Of a stretch of 64,000 nucleotides of DNA, positions 1 through 64,000 are shown one piece after another. The stretch is from Polytrichum commune (Eukaryota > Streptophyta > Polytrichopsida > Polytrichales > Polytrichaceae): contig OX485804.1 in assembly GCA_950295325.1 (NCBI GenBank), positions 23,870,001-23,934,000 of the forward strand. Direction: 5' to 3'. Numbering within the stretch: position 1 is the first letter of the stretch; each line of letters begins with the position of its first letter. The translations under genes were made by a program, and so were the position numbers. The notes below the pieces were generated by a model. The model searched no databases. It was not told where the DNA came from and worked only from the letters and a program-made list of their open reading frames with translations.

Positions 1-840
1 AATTGTTACTCACTCATAAATTTTAAGTAATTTAGTACCCAATTCGTATTTTGCATTTAAACATCAAATATCATCTAATTATAGCACCAATACAAAAATC
101 TAATATTATAATATTTGTGCTATTCAACTTAATTCCATGTAGTTTCCATTCTCTCGGACTTTTGAAGCCTCGTAATATGCATAGAAATGTATATGTAGCT
201 TGCAAATGATTGTTACAAGCTAATTTGACACTAAAACCGGAATCTCAAATCTCAAGAAGGTAGTTTAATGAGACACAATTAGGAGAAAGTAAATAATTTT
301 TTTCTTTTTTCTTTTTTTATGGGGTGAGTGTGAGCCCAAATCCCCCTCACCCTTCAATTGCGTCCTAGTCCGGGTGAGGGTTCTTGAGCCACATTCGAGT
401 TAGCAAGTCACAAGTGCAAACAAGGGAGAGAGATTGGAACACTATATTCGGTAATTGGAGACTTTTTGTTGATTATGAGACTATATAAGGATGCGCATTT
501 CAAAATTGGACCAGTATTGACGACTAAAAATCCCATATGTATAATGGTATGCTACTATTATTATACATAAAGGCATGGAAGTGAACAAAAATGTGAGGCA
601 TACATGAAAATAATTGCGTATGAAATGACAACTCGTTATGAATGGAAGGGAAGGTGCGAAGAATGAATGGAAGTTGAATGAATTAATTGGGATTGAAATA
701 CAATTATAATGGAAATACCATCAATGTCTTGAGTAACTTGGAATAGCATACTAGAAAGTAAGCACTTAAATATGTTCTACACCTAAGCATTTAGGGAGTC
801 CGTCCCACTAGTACGCTTCTAGTCACACTAGTCCGACCCA
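1..840. other. AT-rich intergenic DNA with a dispersed-repeat fragment
   Basis: I see no gene here. Positions about 318-475 (GTGAGCCCAAATCCCC, then CACCCTTCAATTGCGTCC and an AGAGATTGGAACAC segment) resemble sequence around 44,630-44,730. This marks a dispersed repeat family with a second copy inside the small hAT-like element at 44,449-46,023. Confidence 0.5.
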
Positions 841-1700
841 CTATTTTTTTTTTGCGGCTAAGTCTTTTTTTTTGGCGGCCTCCATGGCTCTAAAAATCTC
901 AGGCCCACGACTGTATCCTTGTGTGTTGCCTGGACAGGAATATGTGTCGTTCTTGCATGTTTCAGGACGCGCTCCCGAATTGTACGAGGTGGTATTATAA
1001 GTAGAATACGAGGGTGTTTGCGAAAGGGAACGTCTTGCGCTTCTCCGGAGGGCCAGACAACGATCGGACTTGGAAGATGCGGCCTTGAGGGCGTGCCTAT
1101 CCAAGGAGGACGTGGAGGAGGGCCGGGCACCAAGCGAGCGGGTAGCCACCTGCGAAACAACGTCATAGGAAGATAAGAATAGGAATGGAGTGGGAAAAAT
1201 AATGAGGGCGGTTTGGGATGGGCGCTCGTAAAGAGAACGGCACGCACACGGAAGACAAGCAAAACAAAAGCGGCAAAGGGGTTTAGGGTTGAGGAGGGCA
1301 CCTTGGCTGTGGGGACGTCCATGCGGGGAACGGTAGGAACGAGGGGGGCGTCGACGGGAGCATCCGGAGCCGATGGAACTATTGCACTGTTGGATGGCGG
1401 GGGGGAGTCGAGGCGTGGAGGAACGGAGTCGGCGGGGGAGGTGTGGCAACGGGGGCCTTCCATGCGGAGACGCCAGCTCGGCCCACGACGAGCGACGGTG
1501 TCGTCCCTCGAGGGTGAGAGGTGTCCCAAACGAACGAGCGTCCGTTTCTCCTTGGAGAGGGGGGAGGGCGACGGGGCGTACGCGCGGGGGACAAGTGCTG
1601 GGGGCGGGCTGTTGACGACGCCGTCGTCGATGCCGACGTCGCGGGAGTAATCCACGGCCGAGGCCGCGTCGACCGCTGAGAAGTGGTAGAGGGATGGCAT
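841..1700 (-). CDS. Possible two-exon gene, unknown product
   Basis: Product not recognised. A proline/serine-rich first exon would start at the ATG at 1700-1698 and run to a GT donor near 1235. The sequence TTTCGCAG ends at 1150 as an acceptor, and a second exon runs 1149-841 in phase 0, ending in a Lys/Ala-rich tail (AMEAAKKKDLAAKKK). A TATATAAG box on the same strand at 1909-1916 lies about 210 bp upstream. That leader length resembles those of two genes in the neighbouring hAT element. The region is GC-rich, so long open frames are expected on both strands by chance. The protein-like second exon and the plausible acceptor are the only real support. It would lie just beyond the 3' end of the phosphatase-domain exon. 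Confidence 0.3.
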
Positions 1701-1869
1701 TTGGAAGTCCGTGACGTCGCGGGAAGGGGATGCCGGGGGCGAGAGGTGACGGGAAGGGCCATCGACTACAGGGGCGTCGCATATGGGGGCAGATTATGGG
1801 CAAGAACAAGAACAACAAAAAACAAAAACAGACATCCAAAAACAGAGCAAGCAAACACATGGAGGCATT

Positions 1870-2637
1870 TCAAATCAATTTATTGAGTTTGGCGAGCCTC
1901 ATGATGCTCTTATATACATTATCGTGAGGGCTTAGCGCCGCATTGCCGAAGGGGTTGGACCTAACAAAAAATGGGATGCTACCGGCGTGGAGCACGAGCC
2001 TTCTAAGGTAGGGGGCTAGCCTATCGACCAAAAATGTGTCTTGCCTATCGCCGGTCCAAGTGTCCGGGAAGATGACGTTGCCCGGGGGGTTCAAGACGCT
2101 TTTGGTGGGGCTGTCGTCGATGAGGAGGGTGTTCTCAGGAGTCGGCCACCACCCGTGGGGCGTCCCATGCAGACGGGGGACGCCTTGCCAGAGTCTTGAA
2201 CGGAGGACCTTGAGGAACTGTTGTCCTCCGCCTCGACCGCCAAACTTGGGCACCGGTCGGCCTTTCTCGTCGAGCAGCTCGTCGCAGTCCTCTTGGCCGA
2301 GGACGAGGCAAGGGCTCGGGAGATCACGGAATAAGAAGTGGACGATGGGCTCCGTGTTGTCCATGACCATGGAGCTCCACACAACGACGTGGGCGAACTC
2401 GACCACCTCGCGAAGGAAGTCCCGCAGGCCGGGACGGGCGCGGACAGCCTTGCGGTTAATGAGGGTGTCGAGCTCGCCGTCGTAGTCCCTTTCGTCGGGG
2501 TGACGGAAGGGACGCGTGGGGACCCTGGGGATGTGTTGGGTGTGACACAACACCCCGTTGAGGTCAAAAACGAGGAACGGTTTGTTCCGGGTTCGAGGTC
2601 CACTGGTCGAGGGGTTGCGACCTATCTCCGGGGGGTC
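1870..2637 (-). CDS. FCP1/NIF-type HAD phosphatase domain, probable last exon of the interrupted PAL gene
   Basis: The 255 codons match the NLI-interacting-factor (FCP1/SCP) branch of HAD phosphatases. HAD motif I is FDLNGVLCHT (minus, about 2568-2539). It is followed by RPGLRDFLREV, WSSMVMDN (motif II region) and NTLLIDDSPTKSV with FPDTW, the typical C-terminal acid motif. Active members read DxD; here the second Asp is Asn, so acid/base catalysis may be lost. There is no ATG upstream of motif I before an in-frame TAG at 2656-2658. Instead CATCACAG ends at 2638 as a good acceptor, making this a phase-0 downstream exon. Removing the hAT insertion puts it 623 bp downstream of a phase-0 donor of the DGQH gene on the same strand. 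I infer it is that gene's last exon. Alternatively it is a separate gene whose first exon I cannot see. The stop is TGA at 1870-1872. Confidence 0.7.
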   Translation of the reverse strand, partial: DPPEIGRNPSTSGPRTRNKPFLVFDLNGVLCHTQHIPRVPTRPFRHPDERDYDGELDTLINRKAVRARPGLRDFLREVVEFAHVVVWSSMVMDNTEPIVHFLFRDLPSPCLVLGQEDCDELLDEKGRPVPKFGGRGGGQQFLKVLRSRLWQGVPRLHGTPHGWWPTPENTLLIDDSPTKSVLNPPGNVIFPDTWTGDRQDTFLVDRLAPYLRRLVLHAGSIPFFVRSNPFGNAALSPHDNVYKSIMRLAKLNKLI

Positions 2638-3260
2638 CTGTGATGAACAACGCGACTAGTTTAATTCTATGATCCAATAAAAAAATTGTTGCGTTGAAAA
2701 TAAAGACGATGCATTATGGGAAAAGAGGAGGAAGTGAGGAGGGTGCAAGGAAAATGTTCAGAGGGGCACAATTGCGAACGACCGTTCGTGAATGAAGGCT
2801 GCGGGGCGGTGCGCATCATTTACGAACGCTCGTTCGTGAGCGCGGATGCATACATATACGAACGCTCGTTCGCGAAGGATGTCAAGATGGGGTCGCACAG
2901 TTTTACGAACGAGCGTTCGTGAGTGAGGTGTGCATGCAAAGAATGCAAGGACGCGCAAGAGCACAAACAACACAAGACGCGAGAATATGCAATAAGTTGA
3001 GGGGATGCGAGCAGAGATCGTCTGCTCATATATTAATTCGGTGAATATGTACATTTGTCTCGCGTGATAATCTATCACGATTTCCTAAGGAAAAAATGCA
3101 GTGTCCTACAAAATTGATCGGCCCAAGCGATCACGTAGAAAAATGCTCGCGCGGGCAACGTGATGTCGATGGAGTTGAAGCGCCAAGAACACAACGCGGG
3201 GGTTAGTGATATTACGAACGCGCATTCGTAAAACATTTGGCATTCTCAGAGATGAGTTAC
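2638..3260 (-). other. Inferred intron of the PAL gene, rich in palindromes
   Basis: The stretch lies between a GAG|GTAACT donor (3261/3260, minus) and the CATCACAG acceptor ending at 2638. Both sides are phase 0, as in the two confirmed introns of the same gene. It holds five copies of the ACGAACG-NN-CGTTCGT palindrome. The hAT element is inserted just 5' of the donor, so the exon-intron boundary today is separated from the rest of the gene. Confidence 0.5.
2775..3231. repeat. Palindrome cluster 1 (five copies)
   Basis: Copies of the 16-bp interrupted palindrome ACGAACG-NN-CGTTCGT, or close variants, start near 2775, 2822, 2859, 2906 and 3214. Most have A/T flanks that extend the dyad. Half-site conservation is high and the central two bases vary, as expected for a dimeric protein site. 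Before the hAT insertion this cluster was contiguous with cluster 2. Confidence 0.9.
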
Positions 3261-3265
3261 CTCTT

Positions 3266-3273
3266 TGATTAAC
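3266..3273 (+). repeat. Left 8-bp target-site duplication of the giant hAT
   Basis: TGATTAAC directly precedes the CAGGG terminus and is repeated exactly at 19,639-19,646 after the right terminus. An 8-bp duplication is the hallmark of hAT insertion. Confidence 0.95.
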
Positions 3274-3290
3274 CAGGGTTGTCTATCGCA

Positions 3291-3358
3291 ACGTCATGAC
3301 GGTGTCGTGCCGTCATGTCAGGTCGTGTCATGACGGACCCCTCCGTCACGACACAATA
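3291..3358. repeat. Left subterminal hairpin-forming repeats of the giant hAT
   Basis: Repeated inverted copies of the core GTCGTGACGG and its complement CCGTCACGAC form several possible stem-loops immediately inside the left terminus. The same core arranged in the opposite direction occurs at 19,552-19,628. Subterminal repeats of this kind bind transposase in known hAT elements such as Ac. Confidence 0.75.
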
Positions 3359-3540
3359 GGGTCCACGTAGGGTCAACATAGGGGGAATGGACTAGGGTGG
3401 GTAAAATACTTACCTTCTTGCCAAGGTGGCGTCCTATGTGGCAGAAAACGCCGACGTGGATGTGCATATTTCCCTTGCCAAGTAAACCATTTTGCCATTG
3501 TGTTTAGGGTTCTGTTAAAATCAAAGTAGAAAAATATGAC

Positions 3541-4475
3541 TAAGGAGGGTGTGGGGCGGCCGGGGGCGGACGGTGGGGCGGACGGGAGAGGGGGGTGGAG
3601 CGGACGGGGGAGGGGGGTGGAGCGGACGGGGGAGGGGGTGGAGCGGACGGGGGTGGGGCGGACGGAGGGGGGTGGAGCGGACGGGGGAGGGGGTGGAGCG
3701 GACGGGGGTGGGGCGGACGGAGGGGGGTGGAGCGGACGGGGGAGGGGGGTGGAGCGGACGGGGGAGGGGGTGGAGCGGACGGGGGTGGGGCGGACGGAGG
3801 GGGGTGGGGCGGACGGGGGAGGGGGTGGAGCGGACGGGGGTGGGGGTGGAGCGGACGGGGGTGGGGGTTGAGCGGACGGGGGTGGGGCGGAAGGGGGTTG
3901 GGAACGGGGGGGAGAACGCTGGAGCGGACGGGGGAACGTGGGGGTGGACGGGGGGAACGCGGAGGGCTCCGTCCGCCCCAAGTTCCCTCACGTCCGCCCC
4001 ACGTTCCCCCGCCGTGCGTTCACGTTCCCACACGTTTCCTAACGTCCGCACCCGTTCCCTACTGCGTTCCCCCCAGTCCGCACCCGTTCCCTCCCGTCCG
4101 CGCCCGTTCCCCCCCAGTCCGCACCCGTTCCCTTCCCGTCCGCCCCGCGTTCCCTTCCCGTCCGCCCCGCGTTCCCTTCCCGTCCGCCCACGTTCCCTCC
4201 CGTCCGCCCACGTTCCCTTCCGTCCGCCCCACGTTCCCTCCCGTCCGCCCCAGGTTCCCTCCCGTCCGCCCCAGGTTCCCTCCCGTCCGCGCTACGTTCC
4301 CCTCCCGTCCGCCCGCGTTCCCCTCCAGTCCGCCCCACGTTCCCCTCCCGTCCGCCCCATGTTCCCGTACGTTCCCTCCCGTCCGCGCTCCGTTCCCTTC
4401 CGTCCGCCCGAGTTCCCCTACGTCCGCCCCCTCGTTCCCTCCGTCCGCCCCCGCGTTCCCACGTTCCCCATACGT
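3541..4475. repeat. Guanine/cytosine-rich minisatellite 1, built as a large inverted repeat
   Basis: Positions 3549-3972 repeat GCGGACGGGGG-type units. From about 3973 to 4475 the complementary units run CCGTCCGCCC with CGTTCCC, so the two halves form a head-to-head inverted repeat centred near 3972. Long open frames through it on every strand come from stop-free repeats and are not genes. The array ends about 60 bp before the TATA box of the kinase-like gene. Confidence 0.9.
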
Positions 4476-4536
4476 CATTTTCGTGCCCCATGTCAAATCC
4501 GACCGGGATCCCATAATGATTGTGCTCCCCTTTGCC

Positions 4537-4545
4537 TATATAAAG
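4537..4545 (+). promoter_or_regulatory. TATA box of the kinase-like gene
   Basis: TATATAAAG stands 233 bp before the ATG at 4770 and directly after minisatellite 1. The leader contains several ATTCACTCACTC repeats (about 4690-4752). Confidence 0.65.
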
Positions 4546-4769
4546 CTGTGGGGTTTTAATTCCCCTCACTTTCCTCTCCTCCCACCACAAAGGGACCCGA
4601 GACCTTGTTGCCGTCCCAAGGACAGCGGCACCGCGCGGGTCTCAGGGGGTTTGGGAGGGCAGGGCAAATTGTGGGGGAACCCTCGCAATTTTTTTTCCAG
4701 ATTCACGCACTCATTTCTACATTCACTCACTCCTTTTTACATTCACTCACTCACGCGGTTTTTTTCACG

Positions 4770-6686
4770 ATGGAGGGGGAGGACATTGCTCCTTACCAAG
4801 ACGAGGATACGAGGCTGCACCGTGCTTGGCTCCAAAGCACTGCACTTGCGCATACTGGAGAGGGTACGGGAAGCGAGGCCGGAAGTGGAAGCACTGCAGC
4901 ACGTCCCCCACGTCCAGATCCTTTTCGGTTTGACGAAGAGTTCTTTGCAGTTGGCCATTCAGGAGACAACCAAACACGTGGAAGCCGTGGAACACGTGGG
5001 AGTCGGGGAAACAGTGGACATAGAGGGAGAACAGGAAGGGGACCAAGCTCAGGCAGTTCCACCGATATAAATGCAGCCACTCATGGAGAGTCCGTGCCAC
5101 CACGATCTCCGACACGGCGGACATCAAGACCGGAGAGCCCTGCACGTGATGTACCTCAGGGTTCGGAGCATGGTGAAAGACGGGGACAAAAACGCCCAGC
5201 AATTTCGGAAGGGACGGAGGAGGGGTCCGGGGTTTCAGGTTCGCAATCGAGGAAAATGAGAAATAGAGGCAAACGCGACCCGCGGATCGATGAGGCTCGA
5301 AACCATTGTAGGGTCGTGCTGTTGGAGTGGTTTAGAAATAACAGCATGGTTTATTTGGAAAAAAAATACCTCAATGATGGTACAAAGGGGTTGGATTTGG
5401 TGAGGAACGATTTGATTCTTATTCTCACGGAAGCCACGACTGGAGCGGAGTTTGAAGATGCTAGGGGCATGAGCGATTGGGGCACCTGGATTGAACAACA
5501 AGCCGTGGAAGCAATCTACAATCCAACAATGGCATATGATGCTGTGCATCCTAGCGAGGGAAGTAGTAGTGGCAGGAAGTCCGAGTTGTACATGAAGCTA
5601 GAGAATTGGAAAAGAGGCGTAATAGCAGCAAAAGGAACATCCGCCCGCAACCTTCCCATTTTTATTGACAGGCAGATGGCAGACAACATTGCCACCCAGG
5701 GCCGGCAGGGTGTCATATGGTTGCCTAGGAATGCGGAGATCAAAGCCTTGGATAAGGAAATCTTCCAAGGGACCTTCGGAGTGGTGCGGAGAGTCGCAAT
5801 TCATGGAGCATCATTCATCCCTAGCTAGATAGAGTGGGCTGGGAAGACCATGAAGGCCATGAATAGTTTGGAGAATCGAAAGGAACGTTCAGTTGAAGCA
5901 TTGGCGTGTCCAGTAGATCATCCTGGGGTAATCAAGCTACAATACTTCAATATGAAAACATACGAATCCTATTCGATGTGGTGGAATGGAGGCTCCTTGA
6001 AAAACATGAGGATCTATGACTTCAGCGTTCCGGAAACCCACGAGCGCACAATCCTTCACATGCCTGGGGCAGACTTTGAAGCACGGAAACGGTTGGTTGT
6101 ATATCGAAGGCATCGAGCTTATTTGGCATGGGCTCTAATGTGCATTGTGGATGTAGTGCACAAGCATGACGTGTTGCACAATGACCTTAATCCCAACAAT
6201 GTCATGCTGCATTTCCCACAAGACCGTGAAAACATGGTTTACATTGGTGTGTGTGATTGGGGCATGGCATCCTGGGGAGGTGAAGACGCACCCTCCAACT
6301 ATGGAAAAGATTCAGTGGATGAGATGAACAAGCACAAAGCAAAATACAACTGTGCTGGTCCAGAATTATTCCATGTACGAGGGCAGCGTGGAACATCCAC
6401 CTCTCCGGTGAGGATGGCTCGGAAACATAGGCACACGTTTCTATCGGAGTCCTTCTCAGTGGGTGCTTTGGCAAAGAAGATTTATGCCAGGGATGCGACT
6501 TCCCCCTTGTTTCAGCTAAACAGTGATCCAAATGGCTTGAATATGCGGTTTGAGTTAGCATTGGATTCATTGACGAAGACCAATCCAGCGGAAAGGTCAA
6601 CCATCACACACGTAGTGAACATTTTGAAGTCCCCTCCATACAACATGGTTAACCCGACAATGTGCTTCCGTGACACTGCAAAATAG
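4770..6686 (+). pseudogene. Divergent protein kinase gene (hAT cargo), one in-frame TAG
   Basis: The ATG at 4770 opens 639 codons. The first 190 or so residues are low-complexity (Gly/Ser/Arg-rich, disordered). A conserved region then leads into a protein kinase fold: glycine loop GTFGVVRRV at about codon 334, the lysine motif AGKTMK just after codon 353, catalytic loop HNDLNPNNV near codon 469, and VCDWGMAS in place of the usual DFG near codon 494. The catalytic Asp and the Asn that binds metal remain, so the fold could be active. Codon 353 (5826-5828) is TAG, between the glycine loop and the lysine. The frame continues without any other break, so I regard TAG as a point mutation of CAG or TGG, unless it is read through. 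It ends at TAG 6684-6686. It has its own TATA box and minisatellite. Its role in the transposon is unknown. Confidence 0.75.
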
Positions 6687-8978
6687 ATTTTTTTTGTTTT
6701 TTTTGCAACAATTTTGAATCATACCAATTTTGTAACCGTTGGAGATGTAAATAAAGCCATCATTTTTTCATACAAAACTTGTATATTGTATGAGGTTTAT
6801 GGATCTTAGTGCAATGTTCATACTACTCCATGAGGCCTTTGCTCCATAATCGAGAAGAAGTCTATGGGAGGCTAACCAAGGTTCTCGCCTCTCGTGAGGC
6901 CACATCCTTCTTTCACATCGTTGTTATCACATCCATGTGCTAAGTTCAAGTTAACTATAGTTATTTGTGATATGTCTTGAAAAAATGCAGTTACTTATAT
7001 TTATTCTAATTTTGGTATGCCACAAAATGTAGTCAACTATAGTTATATCTAGTTAACTAAAGTTGAGCACAATATTGCAATAGTTATATCGGTTGTACAC
7101 GTGATCCAAAACATCTCTAAATGTTATCTTTCTTCTACTCCCCACATATTGCACACTATAAATGTTAAACGTGTTAACAGTTAACAAAATGGTACTCCTT
7201 TCTTTGTAAATCTGACTCTATAAACGTTAACAGATGAAATACAACCATAATATGGATGATAAAAACTACACATCCAGTTACATTGATTCATATTCACTCG
7301 TGATTTGTAAACTTGATATTGAATAAAGTTTTGATTGGGTGTGCAATTTTATGAATGGTATTCTCTCACAATGAATCTTTACAATTGCTTATATTTATAT
7401 AATTCACAATCACTTTTTTTTGGAAGTTTGGACATATTCTTGGCCGTCCACGTTGAGAGGCCGTGCGATTGAGTGGCCCAACTTTGTTGATAGTCCAAAG
7501 AAATGAACTGAAAATAGCCAAGAAAATATAGTAAGGGTAGCCTTAGTTGGGCATAGTGTGAAGCCTCCAAAGGCCAATCCCAAAGTCCAAACTCAAAGGA
7601 GCATGCCACTTTATTCCTTGCTCAAAATAACCCCTCCAATCTAACGGCCAAGATCTTGTCAATGATTGATTATTTTAATGAAAAAAAAGTTCGGCCTCTC
7701 GACGGAAGTTTGGGTTGAGCATTTTGCTATACCCAATCTTTGCTCGAGAGGCCGAACTCTTGGCGCCATAACTTCCTAAAAGTGTTGCCACCTAGGCTCT
7801 TTTAGAGGCCACGTCCTTTGGACTTCGGCCTCTAGTGTGAAGGCCGAGAGGACGGACTTTGGGCATTTCAGCATTTTCATTGGTCCAAATGTTGAACCTC
7901 TCAAAGTTTGGCCATATTGTGAACCGGCCCTTATATTTGCAATACATGTCTTATTCTTTTTTGGCACAAATTGAAAATTCAAATTGAAAATACAACCAAC
8001 CCAGCCGAAACAGCGCAGCCTAAGTGGAAATCTAGAAATAATGCTCATTTGAGGCCTATCCTTCCAAGTAGGGACTAAGTTGCTACGGGTCACAGTAAGA
8101 CCTTTGACCCCCCAAATCAAATCAAATTTGTTAAGAATGTCATGGTAGGCCACGTCCGGGGCTTTTTCCAAGTCCCTAAGCATCTGTTTCCATTCAATCC
8201 TCCCATACTCTGATTTGTAATACATGTCATAAAAGCTAATGCAATTATTGTTTTGAAGTCTACCATCAAATGATATGTAAGATCGTATGTTCACTTGTGG
8301 TTGGTTCTTTTTATGTACCAGTTTAAGCCAATACTAAAATAAAATAAACCTTATTCTATAAAATCTAGTGACACTACCATACAAGTTAGTAGAGATGTTG
8401 TATATTTTTTTAAATTATTCTATATATTTACATAACTACAACTTATAATTTTGTGAAGAATAATACATAATACAACAAAGTTCAAATCAATACCTCTTTT
8501 GTGCACTCACATATACTCATACGGATTTAGTATAGTGCACCCCCCCCCAAATGATCACTAATGTGGGCCACATTAAATTTAAGCCCACACCAAATCCCTA
8601 GTTTAATATCAATGTGGACCATATTAATTTGCTTTTCTAGAATGTTCTAATTTGTGTAAGGTGTTGGTAAGATATCTTTATGAAGCCTATAGGAATTCGG
8701 GGGATGCACTCTACATTATGTTTGAGAATCACGTGCGTTCATGACCCCTTCTAAAAATCCCAATGTATACCATAAGTTATATGTCTAAGTAGAGATTGTG
8801 CCAACTTGAAGTAGTCCTCGTGATTTGCGAACGTTTAACTTTCGTTGTAGGCATCGTAAAAAAAAGCGGGTGGGTTCGTTGGAAAGCTGGGAACCTAAAC
8901 CCTCAAACCATGTATGGAAACACTTCTACATGAGTGAGAGAACAAAACAACGGCACATATGTGGTAGCAATTTGGAAT
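6687..8978. other. Non-coding interior of the giant hAT with a short inverted repeat
   Basis: Mostly AT-rich. A 15-bp inverted repeat (AGTTCGGCCTCTCG near 7690 and its complement near 7750) is embedded in a block rich in GGCCTCTC words (7430-7945). An open stretch on the minus strand (8294-7960) reads protein-like around YGRIEWKQMLRDLEK but has no recognisable domain or clear start, so I do not call a gene. A poly-C run lies at 8541-8550. Confidence 0.4.
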
Positions 8979-8982
8979 GACG

Positions 8983-9020
8983 TAGGGTTTAGGGTTTAGG
9001 GGTTTAGGGTTTAGGGTTTA
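8983..9020 (+). repeat. Interstitial telomere-type repeat (TTTAGGG)
   Basis: About five consecutive TTTAGGG units, one with an extra G. This is the plant-type telomere repeat, here inside the transposon. A tract in the opposite orientation occurs at 27,731-27,760. Confidence 0.9.
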
Positions 9021-9340
9021 TGAACCACAAAGGTTGAAGCACAAATATGTGAATTGTCGAATGAAAGGGCAAGGGGATGCGTGTGGGTTGTGAAACCATA
9101 CGAACCACTAAGGTTGAAGCTCAAATATGTGAATTGTTGAATGAAGATGGCATTCGGATGCCTAATATGCGTTGTGAACCATATGGACCACAAAGGTTGA
9201 AGCACAAATATGTACTTTGTTGAATTAATATAACATTCGAATGCGTGTGGGTTGTGAAACTATACGAACCACTAAGGTTGAAGCTCAAATATGTGAATTG
9301 TTGAATGAAAGGACAACCCATCAAATATAGAAGCTTCAAA
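9021..9340 (+). repeat. Tandem repeat, about 81-bp unit, four copies
   Basis: The core AGGTTGAAGC(A/T)CAAATATG recurs at 9031, 9111, 9194 and 9275, with intervening CGTGTGGGTTGTGAAAC segments. It follows the telomere-type tract directly. Confidence 0.85.
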
Positions 9341-9515
9341 GAGGTTTCCAATGCGGGTGTCGGGGGACTTTTTCAAAAAGTGCAACTAACTTTTTGACTT
9401 CACCAACTTTCTTTTTATTCCTATTGTGTTGTCTTTATCCTACCAACGAGAATTGGATCCTCTACATCTTGGATTACATCAAATATTGTATATTTCATAA
9501 AGTCCTTTGAGCTCA

Positions 9516-9523
9516 ATATATAA
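9516..9523 (+). promoter_or_regulatory. Possible TATA box of the small ORF at 9566
   Basis: ATATATAAG-type sequence about 43-50 bp before an ATG. That would leave a very short leader of roughly 15-20 bases. Confidence 0.35.
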
Positions 9524-9565
9524 GTAGAGCATTTAGACTCATACATATAACGAGGGTAGAGTATC

Positions 9566-10126
9566 ATGGATAGGATGGGAGAGAAGAGAGACATGTTTGA
9601 GGGTCTAGGATGTGATGAGGAGATAGAAAATTTAGGTGAACCCGATATTCCATTCAATCCATCAACCGAGCGTGAGAGAGATGAGAAATGTGTTAGGGAT
9701 CGATTTCATGATGAGTATGTCATGACTCCCTTCTCACAATCTACACAAGCTTGGAGGATGAGGGCGGAGGAGGACCAACGACGATATGCGGACAACTTTG
9801 AGATCGATGCGGTGGAGAATGACAACACACAATACGTGGGTGGAGATCTAAATGATCTGATTGATTTGTGTGCGGATATTTTAGAGAAGCCCGGGGATGT
9901 GGATGTGGAGGAGACTTCAATCGACATTGAAGATGTCAAGGTAGCGGGAGAATCTTCAAGGACTTTGCCTTTTCGTAAGAAGAGGAGAGGATTATCGCCT
10001 CATCGGCTACCATTGAAGGAACGGATGAAAGACCGAACGATTAGCTATGTTGATTTACTTCGACCGAATCCTCTCCCAAAAATGGACCTTCGACGGAAGC
10101 CACAAGCATCTACGAGGTTGCCATGA
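9566..10126 (+). CDS. Small ORF, 186 residues, unknown (hAT cargo)
   Basis: The ATG at 9566 follows an in-frame stop at 9557. The protein is acidic in its first two thirds (clusters such as DVDVEETSIDIEDVK around residues 112-126) and basic in the last third (RKKRRG, then KERMKDR). No domain is recognised. The amino-acid make-up resembles the acidic tail of the hAT transposase in this element, so it could be a displaced C-terminal exon of a related transposase rather than an independent gene. It lacks internal stops although the surrounding DNA is AT-rich, which favours real coding descent. Confidence 0.45.
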   Translation: MDRMGEKRDMFEGLGCDEEIENLGEPDIPFNPSTERERDEKCVRDRFHDEYVMTPFSQSTQAWRMRAEEDQRRYADNFEIDAVENDNTQYVGGDLNDLIDLCADILEKPGDVDVEETSIDIEDVKVAGESSRTLPFRKKRRGLSPHRLPLKERMKDRTISYVDLLRPNPLPKMDLRRKPQASTRLP

Positions 10127-10424
10127 CGGAAGTCAAGTTGACGGAATGAAGTGGAATATTAAATCGTGCATGGTTTGTTCATGTATGTGATTTATAAAGG
10201 GCATTTGTACCGTCGTCGCAATAATAAAGTCATTACTTGTACATCTTTGTCTCCATAGGGGTGATAATTTGTTGGTCATCATACTACATTGGTTACTTTG
10301 TTGCTTGAGGGATGCTTCATTAGTTTTGTGTGGATAAGTACACTGGTAATGATATTTAGTGTCACATATATTATTTGCAAAGGGCCTAAGTTAGATGGGG
10401 TACGGATTGGGGGACGCGGGAATG

Positions 10425-10582
10425 TGCAGTAGAAATATTATTGCATATTTATGTAGAGGACTTCATTACCTATCCATGGATACCAAGAACTCATTTTTTG
10501 GACTTCATATGAATTTTTGAGAGCCAAAAAACCGAAACTATGTCCAAACTTCCAAACTTGAAAAGTGCAGATTCAAAGGAAC
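10425..10582 (-). repeat. Inverted copy of the 192-bp module
   Basis: On the complementary strand this matches, at about 95 percent by eye, the tandem 192-bp repeat at 44,799-45,239 inside a different hAT-like element. Shared words include CCTATCCATGGATACCAAGA and TTTTTTGGACTTCATATG. It lies immediately before minisatellite 2. Confidence 0.85.
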
Positions 10583-10587
10583 TCGGG

Positions 10588-11280
10588 AGCGGACGTATGG
10601 GAACGCTAGAGCGGACGCAGGGGAACTCTAAAGCAGACGTAGGGGAACATGGGGCGGACTTATAGGAACGTTGGAGCGGACGTAAGGGAACATGGAGCGG
10701 ACGGGGGGGAGCGGAAGGGGGGGGGGGCGGGGGGGAGTGGACGGGGGGAACGCGGGAGCGGACTGAGGGGAGCGGACGTAGGGAACGAGGGGGCGGATGT
10801 AGGGAACGAGAGGGCGGACGTTTGGGAACGGGTGCGGACGGGGGTGGGAACGGGTGCGGATTGGGGGGGAACGGGCGCGGAAGGGAGGGAACGGGTGCGG
10901 ACGGGGGTGGGAACGGGCGCGGAAGGGGGTGGGAACGGGCGCGGAAGGGAGGGAACGGGTGCGGACTGGGGGGAACGCGGGGGGCGGACGTTTGGGAACG
11001 GGTGCGGACGGGGGCGGGAACGGGTGCGGACTGGGGGGGAACGGGCGCGGACGGGAGGGAACAGGTGCGGACTGGGGGGGAACGCGGGCGCGGACGGAGG
11101 GGAACGAGTGCGGACGGGAGGGAACAGGTGCGGACTGGGGGGGAACGCGGGCGCGGACGTAGGGGAACGAGTGCGGACGGGGGCGGGAACGGGTGCGGAC
11201 TGGGAGGGGAATGGGCGCGGACTGGGAGGGGAACGGGCGCGGACGGGTGCGAACAGGGTGGGAACGGGGAGCGGATGGAG
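10588..11280 (+). repeat. Guanine-rich minisatellite 2
   Basis: About 20-bp units of the form GGGAACGGGTGCGGACGGGG with variants (GGCGCGGAAGG, GTGCGGACTGG). It runs up to the TATA box at 11,284. Apparent ORFs through it are artefacts of the repeat. Confidence 0.9.
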
Positions 11281-11283
11281 GGG

Positions 11284-11291
11284 TATATAAG
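11284..11291 (+). promoter_or_regulatory. TATA box of the coiled-coil RING-like gene
   Basis: TATATAAG directly follows minisatellite 2 (GGAGGGG then TATATAAG). The first in-frame ATG is at 11,757, so the leader is about 440 bp and may hold a short intron. Confidence 0.6.
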
Positions 11292-11756
11292 TGGAGGGGA
11301 CCACTTACATATCCCACTCCACTCCTTGTGGGCGCCCGGACGACCCTCCTCTACTACAGAGTGCGGGGTTTAGCGGGGTGCTCGGAGGAGTTAAGGATCC
11401 TTTTTTTGGGATCCTTTTATATTTTTTTAATGACCTGTTTGTGGGTGTGATCCACATGGACCCGTTCCCTTGTAACGTGGCATATTGCCTTTTTGGCATA
11501 TTCCTTGTGACGCGCCCAGTCAACTGGCCTCTGCGTGAGCGCTGGTAGCGGGGTGCTCGAAGGGTGTGCTGAATTTTTGTACTTTAATTTTTAACGACAT
11601 TTTTGAACTAATTCCACAGCAACACTATTTTGAAGTGTATGCTTGGATGTTTTGTAGCACTATTATGAAGTGCAATTAATAATTTAAAAATTAGAGTTTA
11701 GATTAGAATTAGAAACTACAATTTGGGTGGATCCGGCAAGTGAAGGATTTCCAGAC

Positions 11757-14029
11757 ATGGCAAGTGGAGGATCTGGAGACATGGCAAGTGGGGGATCAGG
11801 TTGTCACAGATCACATGTACGCAAGGCCGCTGGGTTGGAGTGGGATGTTTATGATGACAACACCCAAAAAGCCAGGGCAGGTTGGGAGAATGTACCACAA
11901 CCGTGGTCAGTGAAGACTACAATGCAGTACGTGGGCTTCCCTCACTTTGATCGGTTGTGGCCAAGACCTTGTCACGAGCGACATTGCAAGGCCATCAGTG
12001 CGAGTTATATGCAGCTTGATGACGTGGAGGCAAAATGGAGATTCCTAACGATATTTAGAAGTATCTCCAATTTGGATAGATGGCCCAAGAGTGCAATTCC
12101 AAAGTCGGTGGCGTGTATGATGTATGCGGAGCACGTGTTGCGAGTTAGGGTGGATTGGTCAAGTTTGGCTACCCTGCATGGTCAAAAATTTGGGGATATT
12201 GGAATTGCATTCACTAAATGCACAGTTCCAGATATTCCATACACTCCCGTTCCGGAGTGGTTCAGGAGGAATCCTCGACTAGTGGACGAGCCTGGGGCCC
12301 CAATCCAGAGGGTTGGGAACCAAAAAAGCCACGTAATCGTAAACAACCAGCCAATGACGTGGAGATGGCCATCGAGGAGGCGTTTGAGCATATGGATGAG
12401 GGCATGGAGGCAAATGTCGAGGTTAACAACCTGATCAACGACGTGGTTAACGAGGTCCTAGACGAGGTAAACCTTGGTGAACATGGAGCGGACCCGACGG
12501 AGAGCAGAATGGAGGAATTGCGTAAACAACATGCGTTGGAAATTCGTGAGTATAAAACGATGATTTTCGAGTTGGAAAATCGAGTTGCAACACTTACGAT
12601 GGGGGAGGCTAGCAGTTCAAGTAGTACACCAATTAACCTTCAGTCTTTAGAAGCAGAGAGGGACGCAGCTTTACAGGAGGCCAAGATTGCAAAGTCACAA
12701 GCTCTGGAGGTATGTATGAGGAATGAAGTAATGCGAGGAAAGATGGAGGCTTTGCAAAAGGAGGTGGTGGACATGCAACAACAACTTCAAGTGGTCAATG
12801 AAGTGGTTGTTGATCACGAAGCCAAGATTGGCGGACTGGAGGAGCAGAATGCAAGGTTGAAGAAATTTCTGTTGGATGCGATTGTGGAGCGCAAAAATAT
12901 GAGGACAAGCACATTGGTTGCTATGGCCAAGGCTCATCAATTTGAAGCTGAGTTCGAGAGCATCCAGAAACAATGGAACCGCAATCAGAGAATGCGGAAT
13001 ATGATGCTCACGTCATGGCCAGAAGATGAGCAGATGTACCCTAGTAGGTGGGATATGGATAATGAGTGGACAATGCCAAACGGGAGCATCGATTGGCGTC
13101 AAGTGACCGACCCAGATCACCATTGGAATGTGACCCAAGTGCATGAATATCCATTCCGCATGAAGGGTGAGTTGTTATGGCCAAATCCACATACAATGGT
13201 CTTCGACGGAACCGCATGTGCGATTTGCCAATGTCCATTTGGCCCAGAGGGATGCTATCAAGTTGGATCATGTGGGGCCCAATTCCATCCACAATGTCTT
13301 ATAGGGAATATGATCAAGAAATGCCAATGTCCTCATTGCAGATCACCCTTCCACCCTCGTTTGTACCTCCAATTTGGCCTTCGGGATTACATGCCTAACG
13401 TCTGGGTATTAAAGCCATGGGACTTTCCCTTCGATCTTCAAGAGTTTGATGGGGAGAATGTTGACTAGAGTTGGTTATACAATTGTGCCAAGGTTGAGCT
13501 ATGGCACGAGAACAGAGATGGCGACTGGACACGGAATGCACGTCAAATTTTGTATGTTGCAGACGAGTTGTATCCCAACAAGCCCCCCGATCATGGCTTG
13601 AAAAGATTTTTGTACCAAACTCTTGAATGGCATTGGGATTCAACCAGCAGACAATTAAAGAGAGGCATTCATCCTCCTTGGTACAATGCAGCAGGTCTCG
13701 AATCAGTATCGGAGCATGATTTGGAAGAAGATGCAGATGACATGCCTACGGAACGGGATCCGAGATATGAATTGCAGTTAGAGGTGGGGTACCACAAGAA
13801 CAGGCTGCAGTTGGTTGCAATTGATGCACTCTTGCATAGAATTGCGGATGATGCGGTATTGAGATGGCTAAATGGTGGGCCTAGACCACGTAATGCCGTT
13901 CCATTGTCTCCTGGTAGTCGTCCATACTTCACCCGTGGAACAATGCGAAGTATGGAAGCGGGGGAATCATCACGAGCACGACGAGGATCTACTTCAGCTA
14001 GAATAGACCTCGATTCAGATTCGGATTAG
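11757..14029 (+). pseudogene. Coiled-coil RING-like gene (hAT cargo), one frameshift and one in-frame TAG
   Basis: The ATG at 11,757 starts a frame that runs to about 12,295. There a single missing base in the GGGGCCCC run (12,294-12,301) shifts it. Past the shift the reading frame continues to 14,029 apart from TAG at 13,466-13,468, followed by SWLYNCAKVELWHENRDGDW in the same frame. The full frame would be 758 codons. It contains an N-terminal region (GWENVPQPWSVKTT, then YVGFPHFDRLW), a long coiled coil (about 12,510-12,980), and a Cys/His cluster CAICQCPFG...GSCGAQFHPQC...CQCPHC (13,217-13,350). That cluster resembles a RING finger with fewer ligands than usual. The C-terminus is Ser/Asp-rich. 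A ubiquitin-ligase or SUMO-ligase-like role is only a guess. The promoter is a TATA box behind minisatellite 2. Confidence 0.65.
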
Positions 14030-14728
14030 GCATTTTTGTACCATGTTTAGGAAGTTGTATAGGAACGGATGAAGACTTTGGACACAATGAACATATTTCA
14101 TGTTCAAAGTATATGTAATATAAAGAGGATTTACCGACAAGTTGTCATTTCTAAGATCGTGTAAAAGATAACATATGGATGCCACATGTTTTAATGTTAT
14201 TCGAAACTTTTAAAAACTTACTTGAATATTAGTAATTCATATGATAGTCTAACCAAAAGTACTATTGACTACATAGTCAATATTGAATACCACATAAAGA
14301 TATAATTATATAAAACGGATAGAAAGGTCCTCAAAAAGAGGATGTCACCAACGAAGCATGTACAATCGAGCAATAGGGGATTGCAATATTTATAAAAGCA
14401 TATTCTTTAAGAAGCTCAATAAATAAACATAAAACTCCATTCACAGTAAGAATTATACAAAATAGTAATTAATAAAGGCATAACATGTTATTGGAGATTA
14501 ATTGCAATGCTAAGTTGACAACCATATTGTATTTTAAATTTTTTTAAAAACATGCAATAAATAATTTTATTACTATAATAAAATGTTACAACTTCGAAAG
14601 TAACGTTCGCTTTGTGGTCTAAATGTCTTACCGAAGGCCCTAAGGTTGTAACTTGTATCAATTTTGACGTAAGTAATAAATTATGGGAGTACGTGGGAGC
14701 ACTGAAATACCACATTTGTGCAAAACCA
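14030..14728. other. Gap between convergent hAT genes
   Basis: AT-rich DNA between the 3' ends of the RING-like gene (plus) and the transposase (minus). I see no further gene. It probably contains both 3' untranslated regions and polyadenylation signals. Confidence 0.5.
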
Positions 14729-17700
14729 TTACGTTCGAATCCGTACTGTGGGATCATTTGCTTCGACACATCTTGGGTCCTCTTCAGACTCGTCTGTGCT
14801 GCAATCATCATCCGTTTGGGGAGTCGCGCTCCGAAGATGCAACTCTCGGTCACGTTGTGAGAAAATTATCTTCTTGGTCGGCCGGGAGCCCTCTGCATCC
14901 TGTATGCCATTTTCATCTAGATGTGGTCTACCCTCATCTTCATTGTAGTCTTCAGCAGTAAACGGAAGCGATCTTCCCTGATACCTCTTCCTAGTTCGTT
15001 TGACACCTCTCGTAGTTCTCTGACGCCATCCACCCGTACCACGACTTGAGTGCACTTCATCTCTACTTCCATCTATAAAAACATCCCCCGTTGTACTTCC
15101 GCCTCCAACTCCAAGGCCACCTGTTCCATTGGATTGACTGTGTGGAAGTGAAACTGATGCGAATGGAATTGCAATTGGTATGTTCTCAACAACATGTCGA
15201 CGAACAGATTGACGACGTGGCGACTCTGTAGTAACATTTCTTGAAACATTGTGTATAGCAACCAAAGTAGCACCCACCACAGTTGTACGTGAAACACCCA
15301 ATCTAGAAGTATGGGCAATACTTCGAGTGAGAGGACGACGTTGACCTTGTGCATGCACTTGCACCGTAGAGGTTGATGCAGTTCTTTGAAGAGCACGGAA
15401 TCGAGTTGTAGGTATTTCAAGAACATTGGGCGTTTGATCTTCTATACGATGGTTGGATATGAGGGAGGCGTCCATGGATTCAGAATGTACTCGGGCTGGA
15501 AGTGGATCCTGTTGAACGTGCGTTGGCTCATTTGCGGATAGTACATTGTCACCTTCACCAAAAGAAAGAGAATCGCTCCGAGGTTGCAAGGAATCTACTT
15601 CAATTCCTACATTCTCACTTGCCCCCATAGCAACATTATGGGCAGGGCGAAACCCTTGTCCAGTGTGGAGAGTTTCAAAAGGCGGTCCTCCAATAGACCC
15701 CTCATGATCGTCATGCATTCCGTCGTTATGTTGGGGGACATCCGGTTCATCAAAATCAAACACCCCAAGGTTTCCATCACTACCATTGCCATCCTCATCT
15801 TCTGAATCATGATTCTCGGAATCGAGGTCATCCAAATCAAAGTCGATGTCATCAACATTGTTGTCATCATCATTTCCGGCCCTATCATTTGGATCCACGT
15901 TATCTTCGTTGTCATCTTCTTCGTCAAGGTCATCGTCAGAATGGACCTCATTCAATTCGTACCATTGCGTAGGTCTTGTGTCGCAACCCTTGCTAGCCCC
16001 CTTAACAACCTTGCCAATTTGCAATTCTAGCAAAGGCTACGAGTCGCTAACCCTTCGCATTCCGCCATGCTAATGGATAGCTCCTCTTACCCCGGACCAA
16101 TAGTTCATAGGAGGGAACCAACCCTCCTACTTTGCTTTCGGGACTCACCCCTTAATCGGTAACCCATTTCCCCAATGTGGACTTCCATCCATGGAAGTCC
16201 AATCCTATGTTGATCATCGCGTTGCCGGAGCAACACTACAACAACCCGAAGCATACTAGGCAACTATGGCCTCACAATAGGCCAAAGCCCATGGAGGCCT
16301 TGCCGTTCGGCCTCGGGTGGGTGAGGCCACACCACCTCACCCATATAAGCCTCTAGGACTTCACGCGGGGCCCCTACCCCACCGTCAACCAACCTCTTGT
16401 CTCTCTACCAAGAGTTGGGGCCAAGTGGACATTTTCCCTTAGCTGCTGGGCCTAGAACCCACCCTGCAGCTTCAGACCATCATAACTTCCTTGTATGATG
16501 TCTGATCATAACCACCAACCACTCCATCTTCATCTACGTTTCACGTAGATGCCGATGGACTCCTCACTTGCCCCATTCGGGCAAGTGGTGACGAAGTTAT
16601 GCCTGTTTGAACCTTGGCAGTCCCGGGAATCACTCCCAGGCACTGCTGTACCAGGGCGCTGTCCCGGGACAGCACCCCACTCAAATGGCCATAACTCCTA
16701 GCTCACACCTCCGATTGAGGTGATCTTGAGCATTCTAGAATCACCACGCCATGAGCTACGCATAGCTCATGGCCTTACCCTTGTGCCTCCTAGTCTTCGT
16801 GGATGGGAGGCGTTCCCAACGCCCGGGGACCTCACCCACACTAGGATCACTTGGGCCCTCTCACCAACGGCGCCACAAGTCCCGGGTGTCACTCCGGGGT
16901 CCCCCTTGTGCCCATGGTGTTTCGGGCACTCCTCATGGAGAGGTGCGCGACATCTTGGGCCCCTCCAATGTCGAATGAGCCTACTATTGGTATATATGTA
17001 GACGAGGTCCTCGGCACGACTATGCTTCAAGCGATTGCGACTCTTGTTGTGAACATATGAGTACATGCGGATGCGGAACATACTTGTGCAAGGATACGTC
17101 TTGCTATTGTTTGGAGGGCTTTAGCTCCACCTCCCATTGCATCCCACCATTCATGGAGAGGTGCGGCATGCACGCTCGAGTCAGTAGAATCAGCAAAAGG
17201 CCCTCGATTTTCAAGGAAATCTTGGTACTGGTGGAGGATTTGGACATAAGTGTCCTCATCTTGAGCAAGCCTGCGAAGAACTCGATTTAGGATTGTCCTC
17301 GAATTATCATCCTCATGGAGTGGGGCCCAACCACGTAGAAGCGGATTTAACATCGCTCCAGCCCAATGTAGATCATTCAACATCAACCTCCATCTATTTT
17401 GAAACGTTAGCATAGCATTTGCAGCAAGCTCAGGGCTTAAGCGAAATGGAGGTTTACTGAATCCACGAATATGGGTTTGTAAATCATGCATGACCCTCCA
17501 AGCCATTCCCATTGCAGGCGCCTTGCCATCAAATACACGAAGAGCTTTAACAACCGGGATCACCATATACAAGAAATTTTCGCACGTGTTCCAGAATCCA
17601 TCAGAACGTATAAAGCTTCGCACAGCAGAGCCCTTCATGTAAGAGGTGCGAGATCTCTTCCTCATATCACGCTAAACCACCATTCTTTCCAAAGCATTGC

Positions 17701-18865
17701 GTACTTGAAGAAGACGATCTATCATGATGAAGTTCGTTGCAAAACGGGTCTCTACAGGTAGGAGGAGTGAGAGATTTGGTGACAACCTCCGGAATATAGC
17801 TTGAGAAGCATGATGGTTTTTGATAAAAACACAAATATGGCGCGCCTTTTTTACCAACTTTTTCACCCATTCCTCCTTCCCCCAATCTTCTAAGAGGAGA
17901 TCTAGGCAATGCGCAGCACATCCTTGAAAATATAGATCGGGATTTGCTTGAATCAAGTCGCGAGCAGCGGAGGCCATAACTGGGGCATTGTCGGTGCAAA
18001 TCTGGACCACATTATGTCGACCAACATTTTCCACAAATGGTTGAATTTGAGCAGCAACGTATACATGATCCTTGTGATTTCCCGTGGTATCAATGGTACC
18101 CAAGAAAACATCTCCCTTTGTGCCGCATTGGAGAACGTTTAGGAGAGGTCGGTTTTGCACGTTGTCCCATCCATCACAACATATTGTAACACCGTATTTT
18201 TCAACGGAATTCCCCATCTTCTCCTTCACTTGCCTATCTAGGTCAACCTTTTTATCAGTTAACAACTTCGTACGGATGGCATTGTACGATGGTGGTGTGT
18301 AGGCTGGCATTCGATGACGGGCAGTTTCACGCACAACATGAACAAATGCAGGATGTCTCACAATGTTGAAAGGAATGTTAGCTTCATAAAAAGCCGTTGC
18401 CCATGCTCTATCAAGGAGTTGTTTTGTTGACACATTGAACCCCTCCGTTATGTTGAGTTGACGTAGTTCACGAGGAGGTGTGCCATATATCACAACATCA
18501 GAATGTTGAGTGGATTGGGACATAAGCAAAGGCTCTGTTTCACTAATTACGGAGTCCGCTATAATAGGCTCCAGAGGTACAATATCTGGCACCGGAGAGT
18601 CCTCATTTACAATGCCTACATGTAAGGGCACAATGCCTCCGCAATGTTCAAACAAGACCCTAATATGCGGGGGTACCATCCTACATGTGGAAACATCACA
18701 AGCACCCCCTACAGGAGGTCTATAACCAAGGTGGGCCAACATTCTATTTCCTCGGTAAGATATGACGAACGGGCAAAACCTACATTTAACCTGCCTTTGT
18801 GATTTACCGGGAACCATCCCCTTATCCTCGTACCAATGATCCCATGCATCATTTCGGCGTGGCAT
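14729..18865 (-). pseudogene. hAT transposase, BED zinc finger + DUF659 + hAT C-terminal domain, with several lesions
   Basis: The start is the ATG at 18,865-18,863 (MPRRNDAWDHW). A BED finger (KCRFC near residue 27, then NRMLAHLGY) is followed by DUF659: CDGWDNVQNRPLLNVLQCG, CTDNAPVMASAARDL and GCAAHCLDLLLEDWGK, the usual catalytic blocks. The C-terminal dimerisation block includes WWDAMGGGAKALQTIARRIL and VHNKSRNRLKHSRAEDLVYI. Lesions are TAG at 17,672-17,674, a deletion of roughly 17 bases near 17,057-17,062 that removes the ER-W segment after SASAC and shifts the frame, and a solo LTR at 15,979-16,952. Removing the LTR and one TCTTG copy rejoins GPR with PTQWYELNEVHSDDD in frame. The tail to 14,729 is Asp/Glu-rich. 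A 5'-UTR intron acceptor (TATTTGCAG) lies just upstream of the ATG. Confidence 0.9.
15979..16952. mobile_element. Solo LTR, copy A, in the hAT transposase
   Basis: 974 bp, bounded by TGTCGC and GCGACA, the expected TG...CA inverted ends of an LTR. It is flanked by the 5-bp duplication TCTTG (15,974-15,978 and 16,953-16,957). No internal retroelement coding sequence is present, so it is a solo LTR left by recombination. An inverted near-identical copy lies at 26,305-27,277. A CATATAAG box near 16,340 could be the LTR promoter if transcription runs on the plus strand. Confidence 0.95.
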
Positions 18866-19095
18866 GACTTCAACAAAACCTGCAAATACAAACAAGTTAG
18901 AGCAAGTAACTTTGATCGCATACTAGGTCATGTTCAAGAGTGCCACAAGGGCAACCCTAATTCACAGTCACTAGATTGGACAAAGTATCCTCTGCATTCG
19001 GGTCTCACGCATTCAATCCTCACTCCTCAAAGGAGAATCAAAAGACTTGAGACACACTATGTCAGTGGAGGCAAAAATGGCACCTTGAACCCTCA

Positions 19096-19102
19096 ATTTA
19101 TA
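19096..19102 (-). promoter_or_regulatory. TATA box of the hAT transposase gene
   Basis: On the minus strand the sequence reads TATAAAT, 231-237 bp before the ATG at 18,865. Minisatellite 3 begins about 11 bp upstream. The leader length is nearly the same as that of the kinase-like gene. Confidence 0.6.
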
Positions 19103-19112
19103 GTATTCGAAT

Positions 19113-19411
19113 CGGACGGGGGAGCGGACGGAAGGGGGGGGGGGGACCGGACGGAGGGGGGGGGGGGACCGGACGGGGGGGCGGACGGGGGAGCGGACGG
19201 GGGAGCGGAAAGGGGAGCGGACGGGGGAGCGGAAGGGGGAGCGGACGGACGGGGAAGCGGACGGACGGGGAAGCGGACGGAGGGGGGGGGGCAGACGGGA
19301 GAGGGGGGGAGCGGACGGGGTTGGGAACGGGAGCGGACGGGGATTGTGAACGGGAACGGGGGCGAACGGGGGTTGGGAACGGAGGCGGACGGGGGGGCGG
19401 ACGGGCTCTAG
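19113..19411. repeat. Guanine-rich minisatellite 3
   Basis: Units such as GGGGGAGCGGACGGG and GGTTGGGAACGGGAGCGGAC, guanine-rich on the plus strand. It stands directly upstream of the minus-strand transposase promoter. Confidence 0.9.
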
Positions 19412-19551
19412 TAAATTTTTCCCCACTTTACCTTTACTTTGCTGACATGTCATCACACGTGGACATTGTAAATCCTACGTGTCAGAAATGGATTAATGTA
19501 ATTACACAAAAAAATCGGTAAAATTCAAGTCCGTCAGGATAAAGACAGCAT

Positions 19552-19628
19552 CCGGCATAATGTCGTGACGGATACGTGTCGTGACGGCACGACATTATGT
19601 CGGGATTACCCTCCGTCACGACACAATA
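19552..19628. repeat. Right subterminal hairpin-forming repeats of the giant hAT
   Basis: Alternating GTCGTGACGG and CCGTCACGAC cores, mirror-related to the block at 3291-3358, end 10 bp before the right terminus. Confidence 0.75.
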
Positions 19629-19638
19629 AACAACCCTG

Positions 19639-19646
19639 TGATTAAC
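19639..19646 (+). repeat. Right 8-bp target-site duplication of the giant hAT
   Basis: TGATTAAC, identical to 3266-3273, abuts the right terminus. Its last bases overlap the first half-site of a palindrome at 19,644-19,662. Confidence 0.95.
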
Positions 19647-19801
19647 GAACGCGCGTTCGTAATATCCATTGGGGAAGCAGCCTCTGGATCCATGACCTCC
19701 ACTGGACGCTCCTCCTGAGACGACTGGGTCTGTTGGATGAGCTCCACGTCGTCGTCCCCGCCCAGGTTGAGTCTCTCCATGTGCGCGGACGGATGTCCTT
19801 C

Positions 19802-19804
19802 CTA
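19802..19804 (-). other. In-frame TAG with open reading frame beyond it
   Basis: After this TAG the same frame continues EGHPSAHMERLNLGGDDDVE and on to the hAT insertion site, with ordinary protein composition and no further stop. The stop is therefore probably a mutation inside a longer exon 3, not the natural terminus. Confidence 0.55.
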
Positions 19805-22800
19805 GTCAGGGCTCTCCACGACCATCCCACGCGGACCTGCCGAGTCATTGGGGCTCCCCTGCGTTTCCTCCACAATGACCATGTCAGTGTGTTGCGCAGT
19901 GTCATCGCCCCGCCTATCTAGAACCCTTGGGACGACGGTGAAAGAGGCCGTGTCGGTGTCTGTGGGCAGTCCTACCCTTGAAGGGGGAGGGGTGAGGACT
20001 GCTGGACCTGAAGATTCACGAACGCGCGTTCGTAAATCTTCGTCCTCCCTTAGCGCCGCCGTGATTGCATCGTGGGAGGTTGAGGCGGCCGCCGTCACTT
20101 CCGGGGGCAATGGACTTCCCGCCGGCGTTGGGTGTGGCGCTGTTTGGTGGGAAGGCCCTCCTTGGTACATGACTGGAGGTGGGGGCTGTGAGGGGTATCC
20201 TCCAGGGGGGAAGGGGTAAGGTTGCTGGACCGGCGCAGAGAGGCTCTGCATGTTTCTGAGCATCTCGAAGATGGCGTCGGTTTTGGCCGCTGAATCCCTC
20301 AGCTGCTCTTGTAGCCTGGCCAGATGCTTCGCGCTCTCCTCCTGTGCTGCAGCCATCTCCTCCTTCATCTTCGCCTCCAGCTTGGCGTTGAGCTCAGCGA
20401 CGGTGAGTGCCTCCTCCTTCACCCGCTTGTTCTTGTCGTAGTCCACGCCAAGCTCGGCCATGATGTCCATGTCCCCCTCGTCCTCGTCCGAGACCTCGAT
20501 GATTGCTCCCGGCGGCAACTCCATGTATGGAGTCTTCTTCATCCTCCTCCTCGTGTTGCGGAAGAGGTCCAAAGATGGCCGCGAGCGTTGGTCGAGGATG
20601 TCCAGGGTTTCCATCTTCGGAACCACGGCGGGCCTTGGAGACTGTGACGTCGAGCATCTGCCTGGCGTTCCGAAAGGCTCTGCAAGAGATGTTCTCGCGG
20701 GGAGGACGTCCAGGGTTGTCCCCGCGGACGACCCGGTATAACCACCCGGCGTCCCTTGAGGGTCGGGAAAATCCGTCGTTGGCGGCAAGATCCGAAGTGG
20801 GGGTACGTCGAAGGACTGCAAAATGGCGTCCACGTTGGCGGAGGGGGTGGGCTCGTCGTCCTCAGAATCGTGGAATGGTATGCCCTCATCGGTGGGCATA
20901 CTGAAGTCCATCCTGGGGACAGAGATGTCCTTAAGGTCCATCGTCGACGCCTTCGCACGGTGGATCTTGAAGTCTTCTTCGTCGATAGCGTCAACGAATG
21001 TGTTGACTACGAGACCCATCATCTGTGAGAAGAGAGCAATAAGGTCAGAAAATACGAACGCACGTTCGTAAACATCAAAAGCGTAGCGTGCAACGAGTTT
21101 CAAGCATTACATTACGAAGGGATTATGTTTACGAATGAGCGTTCATAAACATGAATGCGTCACGTGCAGCGACTGTGAAACAATACATTGAGAAATTGGT
21201 TAACTTTACGAACGAGCGTTCGTAAATGGAGTCTGGACAACTTACCATAGCCGCATACATGAATTTGGAGCCTCCACATACGTTGTATACCATCTCTCCA
21301 CTTATAACCAGACTCTGCAATACAGAGACATAGAACTCCATCCTGAGTTCCATGGCGGGGAAGACGGTGTAGAGGGTCTCTTGCAGCAGATCCTTGGGAG
21401 GGGGATGCGGGATGCTGTAGATTTTCTTGAACGTGTTGTTTGCCTTGATAGGCGGTCGCCCATCCCTTAGCTCATTGTACGTCAAGAAAATCAGGCTGAC
21501 CGCTCCCACCTGCTTGTTGCCCCTGGCCTCGTTGATGGCCACGATCCCCTCCATCTTCGCTGGCACATACGTGCTGTGGAAGATGCTGTACTCGAATTTG
21601 ATCTTCTGCTCGTACAGCTCTGTGACCACAGACAGCTTCTCTTGTTCGACTATCCACAGCCAAATGTGTGGCTCCCTCATGGCCGGCGATTTGAACTCCA
21701 TGAACTTGGCCATGAAAGGGTTGTAGAAGGGAATGTCCTTCCCCCCCTGCCTTGACGCACCCGGGATCCCCCTGAAATCGATGAGGGCAAAAGGGCAACC
21801 CCGTCGATCCTTCCTCACCTCGGCCCTGCTGATGGTACCGTCCCACTTGGAAAATGTGACCCTCTCCACGCCGGAGGTGATCACGCAAAACCTTGCCACT
21901 CCTTCGAATGTGGCGTTCCTCTTCCTCTCCAAAAATTTTAAGTACAGCATAACCTCATGGGGATCCGTGTCGGTTTTCTTAGTCCTTTTGTTCCCCTTCA
22001 ACTTCAAAACCGAGGCGTGCTCCTTGACCAGACTGCGCATGGAGGCTCCGTTGATGTTGTAGTCGACCTTTAACATTTGCCATTGCGGCCAGATGATGTC
22101 GCCGTCGACTTCAAAGATTCTGTACTCTGGTACGAGTACGCTCAACTCTCTCATGGCTGCAGTCTTCAGCTTCCGGTGGTCACACCACTCCTTGATAGAG
22201 TACGTGCCGGGCTTGTGCTTTGGCCTCTTCAAAAAGATCTTGGGATAGGGAAGGGTTCTTCCCACGGTGTTCCCAAGAACATGAATCGCACACCTCTTCA
22301 GCTCTGACTCCGTCAATCCCTGGAGGTGTCTAAAGAACTCCCTCAGTAGTGGGGGCGCTTCACCGGTTTTTTCCGTGCTGTACTTCTCCTCCGTGTCGGG
22401 GTTGACCAAATCGCCCGAGCTGTGTGCATCAAAAAATTGGGTCCACAAATCCCATGTGTCCCTGTTGCAGCAGATCAGTCTGAGCTCACCCTTCAGCTCA
22501 AGCACAGACTTGGTGGTGGTGGATTTCATATCGATGGAAGAGAACTTGTCTACTATCGCGTCGCAAAATGCCTGCACAAAACAAGATGTCAGTGTTGCAC
22601 ATAATATGAACGCACGTTCGTAAATTGAGTACGTAATTGAAGTTTTCGTGAATCCAACACTTTACGAATAAACGTTCATAAACTTACCTTCCATTGAGGA
22701 GACTGGTTCTTGGCGTTCTCCCTCTCCTTTGGTGGGCATCCGTGTGCCACCCAGACGTCTCTCGCAGCCACTATGTTAGCCGCCCACGAAGCCTCGAACG

Positions 22801-23980
22801 CCTTGATTTTGTTCCCCGAGTTCAGGAAGGTTGAAATCTTGCGCAGCTTGTCCCAATCGTCCGACCAGACCAAGAACGCCTTCCAGTACCGCAGGTCAGC
22901 CTTCAGCTCGTGCTGGAAGTTGTCGTCCTTGAGGATCTGTTGCGACGCCTCCAAGCTATGCTGACCATCTATAATCCAGAATTCTCCATTCTGGATTCGC
23001 GGCCAATCCATCTCTGTCGGTCGGGATGTCAGCCCCTTGGGCATGACGCAGACGGTCTGCCTATCCCACTTGACGTTGTTCATGAGGTTGTTGATATGCC
23101 ACTTCACCCCACCGCTCTCGCGAGACCTTACCACCCACTTGTTGGGGGACTTTTCGCACTTGAAGCAGTCCACGTTGAACGTGAAGTGGCGCCCCATGGG
23201 CCAGCAATCCTTTGAGTAATTATTGAAATCTCGTAGGATCTTTGTTGCCTTCACTGCATCTAGATTCTCACCCTTCTTTAAAGGGGTTGGCATCAGGGGA
23301 GGAGAGCTCACCTCAGCGCCCTCTGATACCCCAGACCTCTCCATTTCGTCCCGGGACCTCTTCGATGGCGTGGAATGTCGGCTGGGACCCTCCGTCACCC
23401 TGCTCGCGGAAGGCACCGGCCTGGGTGCACTTCTCGATCCTCCTGCCCCAGATGCTGATGGTTTTCGTGGGCTCTTCTTCTTCTTGTTGGCTTCGGCGAC
23501 CGCGCTATTGTACTTGGAGATATTCAAGGAAAGCGCGGCCAACTTCCTTGCTGTCCAGTACGAGCTCAGGGCGTACTTCGTGAACAGGTCCTTGAGGAAG
23601 TGTTTGGCATCAGCCACTACGTTATTTTCTGCGTATGTGTAGGAGAAACTATGTCTCCTGTACTCTAACAGGAGGTTAATGTGATCCTTCTTATTTTTCA
23701 TGTCTAAAATCACATAATCTCCTTGTGCCTCAATTGATTCTACTTCCCAAGTCTTCATCTGCACCCATTGCTCTGGCTGGTCCGGCGTTGTTTCCAGCTC
23801 GTAGGTGAAGCGAAGACAGAAAAGACCGTCTGATGTCTTCTCTGGCAGTGCCGTCCATTCCCCAATGAAGTCCTCCTTCGGGACATAATTATCGTTTCCG
23901 TTGGGGTCGGACACTGACTCTGGTAGCTGATCTATCTGCACTACGAACATCTCAATGGCGCTCCTGCTCGGTCTAGCCAT
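19802..23980 (-). CDS. PAL gene: DGQH (ParB-like) and methyltransferase-like protein, three exons visible
   Basis: Exons are 23,980-22,688, 22,571-21,246 and 21,022-19,802. All introns are GT-AG and phase 0 (donors GTAAGT; acceptors TGTGCAG and TCACAG), giving 1279 residues. Residues 1-150 are an unknown domain; 150-240 are basic and disordered. WIIDGQHSLEAS (about residues 335-346) matches the DGQHR-type signature of ParB/DndB-like proteins. Exon 2 is unfamiliar but ends VYNVCGGSKFMYAAM, continued in exon 3 by MMGLVVNTFVD. This resembles the AdoMet-binding FGGSGST...AA motif of N6/N4 DNA methyltransferases, often fused to ParB domains in prokaryotes and phages. No DPPY motif is visible, so catalysis is doubtful. 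Exon 3 holds an acidic region and a coiled coil (about residues 1068-1130). The ATG follows CTGCAG, so an upstream exon is possible. Past the TAG at 19,802 the frame stays open and leads toward the phosphatase exon at 2637. Confidence 0.8.
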
Positions 23981-24538
23981 CTGCAGAGCACATAAACATT
24001 TAGTATTGTGTTTACGAACGAGCGTTTGTAATTGACAAGCAAATCATATATACTAATCAATGAACGCTGGCTATGGGTACCCGTGAGGAGTTTTAATTAT
24101 GTCTTCGCTGATTTCATTTACGAACGATCGCTAAGGTGTATTTGACACAAGTTTACGAACGTGCGTTCGTATTGTTTGTAAACAAGTCCACGAGTTGTCC
24201 AGTGTTATCTAATTTCCATGAGCATCTTCTAAATAGGTGAATTAATACTTTAGTTCTTAATTACGAACGTGCGTTCGTAAATTATGCTATTTGGGAATGC
24301 AGACAATTACCATTAAGGGTTTGGGATATTATTATAGTTTGTGATTACAAACGTTCGTTCGTATTTTTGTGTGTTTCATTTGGATTTGAGGATTTGAGGA
24401 TGTACAGGGTAAAGACGAATATACGAACGTGCGTTCGTAAAAATGGAGGGTGAGGTGCGTATTTACGAACGCACGTTCGTATATGTTTGTGGGGTAAGGC
24501 ATGTATTCACGCCACATTTACGAACGAACGTTCATAAA

Positions 24539-26304
24539 TGTGGTCATCTGGGATTAGGAAATGGTATATTTATTTATATACATATATCCGTACATATACG
24601 TATATGTACATATACGTATATATGTTGTTATGAATGTTGCAATCTGGCATTGTTCATGATCCTGCAACTCGTGATCAGATTGATGAAACACAAGTGAAAA
24701 ATGGAATCAGAACAAAATTGCGAGTCAGTGATTGATAGTTCAGAATGAAGAGGAAAGTGTTATTTCATACAAAGCATGCCATACCTCATAATGCAGAAAA
24801 CAAATCACAAGGAATTCATCAAACAACAATTTCAGATTGTGAAGGACTGATTTGTAAAGGAAACCTGTACTCACATTGAATTGTTGCACAGAAAACCTCC
24901 TGCTTCCTACTGAGAAATCCAGAAACCCTCACAAATGCACACCAAATTGTCTTTCAAAAGCGTTGAATTCGCTTTCAATTGTAATTTCACTTTGTCACAC
25001 TCTCAAGCCTTCACAACTTATATGCAAATCCTACACAAACCCTGATGTACACAACTCACAATCTTTAGAAATCTCAAGCTTTCTGAAACTCTCAAGCTCT
25101 CAAGCTTTCCAAAACTCTCAAGCTCTCAAGCTTTCTGAAACTCTCAAGCTCTCAACCTTTCTAAAACTCTCCACTTCTCAATCTTTCTAAAACTCAAGCT
25201 CTCAAGCTTTCTGTAACTCTCAACCTCTCAACCTTTCCTACTCTCAAGCTTTCCTATTCTCAAGGTTCTGACAACACAACAAAACAACATTCACAATGAG
25301 GCTCTAAAATTGGCAAGGGCTTCGCCGCACCTAAGAGCTCCTCTCCCCCTCTGCTCCAAATGACAAATGAGGAGGAGAGAGAGGGGCGCGGGGAGGTAGT
25401 CGGCGCCGCTAGGGTTTCCAAGCGGCAGCCACGTGGCTAGTGGCCACTGGCTAGGGCTGGGATGCGGGAGGGGGATGGGGAGGGGGATGGGGATGGAGGG
25501 AATGGGGAGGGAATGGGGAGGGGATGGGATGGGATGGGATGGGGAGGGGGATGGGGATGGAGGGAATGGGGAGGGAATGGGGAGGGGAGGGGATGGGATG
25601 GGATGGGGAGGGGAGGGGGAGGGGATGGGATGGGATGAGGATGGGATGGGAGAGGGGGAGGGGGAGGGGATGGGGATGAGGGGATACCATGGGGACATGG
25701 AGGGATGAGGGTTCAGGAAAAATGAAATAGGAGATGGGAGGAGCTTAGTTTAGGGACATAAATTTAACTTTCCGTATCCCCTTAGTACCTCGACATATGG
25801 ATTCCTTGTAAACATATTTTAGAAAAGTATGTTAAGATAATTTGTATTTAACAATTCATGTCATTTAGTAGGTTTTCGATGAAGAATCCACCCCCAAGAT
25901 GCAAATGTCGTTTTCATGAACGAGACATCTTTAAAGTTCTTCAATGGTTCCTCAAATACATATTACATATATAAATGACTCAATTTGAATTGTGGAGAGG
26001 GGCTATCTGATTCTCCACAAGAGGTGGATGAAAATTCAATTTTCAATACGATGTCATTAATTTAATGAGGTGTTAGCTTGAACCACCCTTAATATGATAT
26101 TTAGTGTTAGATACTCTAAATACAAACGCATAGTACACTAAATATCAGTAACCCTATGAAAGTAACTACTATTCATTGTGAACTCAAACACTTAATTTCA
26201 ACTATAATGGTAATATGTGGATGTCGCATGCACAAATTTTGTGTAAGGAAATTAATATGAAAAAAACAATTAACAATGATAAAAGCATAAAGGACATGGT
26301 AGTA
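24539..26304. other. Simple-repeat-rich spacer between the divergent PAL genes
   Basis: Alternating TATA/TACGTA microsatellite at 24,570-24,625; pyrimidine-rich CTCAAGCTTTC-type tandem repeats at 25,062-25,262; then the GGGATGG minisatellite listed separately. From 25,750 onward it is AT-rich with words such as GATATTTAGTGTTAG that recur at 27,300-27,580 and 41,800-44,400. I see no gene. Confidence 0.6.
25437..25700 (+). repeat. GGGATGG / GGGGAGG minisatellite
   Basis: Irregular head-to-tail copies of GGGATGG, GGGGAGG and GGAGGGAATGGGGA on the plus strand. The G-runs could form quadruplexes. Its sequence differs from the hAT minisatellites, which carry GCGGACG. Confidence 0.85.
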
Positions 26305-27277
26305 TGTCGCGCACCTCTCCATGAGGAGTGCCCGAAACACCATGGGCACAAGGGGGACCCCGGAGTGACACCCGGGACTTGTGGCGCCGTTGGTGAGAGG
26401 GCCCAAGTGATCCTAGTGTGGGTGAGGGCCCCGGGCGTTGGGAACGCCTCCCATCCACTGAGACTAGGAGGCACAAGGGTAAGGCCATGAGCTATGCGTA
26501 GCTCATGGCGTGGTGATTCTAGAAAGCTCAAGAACACCTCAATCGGAGGTGTGAGCTAGGAGTTATGGCCATTTGAGTGGGGCGCTGTCCCGGGACAGCG
26601 CCCTGGTACAGCAGTGCCTGGGAGTGATTCCCGGGACTGCCAAGGTTCAAACAGGCATAACTTCCTCAAGACTTGCCCGAATGGGGCAAGTGAGGTGTCC
26701 ATCGGCATCTACGTGAAGCGTAGATGAAGATGAAGTGGTTGGTTGCTGGAATCAGACATCATAAAAGGAAGTTATGATGGTCTGAAGCTGCAGGGGGGGT
26801 TCTAGGCCCAGCAGCTAAGGGAAAATGTCCACTTGGCCCCAACTCTTGGTAGAGAGACAAGAGGTTGGTTGACGGTGGGGTAGGGGCCCCGCGTAGAGTC
26901 CTAGAGGCTTATATGGGTGAGGTGGTGAGGCCTCACCCACCCGAGGCCGAACGGCAAGGCCTCCATGGGCTTTGGCCTATTGTGAGGCCATAGTTGCCTA
27001 GTATGGTTCGGGTTGTTGTAGTGTTGCTCCGGCAACGCGATGATCAACATAGGATTGGACTTCCATGGATGGAAGTCCACATTGGGGAAATGGGTTACCG
27101 ATTAAGGGGTGAATCCCGAAAGCAAAGTAGGAGGGTTGGTTCCCTCCTATGAACTATTGGTCCGGGGTAAGAGGAGCTATCCATTAGCATGGCGGAATGC
27201 GAATGGTTAGCGCTCGTAACCTTTGCTAGAAACGAAAATTGGCAAGATTGTTAAGGGACCTAGCAAGGGTTGCGACA
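26305..27277. mobile_element. Solo LTR, copy B, inverted relative to copy A
   Basis: 973 bp bounded by TGTCGC and GCGACA and flanked by the 5-bp duplication TAGTA (26,300-26,304 and 27,278-27,282). The complement matches copy A along its whole length with few differences. Different target duplications show two independent insertions. Confidence 0.95.
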
Positions 27278-27316
27278 TAGTAGGAAATGTGGTGGCCCAT
27301 TTAATATGTCCAACAC

Positions 27317-27584
27317 TAATTATCAAAGAATTGAAATTTAGTGTTGACCATGATAGTGTAACAACACAGTGACTATATTATACAATCAAACACTAAATAT
27401 CATATTTAGTGTAGTGTATTTTAGCCATGTGGTCGCATGTTTTGCTAGTAGTATCAAAGAATTGAAATTTAGTGTTGACCATGATAGTGTAACAACACTA
27501 TATTATACAATCAAACACTAAATATCATATTTAGTGTAGTGTATTTTAGCCATGTGGTCGCATGTTTTGCTAGTAGTATCAATA
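27317..27584 (+). repeat. Tandem duplication, about 130-bp unit, two copies
   Basis: ATCAAAGAATTGAAATTTAG through TTTTGCTAGTAGT is repeated twice; the first copy carries a few extra bases (AGTGAC). Each copy has the palindrome CACTAAATAT-C-ATATTTAGTG. Confidence 0.85.
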
Positions 27585-27730
27585 ATTGATAGTATGAGCT
27601 TCCCATAAATTAAGTTAGTGCGATATGGATTATTTAGGAGTCGATATTGTTTGTGTATATAATGCATTGAAGTAACGATCTAAACCCTAAGCCCGCAAAC
27701 CACATAGACAACTTTCACAAACTCTATACC

Positions 27731-27760
27731 CTAACCCCAAACCCTAAACCCTAAACCCTA
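27731..27760 (-). repeat. Interstitial telomere-type repeat (CCCTAAA)
   Basis: Four CCCTAAA-like units on the plus strand, opposite in direction to the tract at 8983-9020. Confidence 0.85.
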
Positions 27761-27766
27761 CATTTT

Positions 27767-29103
27767 TTTACCTTACCAACCTTTCTTATATATGGCCATG
27801 TTGTGGTCTATGGGCATCATGTCAAAATGGTCTACAAATGTTGGTTCGATTGGAACTTGCCTTATTTGGGTCATAGCAACTATAATAATCTAGACTCATG
27901 CCAATAATTGTCATTTTGATATAAAACATTGGTTTAGGGGGTGAAGAATGAATTTTGAAATGCTAGCCCTTTCACCTTAATAGTTTTGAGTGCAATTTGA
28001 TCACAAAATACACACTTAGTCTTATTATAACATGAATGGTTTAAGACTTCAACTTAAATCAACAGTTTAAGCTATGGTCATGCACATACTTCTTGTTACA
28101 AATAATACAAATATATAATTGTAAGTGCATACTATTGTATGCACCATTCTAAATTAGTTATCCATTTTCACACTATGGTGGACCTAAAGTGAATTTCCAA
28201 TAGGACGTCAAGTCATTTAATTAGGTGCCAACTTGAACTAATGATCGAATACTAGTGCATTAAACTTTAATTTTCACCAATGATGAATTGCAACAATGAG
28301 TCATATTAATATAGGGCGATGTTTGGTGAGCCTCCAGTTCCAAATGTCCTCAATCTACCTAGCACAAGCCACTATGGATTAAGCGACTTTTTATTGGTAT
28401 TCATGCACTTGGTGACCATATTACAAGCATTTTTTTATGTGAATCATATGATACCTACAATTTTAGGGGATTCCACAATATGTTCTTAGCCACTTTTACC
28501 TCATTGTGTGTGTGAATATATATATCACTTAGACCTTCATCAATTCACTTGGACTTCACACCTTAGTCGCAAATAATTTAATACTCAATGTTAACCCATC
28601 AACCCATATATATAAAATATAATAACCCATATATAAAATAGTAAAATAGTAAAATAGTAAAATATACACATATATATATATGTCTATATATATATATATA
28701 AATATAGACATATAGACATATAGACATATTTTCGTGCGACCTTGGTAACAACTAAGGTGTGCGACGGATTTATAGATTTACAATATGTTGCGTGCATGCA
28801 ATACATGTTCCATACATAATGCTATTTATATATTGCGCATGGATGGAATGACATATTGTTAGGTCAAAATAGGCGGCGGGAATCCGCTTTTTAAATAGCA
28901 TCCAAGGGATTTTGAACCATCGGGGGAAAGATACTTAAAGCTCTTCCCCCCACAGAAGAGCTATTTTCTGTGACACATCCAAGTGTGCGCTCCACAGACC
29001 TGACTGGAACGCGCTCAAACCATTTTCTTGTGCGCCAACCCCACACCTCCCAGGTCCACTACAGACTATACATACCCGTATATACCGCTGCAAATACCGG
29101 ACG
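27767..29103. other. AT-rich spacer without a visible gene
   Basis: It includes an AGTAAAAT and (TA)n microsatellite at 28,605-28,740 with ATAGACAT repeats. From about 28,860 the base composition rises and the palindrome region of the DUF7869 gene begins. Confidence 0.5.
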
Positions 29104-30412
29104 TTTACGAACGCACGTTCGTAAACGTGAGTTGGTAGCACATGCACAAGAGGTACATAGAGATGATATGAATTGTTTACGAACGTGCGTTCGTAAGTTG
29201 TTCACAACCGTACTCGACATTGAGTTACTTATAGATAGAACTAGGCACGAAAATTGTGTCGATTATATACGAACGTACGTTCGTATATCTGCCTTCAAGA
29301 CCCAGACGCGCATGAGTTCCCGTGTAACCGTTTTCTCCAACGGAACATTTGATGATGGGATATTTACGAACGTGCGTTCGTAAATATCACCTGGGATTAT
29401 TTTTCAAGAATCCATAAACAATCCTTAATTTACACACTTCCGTGCATTGGCCACGTTAACAATATGGAAGTTAAATACGAACGTTCGTTCGTATTTCTCA
29501 CTACCATTTATGTCCACAGAGAATTATGTTTTCCAATTTTACGAACGCACGTTCGTAAATACCACCTGTCCACCGTCCACACATCCACCAACAGACCTGT
29601 TAACGCAAGCATGTGTGGAGGACTACACCATGTTTAGGATAGATACGAACGCTCGTTCGTATTTGGCACTACCATTTATGTCCACGGATAATTATGTTTT
29701 TCAATTTTACGAACGCACGTTCGTAAATACCACCTGTCCACCGTCCACGCATCCACCAACAGACCTGTTGACGCAAGCATGTGTAGAGGACTACACTGTG
29801 TTAATGATAGATACGAACGCTCGTTCGTATCTGTTCAATCACGATTTTAGTGATAGATGTCGATTGTCATTTTCCATTGGATATTGAATTTCATGTATCC
29901 CTGTAACGTGGCTATAGATATCTCTATTCGGACGTGTCCAATCATTTTTGCCTAACATTGTCACGGCTGTAACATACATATGATCGGTCGTATGCATCCG
30001 CCCCTATGTTTCGGCTGGAACTTACGAACGATCGTTCGTGTACATAAGCCCTCCATTTCGGCTGTAGCTAATGAACGATCGTTCATAAACACTCGCCCAT
30101 CAAATACACGCCCCTCAAATATGATGCTTACTGCATGTGAATAAAGTGGCAAGTATATTTTTGGTGCTCTTATAATATGTCCCATTTAGATTTTGTTGTA
30201 TATTGGGTTGATGTTTTCGTCCTCGCGTACGTGAATATATGTCCTTGTGTTGTCCCTTGGTGGTGGAAAACCCTTCCAATGTTTTATTTGCGACTCCACC
30301 AAAGCCCTTCATGGGTAATATATATCGGAATGGGGTTCCGTTGTGCAGGGACGTCAGAGTCCCGTGTAGGATTTGTATGTCATGGGGATGTTGTCGAACG
30401 CACGTTCGTCTT
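29104..30412. repeat. Palindrome cluster 3 (twelve copies) upstream of the DUF7869 gene
   Basis: Copies start near 29,106, 29,179, 29,269, 29,365, 29,476, 29,541, 29,644, 29,709, 29,813, 30,024, 30,071 and 30,398. Spacing is mostly 60-110 bp. The dyads at 29,362-29,386 and 29,266-29,288 extend over more than 20 bp. A segment of about 168 bp that contains two palindromes is itself duplicated (29,475-29,642 and 29,643-29,810). Confidence 0.95.
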
Positions 30413-30552
30413 CATATGTGAGGTCCCTCAACGGTGTGTCGAGTGTTGGTTGTGATTTTTCAGCCATATATGTAGGCATATCTCATATCCGCTTTTGTAT
30501 GCATTGCGGTTGTTGGTGTGTTGGTCATTTATTGGTGGTTTGTTTAGGTTGG

Positions 30553-33500
30553 ATGGCGATGCACGTTGGATATAGTTCATTGGAGTTGTCCACAAAAGCT
30601 TCCTCTTCCGATGGTGACTGTGAACTATCTTCGGCATCGGCGGGTAGTCATGGCATGGCAAATGCCATGGGTGGGTTTGTGGATGCATCCTTCCACGAAT
30701 CATTTGAAGCGCACGAACAATCTATACGTTCCGGGGATGACAATCATGGCATTCCGTTATGTGCCGGTTTCGGTAGGGAGCAATGGGTGGGCCTTGATGT
30801 TGTTCTTTTCAACGATGTTGGTGTCCCGGTGGCAGATGGCATATGTAGAAACTCCGATCCCCGTGATTGTGTGGATGCCAACCCCCTTGGTCCCGATGAT
30901 GTGGGTGTGTGCATCTTGAATTCTTTTCTTCCGCTTGACGTCCCGGTGACATGGAGATTTTCCTTGCGTCGATGGCCTCTTTGTCGGGTTCTCCATGACG
31001 GAATAAGCTTGTTGGACCATGAGCAGCGCCATAAGCAAACGCAATTAGCTTTGTTGGCCAAAATACGTCCTCGCAAAGGCCTACGCAGATATGATTCTAA
31101 CCGTGTGCCTCGTGGAGATAAAGAACGTCGACGGGATCGCATATTGGGAGACGAATCTATCTGTCTTGTGTCCGCCAAGGACTGTTGCGAGAGGAAATGT
31201 TGCCAATTTTTCCCACGGGAGAAAATTAAGTCCCTACATCAAGAGATGTGGCTTGCGGATTTCCGTATGAGATCGGCAAAGAAACTCGAGGTCCACAGAA
31301 ATGTCCACATTGACACCCATGGGCATAAGGTGGTCACACTTGAGAATGTGGAAGTGTGTTGTACTGCGTGGTATACTATCCACGCCGTGTCAAAGTCTGA
31401 CTTTTATAGGTTTCAAAAGTATTCATCGTTGGGTCGCCACTCTCGATTTCATGGCAATTCGGGCACAAAGAAACCTAGGGAGGCTACACTCCAAGCCTCC
31501 GCGACACTCTCCACCATCATAGTCCCATTGGCCGATGCAATGCCCCACAAGACGAGGACATTGTCGTCAGGGGAGAAAGTTGTACAAATGGTGTTGCCCA
31601 CGGGTACAAAATGGAAGAACATATTAACGGACATCAATGAAGTGGGTTGCATAGCGGGATGTGGGCCCATTTCTTTGTCCAAGTTGAGTGTGATTAAAAA
31701 CCAACAGTTTACCGAATACATTTTGAAGAGACCTGGGGACAAGTTCGCTAGGTGTACGACGTGTGAAAAATACAAAGGTCTTCGAGACGCCCACCCCATA
31801 GGCACCGAATCCCACACTAGACACCAAGCAAAATATATTGAACATGTCAACAACCAAGAGGCTCACCGTCGAGATTACTACAAGAACCGTGCTCTATCCA
31901 TAATGAGGCCTACAGAGGTTCTAACAATCATCCATGATAAAATGGACCACGCCAAGACCGCATGCCCTTGTTATGCACGCAAAATAAAGGCCACGGATGG
32001 TCTCTTCAAGTTGCCCGTATCTGTCACAGGTTTGTATTGAATCACAAATAATCTGTATTCAAATTCTCTCAAATTTTACTGGGTGTGTTTGCCAAATGTC
32101 CAATTTCATACCTCCGTTTGGAGTTGTCGTTGTTATTGTTGTTGTTCAAGCATCGTTTGTTTTTTTCCGCAGGGATGATTGCCCACGGCCATGGAGACGT
32201 AAAGTATGCCCATTATGGGTTGGATTTTTACCCTGGCGATGCTAACCACACAGTGGGTTCATTTGCAAAACTCTTGCGCGATTTGGAGAAGCCGCCGTTA
32301 CATTCATCACGTGCATTTTTTGATGGTTGTGGAACGACACCCCTTTACGAAGCAGTGCTTGCGGGGAAGGAGGTTTGTATGTCGTCATTGCCAGAACCAC
32401 CGGGAGAACCTATTTGTGCAAAACCATTGCCTCCAACTCTTCACGTTCAACTTGATAATTGCGCAAAAGACAACAAATGTCGATATGTATTTTGTTATTG
32501 GTCATTGCTCGTGGCGAAAGGAATCTTTAAGGAGGTGTTTGTGTCGTTTTTGATGGTGGGACATACACACGACGACATTGATGCATCATTCGGACGGTGG
32601 AGTATGAAGTTGCATGAAGAAGATTTTCCAACCATACTTCTTCTTATGAAATCGTATATGGATTTGGACCATATGCCAGTAATTCCGCACATGATTGAGG
32701 AAGTACCAAATTTCAAGGCCTTCATCAAGTCATACATGTTGAAGGGAGAGGACCGTTTGGTGGGGCATACCAAAGCACAACAATTCCGATTCTATATAAG
32801 GGATGATGGTCTCCCAGCCATGCAATTCAAGCTTTTGTGCACATCTCCTAATTGGGGCCCGGATGATGGTATACTTGTATGGCGTCAAGACAATGATGGC
32901 AAATGTTTGCTCCCGGATGGGGATCCAAAGCCTTGCAAACCCGACCCCATGAGGAATGGGCCGGAAATCATCAAAGGCATATCCGGATTCATTGAATATT
33001 GGAAAGAGTTGTGTGAGGAAGACATTACTAGACGTGTTAGCGATACTCATGAACCTTTGATTGCGTATTGGGATCGCATTCGTTCCGCCCTAATGACACT
33101 TGGTGGTGACACCCGTACAACTTTAACACAAGGATTTTGGCCACAAAGTCGTTTGACGTTTGTCGAGTCCGACACCATGGTTTTTAGCAATGGAGACGTT
33201 CGTGAAGAGTTCGCAATGGACGAGCATTACGTTGGCCCTGCCCGCAATCGACCGGCACCGTCGTTTCGTGTAGGTGTTGATTGCCATGAAGGTTATTTGG
33301 TCCTTGTACGAGCAGGGGATGAGGAACATCCCAAGCCAATTTGGTTGGTGAAAGCATTGTCTTCACCCAATTTTGTTCGAACTAGCCCCAACTTTCGTCA
33401 GATTGAGGTGGAATATTGTCGTCCAAGTACTAAAGACCAAAACGTGCTACGCACTTATTTAGGTTGGGACACCAAAAAGAATTTTAAGTGGACAGTGGAC

Positions 33501-33692
33501 TCAGCGTACACACCGGTTTGGATAAACACGGATACTATACTTTGTGCTTGGAAGCCGCGCAAAGGGTCCAAAACAGAAACAATGACCATCCCCCAAAAAC
33601 ATATAGATTTTGCCAAAGACAACTTGGCACGTATTGCAGCGGCAGAAAATGACGCCGAGAATGGATATGAAGCGGAAGATGGAGATGTGTAA
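30553..33692 (+). CDS. DUF7869-type putative transposase, two exons, intact
   Basis: Exon 1 is 30,553-32,029 and exon 2 is 32,173-33,692, joined by a 143-bp GT-AG intron (CACAG|GTTTGT ... TTCCGCAG|G). The product has 998 residues and no internal stop. A Cys-rich stretch (CCERKCCQFF, near residue 220) and a CTTCEKYKGLRDAH element precede IIHDKMDH (about residue 460), LHVQLDNCAKDN (about 585) and MVGHTHDDID (about 620). The last two are the defining blocks of the DUF7869 family. The spaced acidic residues suggest an RNase H-like DDE/D nuclease; that assignment is inference. The start is the first Met of the conserved-looking frame. GTTTGTTTAG just before it may be an acceptor, so a 5' exon could lie in the palindrome region. 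It stands divergent to the DGQH gene and is the best candidate for the PAL element's transposase. Confidence 0.85.
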
Positions 33693-36600
33693 ACATAACA
33701 TAGGTGGGAGTTAATGGCGAAAAACATGGGCGATTAATAGATTTGGTTTTTAATAGACTTAGTGGACTTGTCACACTCCATTGTGGTATATGTTTGGGAT
33801 GTGCCATCCAAATTCATAAGAGCCTTACTTATGGGATGCGCACCCCAAACTCTATAATGACATAAACCATTTGTTTTTTTTGGAGTGGATTGTTATTTTC
33901 CACATGGAGCTCACTTTTCATTTTAATTGAAATTCTCTATTTTTAGTAATAAGAATATCCTTTACGTACGAATTTTTAAATCGTCATGTTCTTGATATTT
34001 CCAATATTCCGTATGCCCACAATATTGGCATCCCAAACTATGGGCATATTTTATTTTGAGACTTTCAAAAGTCTCCAATTAACGAATATAGTGTTTTGGG
34101 AGAAGTGGTGTATATAACACCTTTCTTTTCTTTGTGTATTAATTCATGTGAGCACTTACAAATGCTCGGTCTTGATACAATTCAATTGAGGACATGCTAG
34201 GTCACTACAGCTCTAGGCTCAACGGCCTTCCCCGAACATTACCCTTGCACCCAATTCTATTACCTACCAATCCTTACTCCTCTACCTAACTCTTGTCCTT
34301 GTCCTTGTGCGCGGCAGGCACCACCTGTCATTCCTCACCTTGCCCCCTCATCCTTCTCAGTGACGGAATGCAAGGCGACATGTAATCAGTGAGGTTGTAA
34401 GACGTCCTCTGTCCTCAACCCGGTATCGCGGCAGCCACTGAAATCTTCCCGCACCTCCTCCGAAGTAAATTCCAGGCCGATCCTATCAAGCTATGCCTTA
34501 GCAGCCCCTGCAGTCTAAGGAACCCAGCTCGGTAGCCCTTACATGCACAATGATGGCAGCTCTTCCGGTTACCTCCTGCCCCTTCACCAACGCGGAGATC
34601 GCTCTCGACTCCTACAGCAGTATCCTCCTTACCGAAACCACCCTTCCAGGCTGATTCCAGATGCGCACCAATCTCGTCCTGCAATCAATTCCACCAAAGA
34701 AACAACCCACAGATTGCGAACCAGAATAACCCACTCAGGCGTGACGAATTACCGTGAGGTGCACCATCCCACCCGGGGGTATGAACCGTCTCACTTAGCC
34801 TCTGTCTCGCCCGTCGATGGTTCCCCGCTACACTATGGACTCCTTCTCTGTTCGGACTTACGGGACAGATTCGAGCTTCAACCGGCATTCGCCAACATCC
34901 TACCCTTCCCAGCACAAGCTGAGCATCTTCCAGCAGACTCGTCTTACCTTTGAACTCGTTAAGTCCCGAGTTGTGCGGCGGTTGTAGCTGGTGAATTCAC
35001 CGCTACTACCGGACTTACCTTGAACGCCTTGAGTCGGCCCACTGGAGTGCCCAATCCGTCACCCCGAGAATTGCGATCCGTTCGTCAACCCCTCATGATC
35101 TTCCCTATCCAATGCACTGTTCCCCCTAGTGGCAGCCGTTAAAATTGAATTTTTCTCTGTCCTTCATTGTCATACATGATCTCCTCCCGGTCAAGATTCC
35201 CCCCAACAACACAACAACACACGCTCAACCAATGAACTCACTCCCCCCTGCAGCCTCATGTTCTATCTGAACCACTCCACTCATGTAGTAGGTACCCACC
35301 CGTCACTTCTTGCGGTGGCTGCATCAAGCTGGGCGGCACCAACAGACTTTTCTTCTTAAACTCTACCTCTCCCTGCTTACGCTACACGACACCGAGCTGC
35401 GTTTCTAACTACGGCGATCAGGTGGATTCTTGCTGCAATGGTTGTTGCAACTTCTCGCCCGCTTAAGGCGAGAACTCTAAACTAAGAGATGAATCGTTGG
35501 GTGCGCTACCGTGTAAAACTAGTGGGGTAGTCGTTGGCGTCAAGAATATGCTAAGCTTCAGAGTAATCGGTTAAGGTTTTTACTCCCTCATGTGGATCCT
35601 TCTCCCCACATGCAAAGGGGCCACACCTTCTGAGGCTTTACTTTTACCTCCACCAACTCCCGTCCCTATCTTGCTACATCAGTACCTTTACCAACCCATC
35701 CACACACACTCAAGCACCTGGATAGAAAAGAAATACGAAAAGGACCGACGACAGCAAACCAGAAGCAAGCGACTGTGCCCGAGCCTCGTCGGGTGGCTGG
35801 TGATCGGTTAGCCTCGCCCCAGCCAACCTCCTCCATCTGTAAGCAGCGATCCGCTCCCATCTCCGGTCTCCATGCCCGATGTGCACCGGTCCTCCCTTTC
35901 AGTTAGCAACTTCCGAGGCCGTCCCCCCCAACCACACTTCCGACTACAACCTCCTCTTTTCCTTCCTTCCTTACTCCTAACCCTTGCGTCACTCTCCAAC
36001 GGAGCAGGGCTTCACCCTCTCTCCCTTGTCTCTCCTCCCCTACCTCTCTAAGCATGCATAATGAGCTCTCTACCTCCTACCTCCCGAGACCCCTCCAACC
36101 TTTCCTTTTTTTCCGGGTTGCCCGGCATCTCTTTCGGGCCGCCCGAGAGAAAAAACGGGTCAAGACCTTTTCTTTTGGCCTCTCCCCCTTCCAAACCCAC
36201 TTTCCCTTTTCTTTCATTGACTTCTTCTCCCCCTAGCCTCATAGATAAATAAAACTCATAGATAGATAGATAGATAAATAATTAGATGAGATAAAAGTAA
36301 CCCACCATAGTTGTTACCAAGTAATCATGCTCGCGTTGTGGTATAAGTTGTGAGTCGTTATGGTTGTGGTCACCAAGTCATGTTTCCTCGGTTGGTTGAG
36401 GGAGGGAATTTGTACGACACTTAAACGGTCCGGGTTCGACTCCCGTCGAGTTCGTGTGATCGTTTCATGTGTTACACATGACTTGGCGATGCTAGTGATT
36501 TCTAGGCAGGAAATTAGTATCCAACCAACCGGCTCTTACCCATCCTCCTGAGCTATCCGTGTAAATATCATTCAATAAATAACGGTCATCGTCATGACCC

Positions 36601-38207
36601 CTCCTTTTATTCTATTGGTTTTTCTTGGTCCTTTTAAGTATGCTTTTACTAGACTCTCCATGAAACGCTTATGCCTTATTCCCCTTTAGTCCCCTAAGGT
36701 TAATTTCTCTCCAAGTTCCTAATCATTTTTTATTTTTATTTAGCCTAATTCCACCGAGATATTTAACACCTTACCTCTCCCATCACCTGCTAGTTCTATC
36801 AAGCATGAAATCGACGTGTTAGCCATGTTTTTTGCGATTAATGATTAATGTGAGTACGATTTCGGGCTCACAGTGAGCATTTGACAAATGAGTGTAGAGG
36901 AGTCGATAGATTTTAAAGACGTAGTTCAATATTCTTTAAACATATGGCTTTACGGTGTTTGTTCTTAAGTCCACACCTAATCAATAAAATTTGCAAGTGT
37001 ACAATCCAAAAAAAAGTGTTCAATTACACCCACACATCTATCTACATGCCATTTATCCACATCATAACAAGTTGACTAGGAAATAGAAAATTCAATCCTT
37101 CAATGCAATATAAGCACCATATGAGATTTCATTGAATAGTTTGAGACTTAGTACATGCCACCTTCCAAATGAGAATTTAGTGTAAAATATCTCACCTAGC
37201 TGCAATGCGCCTGAAAATGATCTCAGCAATGATATGGTCCCTCCAGATTAATTGCGGTTGCCAGCTTGAGCGTACAGTAGTGCCTGAAACTCAACATCAA
37301 AGGGAATCAACTTCATGTTTTCTCTTGACTTCCACGACTCTCGAGTGCACATGACTTGCAATCACAATTCGCCACACCATCTTCATGAAAATTACTTTGC
37401 ATTCAAAGATTGTCAAGCTAAGGTAGACATGTGTTAATCCGACATAGCAATAACCTTTTAACACCTATATTTGAGTGGTATGTAGTTAGGCGTGGATCTA
37501 AAAATGGACACCAAAATGGCATATGTCTTAAAGAGATGAATGTCTTCATTAAAATGACATATGTGCTCAAAATATGTTAACCATTTTGGGACCATTCTAG
37601 GGTCCAACATTTGAACATGATTGCGGATACTTATATATGTGTGACCACTTGATGAGCATGAGATCTTCACTTTGATGATGAGTCAATCAATTTCATACGA
37701 GTTCCCAAAATTATGAGGCAAATGACTACATGCACAATTTGGATTCGATAATCATCTCGCAGTCATAGAGTGTTTCATATCCTATGAGAAGTGAGTGCAA
37801 AGAAGAAAATATCCAAATGACACACATCTCTCTTACCTAGTTTGAGAACATATGCCTACTGTAAGAAACTATTGGGGTTGTGAGGTGGTGCTCTAGGATT
37901 GGACGAGAGGATGACTTATGCTAGGATATAATCGTCACCCTCCTCTACCCTCAATCTAGGTTGTATATCTCCATGATCATAGGGCCTCAAAGAGATGGCG
38001 ACCGAATGGCTATGTCTAGTAACCCCCTCAGGCCTCCCGGCCATGGGGCATTGAGGTATGTGGATGTTATTCAGTCACTCTTTTTAATTGGACCCCTATA
38101 TTTGATGGGTGTGTGGTTCGGTGAGGATCAAAGGGAAAACACCATAAAAACACATATTCAAAAGAGATCGGATGTGCAAGAAGAGAAGAATTGGGGATTT
38201 CTATACT
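33693..38207. other. Gene-poor spacer beyond the DUF7869 gene
   Basis: I support no gene here. 34,200-36,240 is pyrimidine-rich with irregular open frames on both strands and no recognised domain; it may be decayed retroelement DNA. A GATA microsatellite lies at about 36,248-36,285. GGGCTCACAGT near 36,866 is similar to the words ending an LTR-like block near 45,879. Confidence 0.45.
36385..36445 (+). other. tRNA-like promoter words, possible SINE remnant
   Basis: GGTTCGACTCC near 36,429 matches the RNA polymerase III B-box consensus, and TCGGTTGGTTGAGG lies about 40 bp upstream in A-box position. No cloverleaf can be folded convincingly. A minus-strand A-box-like word (TAGCTCAGGAGG) lies near 36,550. 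Confidence 0.2.
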
Positions 38208-38486
38208 TGACCAGACTTCAATGAAACATGATCTACTTGAAGGGGAGATTAATTTAGTGCAAGAAAAGAAGAGATCAGAGGATTTAAACGCTTGACCAGA
38301 CTTCAATGTACATGATCTACTTGAAGGGGAGATTAATGCAGTGCAGGAAGAGAAGAGATCAGAGGATTTCTATGCTTGACCAGACTTCAATGAAACATGA
38401 TCTACTTGAAGGGGAGATTAATTTAGTGCAAGAAAAGAAGAGGTCAGAGGATTTAAACGCTTGACCAGACTTCAATGTACATGATC
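38208..38486 (+). repeat. Satellite-like tandem repeat, about 84-bp unit
   Basis: Units begin CTTGACCAGACTTCAATG at about 38,208, 38,292, 38,375 and 38,460. Two alternating variants (TTTAGTGCAAGAAAAG and GCAGTGCAGGAAGAG) suggest a dimeric higher-order unit. The fourth unit is interrupted by the pogo-like element and resumes at 40,121, ending near 40,225. Confidence 0.9.
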
Positions 38487-39129
38487 TACAGTCTAACCTT
38501 GATAATGTCACCCTTGTTAATGGGACACCTTGATACTGTCACCTAAAAGTTTGAAACCGATTTTCTTAGTGTAAAACTCCCTCGTTATTATCCCTATCAC
38601 CCTTGTTAATGTCACTATTTTTTTCCAAAATCCGTAGTGTAAATGTGATAATATCAAATATGGATGGATTGTATGTGATGGTTGGATGGACATATTGTAG
38701 TAGCCAAAAGGGTCATGAGCCACCCCTGTGATAAATGCAATGTTATTCAAAGGGTCATGAGCTGCCTCTGTGCACCAACCCTGAACGGTGTTGTCTATAC
38801 ACGGCACTCAAAGGTGTTGTCTTTGACGGCGCTGCCAAGACTTCTTGGCCTCTATGCACCCCACCTTCCGTCACATGTGTTCACCTATGTGTCTTTGAGG
38901 GTTTCAGCTTGTGTGAAGTAATTTAGGATGTTAAGTTCTACGGTTTAGCTGAGCTGGTACAGAGTAGTGTCGACTTAAGCTAAATTAGTTCAATTGGTTT
39001 GCAATGTAGAAATCTCAAGATATGTGGCACGGTCTTCACTGTTTCTATAGTCAATAGTCGCATAGGAGAATCTAGTAAGATCATAAGTGTTAGCCGCTCA
39101 TCCTAAGTGGGCATTCAATTAGGAACAAT

Positions 39130-39285
39130 CTTCTAGATTAGTTAGTCAAGCTCATAAGTAGAAACAATCTTCTAGGTAGGTTAGTCAAGCTCATAAGTAG
39201 AAACAGTCTTCTAGGTAGGTTAGTCAAGCTCATAAGTAGAAACAGTCTCCTAGGTAGGTTAGTCAAGCTCATGGTCGAGCTCACT
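39130..39285 (+). repeat. 39-bp minisatellite, four copies
   Basis: CTTCTAGGTAGGTTAGTCAA-containing units start at 39,130, 39,169, 39,208 and 39,247, exactly 39 bp apart, inside the pogo-like element. Confidence 0.9.
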
Positions 39286-39507
39286 TGTATATAATGAACC
39301 ATTGTTCATTTGGAATTTAAATGCACACTTTCTATCATAGGCTTGTGTTTCTTCATGCAGTGCAGGTGTTCTTCGTTGTGTTGTTGTTTTTGTTGTTGTT
39401 GCTACATTGGAAGCTAGTGATTGGCTGGTTTTTTGCTCTTGTAAGCCTTCGTTGGCATTGTTGCATAGCTTTGTGAATTCGGTAGCGTATGAATTATTAA
39501 GGACAAG

Positions 39508-39882
39508 GTGCGAGATGTATGTCAAGTGGAATATTCTATTGAGGTGGAATATTCTATTGAGGAGCTTGTGCAATTAGTGCAAGATGGCGAACATGTACTT
39601 GATTCCATGGAAGAAGACCCATTGATTGTTGATAGCAATGATGATGAGTCTAAAGTAGTGAAGCTAAGCGATGCACAAAAATATGCTAAAGATGTTTTGA
39701 ATTTTATGGCTAGCCAAGGTTCTCAGATTTTCAACACTCATGAGTTGTTAGGAATGGAAAACATCCATGACAAACTCATTAGAATTGGTGTTGGACATTT
39801 AACATCACTAAAACAATGTGACATTAGAAGCTTCTTTGTCTCTAGTGAGAGGTCTTTACTTGATCTCAATGACACATTGTGA
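39508..39882 (+). pseudogene. C-terminal fragment of a pogo/Tigger-type transposase
   Basis: About 124 codons reading ELVQLVQDGEHVLDSM, then AQKYAKDVLNFMASQG and a Leu-rich end. This resembles the acidic and helical C-terminal tail of plant and animal Tigger/CENP-B-like transposases. The helix-turn-helix and DDE core are absent, so it is a remnant inside a non-autonomous element. Confidence 0.5.
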
Positions 39883-40225
39883 TGTGCTCATGTTGTTATT
39901 CACAATTTTGAATTATATTTTACATTCAAAAACATTGAAGTCTTGTGTTTGTTTGTTTTTTTTTACATTGTAATTTCATTTTGATTTTCTACCTATTTTT
40001 TTTTGATAATATCACATTATGCACAAATCTTCAAAATGTGACATTATCAAATATGTCACACCTTGTTTATATCACACTTTATGGTGAAACGGATGGTGTG
40101 ATATTATCAAGGTTAGACTGTACTTGAAGGGGAGATTAATGCAGTGCAGGAAGAGAAGAGATCAGAGGATTTCTATGCTTGACCAGACTTCAATGAAACA
40201 TGATCTACTTGAAGGGGAGATGAAT

Positions 40226-43200
40226 TTAGTCACGCAAGAAGAGTAGAGACAACTTGAAGGGTATTTCTGAGCCCTCTCTGTGCAACAAGCGAGACCGCGT
40301 GAAGAAGATGCAGCACCTTGGGGCTAGGCAAGACGAGATACATGAGATTTGCTCAAAGTGGAAGGAAATGGGGAGGTGGGAGCTTGGAATGGACTGCAGT
40401 GGAGTGGGAAGTATTAAAAATGAAGGATTTAACTTGGAGGATGGCCTGCCTCATCACCGAGTAAACCTTTGTGCTCCACTCATCTTACTTATTTGTTTGC
40501 ATGATTTGGTGAAGAAACAGGGACAGGCGACTATGACCCATGTACGTTTCTTCAACAATTTCAAGAGGTACGCAACAAACAAAGGACTCTAGTGTAACTT
40601 GGTAGGTTAGAATGCTTTAAAGGTCGGCTAGCAACAATTGCCAAGTGGTCACAATCCCCCCCCCCACGGCCGCCGGGGTTCATCTGGCATGTGACTGAGA
40701 GTGTCGTTTTTTTTATTATATTAGTGAAAGAATAGATGTCTCTCGTTAGCGATTGAAAGTGGATTCCAATACATCAAAGTTTGGCTTATTTGAATTCCGT
40801 GTGCAAAAGCTATGAGGGTACAAAGTTTTAGTAACTTAACCCATGATTGAAATCAACGAGAGAGCCTAATCTGATGTTTAATCCCAAAATGTATTTGGAC
40901 ATCTTAAGGTGAAAGTGGGCAAATTCAGTAACCTAAGTTTGGAATAGTCTGAAGGAGATCCATAGAGGTTCAGTGAGAAAGGTAACCATATGAATGTGAG
41001 GTATTTGTTGTTTATTAAGACCACATTTGTTTGTGGTCGTTCACATGTAACATCTAGGTAGAGTATAATAGTTTATGCGAAGTGGTATGAAATTGTCAAC
41101 TTTGGTGAAAAAAAATTGGGAGTGAGAAATATGATAATTTCCCCAACACATTATTGTTTTCGACAATGAGCTCAATACTTCACTAAATGGATGGACACTT
41201 ACAAATTTAGAAATTCTTACCGGTGAATGCTCTTGAAATGCGTATTTATTTCACCATACAAAAATTTAAGCTCGATCGGTCAAGTTTGAATATTATCTAT
41301 AGTCAATTTTTGAGGACAAGTGAAACTTCCAAAAACATGCTTCGTCCAAGTTTGCCATTGGTTTGGTGAGGTGTTGTCGCATGATTCATGTGGGCCACAT
41401 TAATTTTCAAACCACGCTAAACTTCTAGTAGAAATTTATGCATGGGGCACAATAATTATTTTATAAAAAATAGCGTGGGCGACAATAATAATTAATATTA
41501 TACAAAATAGAGTGGGAGACAATAATTTTATGATAAAAAATCAATGTGGGTGGTTATTTGTTTCTATGCTACTATTGATCTAAGGCATGGTTCACAACCG
41601 TGGGTATCTTTTCTTAATGACATGGTTATTCATAACTATATGCACACTTGGTGGATTGTTATCTTACCTCATACATTAAGTTACCATCATTGGGTTAAGT
41701 TACTTCATAGCTCTAACCTACCAACATGATTAGCGTCTAACTTGGGTGGTATCTTATTACATGCGTACGAGAATGGTTAGCTAAATTTAAAGACAATGGT
41801 AGTGACTAGTGAATTACTACACTAAATATGAAATTTAGTATCACTTACTGTTTCAAATTATGCAATGCTATATCATACTACTATTGATGTCATTTCTTAC
41901 CAAGTAAAGATGTCAATGTTCTATAATGTCCAAACAACCAATTTGAGATTTGTTGGTAGAATATGAAACATAAAGTAAATAGTTATAGCATTGAGTAATT
42001 CCAAATAGTATAGTGAAACTAAATAGCATATTCATTATAGTCATCACATGACATGTTGGCAAACATGGTGAGTTTAGTGATGACCATGTGTGAATGGAAG
42101 TAGTAACCCTCTCTAGATAGGCGACATCTTTGGTAAAGTTGCCTATAAGTGTGAATGACATTTAGGTTAACTTAAAGTTAGGTTATTTTATCATTAAGAT
42201 TGCTAAATTTAGCAATCACAATTAGGACTTACCCATAAGTGTGAACAACCCCTGAGGTGACTTTTACTTTATGTAAGGTCTTGACCCCATGGTAATGTCA
42301 CCTTCAATAGAAAATCAATGTGGCCCACACTGAATTTCCACCCACACTAGTAGGACTAATAAATCTAATGACAATCATGTCATATGGAAAGTCAATTTGG
42401 GCAAACATGAGAATAAACCCATCGTCCAAATTGACTTTGCATATGAGAGCATCATCCTTGAGGATATCGGGGCGATCACGCCCCCTTACGTTTCATAACC
42501 ACGTGCTACCCTATATTAAATGCCATAGAGAATTTTAATTTTTTTGATCTTTTCACATACATATACTCAATCATTGATAATATCTTTTGTATATTTTCTT
42601 GAATTTTCTAGTCATCTCCATTTTGTAGTGATTGTTTTAGTTCAATTGTGTGTCATTCTAGTTAGAAACGGTATGCTTTATTTAGAAAAACAAATCATCA
42701 AATTTGGTTACCATTTTTAAAACTATGTAATAGATACTGTGTATATCTAGTCATGAAAAAAGGTTGATAAAATTTGGACCCATTTTGGTGATGCTTTATG
42801 TAAAAAATAAATTTTATTTTCAATCGCACGTGGTGTTAAACTTGACAATGCAGTGACACTAAGTGTGGCACATGATAAAGATGACTTCAACACTTGAACT
42901 CTTTGGTGCTCAAAAAAGTTTATGCACTTCACATTACTATCAACCAAGAGTGCACTTTAGGACAAAAATAGGCATGTGAATGACATTATTTATGGTATTT
43001 GATGTCACTTACTATTTGGAGTTTGTTGTGCTATAACTTTTTATTATGTATCTCACGACACCATGTATGGCATTTAGTCACTTACATTTTGTAGTTACAT
43101 TGTGCTATAAGTTTTTACTATAGATCTCATGTTTTACCAACAAGGGCCAAATTGGTTGTTTGGACACTATCAACCATTAACAATTTTACTTGGTAAAAGT

Positions 43201-44440
43201 TTACATTAATAATAAAATTTCATAGCAATGTGTAACTTTGGGTAGTAAGTGACACTAAATGCCATAAATGGTGTAATGATGGCCCGCGCTAAACACCAAC
43301 TTGGTGACTACATCATTCCACAACTATATTTTATTTTATTTTTTAATATATAAATATATAAATATATAAACAAGAAATACAATAATTTTTTATATTCAAC
43401 ACTAATGATTGAATTTGAATCTTTGAGTCTCTTGAGCATAAAGCTCCTATGAAGAAAATTCTACAAGCACTCTAATCTCATTATTCTCAACCAGTTTAAA
43501 CATCCTAATATGTTTTGTGAAACTGAGATATTTCTAAAGGTATATGTACAACATACAACCTACACATCATAAGTTGAATGGTACATTGTTTATGATATAG
43601 AGTGCAATTATTTGGAAATTCGCAAGGCCATAACTCCTAATTATGGATTTTATGTTTTACCAAAAAAGATTAAATAGGTTGCATGGACTTTCCTTCATGA
43701 AAGCTTACATTCTTAGTGAAAGTTAGAGCATTCCATAAACCCATGTAGTAAGTCACACTACATACCATAAAGCTAAACTCAAAAAATCAAATAAGTTGAA
43801 GTTGGGCCCAAGCATTTGGTGTGGTTGGTTCAACCCCTAACTTCCCACACCCGATTTCCCTCAAACCTGCCCATAAAATGCGACCTCAATTTCAACAACC
43901 GTAGGTGAAAATCTAAAGTTTTTTTTTTTGACAAATCCAACTGTTAAAACGTTTGTAAGTTAGAGGTGATATTTAATGTCACCGATTTTGATTGTCTTGC
44001 TCAACACTAATTGTAAACCGCGGTTTAGTGTCACCCACACTAAATGTTAACCCAACATCATTTGTCATTCCTTGTAAAAAAAATTGTAATTTTTTTGTAA
44101 TTTTTTCTTCTTGGCGGGGGGAGCGGGGTGTTATAGATTTACGGTGTTGCAATTACTATCACTTACCAAGTGATTTTTCATCCAAATTCCAATCATCCAC
44201 GACAACATCTCATCACAAGTTGCTGACAAGAGGAGGCAAGATTTTGGCCGATGGACGAACTCATCCATGATAGGATCGGTAAACTAATTCGTAAGAAGTG
44301 TCATCCAAAACGTTACCATAGTGACATGAAACGCCATCTGACACTAAATAGCCTATTTAGTGTAGTTGCCCAAAGAAGGCCTAAACCGACCAGGAAGCCG
44401 CAAGTTCTCTAGATGTCTTCCAAAGGTTCGAGAAACCTCA
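40226..44440. other. AT-rich DNA with dispersed ACACTAAAT-type palindromes
   Basis: A short open stretch at 40,254-40,592 has no recognised domain. From 41,800 to 44,400 words of the form ACACTAAATA and TATTTAGTGT recur, including the near-perfect dyad ACACTAAATAG-CC-TATTTAGTGT near 44,334. They look like remains of one MITE family. No gene is supported. Confidence 0.5.
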
Positions 44441-44448
44441 ATACAGAC

Positions 44449-46023
44449 CAGGGCATAAATTTGAAGGGTTGCTTGTATTTCATAGGGAAGGGTAACTCAA
44501 AATTTTCCCTTTCAAAATGAAGGGTTACCTCAAAAATTGCCCTTCATGTATGTATTGAAGTTTTTGTTGAAAGTGCACATTATCATGTTTATCATTATTA
44601 GGGAAGGGTTACTGTCACCAAAAAGCCTCCACCCTTCAATTTCGTCCTAGCCCGAATGGAGAAGTTTATAATGACATGTAGAGATTTCTCTCTTTGTAAC
44701 ACAATGTATGATTCCAATCTATCGTTGGAATATACGCAACTTAGCCAAGTCTATACTATGTCTTCTTACACTCCTTAATCTCGAAGTTTAGAAGTTTGGA
44801 AGTTTGGACATAGTCTCGGTTTTTTGGCTCTCAAAAATTCATATGAAGTCCAAAAAATGAATTCTTGGTATCCATGGATACGTAATGAAGTCCTCTACAT
44901 GAATATGCAATAATATTTCTACTGCTACAAAGTATATGGTCGCAATTCTACGCTGTTCCCTTTGAACCTACACTTTTTCACTAGTTTTTGGAAGTTTGGA
45001 CATAGTCTCGGTTTTTTGGCTCTCAAAAATTCATATGAAGTCCAAAAAATGAATTCTTGGTATCCATGGATAGGTAATGAAGTCCTCTACATGAATATGC
45101 AATAATATTTGTACTGCCACAAAGTATATGGTCGCAATTGTACGCTGTTCCCTTTGAATCTACATTTTTTCACTAGTTTTTGGAAGTTTGGACATAGTCT
45201 CGGTTTTTTTGGCTCTCAAAAATTCATATGAAGTCCAACAAAACTAAATGCTCCAATAAGAGACTTTGCACATCCGCATAAGTATAAGGCTAATCAATGT
45301 AAATCCAAGTATTCAAACAAAGCCATAAATTGAACTTTAAATCATTCACGCCCAACTATTACTAACAAGAGGTCAAACCCTCTTCAAGGCCAACTAGCCT
45401 TGGCTCCTAACCTTACACCCATGCACACACACGTGCTCCTATCTTGCTTCCTACGCACCCACACTTATAACACGTGGAGTGTTAAGGAGCACGAAGAAAA
45501 GAGAGGATGAGTGAGGGAAGAATGAGGGATTATATAGTGAGTTTGAGGGGGTGAGCACCCTCAAGGCTCACGATAAGCCCTCGAGATTTCCTCCTACTTT
45601 GTAGGCTCTTATCATATCTCCTAAGCCTTCCTCCCTCAAATGATCAACAAGGATCCTAATTCAAACATTTAACTAACTTTGGCTTTCTACCTACCACACT
45701 TTACCAAGGTTTGTCTTTCTCCTACTTAAATCCACTCCACAAAAGCCTAATAATTCAAACTAAGCTTTCTTCAAGCTTCATTTTTTTTATATTTTTGTGA
45801 ATAATCATAAATCACCAAAACACCACTTGTAATGTTTTACAAGTGTTAACAACCAATGTGGGCATCAATTTTGGGCTCACAGTTATTTTTTTTTTTGCCG
45901 TTCATTTTGAAGGGTTTATAGAAAATTAACCCTTCCTTTTTGAAGGGTTGCAAAATATTTTGAAGGGAAAGTGAAGGGCTGGACCCCAAAATAAGGGTAA
46001 TAGCCCTTCAAATTTACTCCTTG
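44449..46023. mobile_element. Non-autonomous hAT-like element, 1.6 kb
   Basis: Ends CAGGGCATAAATTTGAAGGG (left) and, inverted, CAAGGAGTAAATTTGAAGGG (right). They are flanked by the perfect 8-bp duplication ATACAGAC (44,441-44,448 and 46,024-46,031). No transposase is present. It contains the tandem 192-bp module and further GAAGGGTTA-type inverted words near both ends. Confidence 0.9.
44799..45239 (+). repeat. 192-bp tandem module, about 2.3 copies
   Basis: GAAGTTTGGACATAGTCTCG starts at 44,799, 44,991 and 45,183, exactly 192 bp apart. The third copy stops abruptly after TATGAAGTCCAA. One copy and part of a second recur, inverted, in the giant hAT (10,425-10,582). Confidence 0.95.
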
Positions 46024-47613
46024 ATACAGACGCTCTGGCTTGTCTGCCAGGAAAGCTGTAGGGAGGGAAACTCAAGAATGGGTCACAGTCCAAGTCCAAG
46101 TGTTGCTCATTCCCCAACGCACCCTTGGAATCCGCAAGGCATGAAACATTATCCTATTTATTCAAATATCCCAGGCTTCTGACTGTGCGTCTCTTGAACC
46201 CCAGACGATAATCCAAGCAGCGGGAATCTCGAGTGAGTACAGACACTTTGGCCAGCGTGGACCCTGTGGGAGACGTACAATTGGTGACCCAAGATGGCGG
46301 CTGGGGATTCGTGGCACTCATGTATTTTCATTAGTGAGAGTTTATTCATCTTTGCGGATGAGATGAACCACTTTAGACACTACCTCATGTCGTCAGCTCC
46401 TTGTTTCAAGGGTTTCAAAAATACCAAGTTTTAGTAGTTCTAAATAATCATAGTCTAATCTAATACTTAAGGCAATAATATAAAGGGGGTTAGATAAAAT
46501 AAAAATGCCTCATACAGAAACAAGTGGGTGCATCATGCGTTGCTAACCTATTATTACTAGTCCGATTATTTTTAAGAAATTAATATGGGCGGACATTAAA
46601 TACCCCCTCACGAATTTTTGGGGGTGTCAAATATGGGCTAGGGCAACCCTCTATAGAAAATTTTGAACCCGATCGAAAATTGTTGCCCATCCCGCCCAAC
46701 TTCGGGAAAAAACTTTGCCCTTGCATTCTTGAAGGCCACTTGACTACAAATCCCATATTGAGTGCACTTCACCTTCAAGGTCTAAAATCCAATATATATG
46801 TGCACTTTCAATTAGTAAATAAGCAATTCATTGGGATTTCATTCCGGAAGTGAAACCATCAATGAAGCACGTAATTAACTTGGAGGTCAAAAACATTACA
46901 AAATCCTCATTAACATTGAGGTTATAATTTTTTGACTTGCCATCGTGCTTGCCATTTAAAATTATCTTTGTCATCCTAATGATAGATTAGTGCAAGTGTT
47001 CATAAAATGACCAAAATGAAACAATGAATGTAGAATATAAAACATACAACAATTTTTTTTATAAAAATCAATTTTATTTTTAGGTAATATAATATGAGGT
47101 ATAAATAAATGGTATGTTATTTGGAATTAGACTTGTGGGACAACATTATGGATGGGGTATACTCAGAAAATCATAAGTTTCTGACTATAGCCTATCTAAA
47201 ATATTGTAATATTTTATCCTCATCATATATTCTATTATCTTTAAAATCACATGGTGTATATTAATTCTTTTCAAATAAATTATATTATATGTTTATAATT
47301 ATAATTATAATATTCAATTCATTTTTTTAGTTCACTAATTTATCATAAGGTGATATATATTATTTTGACATATTACAAATGTTTGAGCAATCACACCCGT
47401 GTAAAATAAATAAATTATGAACAAAAAAATGTCTATAACAACACATCATAATTATATGTTGCACACGTTGATATCTTGTGATATTTATCAAAATAATCAT
47501 GTGGAAGTCAAAGCCACATCATGGCCTTGAAAACAACTCATGGGAGGTTAGAAAATAGGCTTAGAGCATCCAAGGCGCATCACTGCCCCTTGCCAAGTAA
47601 TTGATATTTACAA
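46024..47613. other. AT-rich spacer; dispersed repeat at 46,220-46,325
   Basis: CTCGAGTGAGTACAGACACT through CCCAAGATGGC (about 46,228-46,303) recurs at about 49,253-49,325 on the other side of the MULE-like element. No gene is seen. Confidence 0.5.
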
Positions 47614-47621
47614 TATAACTA

Positions 47622-49095
47622 GGGAATTGTTAAAACCACCACGCCTTTTGTTAACGCCACCACGCTCGTGATTTGCAGTCACGTCATTTGGAATTTTACG
47701 CGCGATGTCGGAGTATCTTAAATTAAACTAATCTCTTGGCGGACCGGACGAGGGCCGCTATATGAACCATTTATGGCGGGGGAAGATCTTTACTATACGA
47801 GGGCCGGTTCTAGGGGGGCGGACATTGGTGGGGCTCACTTATGCCGTCGGCCTCATGTCTTATTTCGGGGAGCCCACCTTTAGGCTCTTGTTGGGCTAGG
47901 CGGGCTCGGTGGCTCGGTGGCTACGTGGCTAGGCAGATTAGGCAACGAAGTATAATTCCTTTCTAGGCCTAGTTAGGGGCGGTTTACACTATGGACCATG
48001 AAGTCGTCCCACGTAAGAGGCCTATTTTGCGTGGAACGACTTCATGGGACGACTTCCATGGTCCGAGTTACTAAAATATTAGTTTTCATGGTTCATGGGC
48101 CCTTCACTAGGTGTAAACCGAATGTGGACCAAGAGGAATGACCACACACCAAAAAGTGAAGGTGCTGATTTTTTTAATACATGCCCAAAAAAAATTGGCA
48201 AAAAAAGTATTAAAAAAAAATTCGGCCAATGGCTGATTTTCAGCCTTACGGCTCCCTTGATTTCCGTTGAGTCGAGCATTTTGCCTCGCCTCAACGGAAA
48301 ACCCGTTGGACCATGGCAGATTTTAGTAGTGTTTGGGGACCTCAAAGTTAGTGGTCATTCTCCTTTTTTCAAGGTAGTGTAAAGCCAAATGGGACCAAGA
48401 GCACTTTACTCTCCAATCACAGATTTTAGAATTTCATGGTCATGGCTCTTGGTCCATAGTGCAAACCGCCCCTTACTACTAAATAACTAGTTGCTTAGGC
48501 CTACTTACTACTAATTAACTAGTTGTTTAGGCCTACTTACTACTTAATAACTAGTTGGTTAGGCCTACTTACTACTAAGGCCCATCCAAGGGCCGTTGAT
48601 CCACCAAGGCCCATCCAAGGGCCATAGTGGTCCTAGGTGGCGGGGGGGGGGGGGCACTAAGCAAGTAAGACTAAGCAACTAGTTATTAAGTAGTAAGTAG
48701 GCCTAAGCAACTAGTTATTTAGTAGTAAGTAGGCCTAGAAAGGAATTATACTTAGTTGCCTAATCCGCCTAGCCACGTAGCCACGTAGCCACGTAGCCAC
48801 CGAGACACCGAGCCCGCCTAGCCCAACAAGAGCCTAAAGGTGGGCTCCCCGAAATAAGACATGAGGCCAACGGCATAAGTGAGCCCCACCAATGTCCGCC
48901 CCCCTAGAACCGGCCCGCGTATAGTAAAGATCTTCCTCCGCCATAAATGGTTTATATAGCGGCCCTCGTCCGGCCCGCCAAGAGATTAGTTTAATTTAAG
49001 ATACTCCGACATCGCGCGTAAAATCCCAAATGACGTGACTGCAAATCACGAGCGTGGTGGCATTAACAAAAGGCGTGGTGGTTTTAACAATTCCC
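47622..49095. mobile_element. Long-TIR MULE-like element, non-autonomous
   Basis: Inverted arms of at least 350 bp start GGGAATTGTTAAAACCACCA at both ends, nearly identical along their length. They are flanked by the 8-bp duplication TATAACTA (47,614-47,621 and 49,096-49,103). Long TIRs with an 8-9-bp duplication point to Mutator-like elements. The interior holds 34-bp repeats with TAACTAGTT, inverted across a poly-G loop near 48,642. A second MITE interrupts the left arm. Confidence 0.9.
47976..48472. mobile_element. Tourist (PIF/Harbinger)-like MITE nested in the MULE-like element
   Basis: Inverted ends GGGGCGGTTTACACTATGG and its complement (one mismatch) are flanked by TTA (47,973-47,975 and 48,473-48,475), the PIF/Harbinger duplication. 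Removing it rejoins the MULE left arm so that it mirrors the right arm. Confidence 0.9.
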
Positions 49096-49103
49096 TATAA
49101 CTA

Positions 49104-52100
49104 ATAGTTCACAATAGCTATGAGGGAGAAAATAGGTCTTACATGCCAACTCGGAGGCGTTTCACTAAAGTAAGCTCCATCCGAGCTTCTTGATGGACTC
49201 ATCCGATTTTTGTTACCGGATGACTTTACTTGAGTGCCACGAATCCCCGGCCTCTCGAGTGAGTACAGACACTTTAGCCAGCGTGGGTCATGTGGGAGAC
49301 GTACAATCGGTAACCCAAGATGGCCGCCCAAGTCCGGGTCTCCCTAGCCACCCATTAACGTATGGACACGGACTTGGGCAACCACGATCCTTTCCACGAA
49401 ACCGTGTTCTTCACCTCCACCCCCACCCCCGCCATAGCCAACTTTGTGTCCTCATGCTGGCCCTTGTTCACCACCTTGGCTCTCACGATCAACCGACTCC
49501 CATAACTTAACTTCCTTGTGTCTCTTGCTGATGGTGGCTCGTGGCTCGCAACGGCCGTGATGTTTTGATGACGCTTGGGTAACTCCCGTCCCTTTCGCTC
49601 GGAAGCCACTCCACAACGACGAACAACAAGTATGCAACCGTCTGAAATATCGTTTGGCTCGATCATTTTGTGTGCAACTCGTGGTTCTATCAATAGTCCA
49701 CATTTTGTTTGTTTGTTTGTTTTGTTTCTTCCACATATCAAGAGCTTGCTATTGAGGTGGGCATTTGTCATTCAAATAGGAGCGTAGAGAGGAGCTAATC
49801 TGCTTCACATGTAGGTTGCTTCCTATTTACTCGCGCTCCTCTTTGTGGATCACATGTATTGGTGGTTGTTAAATGAAGAAACTAGGTTCCCTTGTTGTTT
49901 AGTTGAGTAGTGGTTGTTCCTAGGGAGCTTGTGCACCCAACAATTCAAGGAGCAATCAAGACCATAGATATTGAGCGTGGGATCAAAATTGGCGGTCCAT
50001 GTTGATCAAAGTGGTCTTCATGATTTGTCATGTAGCACCAAGTGTTGTACGACACCCTGTCTATTTGCCACTCAGTTACTACAAGACATATGCATTTGGT
50101 CGATGACAAACGGTATGGGCCACGCTAATTTAAGCATTTTGTGTGATGTTGCAAAGTAGGGACTTACATGACTTGCTTCATAGAATGGCTCATGAAGATT
50201 GGGAAGTTGACTTCAAAGGTGATATGACCACAACACTACCATCATTGGTATGTCCTCTCCCTTCACATAGGTGCATGTCTTCCTTTATTTCAACACAATC
50301 ACGTGCTTGCACGTTTCATGTAGGAATCCCTAATCACCTTTTTGTTCGGTCAAAATTATAATTGTCCCAATTGAGAATTATTGAATGACTTGCAAGTATA
50401 GTGCTACGCGATACATGATAACGTTACAGAGTGGCATGTGCAATCGCCAAATATTGTGAGTGTTTAGGAGCAAATCAATTGCTAGAGGAGACTGTGAGGA
50501 TGTTTTCCACCTCGTCATCGAGAGCGAGGTCGTAATGTAGTGTGAATTTGTCAACCCAAGCGTGTGGAGTGCAACCTTGCTTATGTGCAAATATTATGCT
50601 CATCTAACTCAGTACTAGGATCTAAGTGACTGTCAAAACAATCTATACAAAAATAATTATGCATATGAGAGTATTGTTTGTGTCAAACGTTAATACATGC
50701 ACATTACAAAACAAACAAACTTGGGGAAAAAAACTATCAACATATGATGGAATTCATAATTTACGTACATTCTGAAGAAGAAAAAATGTGTGCTCAAAGT
50801 ACCACTCTAGATGTGTTATTTTCATCAAATAACATGCAACATTAAATGCGTGTATAACAATAAATGTAGTCCCAATTAAATCCTCGTTTTTCCCATTTCT
50901 ACTTGAGGACCCATTGATAGGGCTACACGTACATATGTGTATTGTGTCCAATATTCATGCATCAACATAGATTTGCTTCGTATCTAATTTTTTTGTCGAG
51001 ATATGTTCTAGGATGGAAGTCTACAATATTACATGTCTTAGTAACCATTGGTAAACTTCACCTCAATAGTTCAAATTTGTAGTATCTTGCACAATATGTG
51101 GAGATGGACAAACTGAATGTTACATCAGGGTTCAATCGTTGTTTGGAGGATGTTATGTTTTTACAAATTTGGGTAAACGATGTATATTTGTTGCGATCCC
51201 ACCCAACTATGCAATAAACAAAGGTCTTGATTCCCAAGTCCAGTCTTGAGGGATTATGGAAGTTGATTGACATGATTGATCATGTGAGAAGTCACTAACA
51301 TTTAAGTAGCGAAAGAGTCCCGTCTTGTCAGTCAAAGACTAGGGAGAAGTAAATGATCATCACCGTCTCTAGTTGAGTTCGCTCTCCGACCAACACATGC
51401 ATTGTCTATGATCACCTAGAAAAAAAGTGTGCCAAAATGCTCAATTTACACATTGGATAAACTTGTTGTCATGATGTGTTCACATTGCATGAAAATTGGA
51501 GGATGGAAGCAAAATAGATTCTCACCAATAAAGCCTAGCACTCGTGATGCAACCTCACTGACGAGGATCCTAAGAAGTGTGTGTTAAATTTCTTGTCTTA
51601 TAGAGTTGATGTGTGGTTCACAGTTGCAAGCACATGATCCTTCGCAATCTAGGCTATCTCATCATCAATTCTCCTTCTCCACTAATTTAAGAGAAGGCAA
51701 GTTGTAGATGTCTCGTAGTGGTCATGCCAAGATATTTTGATAGCGTGTTTATTCCTTATTCGATACGAGGATGCACAACATCACCCATAATCGATGATTA
51801 ATTTGTCCTGTAATGGACACGTGTTGCGGTGCAATCAACTGTAGTAGGCACATAATGTCTACCATGTCATTATTGGAGCTCCGTAGGTTGGATGGATGCC
51901 TACTACATGTTGTGACATGGCTTCTCGCATCCATTACCTAGTTCATGAGGTTGCCATGGGTTTTTGGTAGGTTTAGCAACCTCATTCATGCTTGATAAAC
52001 GTTTTTCAGGGTGGTAGTGTCAAACCAAGAGGGGAATGCCTTGGAGTGTCTCTAGATACATGTTTTGCTAATTTGGTACATATCGTTGTGGTAATTGGGA

Positions 52101-53173
52101 AGTTGGCACAATTCTTTGAGGAAATTCTACAAAAGATGTACAATTGGCTTTCAAGATCCAAAAGCATGATTGACAATAGATGTGTTATTTTTATCTAACT
52201 TACCCTATTTCATCCAAATGATGTGTGTTTAAGGGTCATGTTATTATGGGTAATATCCTATGGATAAAAAATGATCAAGGACTAAATGTCATTGGAAAGT
52301 AAAAGTGGATTATACATGTAATAAAAGGTCTATTTATTTCATGGTTTTTATTTTGTGTATTTATTGGAGGTTCTTATCACATTAAATTGAAAAGCTTAAT
52401 ATAAATACATGAGCCACTTTCTAGGGTATTGTTAGTATATGTACATTATTTGTTTTCTATAATTTTCTTGTATGTAGGATATTTTTGTTTTCTTAGTCAC
52501 ATGTGCACATCGTTAAGGTTTCCAACAAAGGGTCCCCGCCTCGGAGTTCTCGCACATTTGTGATTCATTTCTCTTTGGATTTCGGTGTTAGTTGTCCAAC
52601 TCGGACCTAGATACCAAGTTCTTGTCCCATATCTTAGTGTAAACTCCGAGACCGGGGGGGGGGGGGAGTTTGGTTCTAAGTAAAACAAATACTTGTATAA
52701 TATCATTCTATAAGTTTGAAAATAATTGTACTATATAGAGGACAATGCTCTTTCTATATTGTATGAATGGCTTACGAAAGTTGCTTTGGACCTTAATATT
52801 TTCTACATATGGAAAATAATCTAGGTTGCCCAATATCATTTAATATCCTACATAATGTTACAAACATGTTCATTACATGAAGTGATTGAGTTGTGTATGC
52901 TCCCCGGTAAACTATAGAGCGTTGGAATTTTTCAAGAGGACTTTATAGAATGCATAATTGTATTCTCAAATTCAAGATTTGATTTTGACAATGTTGCATA
53001 TAGTAAGTCGATACAAGTGTGTTGTACATGAAGGTGCATTGTTATTCTTGACTTTTGGCTTCGATGTGCAGATGATTATAGGATCCTTCAAACTTCCTTC
53101 CCAATACAAATTCCTTTCGAATTAAGATTGCGTAATGTAGATTGTGTTGGGGGTTTGCGGCAACTATTGCATC
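49104..53173. other. Gene-poor AT-rich DNA upstream of the NLR gene
   Basis: I find no supportable coding region. Open stretches are short and show no recognisable domains. A poly-G run lies near 52,655. The last few hundred bases may hold the promoter or a 5' exon of the NLR gene. Confidence 0.4.
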
Positions 53174-53518
53174 ATGGACAACTCCTTGCTTTTGATGGGG
53201 TGTTCAAGAAAATTGAAGCAATTGGAACAAGTGAAAATTTTATTGAATGCAAAACAATGTTTGCATTTAAAAAAGAAATCTCATCTTGTTCTAGAATGTT
53301 TCAAGACTTTGGTCCAACAAGTTCATGACAAAATGGAGTTTGGACCAAGTATGAAGGATTTATACCGAGTTGTGTGTAAAATCGAGGCATTAATCCAAGA
53401 TTGCGCTAGGGACGATTGGATCCATGCATCATTGTGGCAGATGAATAATGAAGAAGAGTTTCGTGAGTTGCTTGAAGAGCTCAATTACATTTTCAATACA
53501 TTGTGTGAGCAATTCTAA
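53174..53518 (+). pseudogene. HeLo/DUF1221-like N-terminal segment upstream of the kinase-NLR
   Basis: From ATG 53,174 the frame gives 114 codons of helical sequence (KLKQLEQVKILLNAKQCLHL, then LYRVVCKIEALIQDCARDDW). This resembles the N-terminal four-helix domain (DUF1221) of plant MLKL-type kinases. It ends in TAA at 53,516-53,518, then four sense codons lead in the same frame into the ATG of the kinase-NLR at 53,531. No intron of reasonable length can bypass the stop. I infer that it was once the N-terminus of the same protein, but it could be a short upstream ORF. Confidence 0.5.
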
Positions 53519-53530
53519 ATATCGGGGATA

Positions 53531-56500
53531 ATGACCATGGACCTTCAAAAGCCCATAGAGTTCAATCCAATGAATATGACAGAAGTGGAGAAAGACCAAA
53601 AGGCATTGGTCCAACAATTGTTGGAATATCTTGATGCAACAAAATCCTTCAAGGATCACGAAGTTGCAAAGTATGCTTACGACCGGTTGGTTTGTCGAAT
53701 GGACGGAGAAGGCGTTGAGTTGAATGGTGGAACATTTCCAACATACAATGGGATTCCTCAACGATTAACTCCCTTGGGAGATGGTGCTTCTGGACAAATA
53801 TACGAAACAAATTGCTTTGGCTTGGAATTGGCTTTGAAGGTTTTTAAAGCGGTTGACATTGATTACGAGCATTTAGCGGATGCAAACTTCAAGAAAGAGG
53901 TGGGCATCTTAGCAGGGTTGAGTCATCCAAACATCGTTAAGTTCATATGTTGTGGTGAAGGACATGCTTATGATAGCAAATGGCGATATATAGTGATGGA
54001 AAAGATGGAGAGAAGTCTTGGAGTTGCAGACATGAAGGACGTTGATTTCCAACGATCAAACCTTGTTGTCCTTGATATCATGTTCCAAATTGCAAGCGGA
54101 ATGCTCTATCTCCATGACATGAATGTTGCACACCGTGACTTAAAGCCCGAAAATATCCTTGTGAACTCCTTGAATGATCCCATATTGGATCCCATGGGCT
54201 ACGTGAAAGTTAAATTGGTGGACTTTGGGGTTTCTAAAATCGAAGCAAAAGATGCTTACCAAGAGCCAACAGGACATAATCTAGGTACCACTGGGTTTAG
54301 GGCACCAGAGACATTTGTAAGATACGATGACACATTGAAACATTTTGTGAATGCTTTCAAAAGTGATGTATTTAGCTTTGCCATGGTGTGTTCTTACATT
54401 CTCACGAGGGAGATTCCATTCTCACAATGTAGTAGACTTGAGATAAAGGACAAGATGCAAGTTGGAGAGAGGCCAAGGTTGCCATGCGATTGCCCCGAGT
54501 CATTGATATCTTTGATCAAAGAGTGTTGGTCTTTTGAACCATCAGAAAGGCCAACCTTTCAAGATATTTGTTCGAGGCTTTGTCAAATTAGGCATGAATT
54601 TCATTTAAATTCTTTAAACATCATGAACAATGGTGTGAAGATGGACAAGTCCAACATCCCTCAAACTCAAGAAACAAGTGAGAACAATCTACCAACAATA
54701 GATACAATGGATCACAAGGGGGATACAAGTGCAAAGAAGGGAGGAAACGAGCTTGTCGGTATGCAAGAAAGAATCCCAATGGTTATGAGGGCATTGGAGA
54801 AACACTCCATAGTGGCCATTATAGGGGTGGGTGGAATGGGCAAAAGTACTTTGGCAGAAGCTGTGATGGAACGCATGCGTGGTCATTTTGAAGCATTTTG
54901 CTTTACTTTCATGAAAAACAAAAATTGTGGCACTATCGAGATTTTCAAAGAAATTTTGAACAACTTAGGGGCCAAGGTTGATGATTTGGAAGACATTGTA
55001 CAAGCAAAAACCCGTCTTTGCGAAACAATAAAAAACAAAAGTGCTCTCATTGTTCTTGACGACATTGGCAATAGTACACAAATTCATGAATTGATGGATG
55101 TTGAGATCTTTGAAGCCAAGCGTACCAACAAGATGATCATCACAACTCGTGATTGGCACCTTGTGGAAAACCTTGGAGATGTTGGTCGTGTACATTTGGA
55201 TGAACTCATGAAAGGCGAAGCTATGAAATTATTCTCTAGGCATGCTTTCGGTGATCAAGGATATGAAACACCATCTCATATGGTGGACATTGTCGAGAAC
55301 ATTGTGGATGCATGTAGAGGGTTGCCTTTGAGCTTGAAGGTTGTGGGTGGAACCTTATATGGGTTCAAGAGAGTACGCATTTGGGTGCGAGCTTTGCAAA
55401 GACTACAAAGGGCAAGATCCTTGGGATTGACAAATAACAATGAGGTTTGGCATTGCCTACGGATAAGCTTTGATGACCTTACCGAAGAAGACAAAAAATT
55501 GTTTTTGGACCTATGTTGTTATTTTAGCAAAGATTTGGTCCCAATGGATACATTAAAAGTTGTGACCTCATCACGTTTATGGAGAGAAGTCAACAAAAAT
55601 CCTAAAGAGTCATTGAAACGTCTGGAAGATAAATGTTTGCTTAAGATTCACGAAGATGGAGTCTATGAAGTCCATGAACAATTATGGGATATGGGACGTA
55701 TGATTGCGGAAACAAACCCCATGTATACTGGCACTCGATGGTGGAAAATACAAGAAGCAACATGGAGTGGGAAAACACAAGGAGTTATGGAGCGTATCGA
55801 ATGTCTTTCTTTTAGTGAACCAACAAAGAAGTTCAAAACACACTTTGACATTACAAAACCTTCGTCTTCGCTTCGATTTTTTGGTTTTCAAGGTTTTGAG
55901 GGTCCAATCTCATTGGATAAATTTTTGAATCAATCCAAAAATCTCCAATGTTTGATGGTGATTTGCCAAGGAAAACAAAATTTTGCAACAACCTCAAATC
56001 CATTTTTGTTCAATTGGGACAATCACATACATTTGCAAATTTTGGTGATTGAAGGCGTATCTACTCTATATGAAATTAGTGATAGTATTGGACAATTGAA
56101 ATTCTTATACAAAATGAGAATAAGAGATTGCCAAAATTTACAAACCCTACCAAGCACCATAGGCAACTTAAACATCTTGACTTATTTTGACTTAAATGGG
56201 TGTGGAGGATTGAAGGAGATACCCATGGCCTTGGGTAAAATGACCTCCTTGACTCACCTCAACTTACGTGGGTGTCGAGGCTTGAATGAGATACCGGAGG
56301 CGTTGGATAACTTGACCTCCTTGACCTCCCTTGACTTAAGTTGGTGTCGAGGCTTGAAGGAGATACCGGAGGCATTGGGTAACTTGACCTCCTTGACCTC
56401 CCTTGACTTAAGTTGGTGTCGAGGCTTGAAGGAGATACCGGAGGCATTGGGTAACTTGACCTCCTTGAGCTCCCTTAAGTTAAGTGTGTGTCGAGGCTTG

Positions 56501-58830
56501 AAGGAGATACCGGAGGCGTTGGGTAACTTGACCTCCTTGACCTCCCTTGACTTAAGTTGGTGTCGAGGCTTGAAGGAGATACCGGAGGCCTTGGGTAACT
56601 TGACCTCCTTGACCTCCCTTGACTTAAATTGGTGTGAAGGCGTGAAGGAGATACCGGAGGCGTTGGGTAACTTGAGCTCCTTGACCTCCATGGGCTTAAG
56701 TGGGTGTCGAGGCTTGAAGGAGATACTGGAGGCGTTGGGTAACTTGACCTCCTTGACCTCCCTTGACTTAAGTGGGTGTCGAGGCTTGAAGGAGATACCG
56801 GAGGCGTTGGGTAACTTGACCTCCTTGACCTCCCTCTACTTAACTGAGTGTGAAGGCTTGAAGGAGATACCGGAGGCGTTGGGTAACTTGACCTCCTTGA
56901 CCTCCCTCTACTTAACTGAGTGTGAAGGCTTGAAGGAGATACCGGAGGCGTTGGGTAACTTGACCTCCTTGACCTCCCTCTACTTAACTGAGTGTGAAGG
57001 CTTGAAGGAGATACCGGAGGCGTTGGGTAACTTGACCTCTTTGACCACCCTCTACTTAAGTGGGTGTCGAGGCTTGAAGGAGATACCGGAAGCGTTGGGT
57101 AACTTGATCTCCTTGACCTCCCTTCACTTAAGTGGGTGTCAAGGCTTGAAGGAGATACCGGAGGCGTTGGGTAACCTGACCTCCTTGACCAACCTTGACT
57201 TAAGTTGGTGTCGAGGGTGTAAGAAAATACCCGAGTCGTTGGGTAACTGACCTCCTTGACCTCCCTTAAGTTAAATGAGTGTGAAGGCTTGAAGGAGATA
57301 CCGGAGGCGTTGGGTAACTTGACCTCCTTGACCTCCCTTGACTTAAATCGGTGTGAAGGCTTGAAGGAGATACCGAAGGTGTTGGGTAACTTGACCTCCT
57401 TGACCTCCCTCTACTTAAATGGGTGTGAAGGCTTGAAGGAGATACCGGAGGCGTTGGGTAACTTGACCTCCTTGACTTCCCTTAAGTTAAGTGGGTGTCG
57501 AGGCTTGAAGGAGATACCGGAGGGGTTCGGTAACTTGAGCTCCTTGAGCTCCCTTGACTTAAGTGGGTGTCGAGGCTTGAAGGAGATACCGGAGGCTTTG
57601 GGTAACTTGACCTCCTTGACCTCGCTCTACTTAAATGGGTGTGAAGGCTTGAAGGAGATACCAAAGAGGTTGGGTAACTTGACCTCCTTGACCTCCCTTG
57701 ACTTAAGAGGGTGTCGAGGCTTGAAGGAGATACCGGAGGCGTTGGGTAACTTGACCTCCCTTGAGTTAAGTGGGTGTCGAGGCTTGAAGGAGATACCGGA
57801 GGCGTTGGGTAACTTGACCTCCTTGACCTCCCTTGACTTAAGTGTGTGTCGAGGCTTGAAGAAAATACCCGAGTCGTTGGGTAACTTGACCTCCTTGACC
57901 TCCCTTAAGTTAAATGAGTGTGAAGGCTTGAAGGAGATACCGGAGGCATTGGGTAACTTGACCTCCCTGACCTTCGTCAACTTAAATGAGTGTGAAAGCT
58001 TGAAAGAGATACCGGAGGCGTTGGGTAACTTGACCTCCTTGACCTCCCTTGACTTAAGTCAGTGTCGAGGCTTGAAGGAGATACCGGAGGCATTGGGTAA
58101 CTTGACCTCCTTGACTTCCCTTAAGTTAAGTGGGTGTACAGGCTTGAAGAAAATACCCGAGTCGTTGGGTAACTTGACCTCCTTGACTTCCCTCTACTTA
58201 AATGGGTGTGAAAGCTTGAAGGAGATACCAAAGGCGTTGGGTAACTTGACCTCCTTGACTTCCGTTAAGTTAAGTGGGTGTCGAGGCTTGAAGGAGATAG
58301 GGGAGGCGTTGGGTAACTTGACCTTGTTGACCTCCCTCGACTTATATGGGTGTCGAGGCTTGAAGGAGATACCGGAGGCGTTGGGTAACTTGACCTCCTT
58401 GACTTCCCTTAATTTAAGTGGGTGTCGAGGCTTGAAGGAGATACCGGAGGCGTTGGGTAACTTGACCTCCTTGACTTCCCTTAACTTAAGTGGGTGTAGA
58501 GGCTTGAAGAAAATACCCGAGTCGTTGGGTAACTTGACATTCTTGACCTCCTTCAATTTAAGTCGTTGTAGAGGGTTGGAGCAGATACCGGAGACACTGG
58601 GTAACTTGACCGCCTTGACGTCCCTCAACTTGAATGGATGTCGAGCCTTGAAGGAGATACCTGAGGCTTTGGGTAACTTGACCTCTTTGACCTTCCTCAA
58701 CTTAAATGAATGTAGAGGTTTGAAGGAGATACCGGAGACGTTGGGTATCTTCACATCTATGACGTCTCTCCATTTAAATAAAAGGAAACGCTTGACTCGA
58801 TATTGGAGAAATTTGGTTACTTGGCTTTAG
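53531..58830 (+). pseudogene. Kinase-NB-ARC-LRR immune receptor gene, broken by a 1-base deletion in the LRRs
   Basis: ATG 53,531. Residues 80-350 are a protein kinase with all key residues: GDGASG 83-88, Lys103, HRDLKPEN 201-208, DFG 231-233, APE 258-260. Residues about 405-720 are NB-ARC: P-loop GVGGMGKST 432-440, kinase-2 LIVLDD 506-511, TTR near 538, GLPL 597-600, and VHE in place of MHD. From about residue 880 come LRRs of 24 residues, consensus LTSLTSLDLSGCRGLKEIPE. At 57,245-57,250 the repeat reads GGTAACTGACC where all others read GGTAACTTGACC. One T is missing, making a TGA after 1239 residues. Reading resumes one frame over at 57,251 for another 21 or so repeats to 58,830. This layout is the PNL class described in mosses; it should sense pathogens and signal through kinase and nucleotide switching. 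The truncated form may still be expressed; a base-calling error is possible. Confidence 0.9.
56165..58770 (+). repeat. 72-bp LRR-coding tandem array, about 36 units
   Basis: Each 72-bp unit encodes one 24-residue LRR. Most neighbours differ at only a few bases, and three successive units (56,836-57,051) are virtually identical. One unit near 57,757 is 9 bp short. Variation concentrates at the residues after LxL, the solvent-exposed positions. Confidence 0.95.
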
Positions 58831-59350
58831 TGCCCTCAATCAAAATGAATGGTTGTGTAGGCTTGAAAAGTTGAAGTGTTGGGTAATAGTTGGAAAGAAA
58901 TATTAGAGGTTGTGAGCAACATGATCTTTTGGACTAGGCTCAATTTATGTAGATGTCAAGGCTTAAAAAACATACATGAGGCATTGGGATAACTTAACCT
59001 CCTTGACTCCATTATATTAAAATGAGTGTAAAGGCTCAAATGAGATTCAAGGGGACATTGTGAAACTCAACTTCCTTGACTTTGTTGGTTTCAATTGGGT
59101 TGAAAGGCCTAAAGTAGATACTAGAGGCCTTTGGTATCTTGATCTTTTTGACATGTTGCACTTGAATAGGTCGAATGGCCTACATGAGATACCAGATGCA
59201 TGGATTAATTTGACATCCTACAACTTACATGAGTAATTAGTTGTAATACGTGGAGGGAGATATTGGAGGTTGGATAACTTGACCTTCTTGTCACCCCCCA
59301 CCTTCTAGATATATTGGTATATAGGCTTGTAAGAGATATCATAGGCCTTT
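58831..59350 (+). pseudogene. Decayed LRR units beyond the stop
   Basis: Recognisable but mutated copies of the 72-bp unit continue past the stop at 58,828-58,830. Examples are GAGGCATTGGGATAACTTAA near 58,978, AACTCAACTTCCTTGAC near 59,062 and GAGATACCAGATGCATGG near 59,187. Stops and indels are frequent. The ancestral gene was longer. Confidence 0.8.
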
Positions 59351-60343
59351 GGTAGGTTGATGCATCATGTATGTCCACTATTGTTGGATCCGGAATCCAG
59401 TCAATGTAAGGATATTGTGGGGGTAGATCATTATTTATCACTACTCCATCGCTCTCTATGAGCCAAATTTTTTGTTACGGGTTCTTCAGTTTCATTTGTC
59501 CCTACAAGTGGGATTAATTTGTGAGTACTAAGTGTATGTGTGGGAATCAACCACAACACAAGTATGGATACACATGATCTTTGAGCTTTTAGAGACTTTC
59601 ATCTTTATAAGCAACTACTCTAATATCAACATGCCGAAGAATATTGTCTTGAAAGTTTGGCTAAAAGTTGACCACCAAAACTACACAACTTCATTTTATC
59701 ATTGCCACAATAGACAGTGAGAAATCTAAACAAGGAAAGCAGTCTGGTTTTTGTTCAATCTTCAAAAATCATTGAGTTGGTGTCACTTTGATTGCTCAAC
59801 CTCCAGGTATATCTAACCTAAACCTTCTGAATGTCATAAACTTTGAAGGGGTGTTATACCAATTTGGGCTCCTCATACACTCCATGTACAATCTCATCTC
59901 CCTCGGTCCCAGTTTCAACAAGAGAATGAATGCACTATGGTTTTTTATAACTTGTAGGTCAATATTTGGGAAGTGCATCCATTTGGGAAGGACTTGCTGT
60001 GAAGCAAATAGGACAAACACAAATAAAAGACAAAAAAGTGAGTCGTATTGCATGCTCTCTCAACATGACAATACTGATTTCAAAGAATGATAGTCAACAA
60101 CATAATAAAAAGGGTTGACTATTTTCCATGAAAACAACCAACTAGACCATCCCTGGTTTATTTGCAGTATGTGCTTATCAACGTGATGACCTTCAAGGAC
60201 CTAGATCTGAGGGTTTCAAAACCTAATGAAAGATACCTAGACAGTTTATCTAATCACCACACTGCAATACATCTAAAACTCTACAAATAATAAGCACACA
60301 AATATATGGTAAATAAGGATAATATCAACAGTTTTATCTATCC
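59351..60343. other. Spacer between the NLR and the HEAT-repeat pseudogene
   Basis: AT-rich, with no supportable gene, RNA or repeat structure visible. Confidence 0.4.
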
Positions 60344-62345
60344 TTATGACCTCCCCCATCTCATGATTCGCTTCAGCCCACTTTCTTTTGGAGGGGGTGG
60401 TGGTGGCACTTGAGGAGTCTCAATGACAGGCAACTCTGAGCTCAACCTGTTCAGGTACCTTGGGTCCTTTAAGTAACCACCCTCTCCAAACAAGCTTCCC
60501 GTTGAACTCCCTACTGCCTTGGTAAGAACCTCTGCAATCCGAATGCCTCCTCGTTCTTTCATAATACCTTCAAGCGCCTCCTTGTGTGTTGGGTCCAAGG
60601 CCTCCACGTCTTTCAGGAGATTTTGTATTGTTGGCAATAGAAGGTTGTTGACGCTTGTTGGGGACAGGTATGAACCACCATACAAAATCTCCATATTATG
60701 GACCATTTATATAGGTACAGAGATTGCAAATTTAGAACCTCGTATTAATCGAGATGCTTCGAACCCCCAAGATAATTTTGTGTGGTTGTGGCATCTTTGA
60801 AGTGGAAGTTACAGTTGCAAAAACACTACTGGTTGAGATCAAACACACTTAATTGGTGAAAAATCCTTATTACATTGAACTCTATGCATAGGATACATGT
60901 TACATCAAAATATTTGAAGTTACAACTGCTGGAGGAGAACATCAGAACAATCGAAGGATGAGGTCATACCAGTTACATCAAGTGCTCGAAGCGCCTCACA
61001 AATGACATCAGCTCTCTCCCGATGTCGTGCTAACTTGGCATTTGGCATAGGTGTCCCCGAAAGTACAACCAGCTTGATCAACAGATGTGCGTCTAGTTAA
61101 GTCCAACATACGTTAGTCTAGAATGTTTTCAACAAAAACAAAACATCATATGATTATTTCCTACACATACCCCATGCTGACATATTTGATGCACCCCTGA
61201 CAGCCTGGAAGATAGTTCTTGAAAGTTGCAAAAAGGATATAATCTCGCAAGTTGGATGTTGTAAGTGGGATTGCCACAGAGAAGGCACGGATTACTGCGA
61301 TGGTGGCTTCATGCGATCCATCCTCCAAAAATGAATCCATTTGCATTTTGACTTTGTCTACCACCTGATTACACAAGCAAATGGTGACCACTGAGATACA
61401 TGATAGAATTCCATATAGAGCGTTAATCTCTATTGAGAACATCATCAGAGCACTTTCTAAACATCCTCTTTGCCTAAAATACAAGGTCACGCTACACAAA
61501 GCTCTGTGTACAAAATTGCTAATCATTTAAAGACCTCCAAGATCTTGTAATGGCTATTTCTGATGACTCCAAAGCTAGCCATCTTCTACACTAACATTAT
61601 ACTGATATGTCTGGCATAGTAAATATTCACTGAAGAGTTTCACATATTTATCACTTCTAGTTTTGCCTCTTCTTGCCAACTTGAGGATGAGCTTCATTCC
61701 GGCTGACCAGAGACTGTATAATTCTTTGGGTACGCCCAAACCAATCGATGACTTGAGGCAATTGTTGACTATGAGCCCAAAGATAGTTGAAACACATGGT
61801 CAAATCTCTCAACATCTCTTATTTTAAAAGAGAAGAAATCTTGTACAACTTCACTCATCTAATTTAAGACTATTCCAAATATCGTACTAATGCTATATGG
61901 GATAAGTTTATGGCAAATCTTAAGAAGTGAAATGAATTTGAGTGAGTATATCTCTTCATCCTTGAAATGTTGAGCTACTGCCCCAAAAGCATCAATAATT
62001 GCGTACTTGACATCCATATTTGGATCTGAACCAAGTGTCACCAAAGCTGGAATAACTTGTTGTGTTGCAGATTTCAACTCCACATTTCCGATCTGTGTCA
62101 TAAAGGTGAGGTCAAATGTCTCCAGCAATTAAGGAGGAAGGAGATTCACACACAGCAGGCACATGCAACAATCCAAGTTCAAGCAAGTGCATCAACATCC
62201 TGTAAATCCAAAACAAACACAAAGATGTGATTACCAGTGCTTTTGAGAGTACAGCTGCACTGACTTTCACATCGGCATTGGAGTTCACAACAAGCTCTCA
62301 TAAAACGCCAAGGATAATTGTATGTTGCTGCTCAAATGTGTTGCT
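60344..62345 (-). pseudogene. 3' part of a LisH/HEAT-repeat (RELCH/KIAA1468-like) gene, decayed
   Basis: Pieces in minus order match this conserved eukaryotic HEAT-repeat protein. They are ELVVNSNADVKVSAAVLSKAL (one residue short of the display limit if trimmed; about 62,297-62,235), VIPALVTLGSDPN with VKYAIIDAFGAVAQHFKDEE (about 62,090-61,950), VVDKVKMQMDSFLEDGSHEA (61,366-61,240), GTPMPNAKLARHRERADVIC (about 61,060-60,975) and LLLPTIQNLLKDVEALDPTH to the C-terminus (60,670-60,344). In family members QHFK-DEE would join directly to VVDKVKMQMD, but the donor reads GAG|ATATAC rather than GT. The next donor (after TTTCAAG) also lacks GT, and TGA at 62,298-62,300 stands where a sense codon is expected. 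I conclude that this is a decaying or duplicated copy. The human protein links recycling endosomes and cholesterol transport. Sequence further 5' is not recognisable. Confidence 0.7.
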
Positions 62346-64000
62346 CATGAAACCCAGTCAAATGTTGAGTTCCTCATTCTTAAATCACCAAATCTTCATT
62401 CACTAAGACATTCACTAACTTCAGAAAATGTCACAGAAACTGGGACAATAAATATATTGCCAGGGTAGAAAATAGTAAGTGTTATTTTAAAAAGACAATA
62501 GAGCATGCAATGACTTCAGTACTCTAACCAATTCACACACCATCTCAACCTCAAATGAAACTTCTATTTCGGGTGATACTTAACACCATAAGTATTCAAC
62601 ATCCTGCCAACTTCAAGTTTTATGACATAAAATCATGATGCTGACAAATGGGCAAAACTTCCAATTCCCAAAAGCTTCAGAAGGAGGACTATTTTAGCCT
62701 GAGAAGCCAACAACTATAAAATTAACTTTGTTGCCAAAGAGAGCATACCAAAGGAAATGAACAACATCTATGAGTTCCGGGATGACCAAAATTCCTGCAG
62801 ACAATGGCGTCGGAATGAGTAAAAATACTTTACTACAAGCCAAAGTAGGAATCAGTGTCTATGGTACGGTGATTTGCCACCATTGGAGCATCACCAAGGG
62901 ACATCTACCATAAGGCACTTCCTAGTCCATCTTCTTATGATGCCAAAGTGTTATGATTTCCACGTGGGATTCAGGTGGGTGTGAAGCAATGTAAGATTGC
63001 CATGTGGTATATATTAAAAAAAGATGATAATATACATTATTAGAAGTAGAAGCACAAATCACTGTCAATGGTACTATACATTAGTATGCATGAAAATGGT
63101 CTGCCACCATTGCCAAGGGACATCTATTAGAAGGTGCTTCGCAATTCATCTTCTCGTGGTAATTATGTGTTACCATTTTTTTGGATGGGAAGTATAGATT
63201 TTAGTTTTGAAGAGTAGATGAATGAGAAATTACATTCAGAACTCTTAAAATAGTAAAGAAATATGTAATTAGTCACTTAGGAAAGGAAGTGAGTCTGTGA
63301 GATATGAATTACTATGCCTAACCGTAGTATGGGAGATCTCACAAGTCATGAAATTGACATGTGAGTATTAGATGAGGCTTTTTAGTATTAGAGCTATGGT
63401 CAGACACGACTTTTGAGGGGAAGAAGGATAAGAAGGAGGAGAAAGAAAACAGAAAAAAAAAGAACACCAATTTTTACCTTTCTCTCGTGAAGAGAATAGA
63501 TTTTCCAAACTTGTTTGTCATCTCCTCCGATTCTCGGAAGTAATTGGGTGTGAAACCCTTAGTTTCATTGTAAATCATATTTTGAAATATATCAAGTTAC
63601 ATTTCCGTCATCTCACTCTTGCCCAGTGTGTTCTTGTGTGTTGGAATGTCGAGCTTTGTTATCTAATCTAAAATCAATTTGGGAGTGTGACACTCTCGAA
63701 TGAAAGAATGTAGGATTTGTGTCTGTATCAAAGACAGTTTGAGTGAAGAATCTCTTGGACAGTATCTTAAAGTTGTAATTTCAGGAGAGGAAGTTTGTGA
63801 TGTGTGGAGTGTCTGGGTGTGAAGCCCTTGAATCCAATTGTGTATTCTATTATGGACACACGTTTGACCACCATCCGGTAAACGGTTATTTTCTTACTCG
63901 AGTCTGGATTCTTGGAAGTAAGTCCCTGGAGAGAGTGAGAGAATGGTGATGTATCATGTGTGTATTGTTTGTGCTCCGGTGTTGTACAAGTCCCACTCAT
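62346..64000. other. Right-hand spacer with short direct duplications
   Basis: Two imperfect direct duplications: about 62,850-62,935 with 63,055-63,150 (CCAAGGGACATCTA core), and about 63,545-63,580 with 63,810-63,845 (GGGTGTGAA-CCCTT core, about 265 bp apart). The second pair could be LTR-derived. No gene is supported up to the window end. Confidence 0.4.

Follow-up and report, generated by a model that had tools for sequence, protein, structure and literature searches.

The DNA analysed here, a window of 64,000 nucleotides from Polytrichum commune contig OX485804.1, carries one copy of a large mobile element at 438–34095 (Table 1). Its ends form an inverted repeat in which 28 of 29 bases match, and TTGG flanks it on both sides; by its terminal inverted repeats (TIRs) and target duplication, the element is a DNA transposon of the cut-and-paste type. 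Other copies in the genome give the same limits, since the alignment with copy L015 is exact up to 438 and the alignment with copy L009 stops at 34096. A preliminary description of this DNA had placed the unit at 1870–33692, with 14–15 kb left after subtraction of its insertions; the inverted repeat, the TTGG, and the copy alignments move both limits outward, and simple arithmetic gives about 16.3 kb without the hAT and the LTR-like piece.

These two insertions, of 16.4 kb and 973 bp, respectively, are nested inside the element. The hAT (3274–19638 without its duplications, as read from the sequence) possesses a DUF659 transposase at 17672–18922 and is missing from the corresponding place in copies L010/L011 and L015. 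A second, inverted occurrence of the LTR-like piece is found at 15979–16953. The intergenic middle of the element was also considered as a nested insertion, which is ruled out by its alignment to other copies; a search of the window revealed no insertion ends for it.

Table 1. Features of the element in the window, in order of position
Feature	Position	Strand	Basis
Target site duplication TTGG, left	434..437		Printed sequence; same as 34096–34099
Left terminal inverted repeat AACACTATATTCGGTAATTGGAGACTTTT	438..466	+	Repeat search, copy L015 alignment, genome list of ends
E3, conserved segment following the phosphatase exon and containing palindrome 1530; frame and exon boundaries uncertain	858..1793	-	Copy comparisons
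NIF/FCP1-like phosphatase exon; acceptor near 2636	1870..2655	-	Pfam NIF
Five palindromes, intron between exon C and NIF exon	2774..3229		Motif scan
Nested hAT, including two 8-bp duplications GTTAATCA; palindrome-free	3266..19646	-	Pfam, printed sequence
Palindromes 19645 (intron 3) and 20018 (coding, exon C)	19645..20033		Motif scan
DGQH exon C; window copy has a TAG in frame near 19802	19802..21022	-	Sequence
Intron 2, three palindromes	21023..21245	-	Motif scan
DGQH exon B; GGS motif at end, methyltransferase-like by motif only	21246..22571	-	Sequence
Intron 1, one palindrome and a 3-mismatch site at 22664	22572..22687	-	Motif scan
DGQH exon A; IDGQH near residue 338	22688..23980	-	Sequence, genome matches
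DGQH-gene upstream region, seven palindromes	23981..24560		Motif scan
Shared intergenic region, no palindromes; native	24561..28900		Aligns to copies L009, L010, L012, L014
LTR-like insert, 973 bp	26305..27277		Repeat search and copy alignments
DUF7869-gene upstream region, 12 palindromes, including the 168-bp tandem duplication	28901..30552		Motif scan, repeat search
DUF7869 gene exon 1, with a CxxC motif and an uncertain start codon	30553..32029	+	Sequence
DUF7869 gene exon 2, probable transposase	32173..33692	+	Pfam DUF7869, 1.2e-37
Right terminal inverted repeat	34067..34095	-	Repeat search, genome list of ends, copy L009 alignment
Target site duplication TTGG, right	34096..34099		Printed sequence

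The element possesses two divergent genes. The product of the DUF7869 gene is probably the transposase, and by our own reading its motifs are of the DDE/D type; we found no literature mentioning "DUF7869." The opposite gene, here called the DGQH gene, includes exons A, B, and C, and putatively continues in the same chain into a NIF/FCP1-like phosphatase segment. The phosphatase of the preliminary description is real (Pfam NIF, E 5.1e-16, 59.2 bits vs. a curated cut-off of 21.8). Its exon reads DLNGV; the usual NIF/FCP1 motif is DxDxT/V. The frame of exon C extends further in copy L015 than in the window copy. Purifying selection is seen in the DGQH gene and the NIF exon: with gapped, stop-bearing, and N-bearing codons left out, dN/dS is 0.06 for exon A versus two diverged copies and 0.14–0.20 for the NIF exon, with weaker constraint on exon B in three close copies (0.27–0.61).

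The window contains 31 matches to ACGAACG-NN-CGTTCGT at two or fewer mismatches, where 0.07 would be expected and no more than two were seen in any of 100 shuffles. These palindromes are confined to 1530–3229 and 19645–30409, and are absent from the 29.9-kb right flank, the 433-base left flank, and the nested hAT. They are densest (7–22 per kb) upstream of both genes and in the three DGQH-gene introns; the intron of the DUF7869 gene is palindrome-free, and each coding segment has none or one. Earlier, about 32 sites had been reported from the introns and the shared upstream region, and this holds for the dense regions and for their absence outside the element, but the sites at 20018 and 1530 lie in probable coding sequence, the latter to the left of the start then proposed. 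The motif given at that time is the core of a longer one, W-T-ACGAACG-NN-CGTTCGT-A-W. Because the columns beyond it carry 0.5 bit or less, the sites are not mere copies of one repeat, except within the 168-bp tandem duplication at 29459–29794. In the window, neither end of the element has a palindrome within 1 kb; they are therefore not transposase end sites, and we rejected subterminal transposase sites as their function. CpG content was tried as a mark of an unmethylated element, with mixed values across the element; since the 4.3-kb palindrome-free intergenic middle also has a low observed/expected ratio (0.34–0.57), no clear indication can be drawn from CpG content.

The same arrangement is found throughout the genome (408 Mb), in which the palindrome occurs 5,602 times, and its reversed control 4 times. 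Among the matches listed, there are 97 scored matches to exon A and 85 to DUF7869 exon 2, the window's own included in each. Fifty-five of the 85 DUF7869 matches listed lie head-to-head with a scored DGQH match (control mean, 0.14), mostly at a spacing of 6.6–9 kb. For thirty, no divergent scored exon-A match lies within 15 kb; of the 66 listed that have an exon-A match within 50 kb, 8 are not divergent. All 30 excised exon-A loci, including that of the window, possess 5–11 exact palindromes in approximately 4.3 kb. Ends with two or fewer mismatches number 1,040 + 1,041 in the genome versus 0 in the control, and a scored gene match lies inside 8 of the 22 inward end pairs among the first 100 ends listed. 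Both ends are present in all ten copies chosen for inspection; a 4-bp duplication accompanies seven of these, and three have no matching duplication. The preliminary proposal of a divergent two-gene transposon bound together by a palindrome is thus supported by the gene pairing, the ends, and the genome-wide company that the palindrome keeps with these genes, which do lie together.

Related elements in this genome carry other palindromes. Family 2 has ends similar to those of the window family (family 1) and the same gene order, with TTTGGGTCG-NN-CGACCCAAA at the same places as the family 1 palindrome (9,731 exact sites in the genome; control, 0); one of its copies has the 4-bp duplication CCTT. 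Neither palindrome occurs in the loci of the other family that were read. Identity between these families is 65% for DUF7869 exon 2 and 34% for DGQH exon A, the DGQH exons (23–39%) being more diverged than DUF7869 exon 2; E3 is 43% identical over 86 aa, and the NIF segment is found in both. Family 3, a single element picked by its ends, has six exact ACGGACG-NN-CGTCCGT sites in one short stretch, four of which are spaced at 135 bases and may be one tandem repeat; its exon A is 43% identical. Across the three families, the third known from that one short stretch, the palindrome changes along with the protein family, with the layout constant. As related families keep the layout but differ in palindrome, each family's protein probably recognizes its own DNA.

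Three other explanations should be weighed against this comparison. The palindromes might have spread passively, as tandem repeats or relics of a shared ancestor, a view to which the 168-bp duplication in the window and the regular spacings in family 3 and among some family-2 palindromes lend something; most sites have unrelated flanks, however, and a different palindrome occupies the same places in families 1 and 2, and we give this view almost no credence. The palindromes might instead be bound by transcription factors of the host, or form RNA hairpins under selection for expression or splicing; either would suit positions in promoters and introns, and RNA pairing is possible. Hairpins were rejected because the letters themselves are fixed beyond what pairing needs, and a motif that differs wholly between families 1 and 2, at the same places in one host genome, makes the explanation as a whole highly improbable. 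Sites serving the DUF7869 protein or transposition complexes would account for the co-occurrence of that gene with the palindromes, but, besides the palindrome-free ends of the window copy, the palindromes differ between families with similar ends and 65% identity in DUF7869 exon 2, so that we regard this too as improbable.

With moderate confidence, we favor a transposon lineage in which a VANC-like protein acts on its own palindromes, in anti-silencing or self-activation. This would be a cut-and-paste lineage, the window copy measuring about 16 kb without its insertions, in which the DUF7869 protein, as probable transposase, acts on the AACACTATA... ends and generates 4-bp target duplications. 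An element protein likely binds the palindrome. From the sequences, we infer that it is the large DGQH protein, with its phosphatase segment downstream, which would bind the palindrome of its own family at some 30 places in promoters and introns, most likely as a homodimer. The bound protein may keep the non-coding parts open against host silencing, such that both genes are expressed, and a family-specific palindrome would limit its action to copies of its own family.

The model for this is the VANDAL transposons, which are Mutator-like. In Arabidopsis, they carry VANC anti-silencing proteins for which the cited passages report demonstrated binding and demethylation (PMC5735166, PMC10398659), and the motifs of VANC21 lie in introns and one upstream region, in tandem repeats (PMC5735166). 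As far as these passages go, both systems have an element-encoded, family-specific component and a short motif that clusters in introns and upstream regions, in part as tandem repeats, and that differs among related families. VANDALs differ in having degenerate TIRs and 8–9 bp motifs, whereas the moss element has 29-bp TIRs and palindromes of 20–24 bp, along with a DUF7869 protein, 4-bp duplications, and the DGQH/phosphatase gene; the likeness to VANC is one of description. The analogy had been drawn in the preliminary description and is strengthened by sister families with different palindromes at the same places, but no Mutator-type transposase was found, DUF7869 being the only Pfam match in its gene.

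Repression fits the layout of the palindromes equally well as activation. Under autorepression or control of copy number, a protein of the element would sit on the promoter and intron palindromes and repress both genes, and family-specific operators would avoid cross-regulation. The sites at both promoters are operator-like, symmetric and 20–24 bp long, and they are family-specific; however, a simple operator would need fewer than the roughly 30 sites that are spread over 16 kb and into three introns, and the layout matches that of VANC targets. We consider autorepression unlikely, though a serious candidate.

ParB loads at parS palindromes. A fusion of a ParB-like clamp with a (degenerate) methyltransferase could load at the element's palindromes, spread, and protect or modify its DNA. 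Two motifs are kept between families, IDGQ (mostly IDGQH) and NVxGGSKxxYAAM, the GGS motif being conserved in three sequences from two families, and a ParB-CTPase fold fused to N6/N4 methyltransferases is described in phages in the cited passages (PMC12704722). The DGQH gene resembles these fusions, as there described, in that a DGQ/ParB-like motif precedes a methyltransferase-like GGS motif within a single gene, but it lies in a plant transposon, with introns, an extra phosphatase segment, no motif IV seen, and no sequence match. No ParB or methyltransferase family matched the DGQH exons in Pfam, NCBIfam, PHROGs, or PDB, and the ParB and methyltransferase identities first proposed come down to a motif resemblance, conserved between families. 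In place of a DPPY-like motif, which was not seen in the gene, IDFR stands at the expected position. Profile searches of the DGQH exons gave no recognized DNA-binding domain and no significant Pfam match, the best weak match of the N-terminal part being a PHROG of unknown function (E 0.003). AlphaFold modeled exon A alone at a mean pLDDT of 35 and its 196-residue DGQH part, the ParB-like one, at 34, values too low for a usable model. Neither DGQH exon A nor DUF7869 exon 2 gave any leads when searched against viral contigs, phages, and plasmids. We judge such a clamp distinctly unlikely.

Among other known transposons, the Sola superfamily, which Bao et al. are said to have described in 2009, reportedly has 4-bp duplications and a DDD transposase. 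By description, the moss element shares the 4-bp target duplications and, by motif reading, a DDE/D-type transposase, and we know of no two-gene, palindrome-rich layout in Sola. A Sola1 element of Physcomitrella is listed in the cited part of PMC9033089. The moss element also resembles En/Spm, a CACTA transposon whose TnpA has subterminal motifs, in encoding a second protein and repeating a short motif many times; here, however, the palindromes occupy the interior and none lies near the ends. CACTA ends start with CACTA and are flanked by a 3-bp duplication, whereas the moss ends read AACACTA with a 4-bp duplication, and we rejected CACTA membership. The best-matching literature contained no description of such a palindrome and two-gene system.

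A bolder reading, which we hold to be possible but doubtful, is that at least three families each became tuned, independently, to a self-palindrome of their own through a clamp of ParB-like and methyltransferase-derived origin, unrelated to VANC. Such a protein would load on parS-like palindromes and hold the element open or mark it, a eukaryotic form of self-versus-other DNA recognition in which chromatin or Pol II may be the target of the phosphatase.

Should the palindromes be read by an element protein, the VANC principle would have a second example, apparently built on different proteins. Selfish DNA would then tell its own copies from all else by a sequence code that changed during diversification. 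That code can be read from the sequence, as three palindromes, of which the two that were counted have thousands of sites apiece, and because near-identical recent copies exist in the genome, specificity swaps are directly testable. The families would also yield a group of new palindrome-binding proteins and would place DUF7869 genes in a context.

The element, whose termini the preliminary description left to be located, is bounded by inverted repeats of 29 bp that differ at a single position (438-466 with 34067-34095), and TTGG flanks both ends. When other copies from the same genome are aligned with the window, the match is exact up to 438 for copy L015 and up to 34096 for copy L009. Two divergent genes lie within it, the DGQH gene (named after its IDGQH motif) and the DUF7869 gene, together with two insertions, both missing at those places in copy L010/L011.

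Features of the element in the window
Feature	Position	Strand	Remarks
DGQH gene exon A	23980-22688	minus	
DGQH gene exon B	22571-21246	minus	
DGQH gene exon C	from 21022	minus	
NIF phosphatase exon, then conserved segment E3	after exon C	minus	NIF: Pfam 5e-16
DUF7869 gene	right gene	plus	two exons; Pfam 1e-37
Nested hAT	3266-19646		insertion; DUF659 transposase, 8-bp duplications
LTR-like piece	26305-27277		insertion; 973 bp

The 8-bp duplication of the hAT overlaps the edge of the palindrome at 19645, and in copy L016 hAT-like DNA also breaks exon C, at a different place. Within the hAT, the window has the LTR-like piece (0.97 kb) a second time, in inverted orientation and 97% alike (15979-16953); copies L012-L014 and L047 carry it too, and in places it splits exon B. 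At 53519-58830, long frames resemble, by eye, those of a protein kinase and an NB-ARC-like part, together with some 35 leucine-rich repeats of 24 residues, which form a 72-bp tandem array at 56187-58751; the kinase-NLR form is typical of bryophytes.

The palindrome ACGAACG-NN-CGTTCGT, by which the preliminary description had bound the two genes together, is real and far above chance, with 31 matches (up to two mismatches) against 0.07 expected. The window's sites align to a symmetric operator, W-T-ACGAACG-NN-CGTTCGT-A-W, whose middle bases are free and outside which no column exceeds 0.5 bit. The sites had been placed in the introns and the shared upstream region and nowhere else; counted by segment, this holds for introns 1, 2 and 3 of the DGQH gene (1, 3 and 6 sites), for the upstream regions of the DGQH gene (7) and the DUF7869 gene (12), and for the flanks, which have none, but the DUF7869 intron and the middle intergenic part are empty, and exon C and the left segment hold one site each. 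Exons A and B were without any in the same count, as were the NIF exon, both DUF7869 exons and the nested hAT. Palindromes 1530 and 20018 probably fall within coding sequence; the second, in exon C, reads as LRTRVR and is also kept in copy L015. The core CGAACG-NN-CGTTCG resembles the LexA (SOS) box of Gram-positive bacteria, probably by coincidence.

Across the genome (407.8 Mb, 64 contigs), there are 5,602 exact palindromes, as against four for the pattern read backwards. Exon A has 97 scored matches at 85-100% identity (best 97 of 1,083 candidates), several with identical scores, so amplification of this family (family 1) looks recent. Each of the 30 exon-A loci examined, that of the window among them, carries 5-11 exact palindromes within ~4.3 kb. 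Among the matches listed for DUF7869 exon 2 (best 85 of 1,862 candidates), 66 have a scored exon-A match within 50 kb (58 divergent, 8 not), and 55 of the 85 form divergent pairs within 15 kb, with gaps of 6.6-9.0 kb in 54 and 3.3 kb in one; random placement (1,000 runs) gave a mean of 0.14 such pairs and a maximum of 2. Refutation of the two-gene transposon would have required that, genome-wide, the palindrome fail to co-occur with either gene or the two genes never lie together; neither was the case. Matches with no divergent partner (30 of 85 for DUF7869, 42 of 97 for exon A) are counted within these best-scored lists and do not imply solo genes. One copy (L048+L010+L011) has the full order of DUF7869 exons 2 and 1, palindromes, exons A-B-C, NIF and E3, which is seen in part in two others (L049+L012+L013 and L050+L047+L014+L015); the 5 kb of L016 run from exon C to E3 only. 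L009 has one end and 42 family-1 palindromes (up to two mismatches), exon A not being found in the 9.9 kb read; CC and GG dinucleotides are common at its palindrome centres, unlike in the window.

Termini were sought at predicted positions in ten copies chosen from the head-to-head pairs, and the inverted repeat stood at both sides in all ten. The four flanking bases agree in seven (ATAA, ATGT, ACCT, CTCT, ACTA, CAAG and CTAA) and disagree in three; with the window added, 8 of 11 have matching 4-bp duplications (chance ~1e-17). Two copies on contig C5 (L059-L062, near 2.35 and 2.59 Mb) share a left flank and have different right flanks, the duplication matching in one and not in the other, which we read as probable recombination or segmental duplication. 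Counts of the end sequence, with up to two mismatches, are 1,040 for one strand and 1,041 for the opposite strand (control 0). Among 100 exact places listed, neighbouring ends less than 60 kb apart form 22 inward-facing pairs and 4 others, 8 of the 22 enclose a scored exon-A or DUF7869 match among those listed, and eight times the distance between an element end and the end of a DUF7869 match is 404-409 bases.

Sola elements make 4-bp target duplications, by which membership there is possible; VANDAL membership was rejected (other transposase, other ends), as was CACTA. DUF7869 is a predicted transposase, from its place beside mobile-element ends and our reading of D/E motifs.

Past the end of copy L015, the DGQH gene has a diverged relative with its own palindrome, TTTGGGTCG-NN-CGACCCAAA, of which five sites lie upstream of the relative's start; the next stretch continues this gene, interrupted by stops, with seven further sites, of which four fall between the matches to exons A and B. 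The operator of this second family is W-G-TTTGGGTCG-NN-CGACCCAAA-C-W (52 distinct sites), and its palindrome occurs 9,731 times genome-wide (control 0). In a fuller copy (C1:1174918-1193533), which has both ends (differing from the family-1 end at 3 and 6 positions), a CCTT target duplication and broken exons A and B, the family-2 palindromes have the same layout as those of family 1, upstream of the gene and where introns 1, 2 and 3 would be. Its identity to family 1 is 65% in DUF7869 exon 2 and 58-72% in exon 1; in the DGQH gene it is 34% over 427 aa (exon A), 36-39% (B) and 23% (C), with 43% in NIF and 43% over 86 aa in E3. No family-1 sites (up to two mismatches) were found in stretches L071-L077, and no family-2 sites (up to three) in family-1 loci, the five of L015 being beyond the family-1 end. 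Because the 150 scored matches to the family-2 DGQH domain (best 150 of 952 candidates) are 87-100% identical, many with identical scores, they point to a recent spread.

The rule was then tested on end pairs lacking a scored gene match, by reading one 2.5-kb stretch of one element. Its exon A shares 43% identity with that of the window; the palindrome that recurs in this stretch, ACGGACG-NN-CGTCCGT, is one symmetric base from that of family 1. Five sites lie upstream, four of these 135 bases apart, and a sixth directly follows exon A, where intron 1 would be. The one element chosen in this way therefore has its own palindrome variant.

When the window is compared with other copies, dN/dS for exon A is 0.06 against two diverged copies (dS ~1.1; for a third it could not be computed) and 0.16-0.32 against three that are close; for exon B the corresponding ranges are 0.03-0.14 and 0.27-0.61. 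Values are 0.20-0.24 for exon C, 0.14-0.20 for NIF, 0.20-0.30 for DUF7869 exon 1 and 0.28-0.45 for E3. Since dS is strongly unequal between segments (~1.1 in exon A, 0.15-0.37 in NIF), it suggests that modules have been exchanged between subfamilies.

The motifs behind the idea of a ParB-methyltransferase fusion are conserved, but profile and sequence searches of the DGQH protein named no ParB or methyltransferase family. IDGQ is conserved (IDGQH in 9 of 10 aligned sequences), as is WKA..VW.DD..KL..IS...N.GN; NVxGGSKxxYAAM, where exons B and C join, is kept in all three aligned sequences, from two families. AlphaFold, run twice on the ParB-like part, gave no usable model (mean pLDDT 35 and 34). 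Given these searches and runs, we claim no family for this protein. No published description of such a system was found in the literature searched.

An element-encoded protein that reads sequence is indicated by two facts: families within a single genome have different palindromes at unchanged places, and the palindrome is kept near perfect amid unrelated flanks. The DGQH protein is a better candidate reader than the DUF7869 protein, since the ends and DUF7869 change less, and the palindrome and the DGQH protein change much. Autorepression by such a reader ranks second among its possible functions and a ParB-like clamp or mark on the palindromes third, and neither excludes the other or the first-ranked one, anti-silencing. 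The motifs of VANC21 and VANC6, anti-silencing proteins of VANDAL transposons, have been described as family-specific, as lying in introns and promoters and as partly in tandem repeats (PMC5735166; PMC10398659), and the present elements have all three traits in common with them. It is on this likeness that we rank anti-silencing first: the putative palindrome-reading protein would counter the silencing of its own element.
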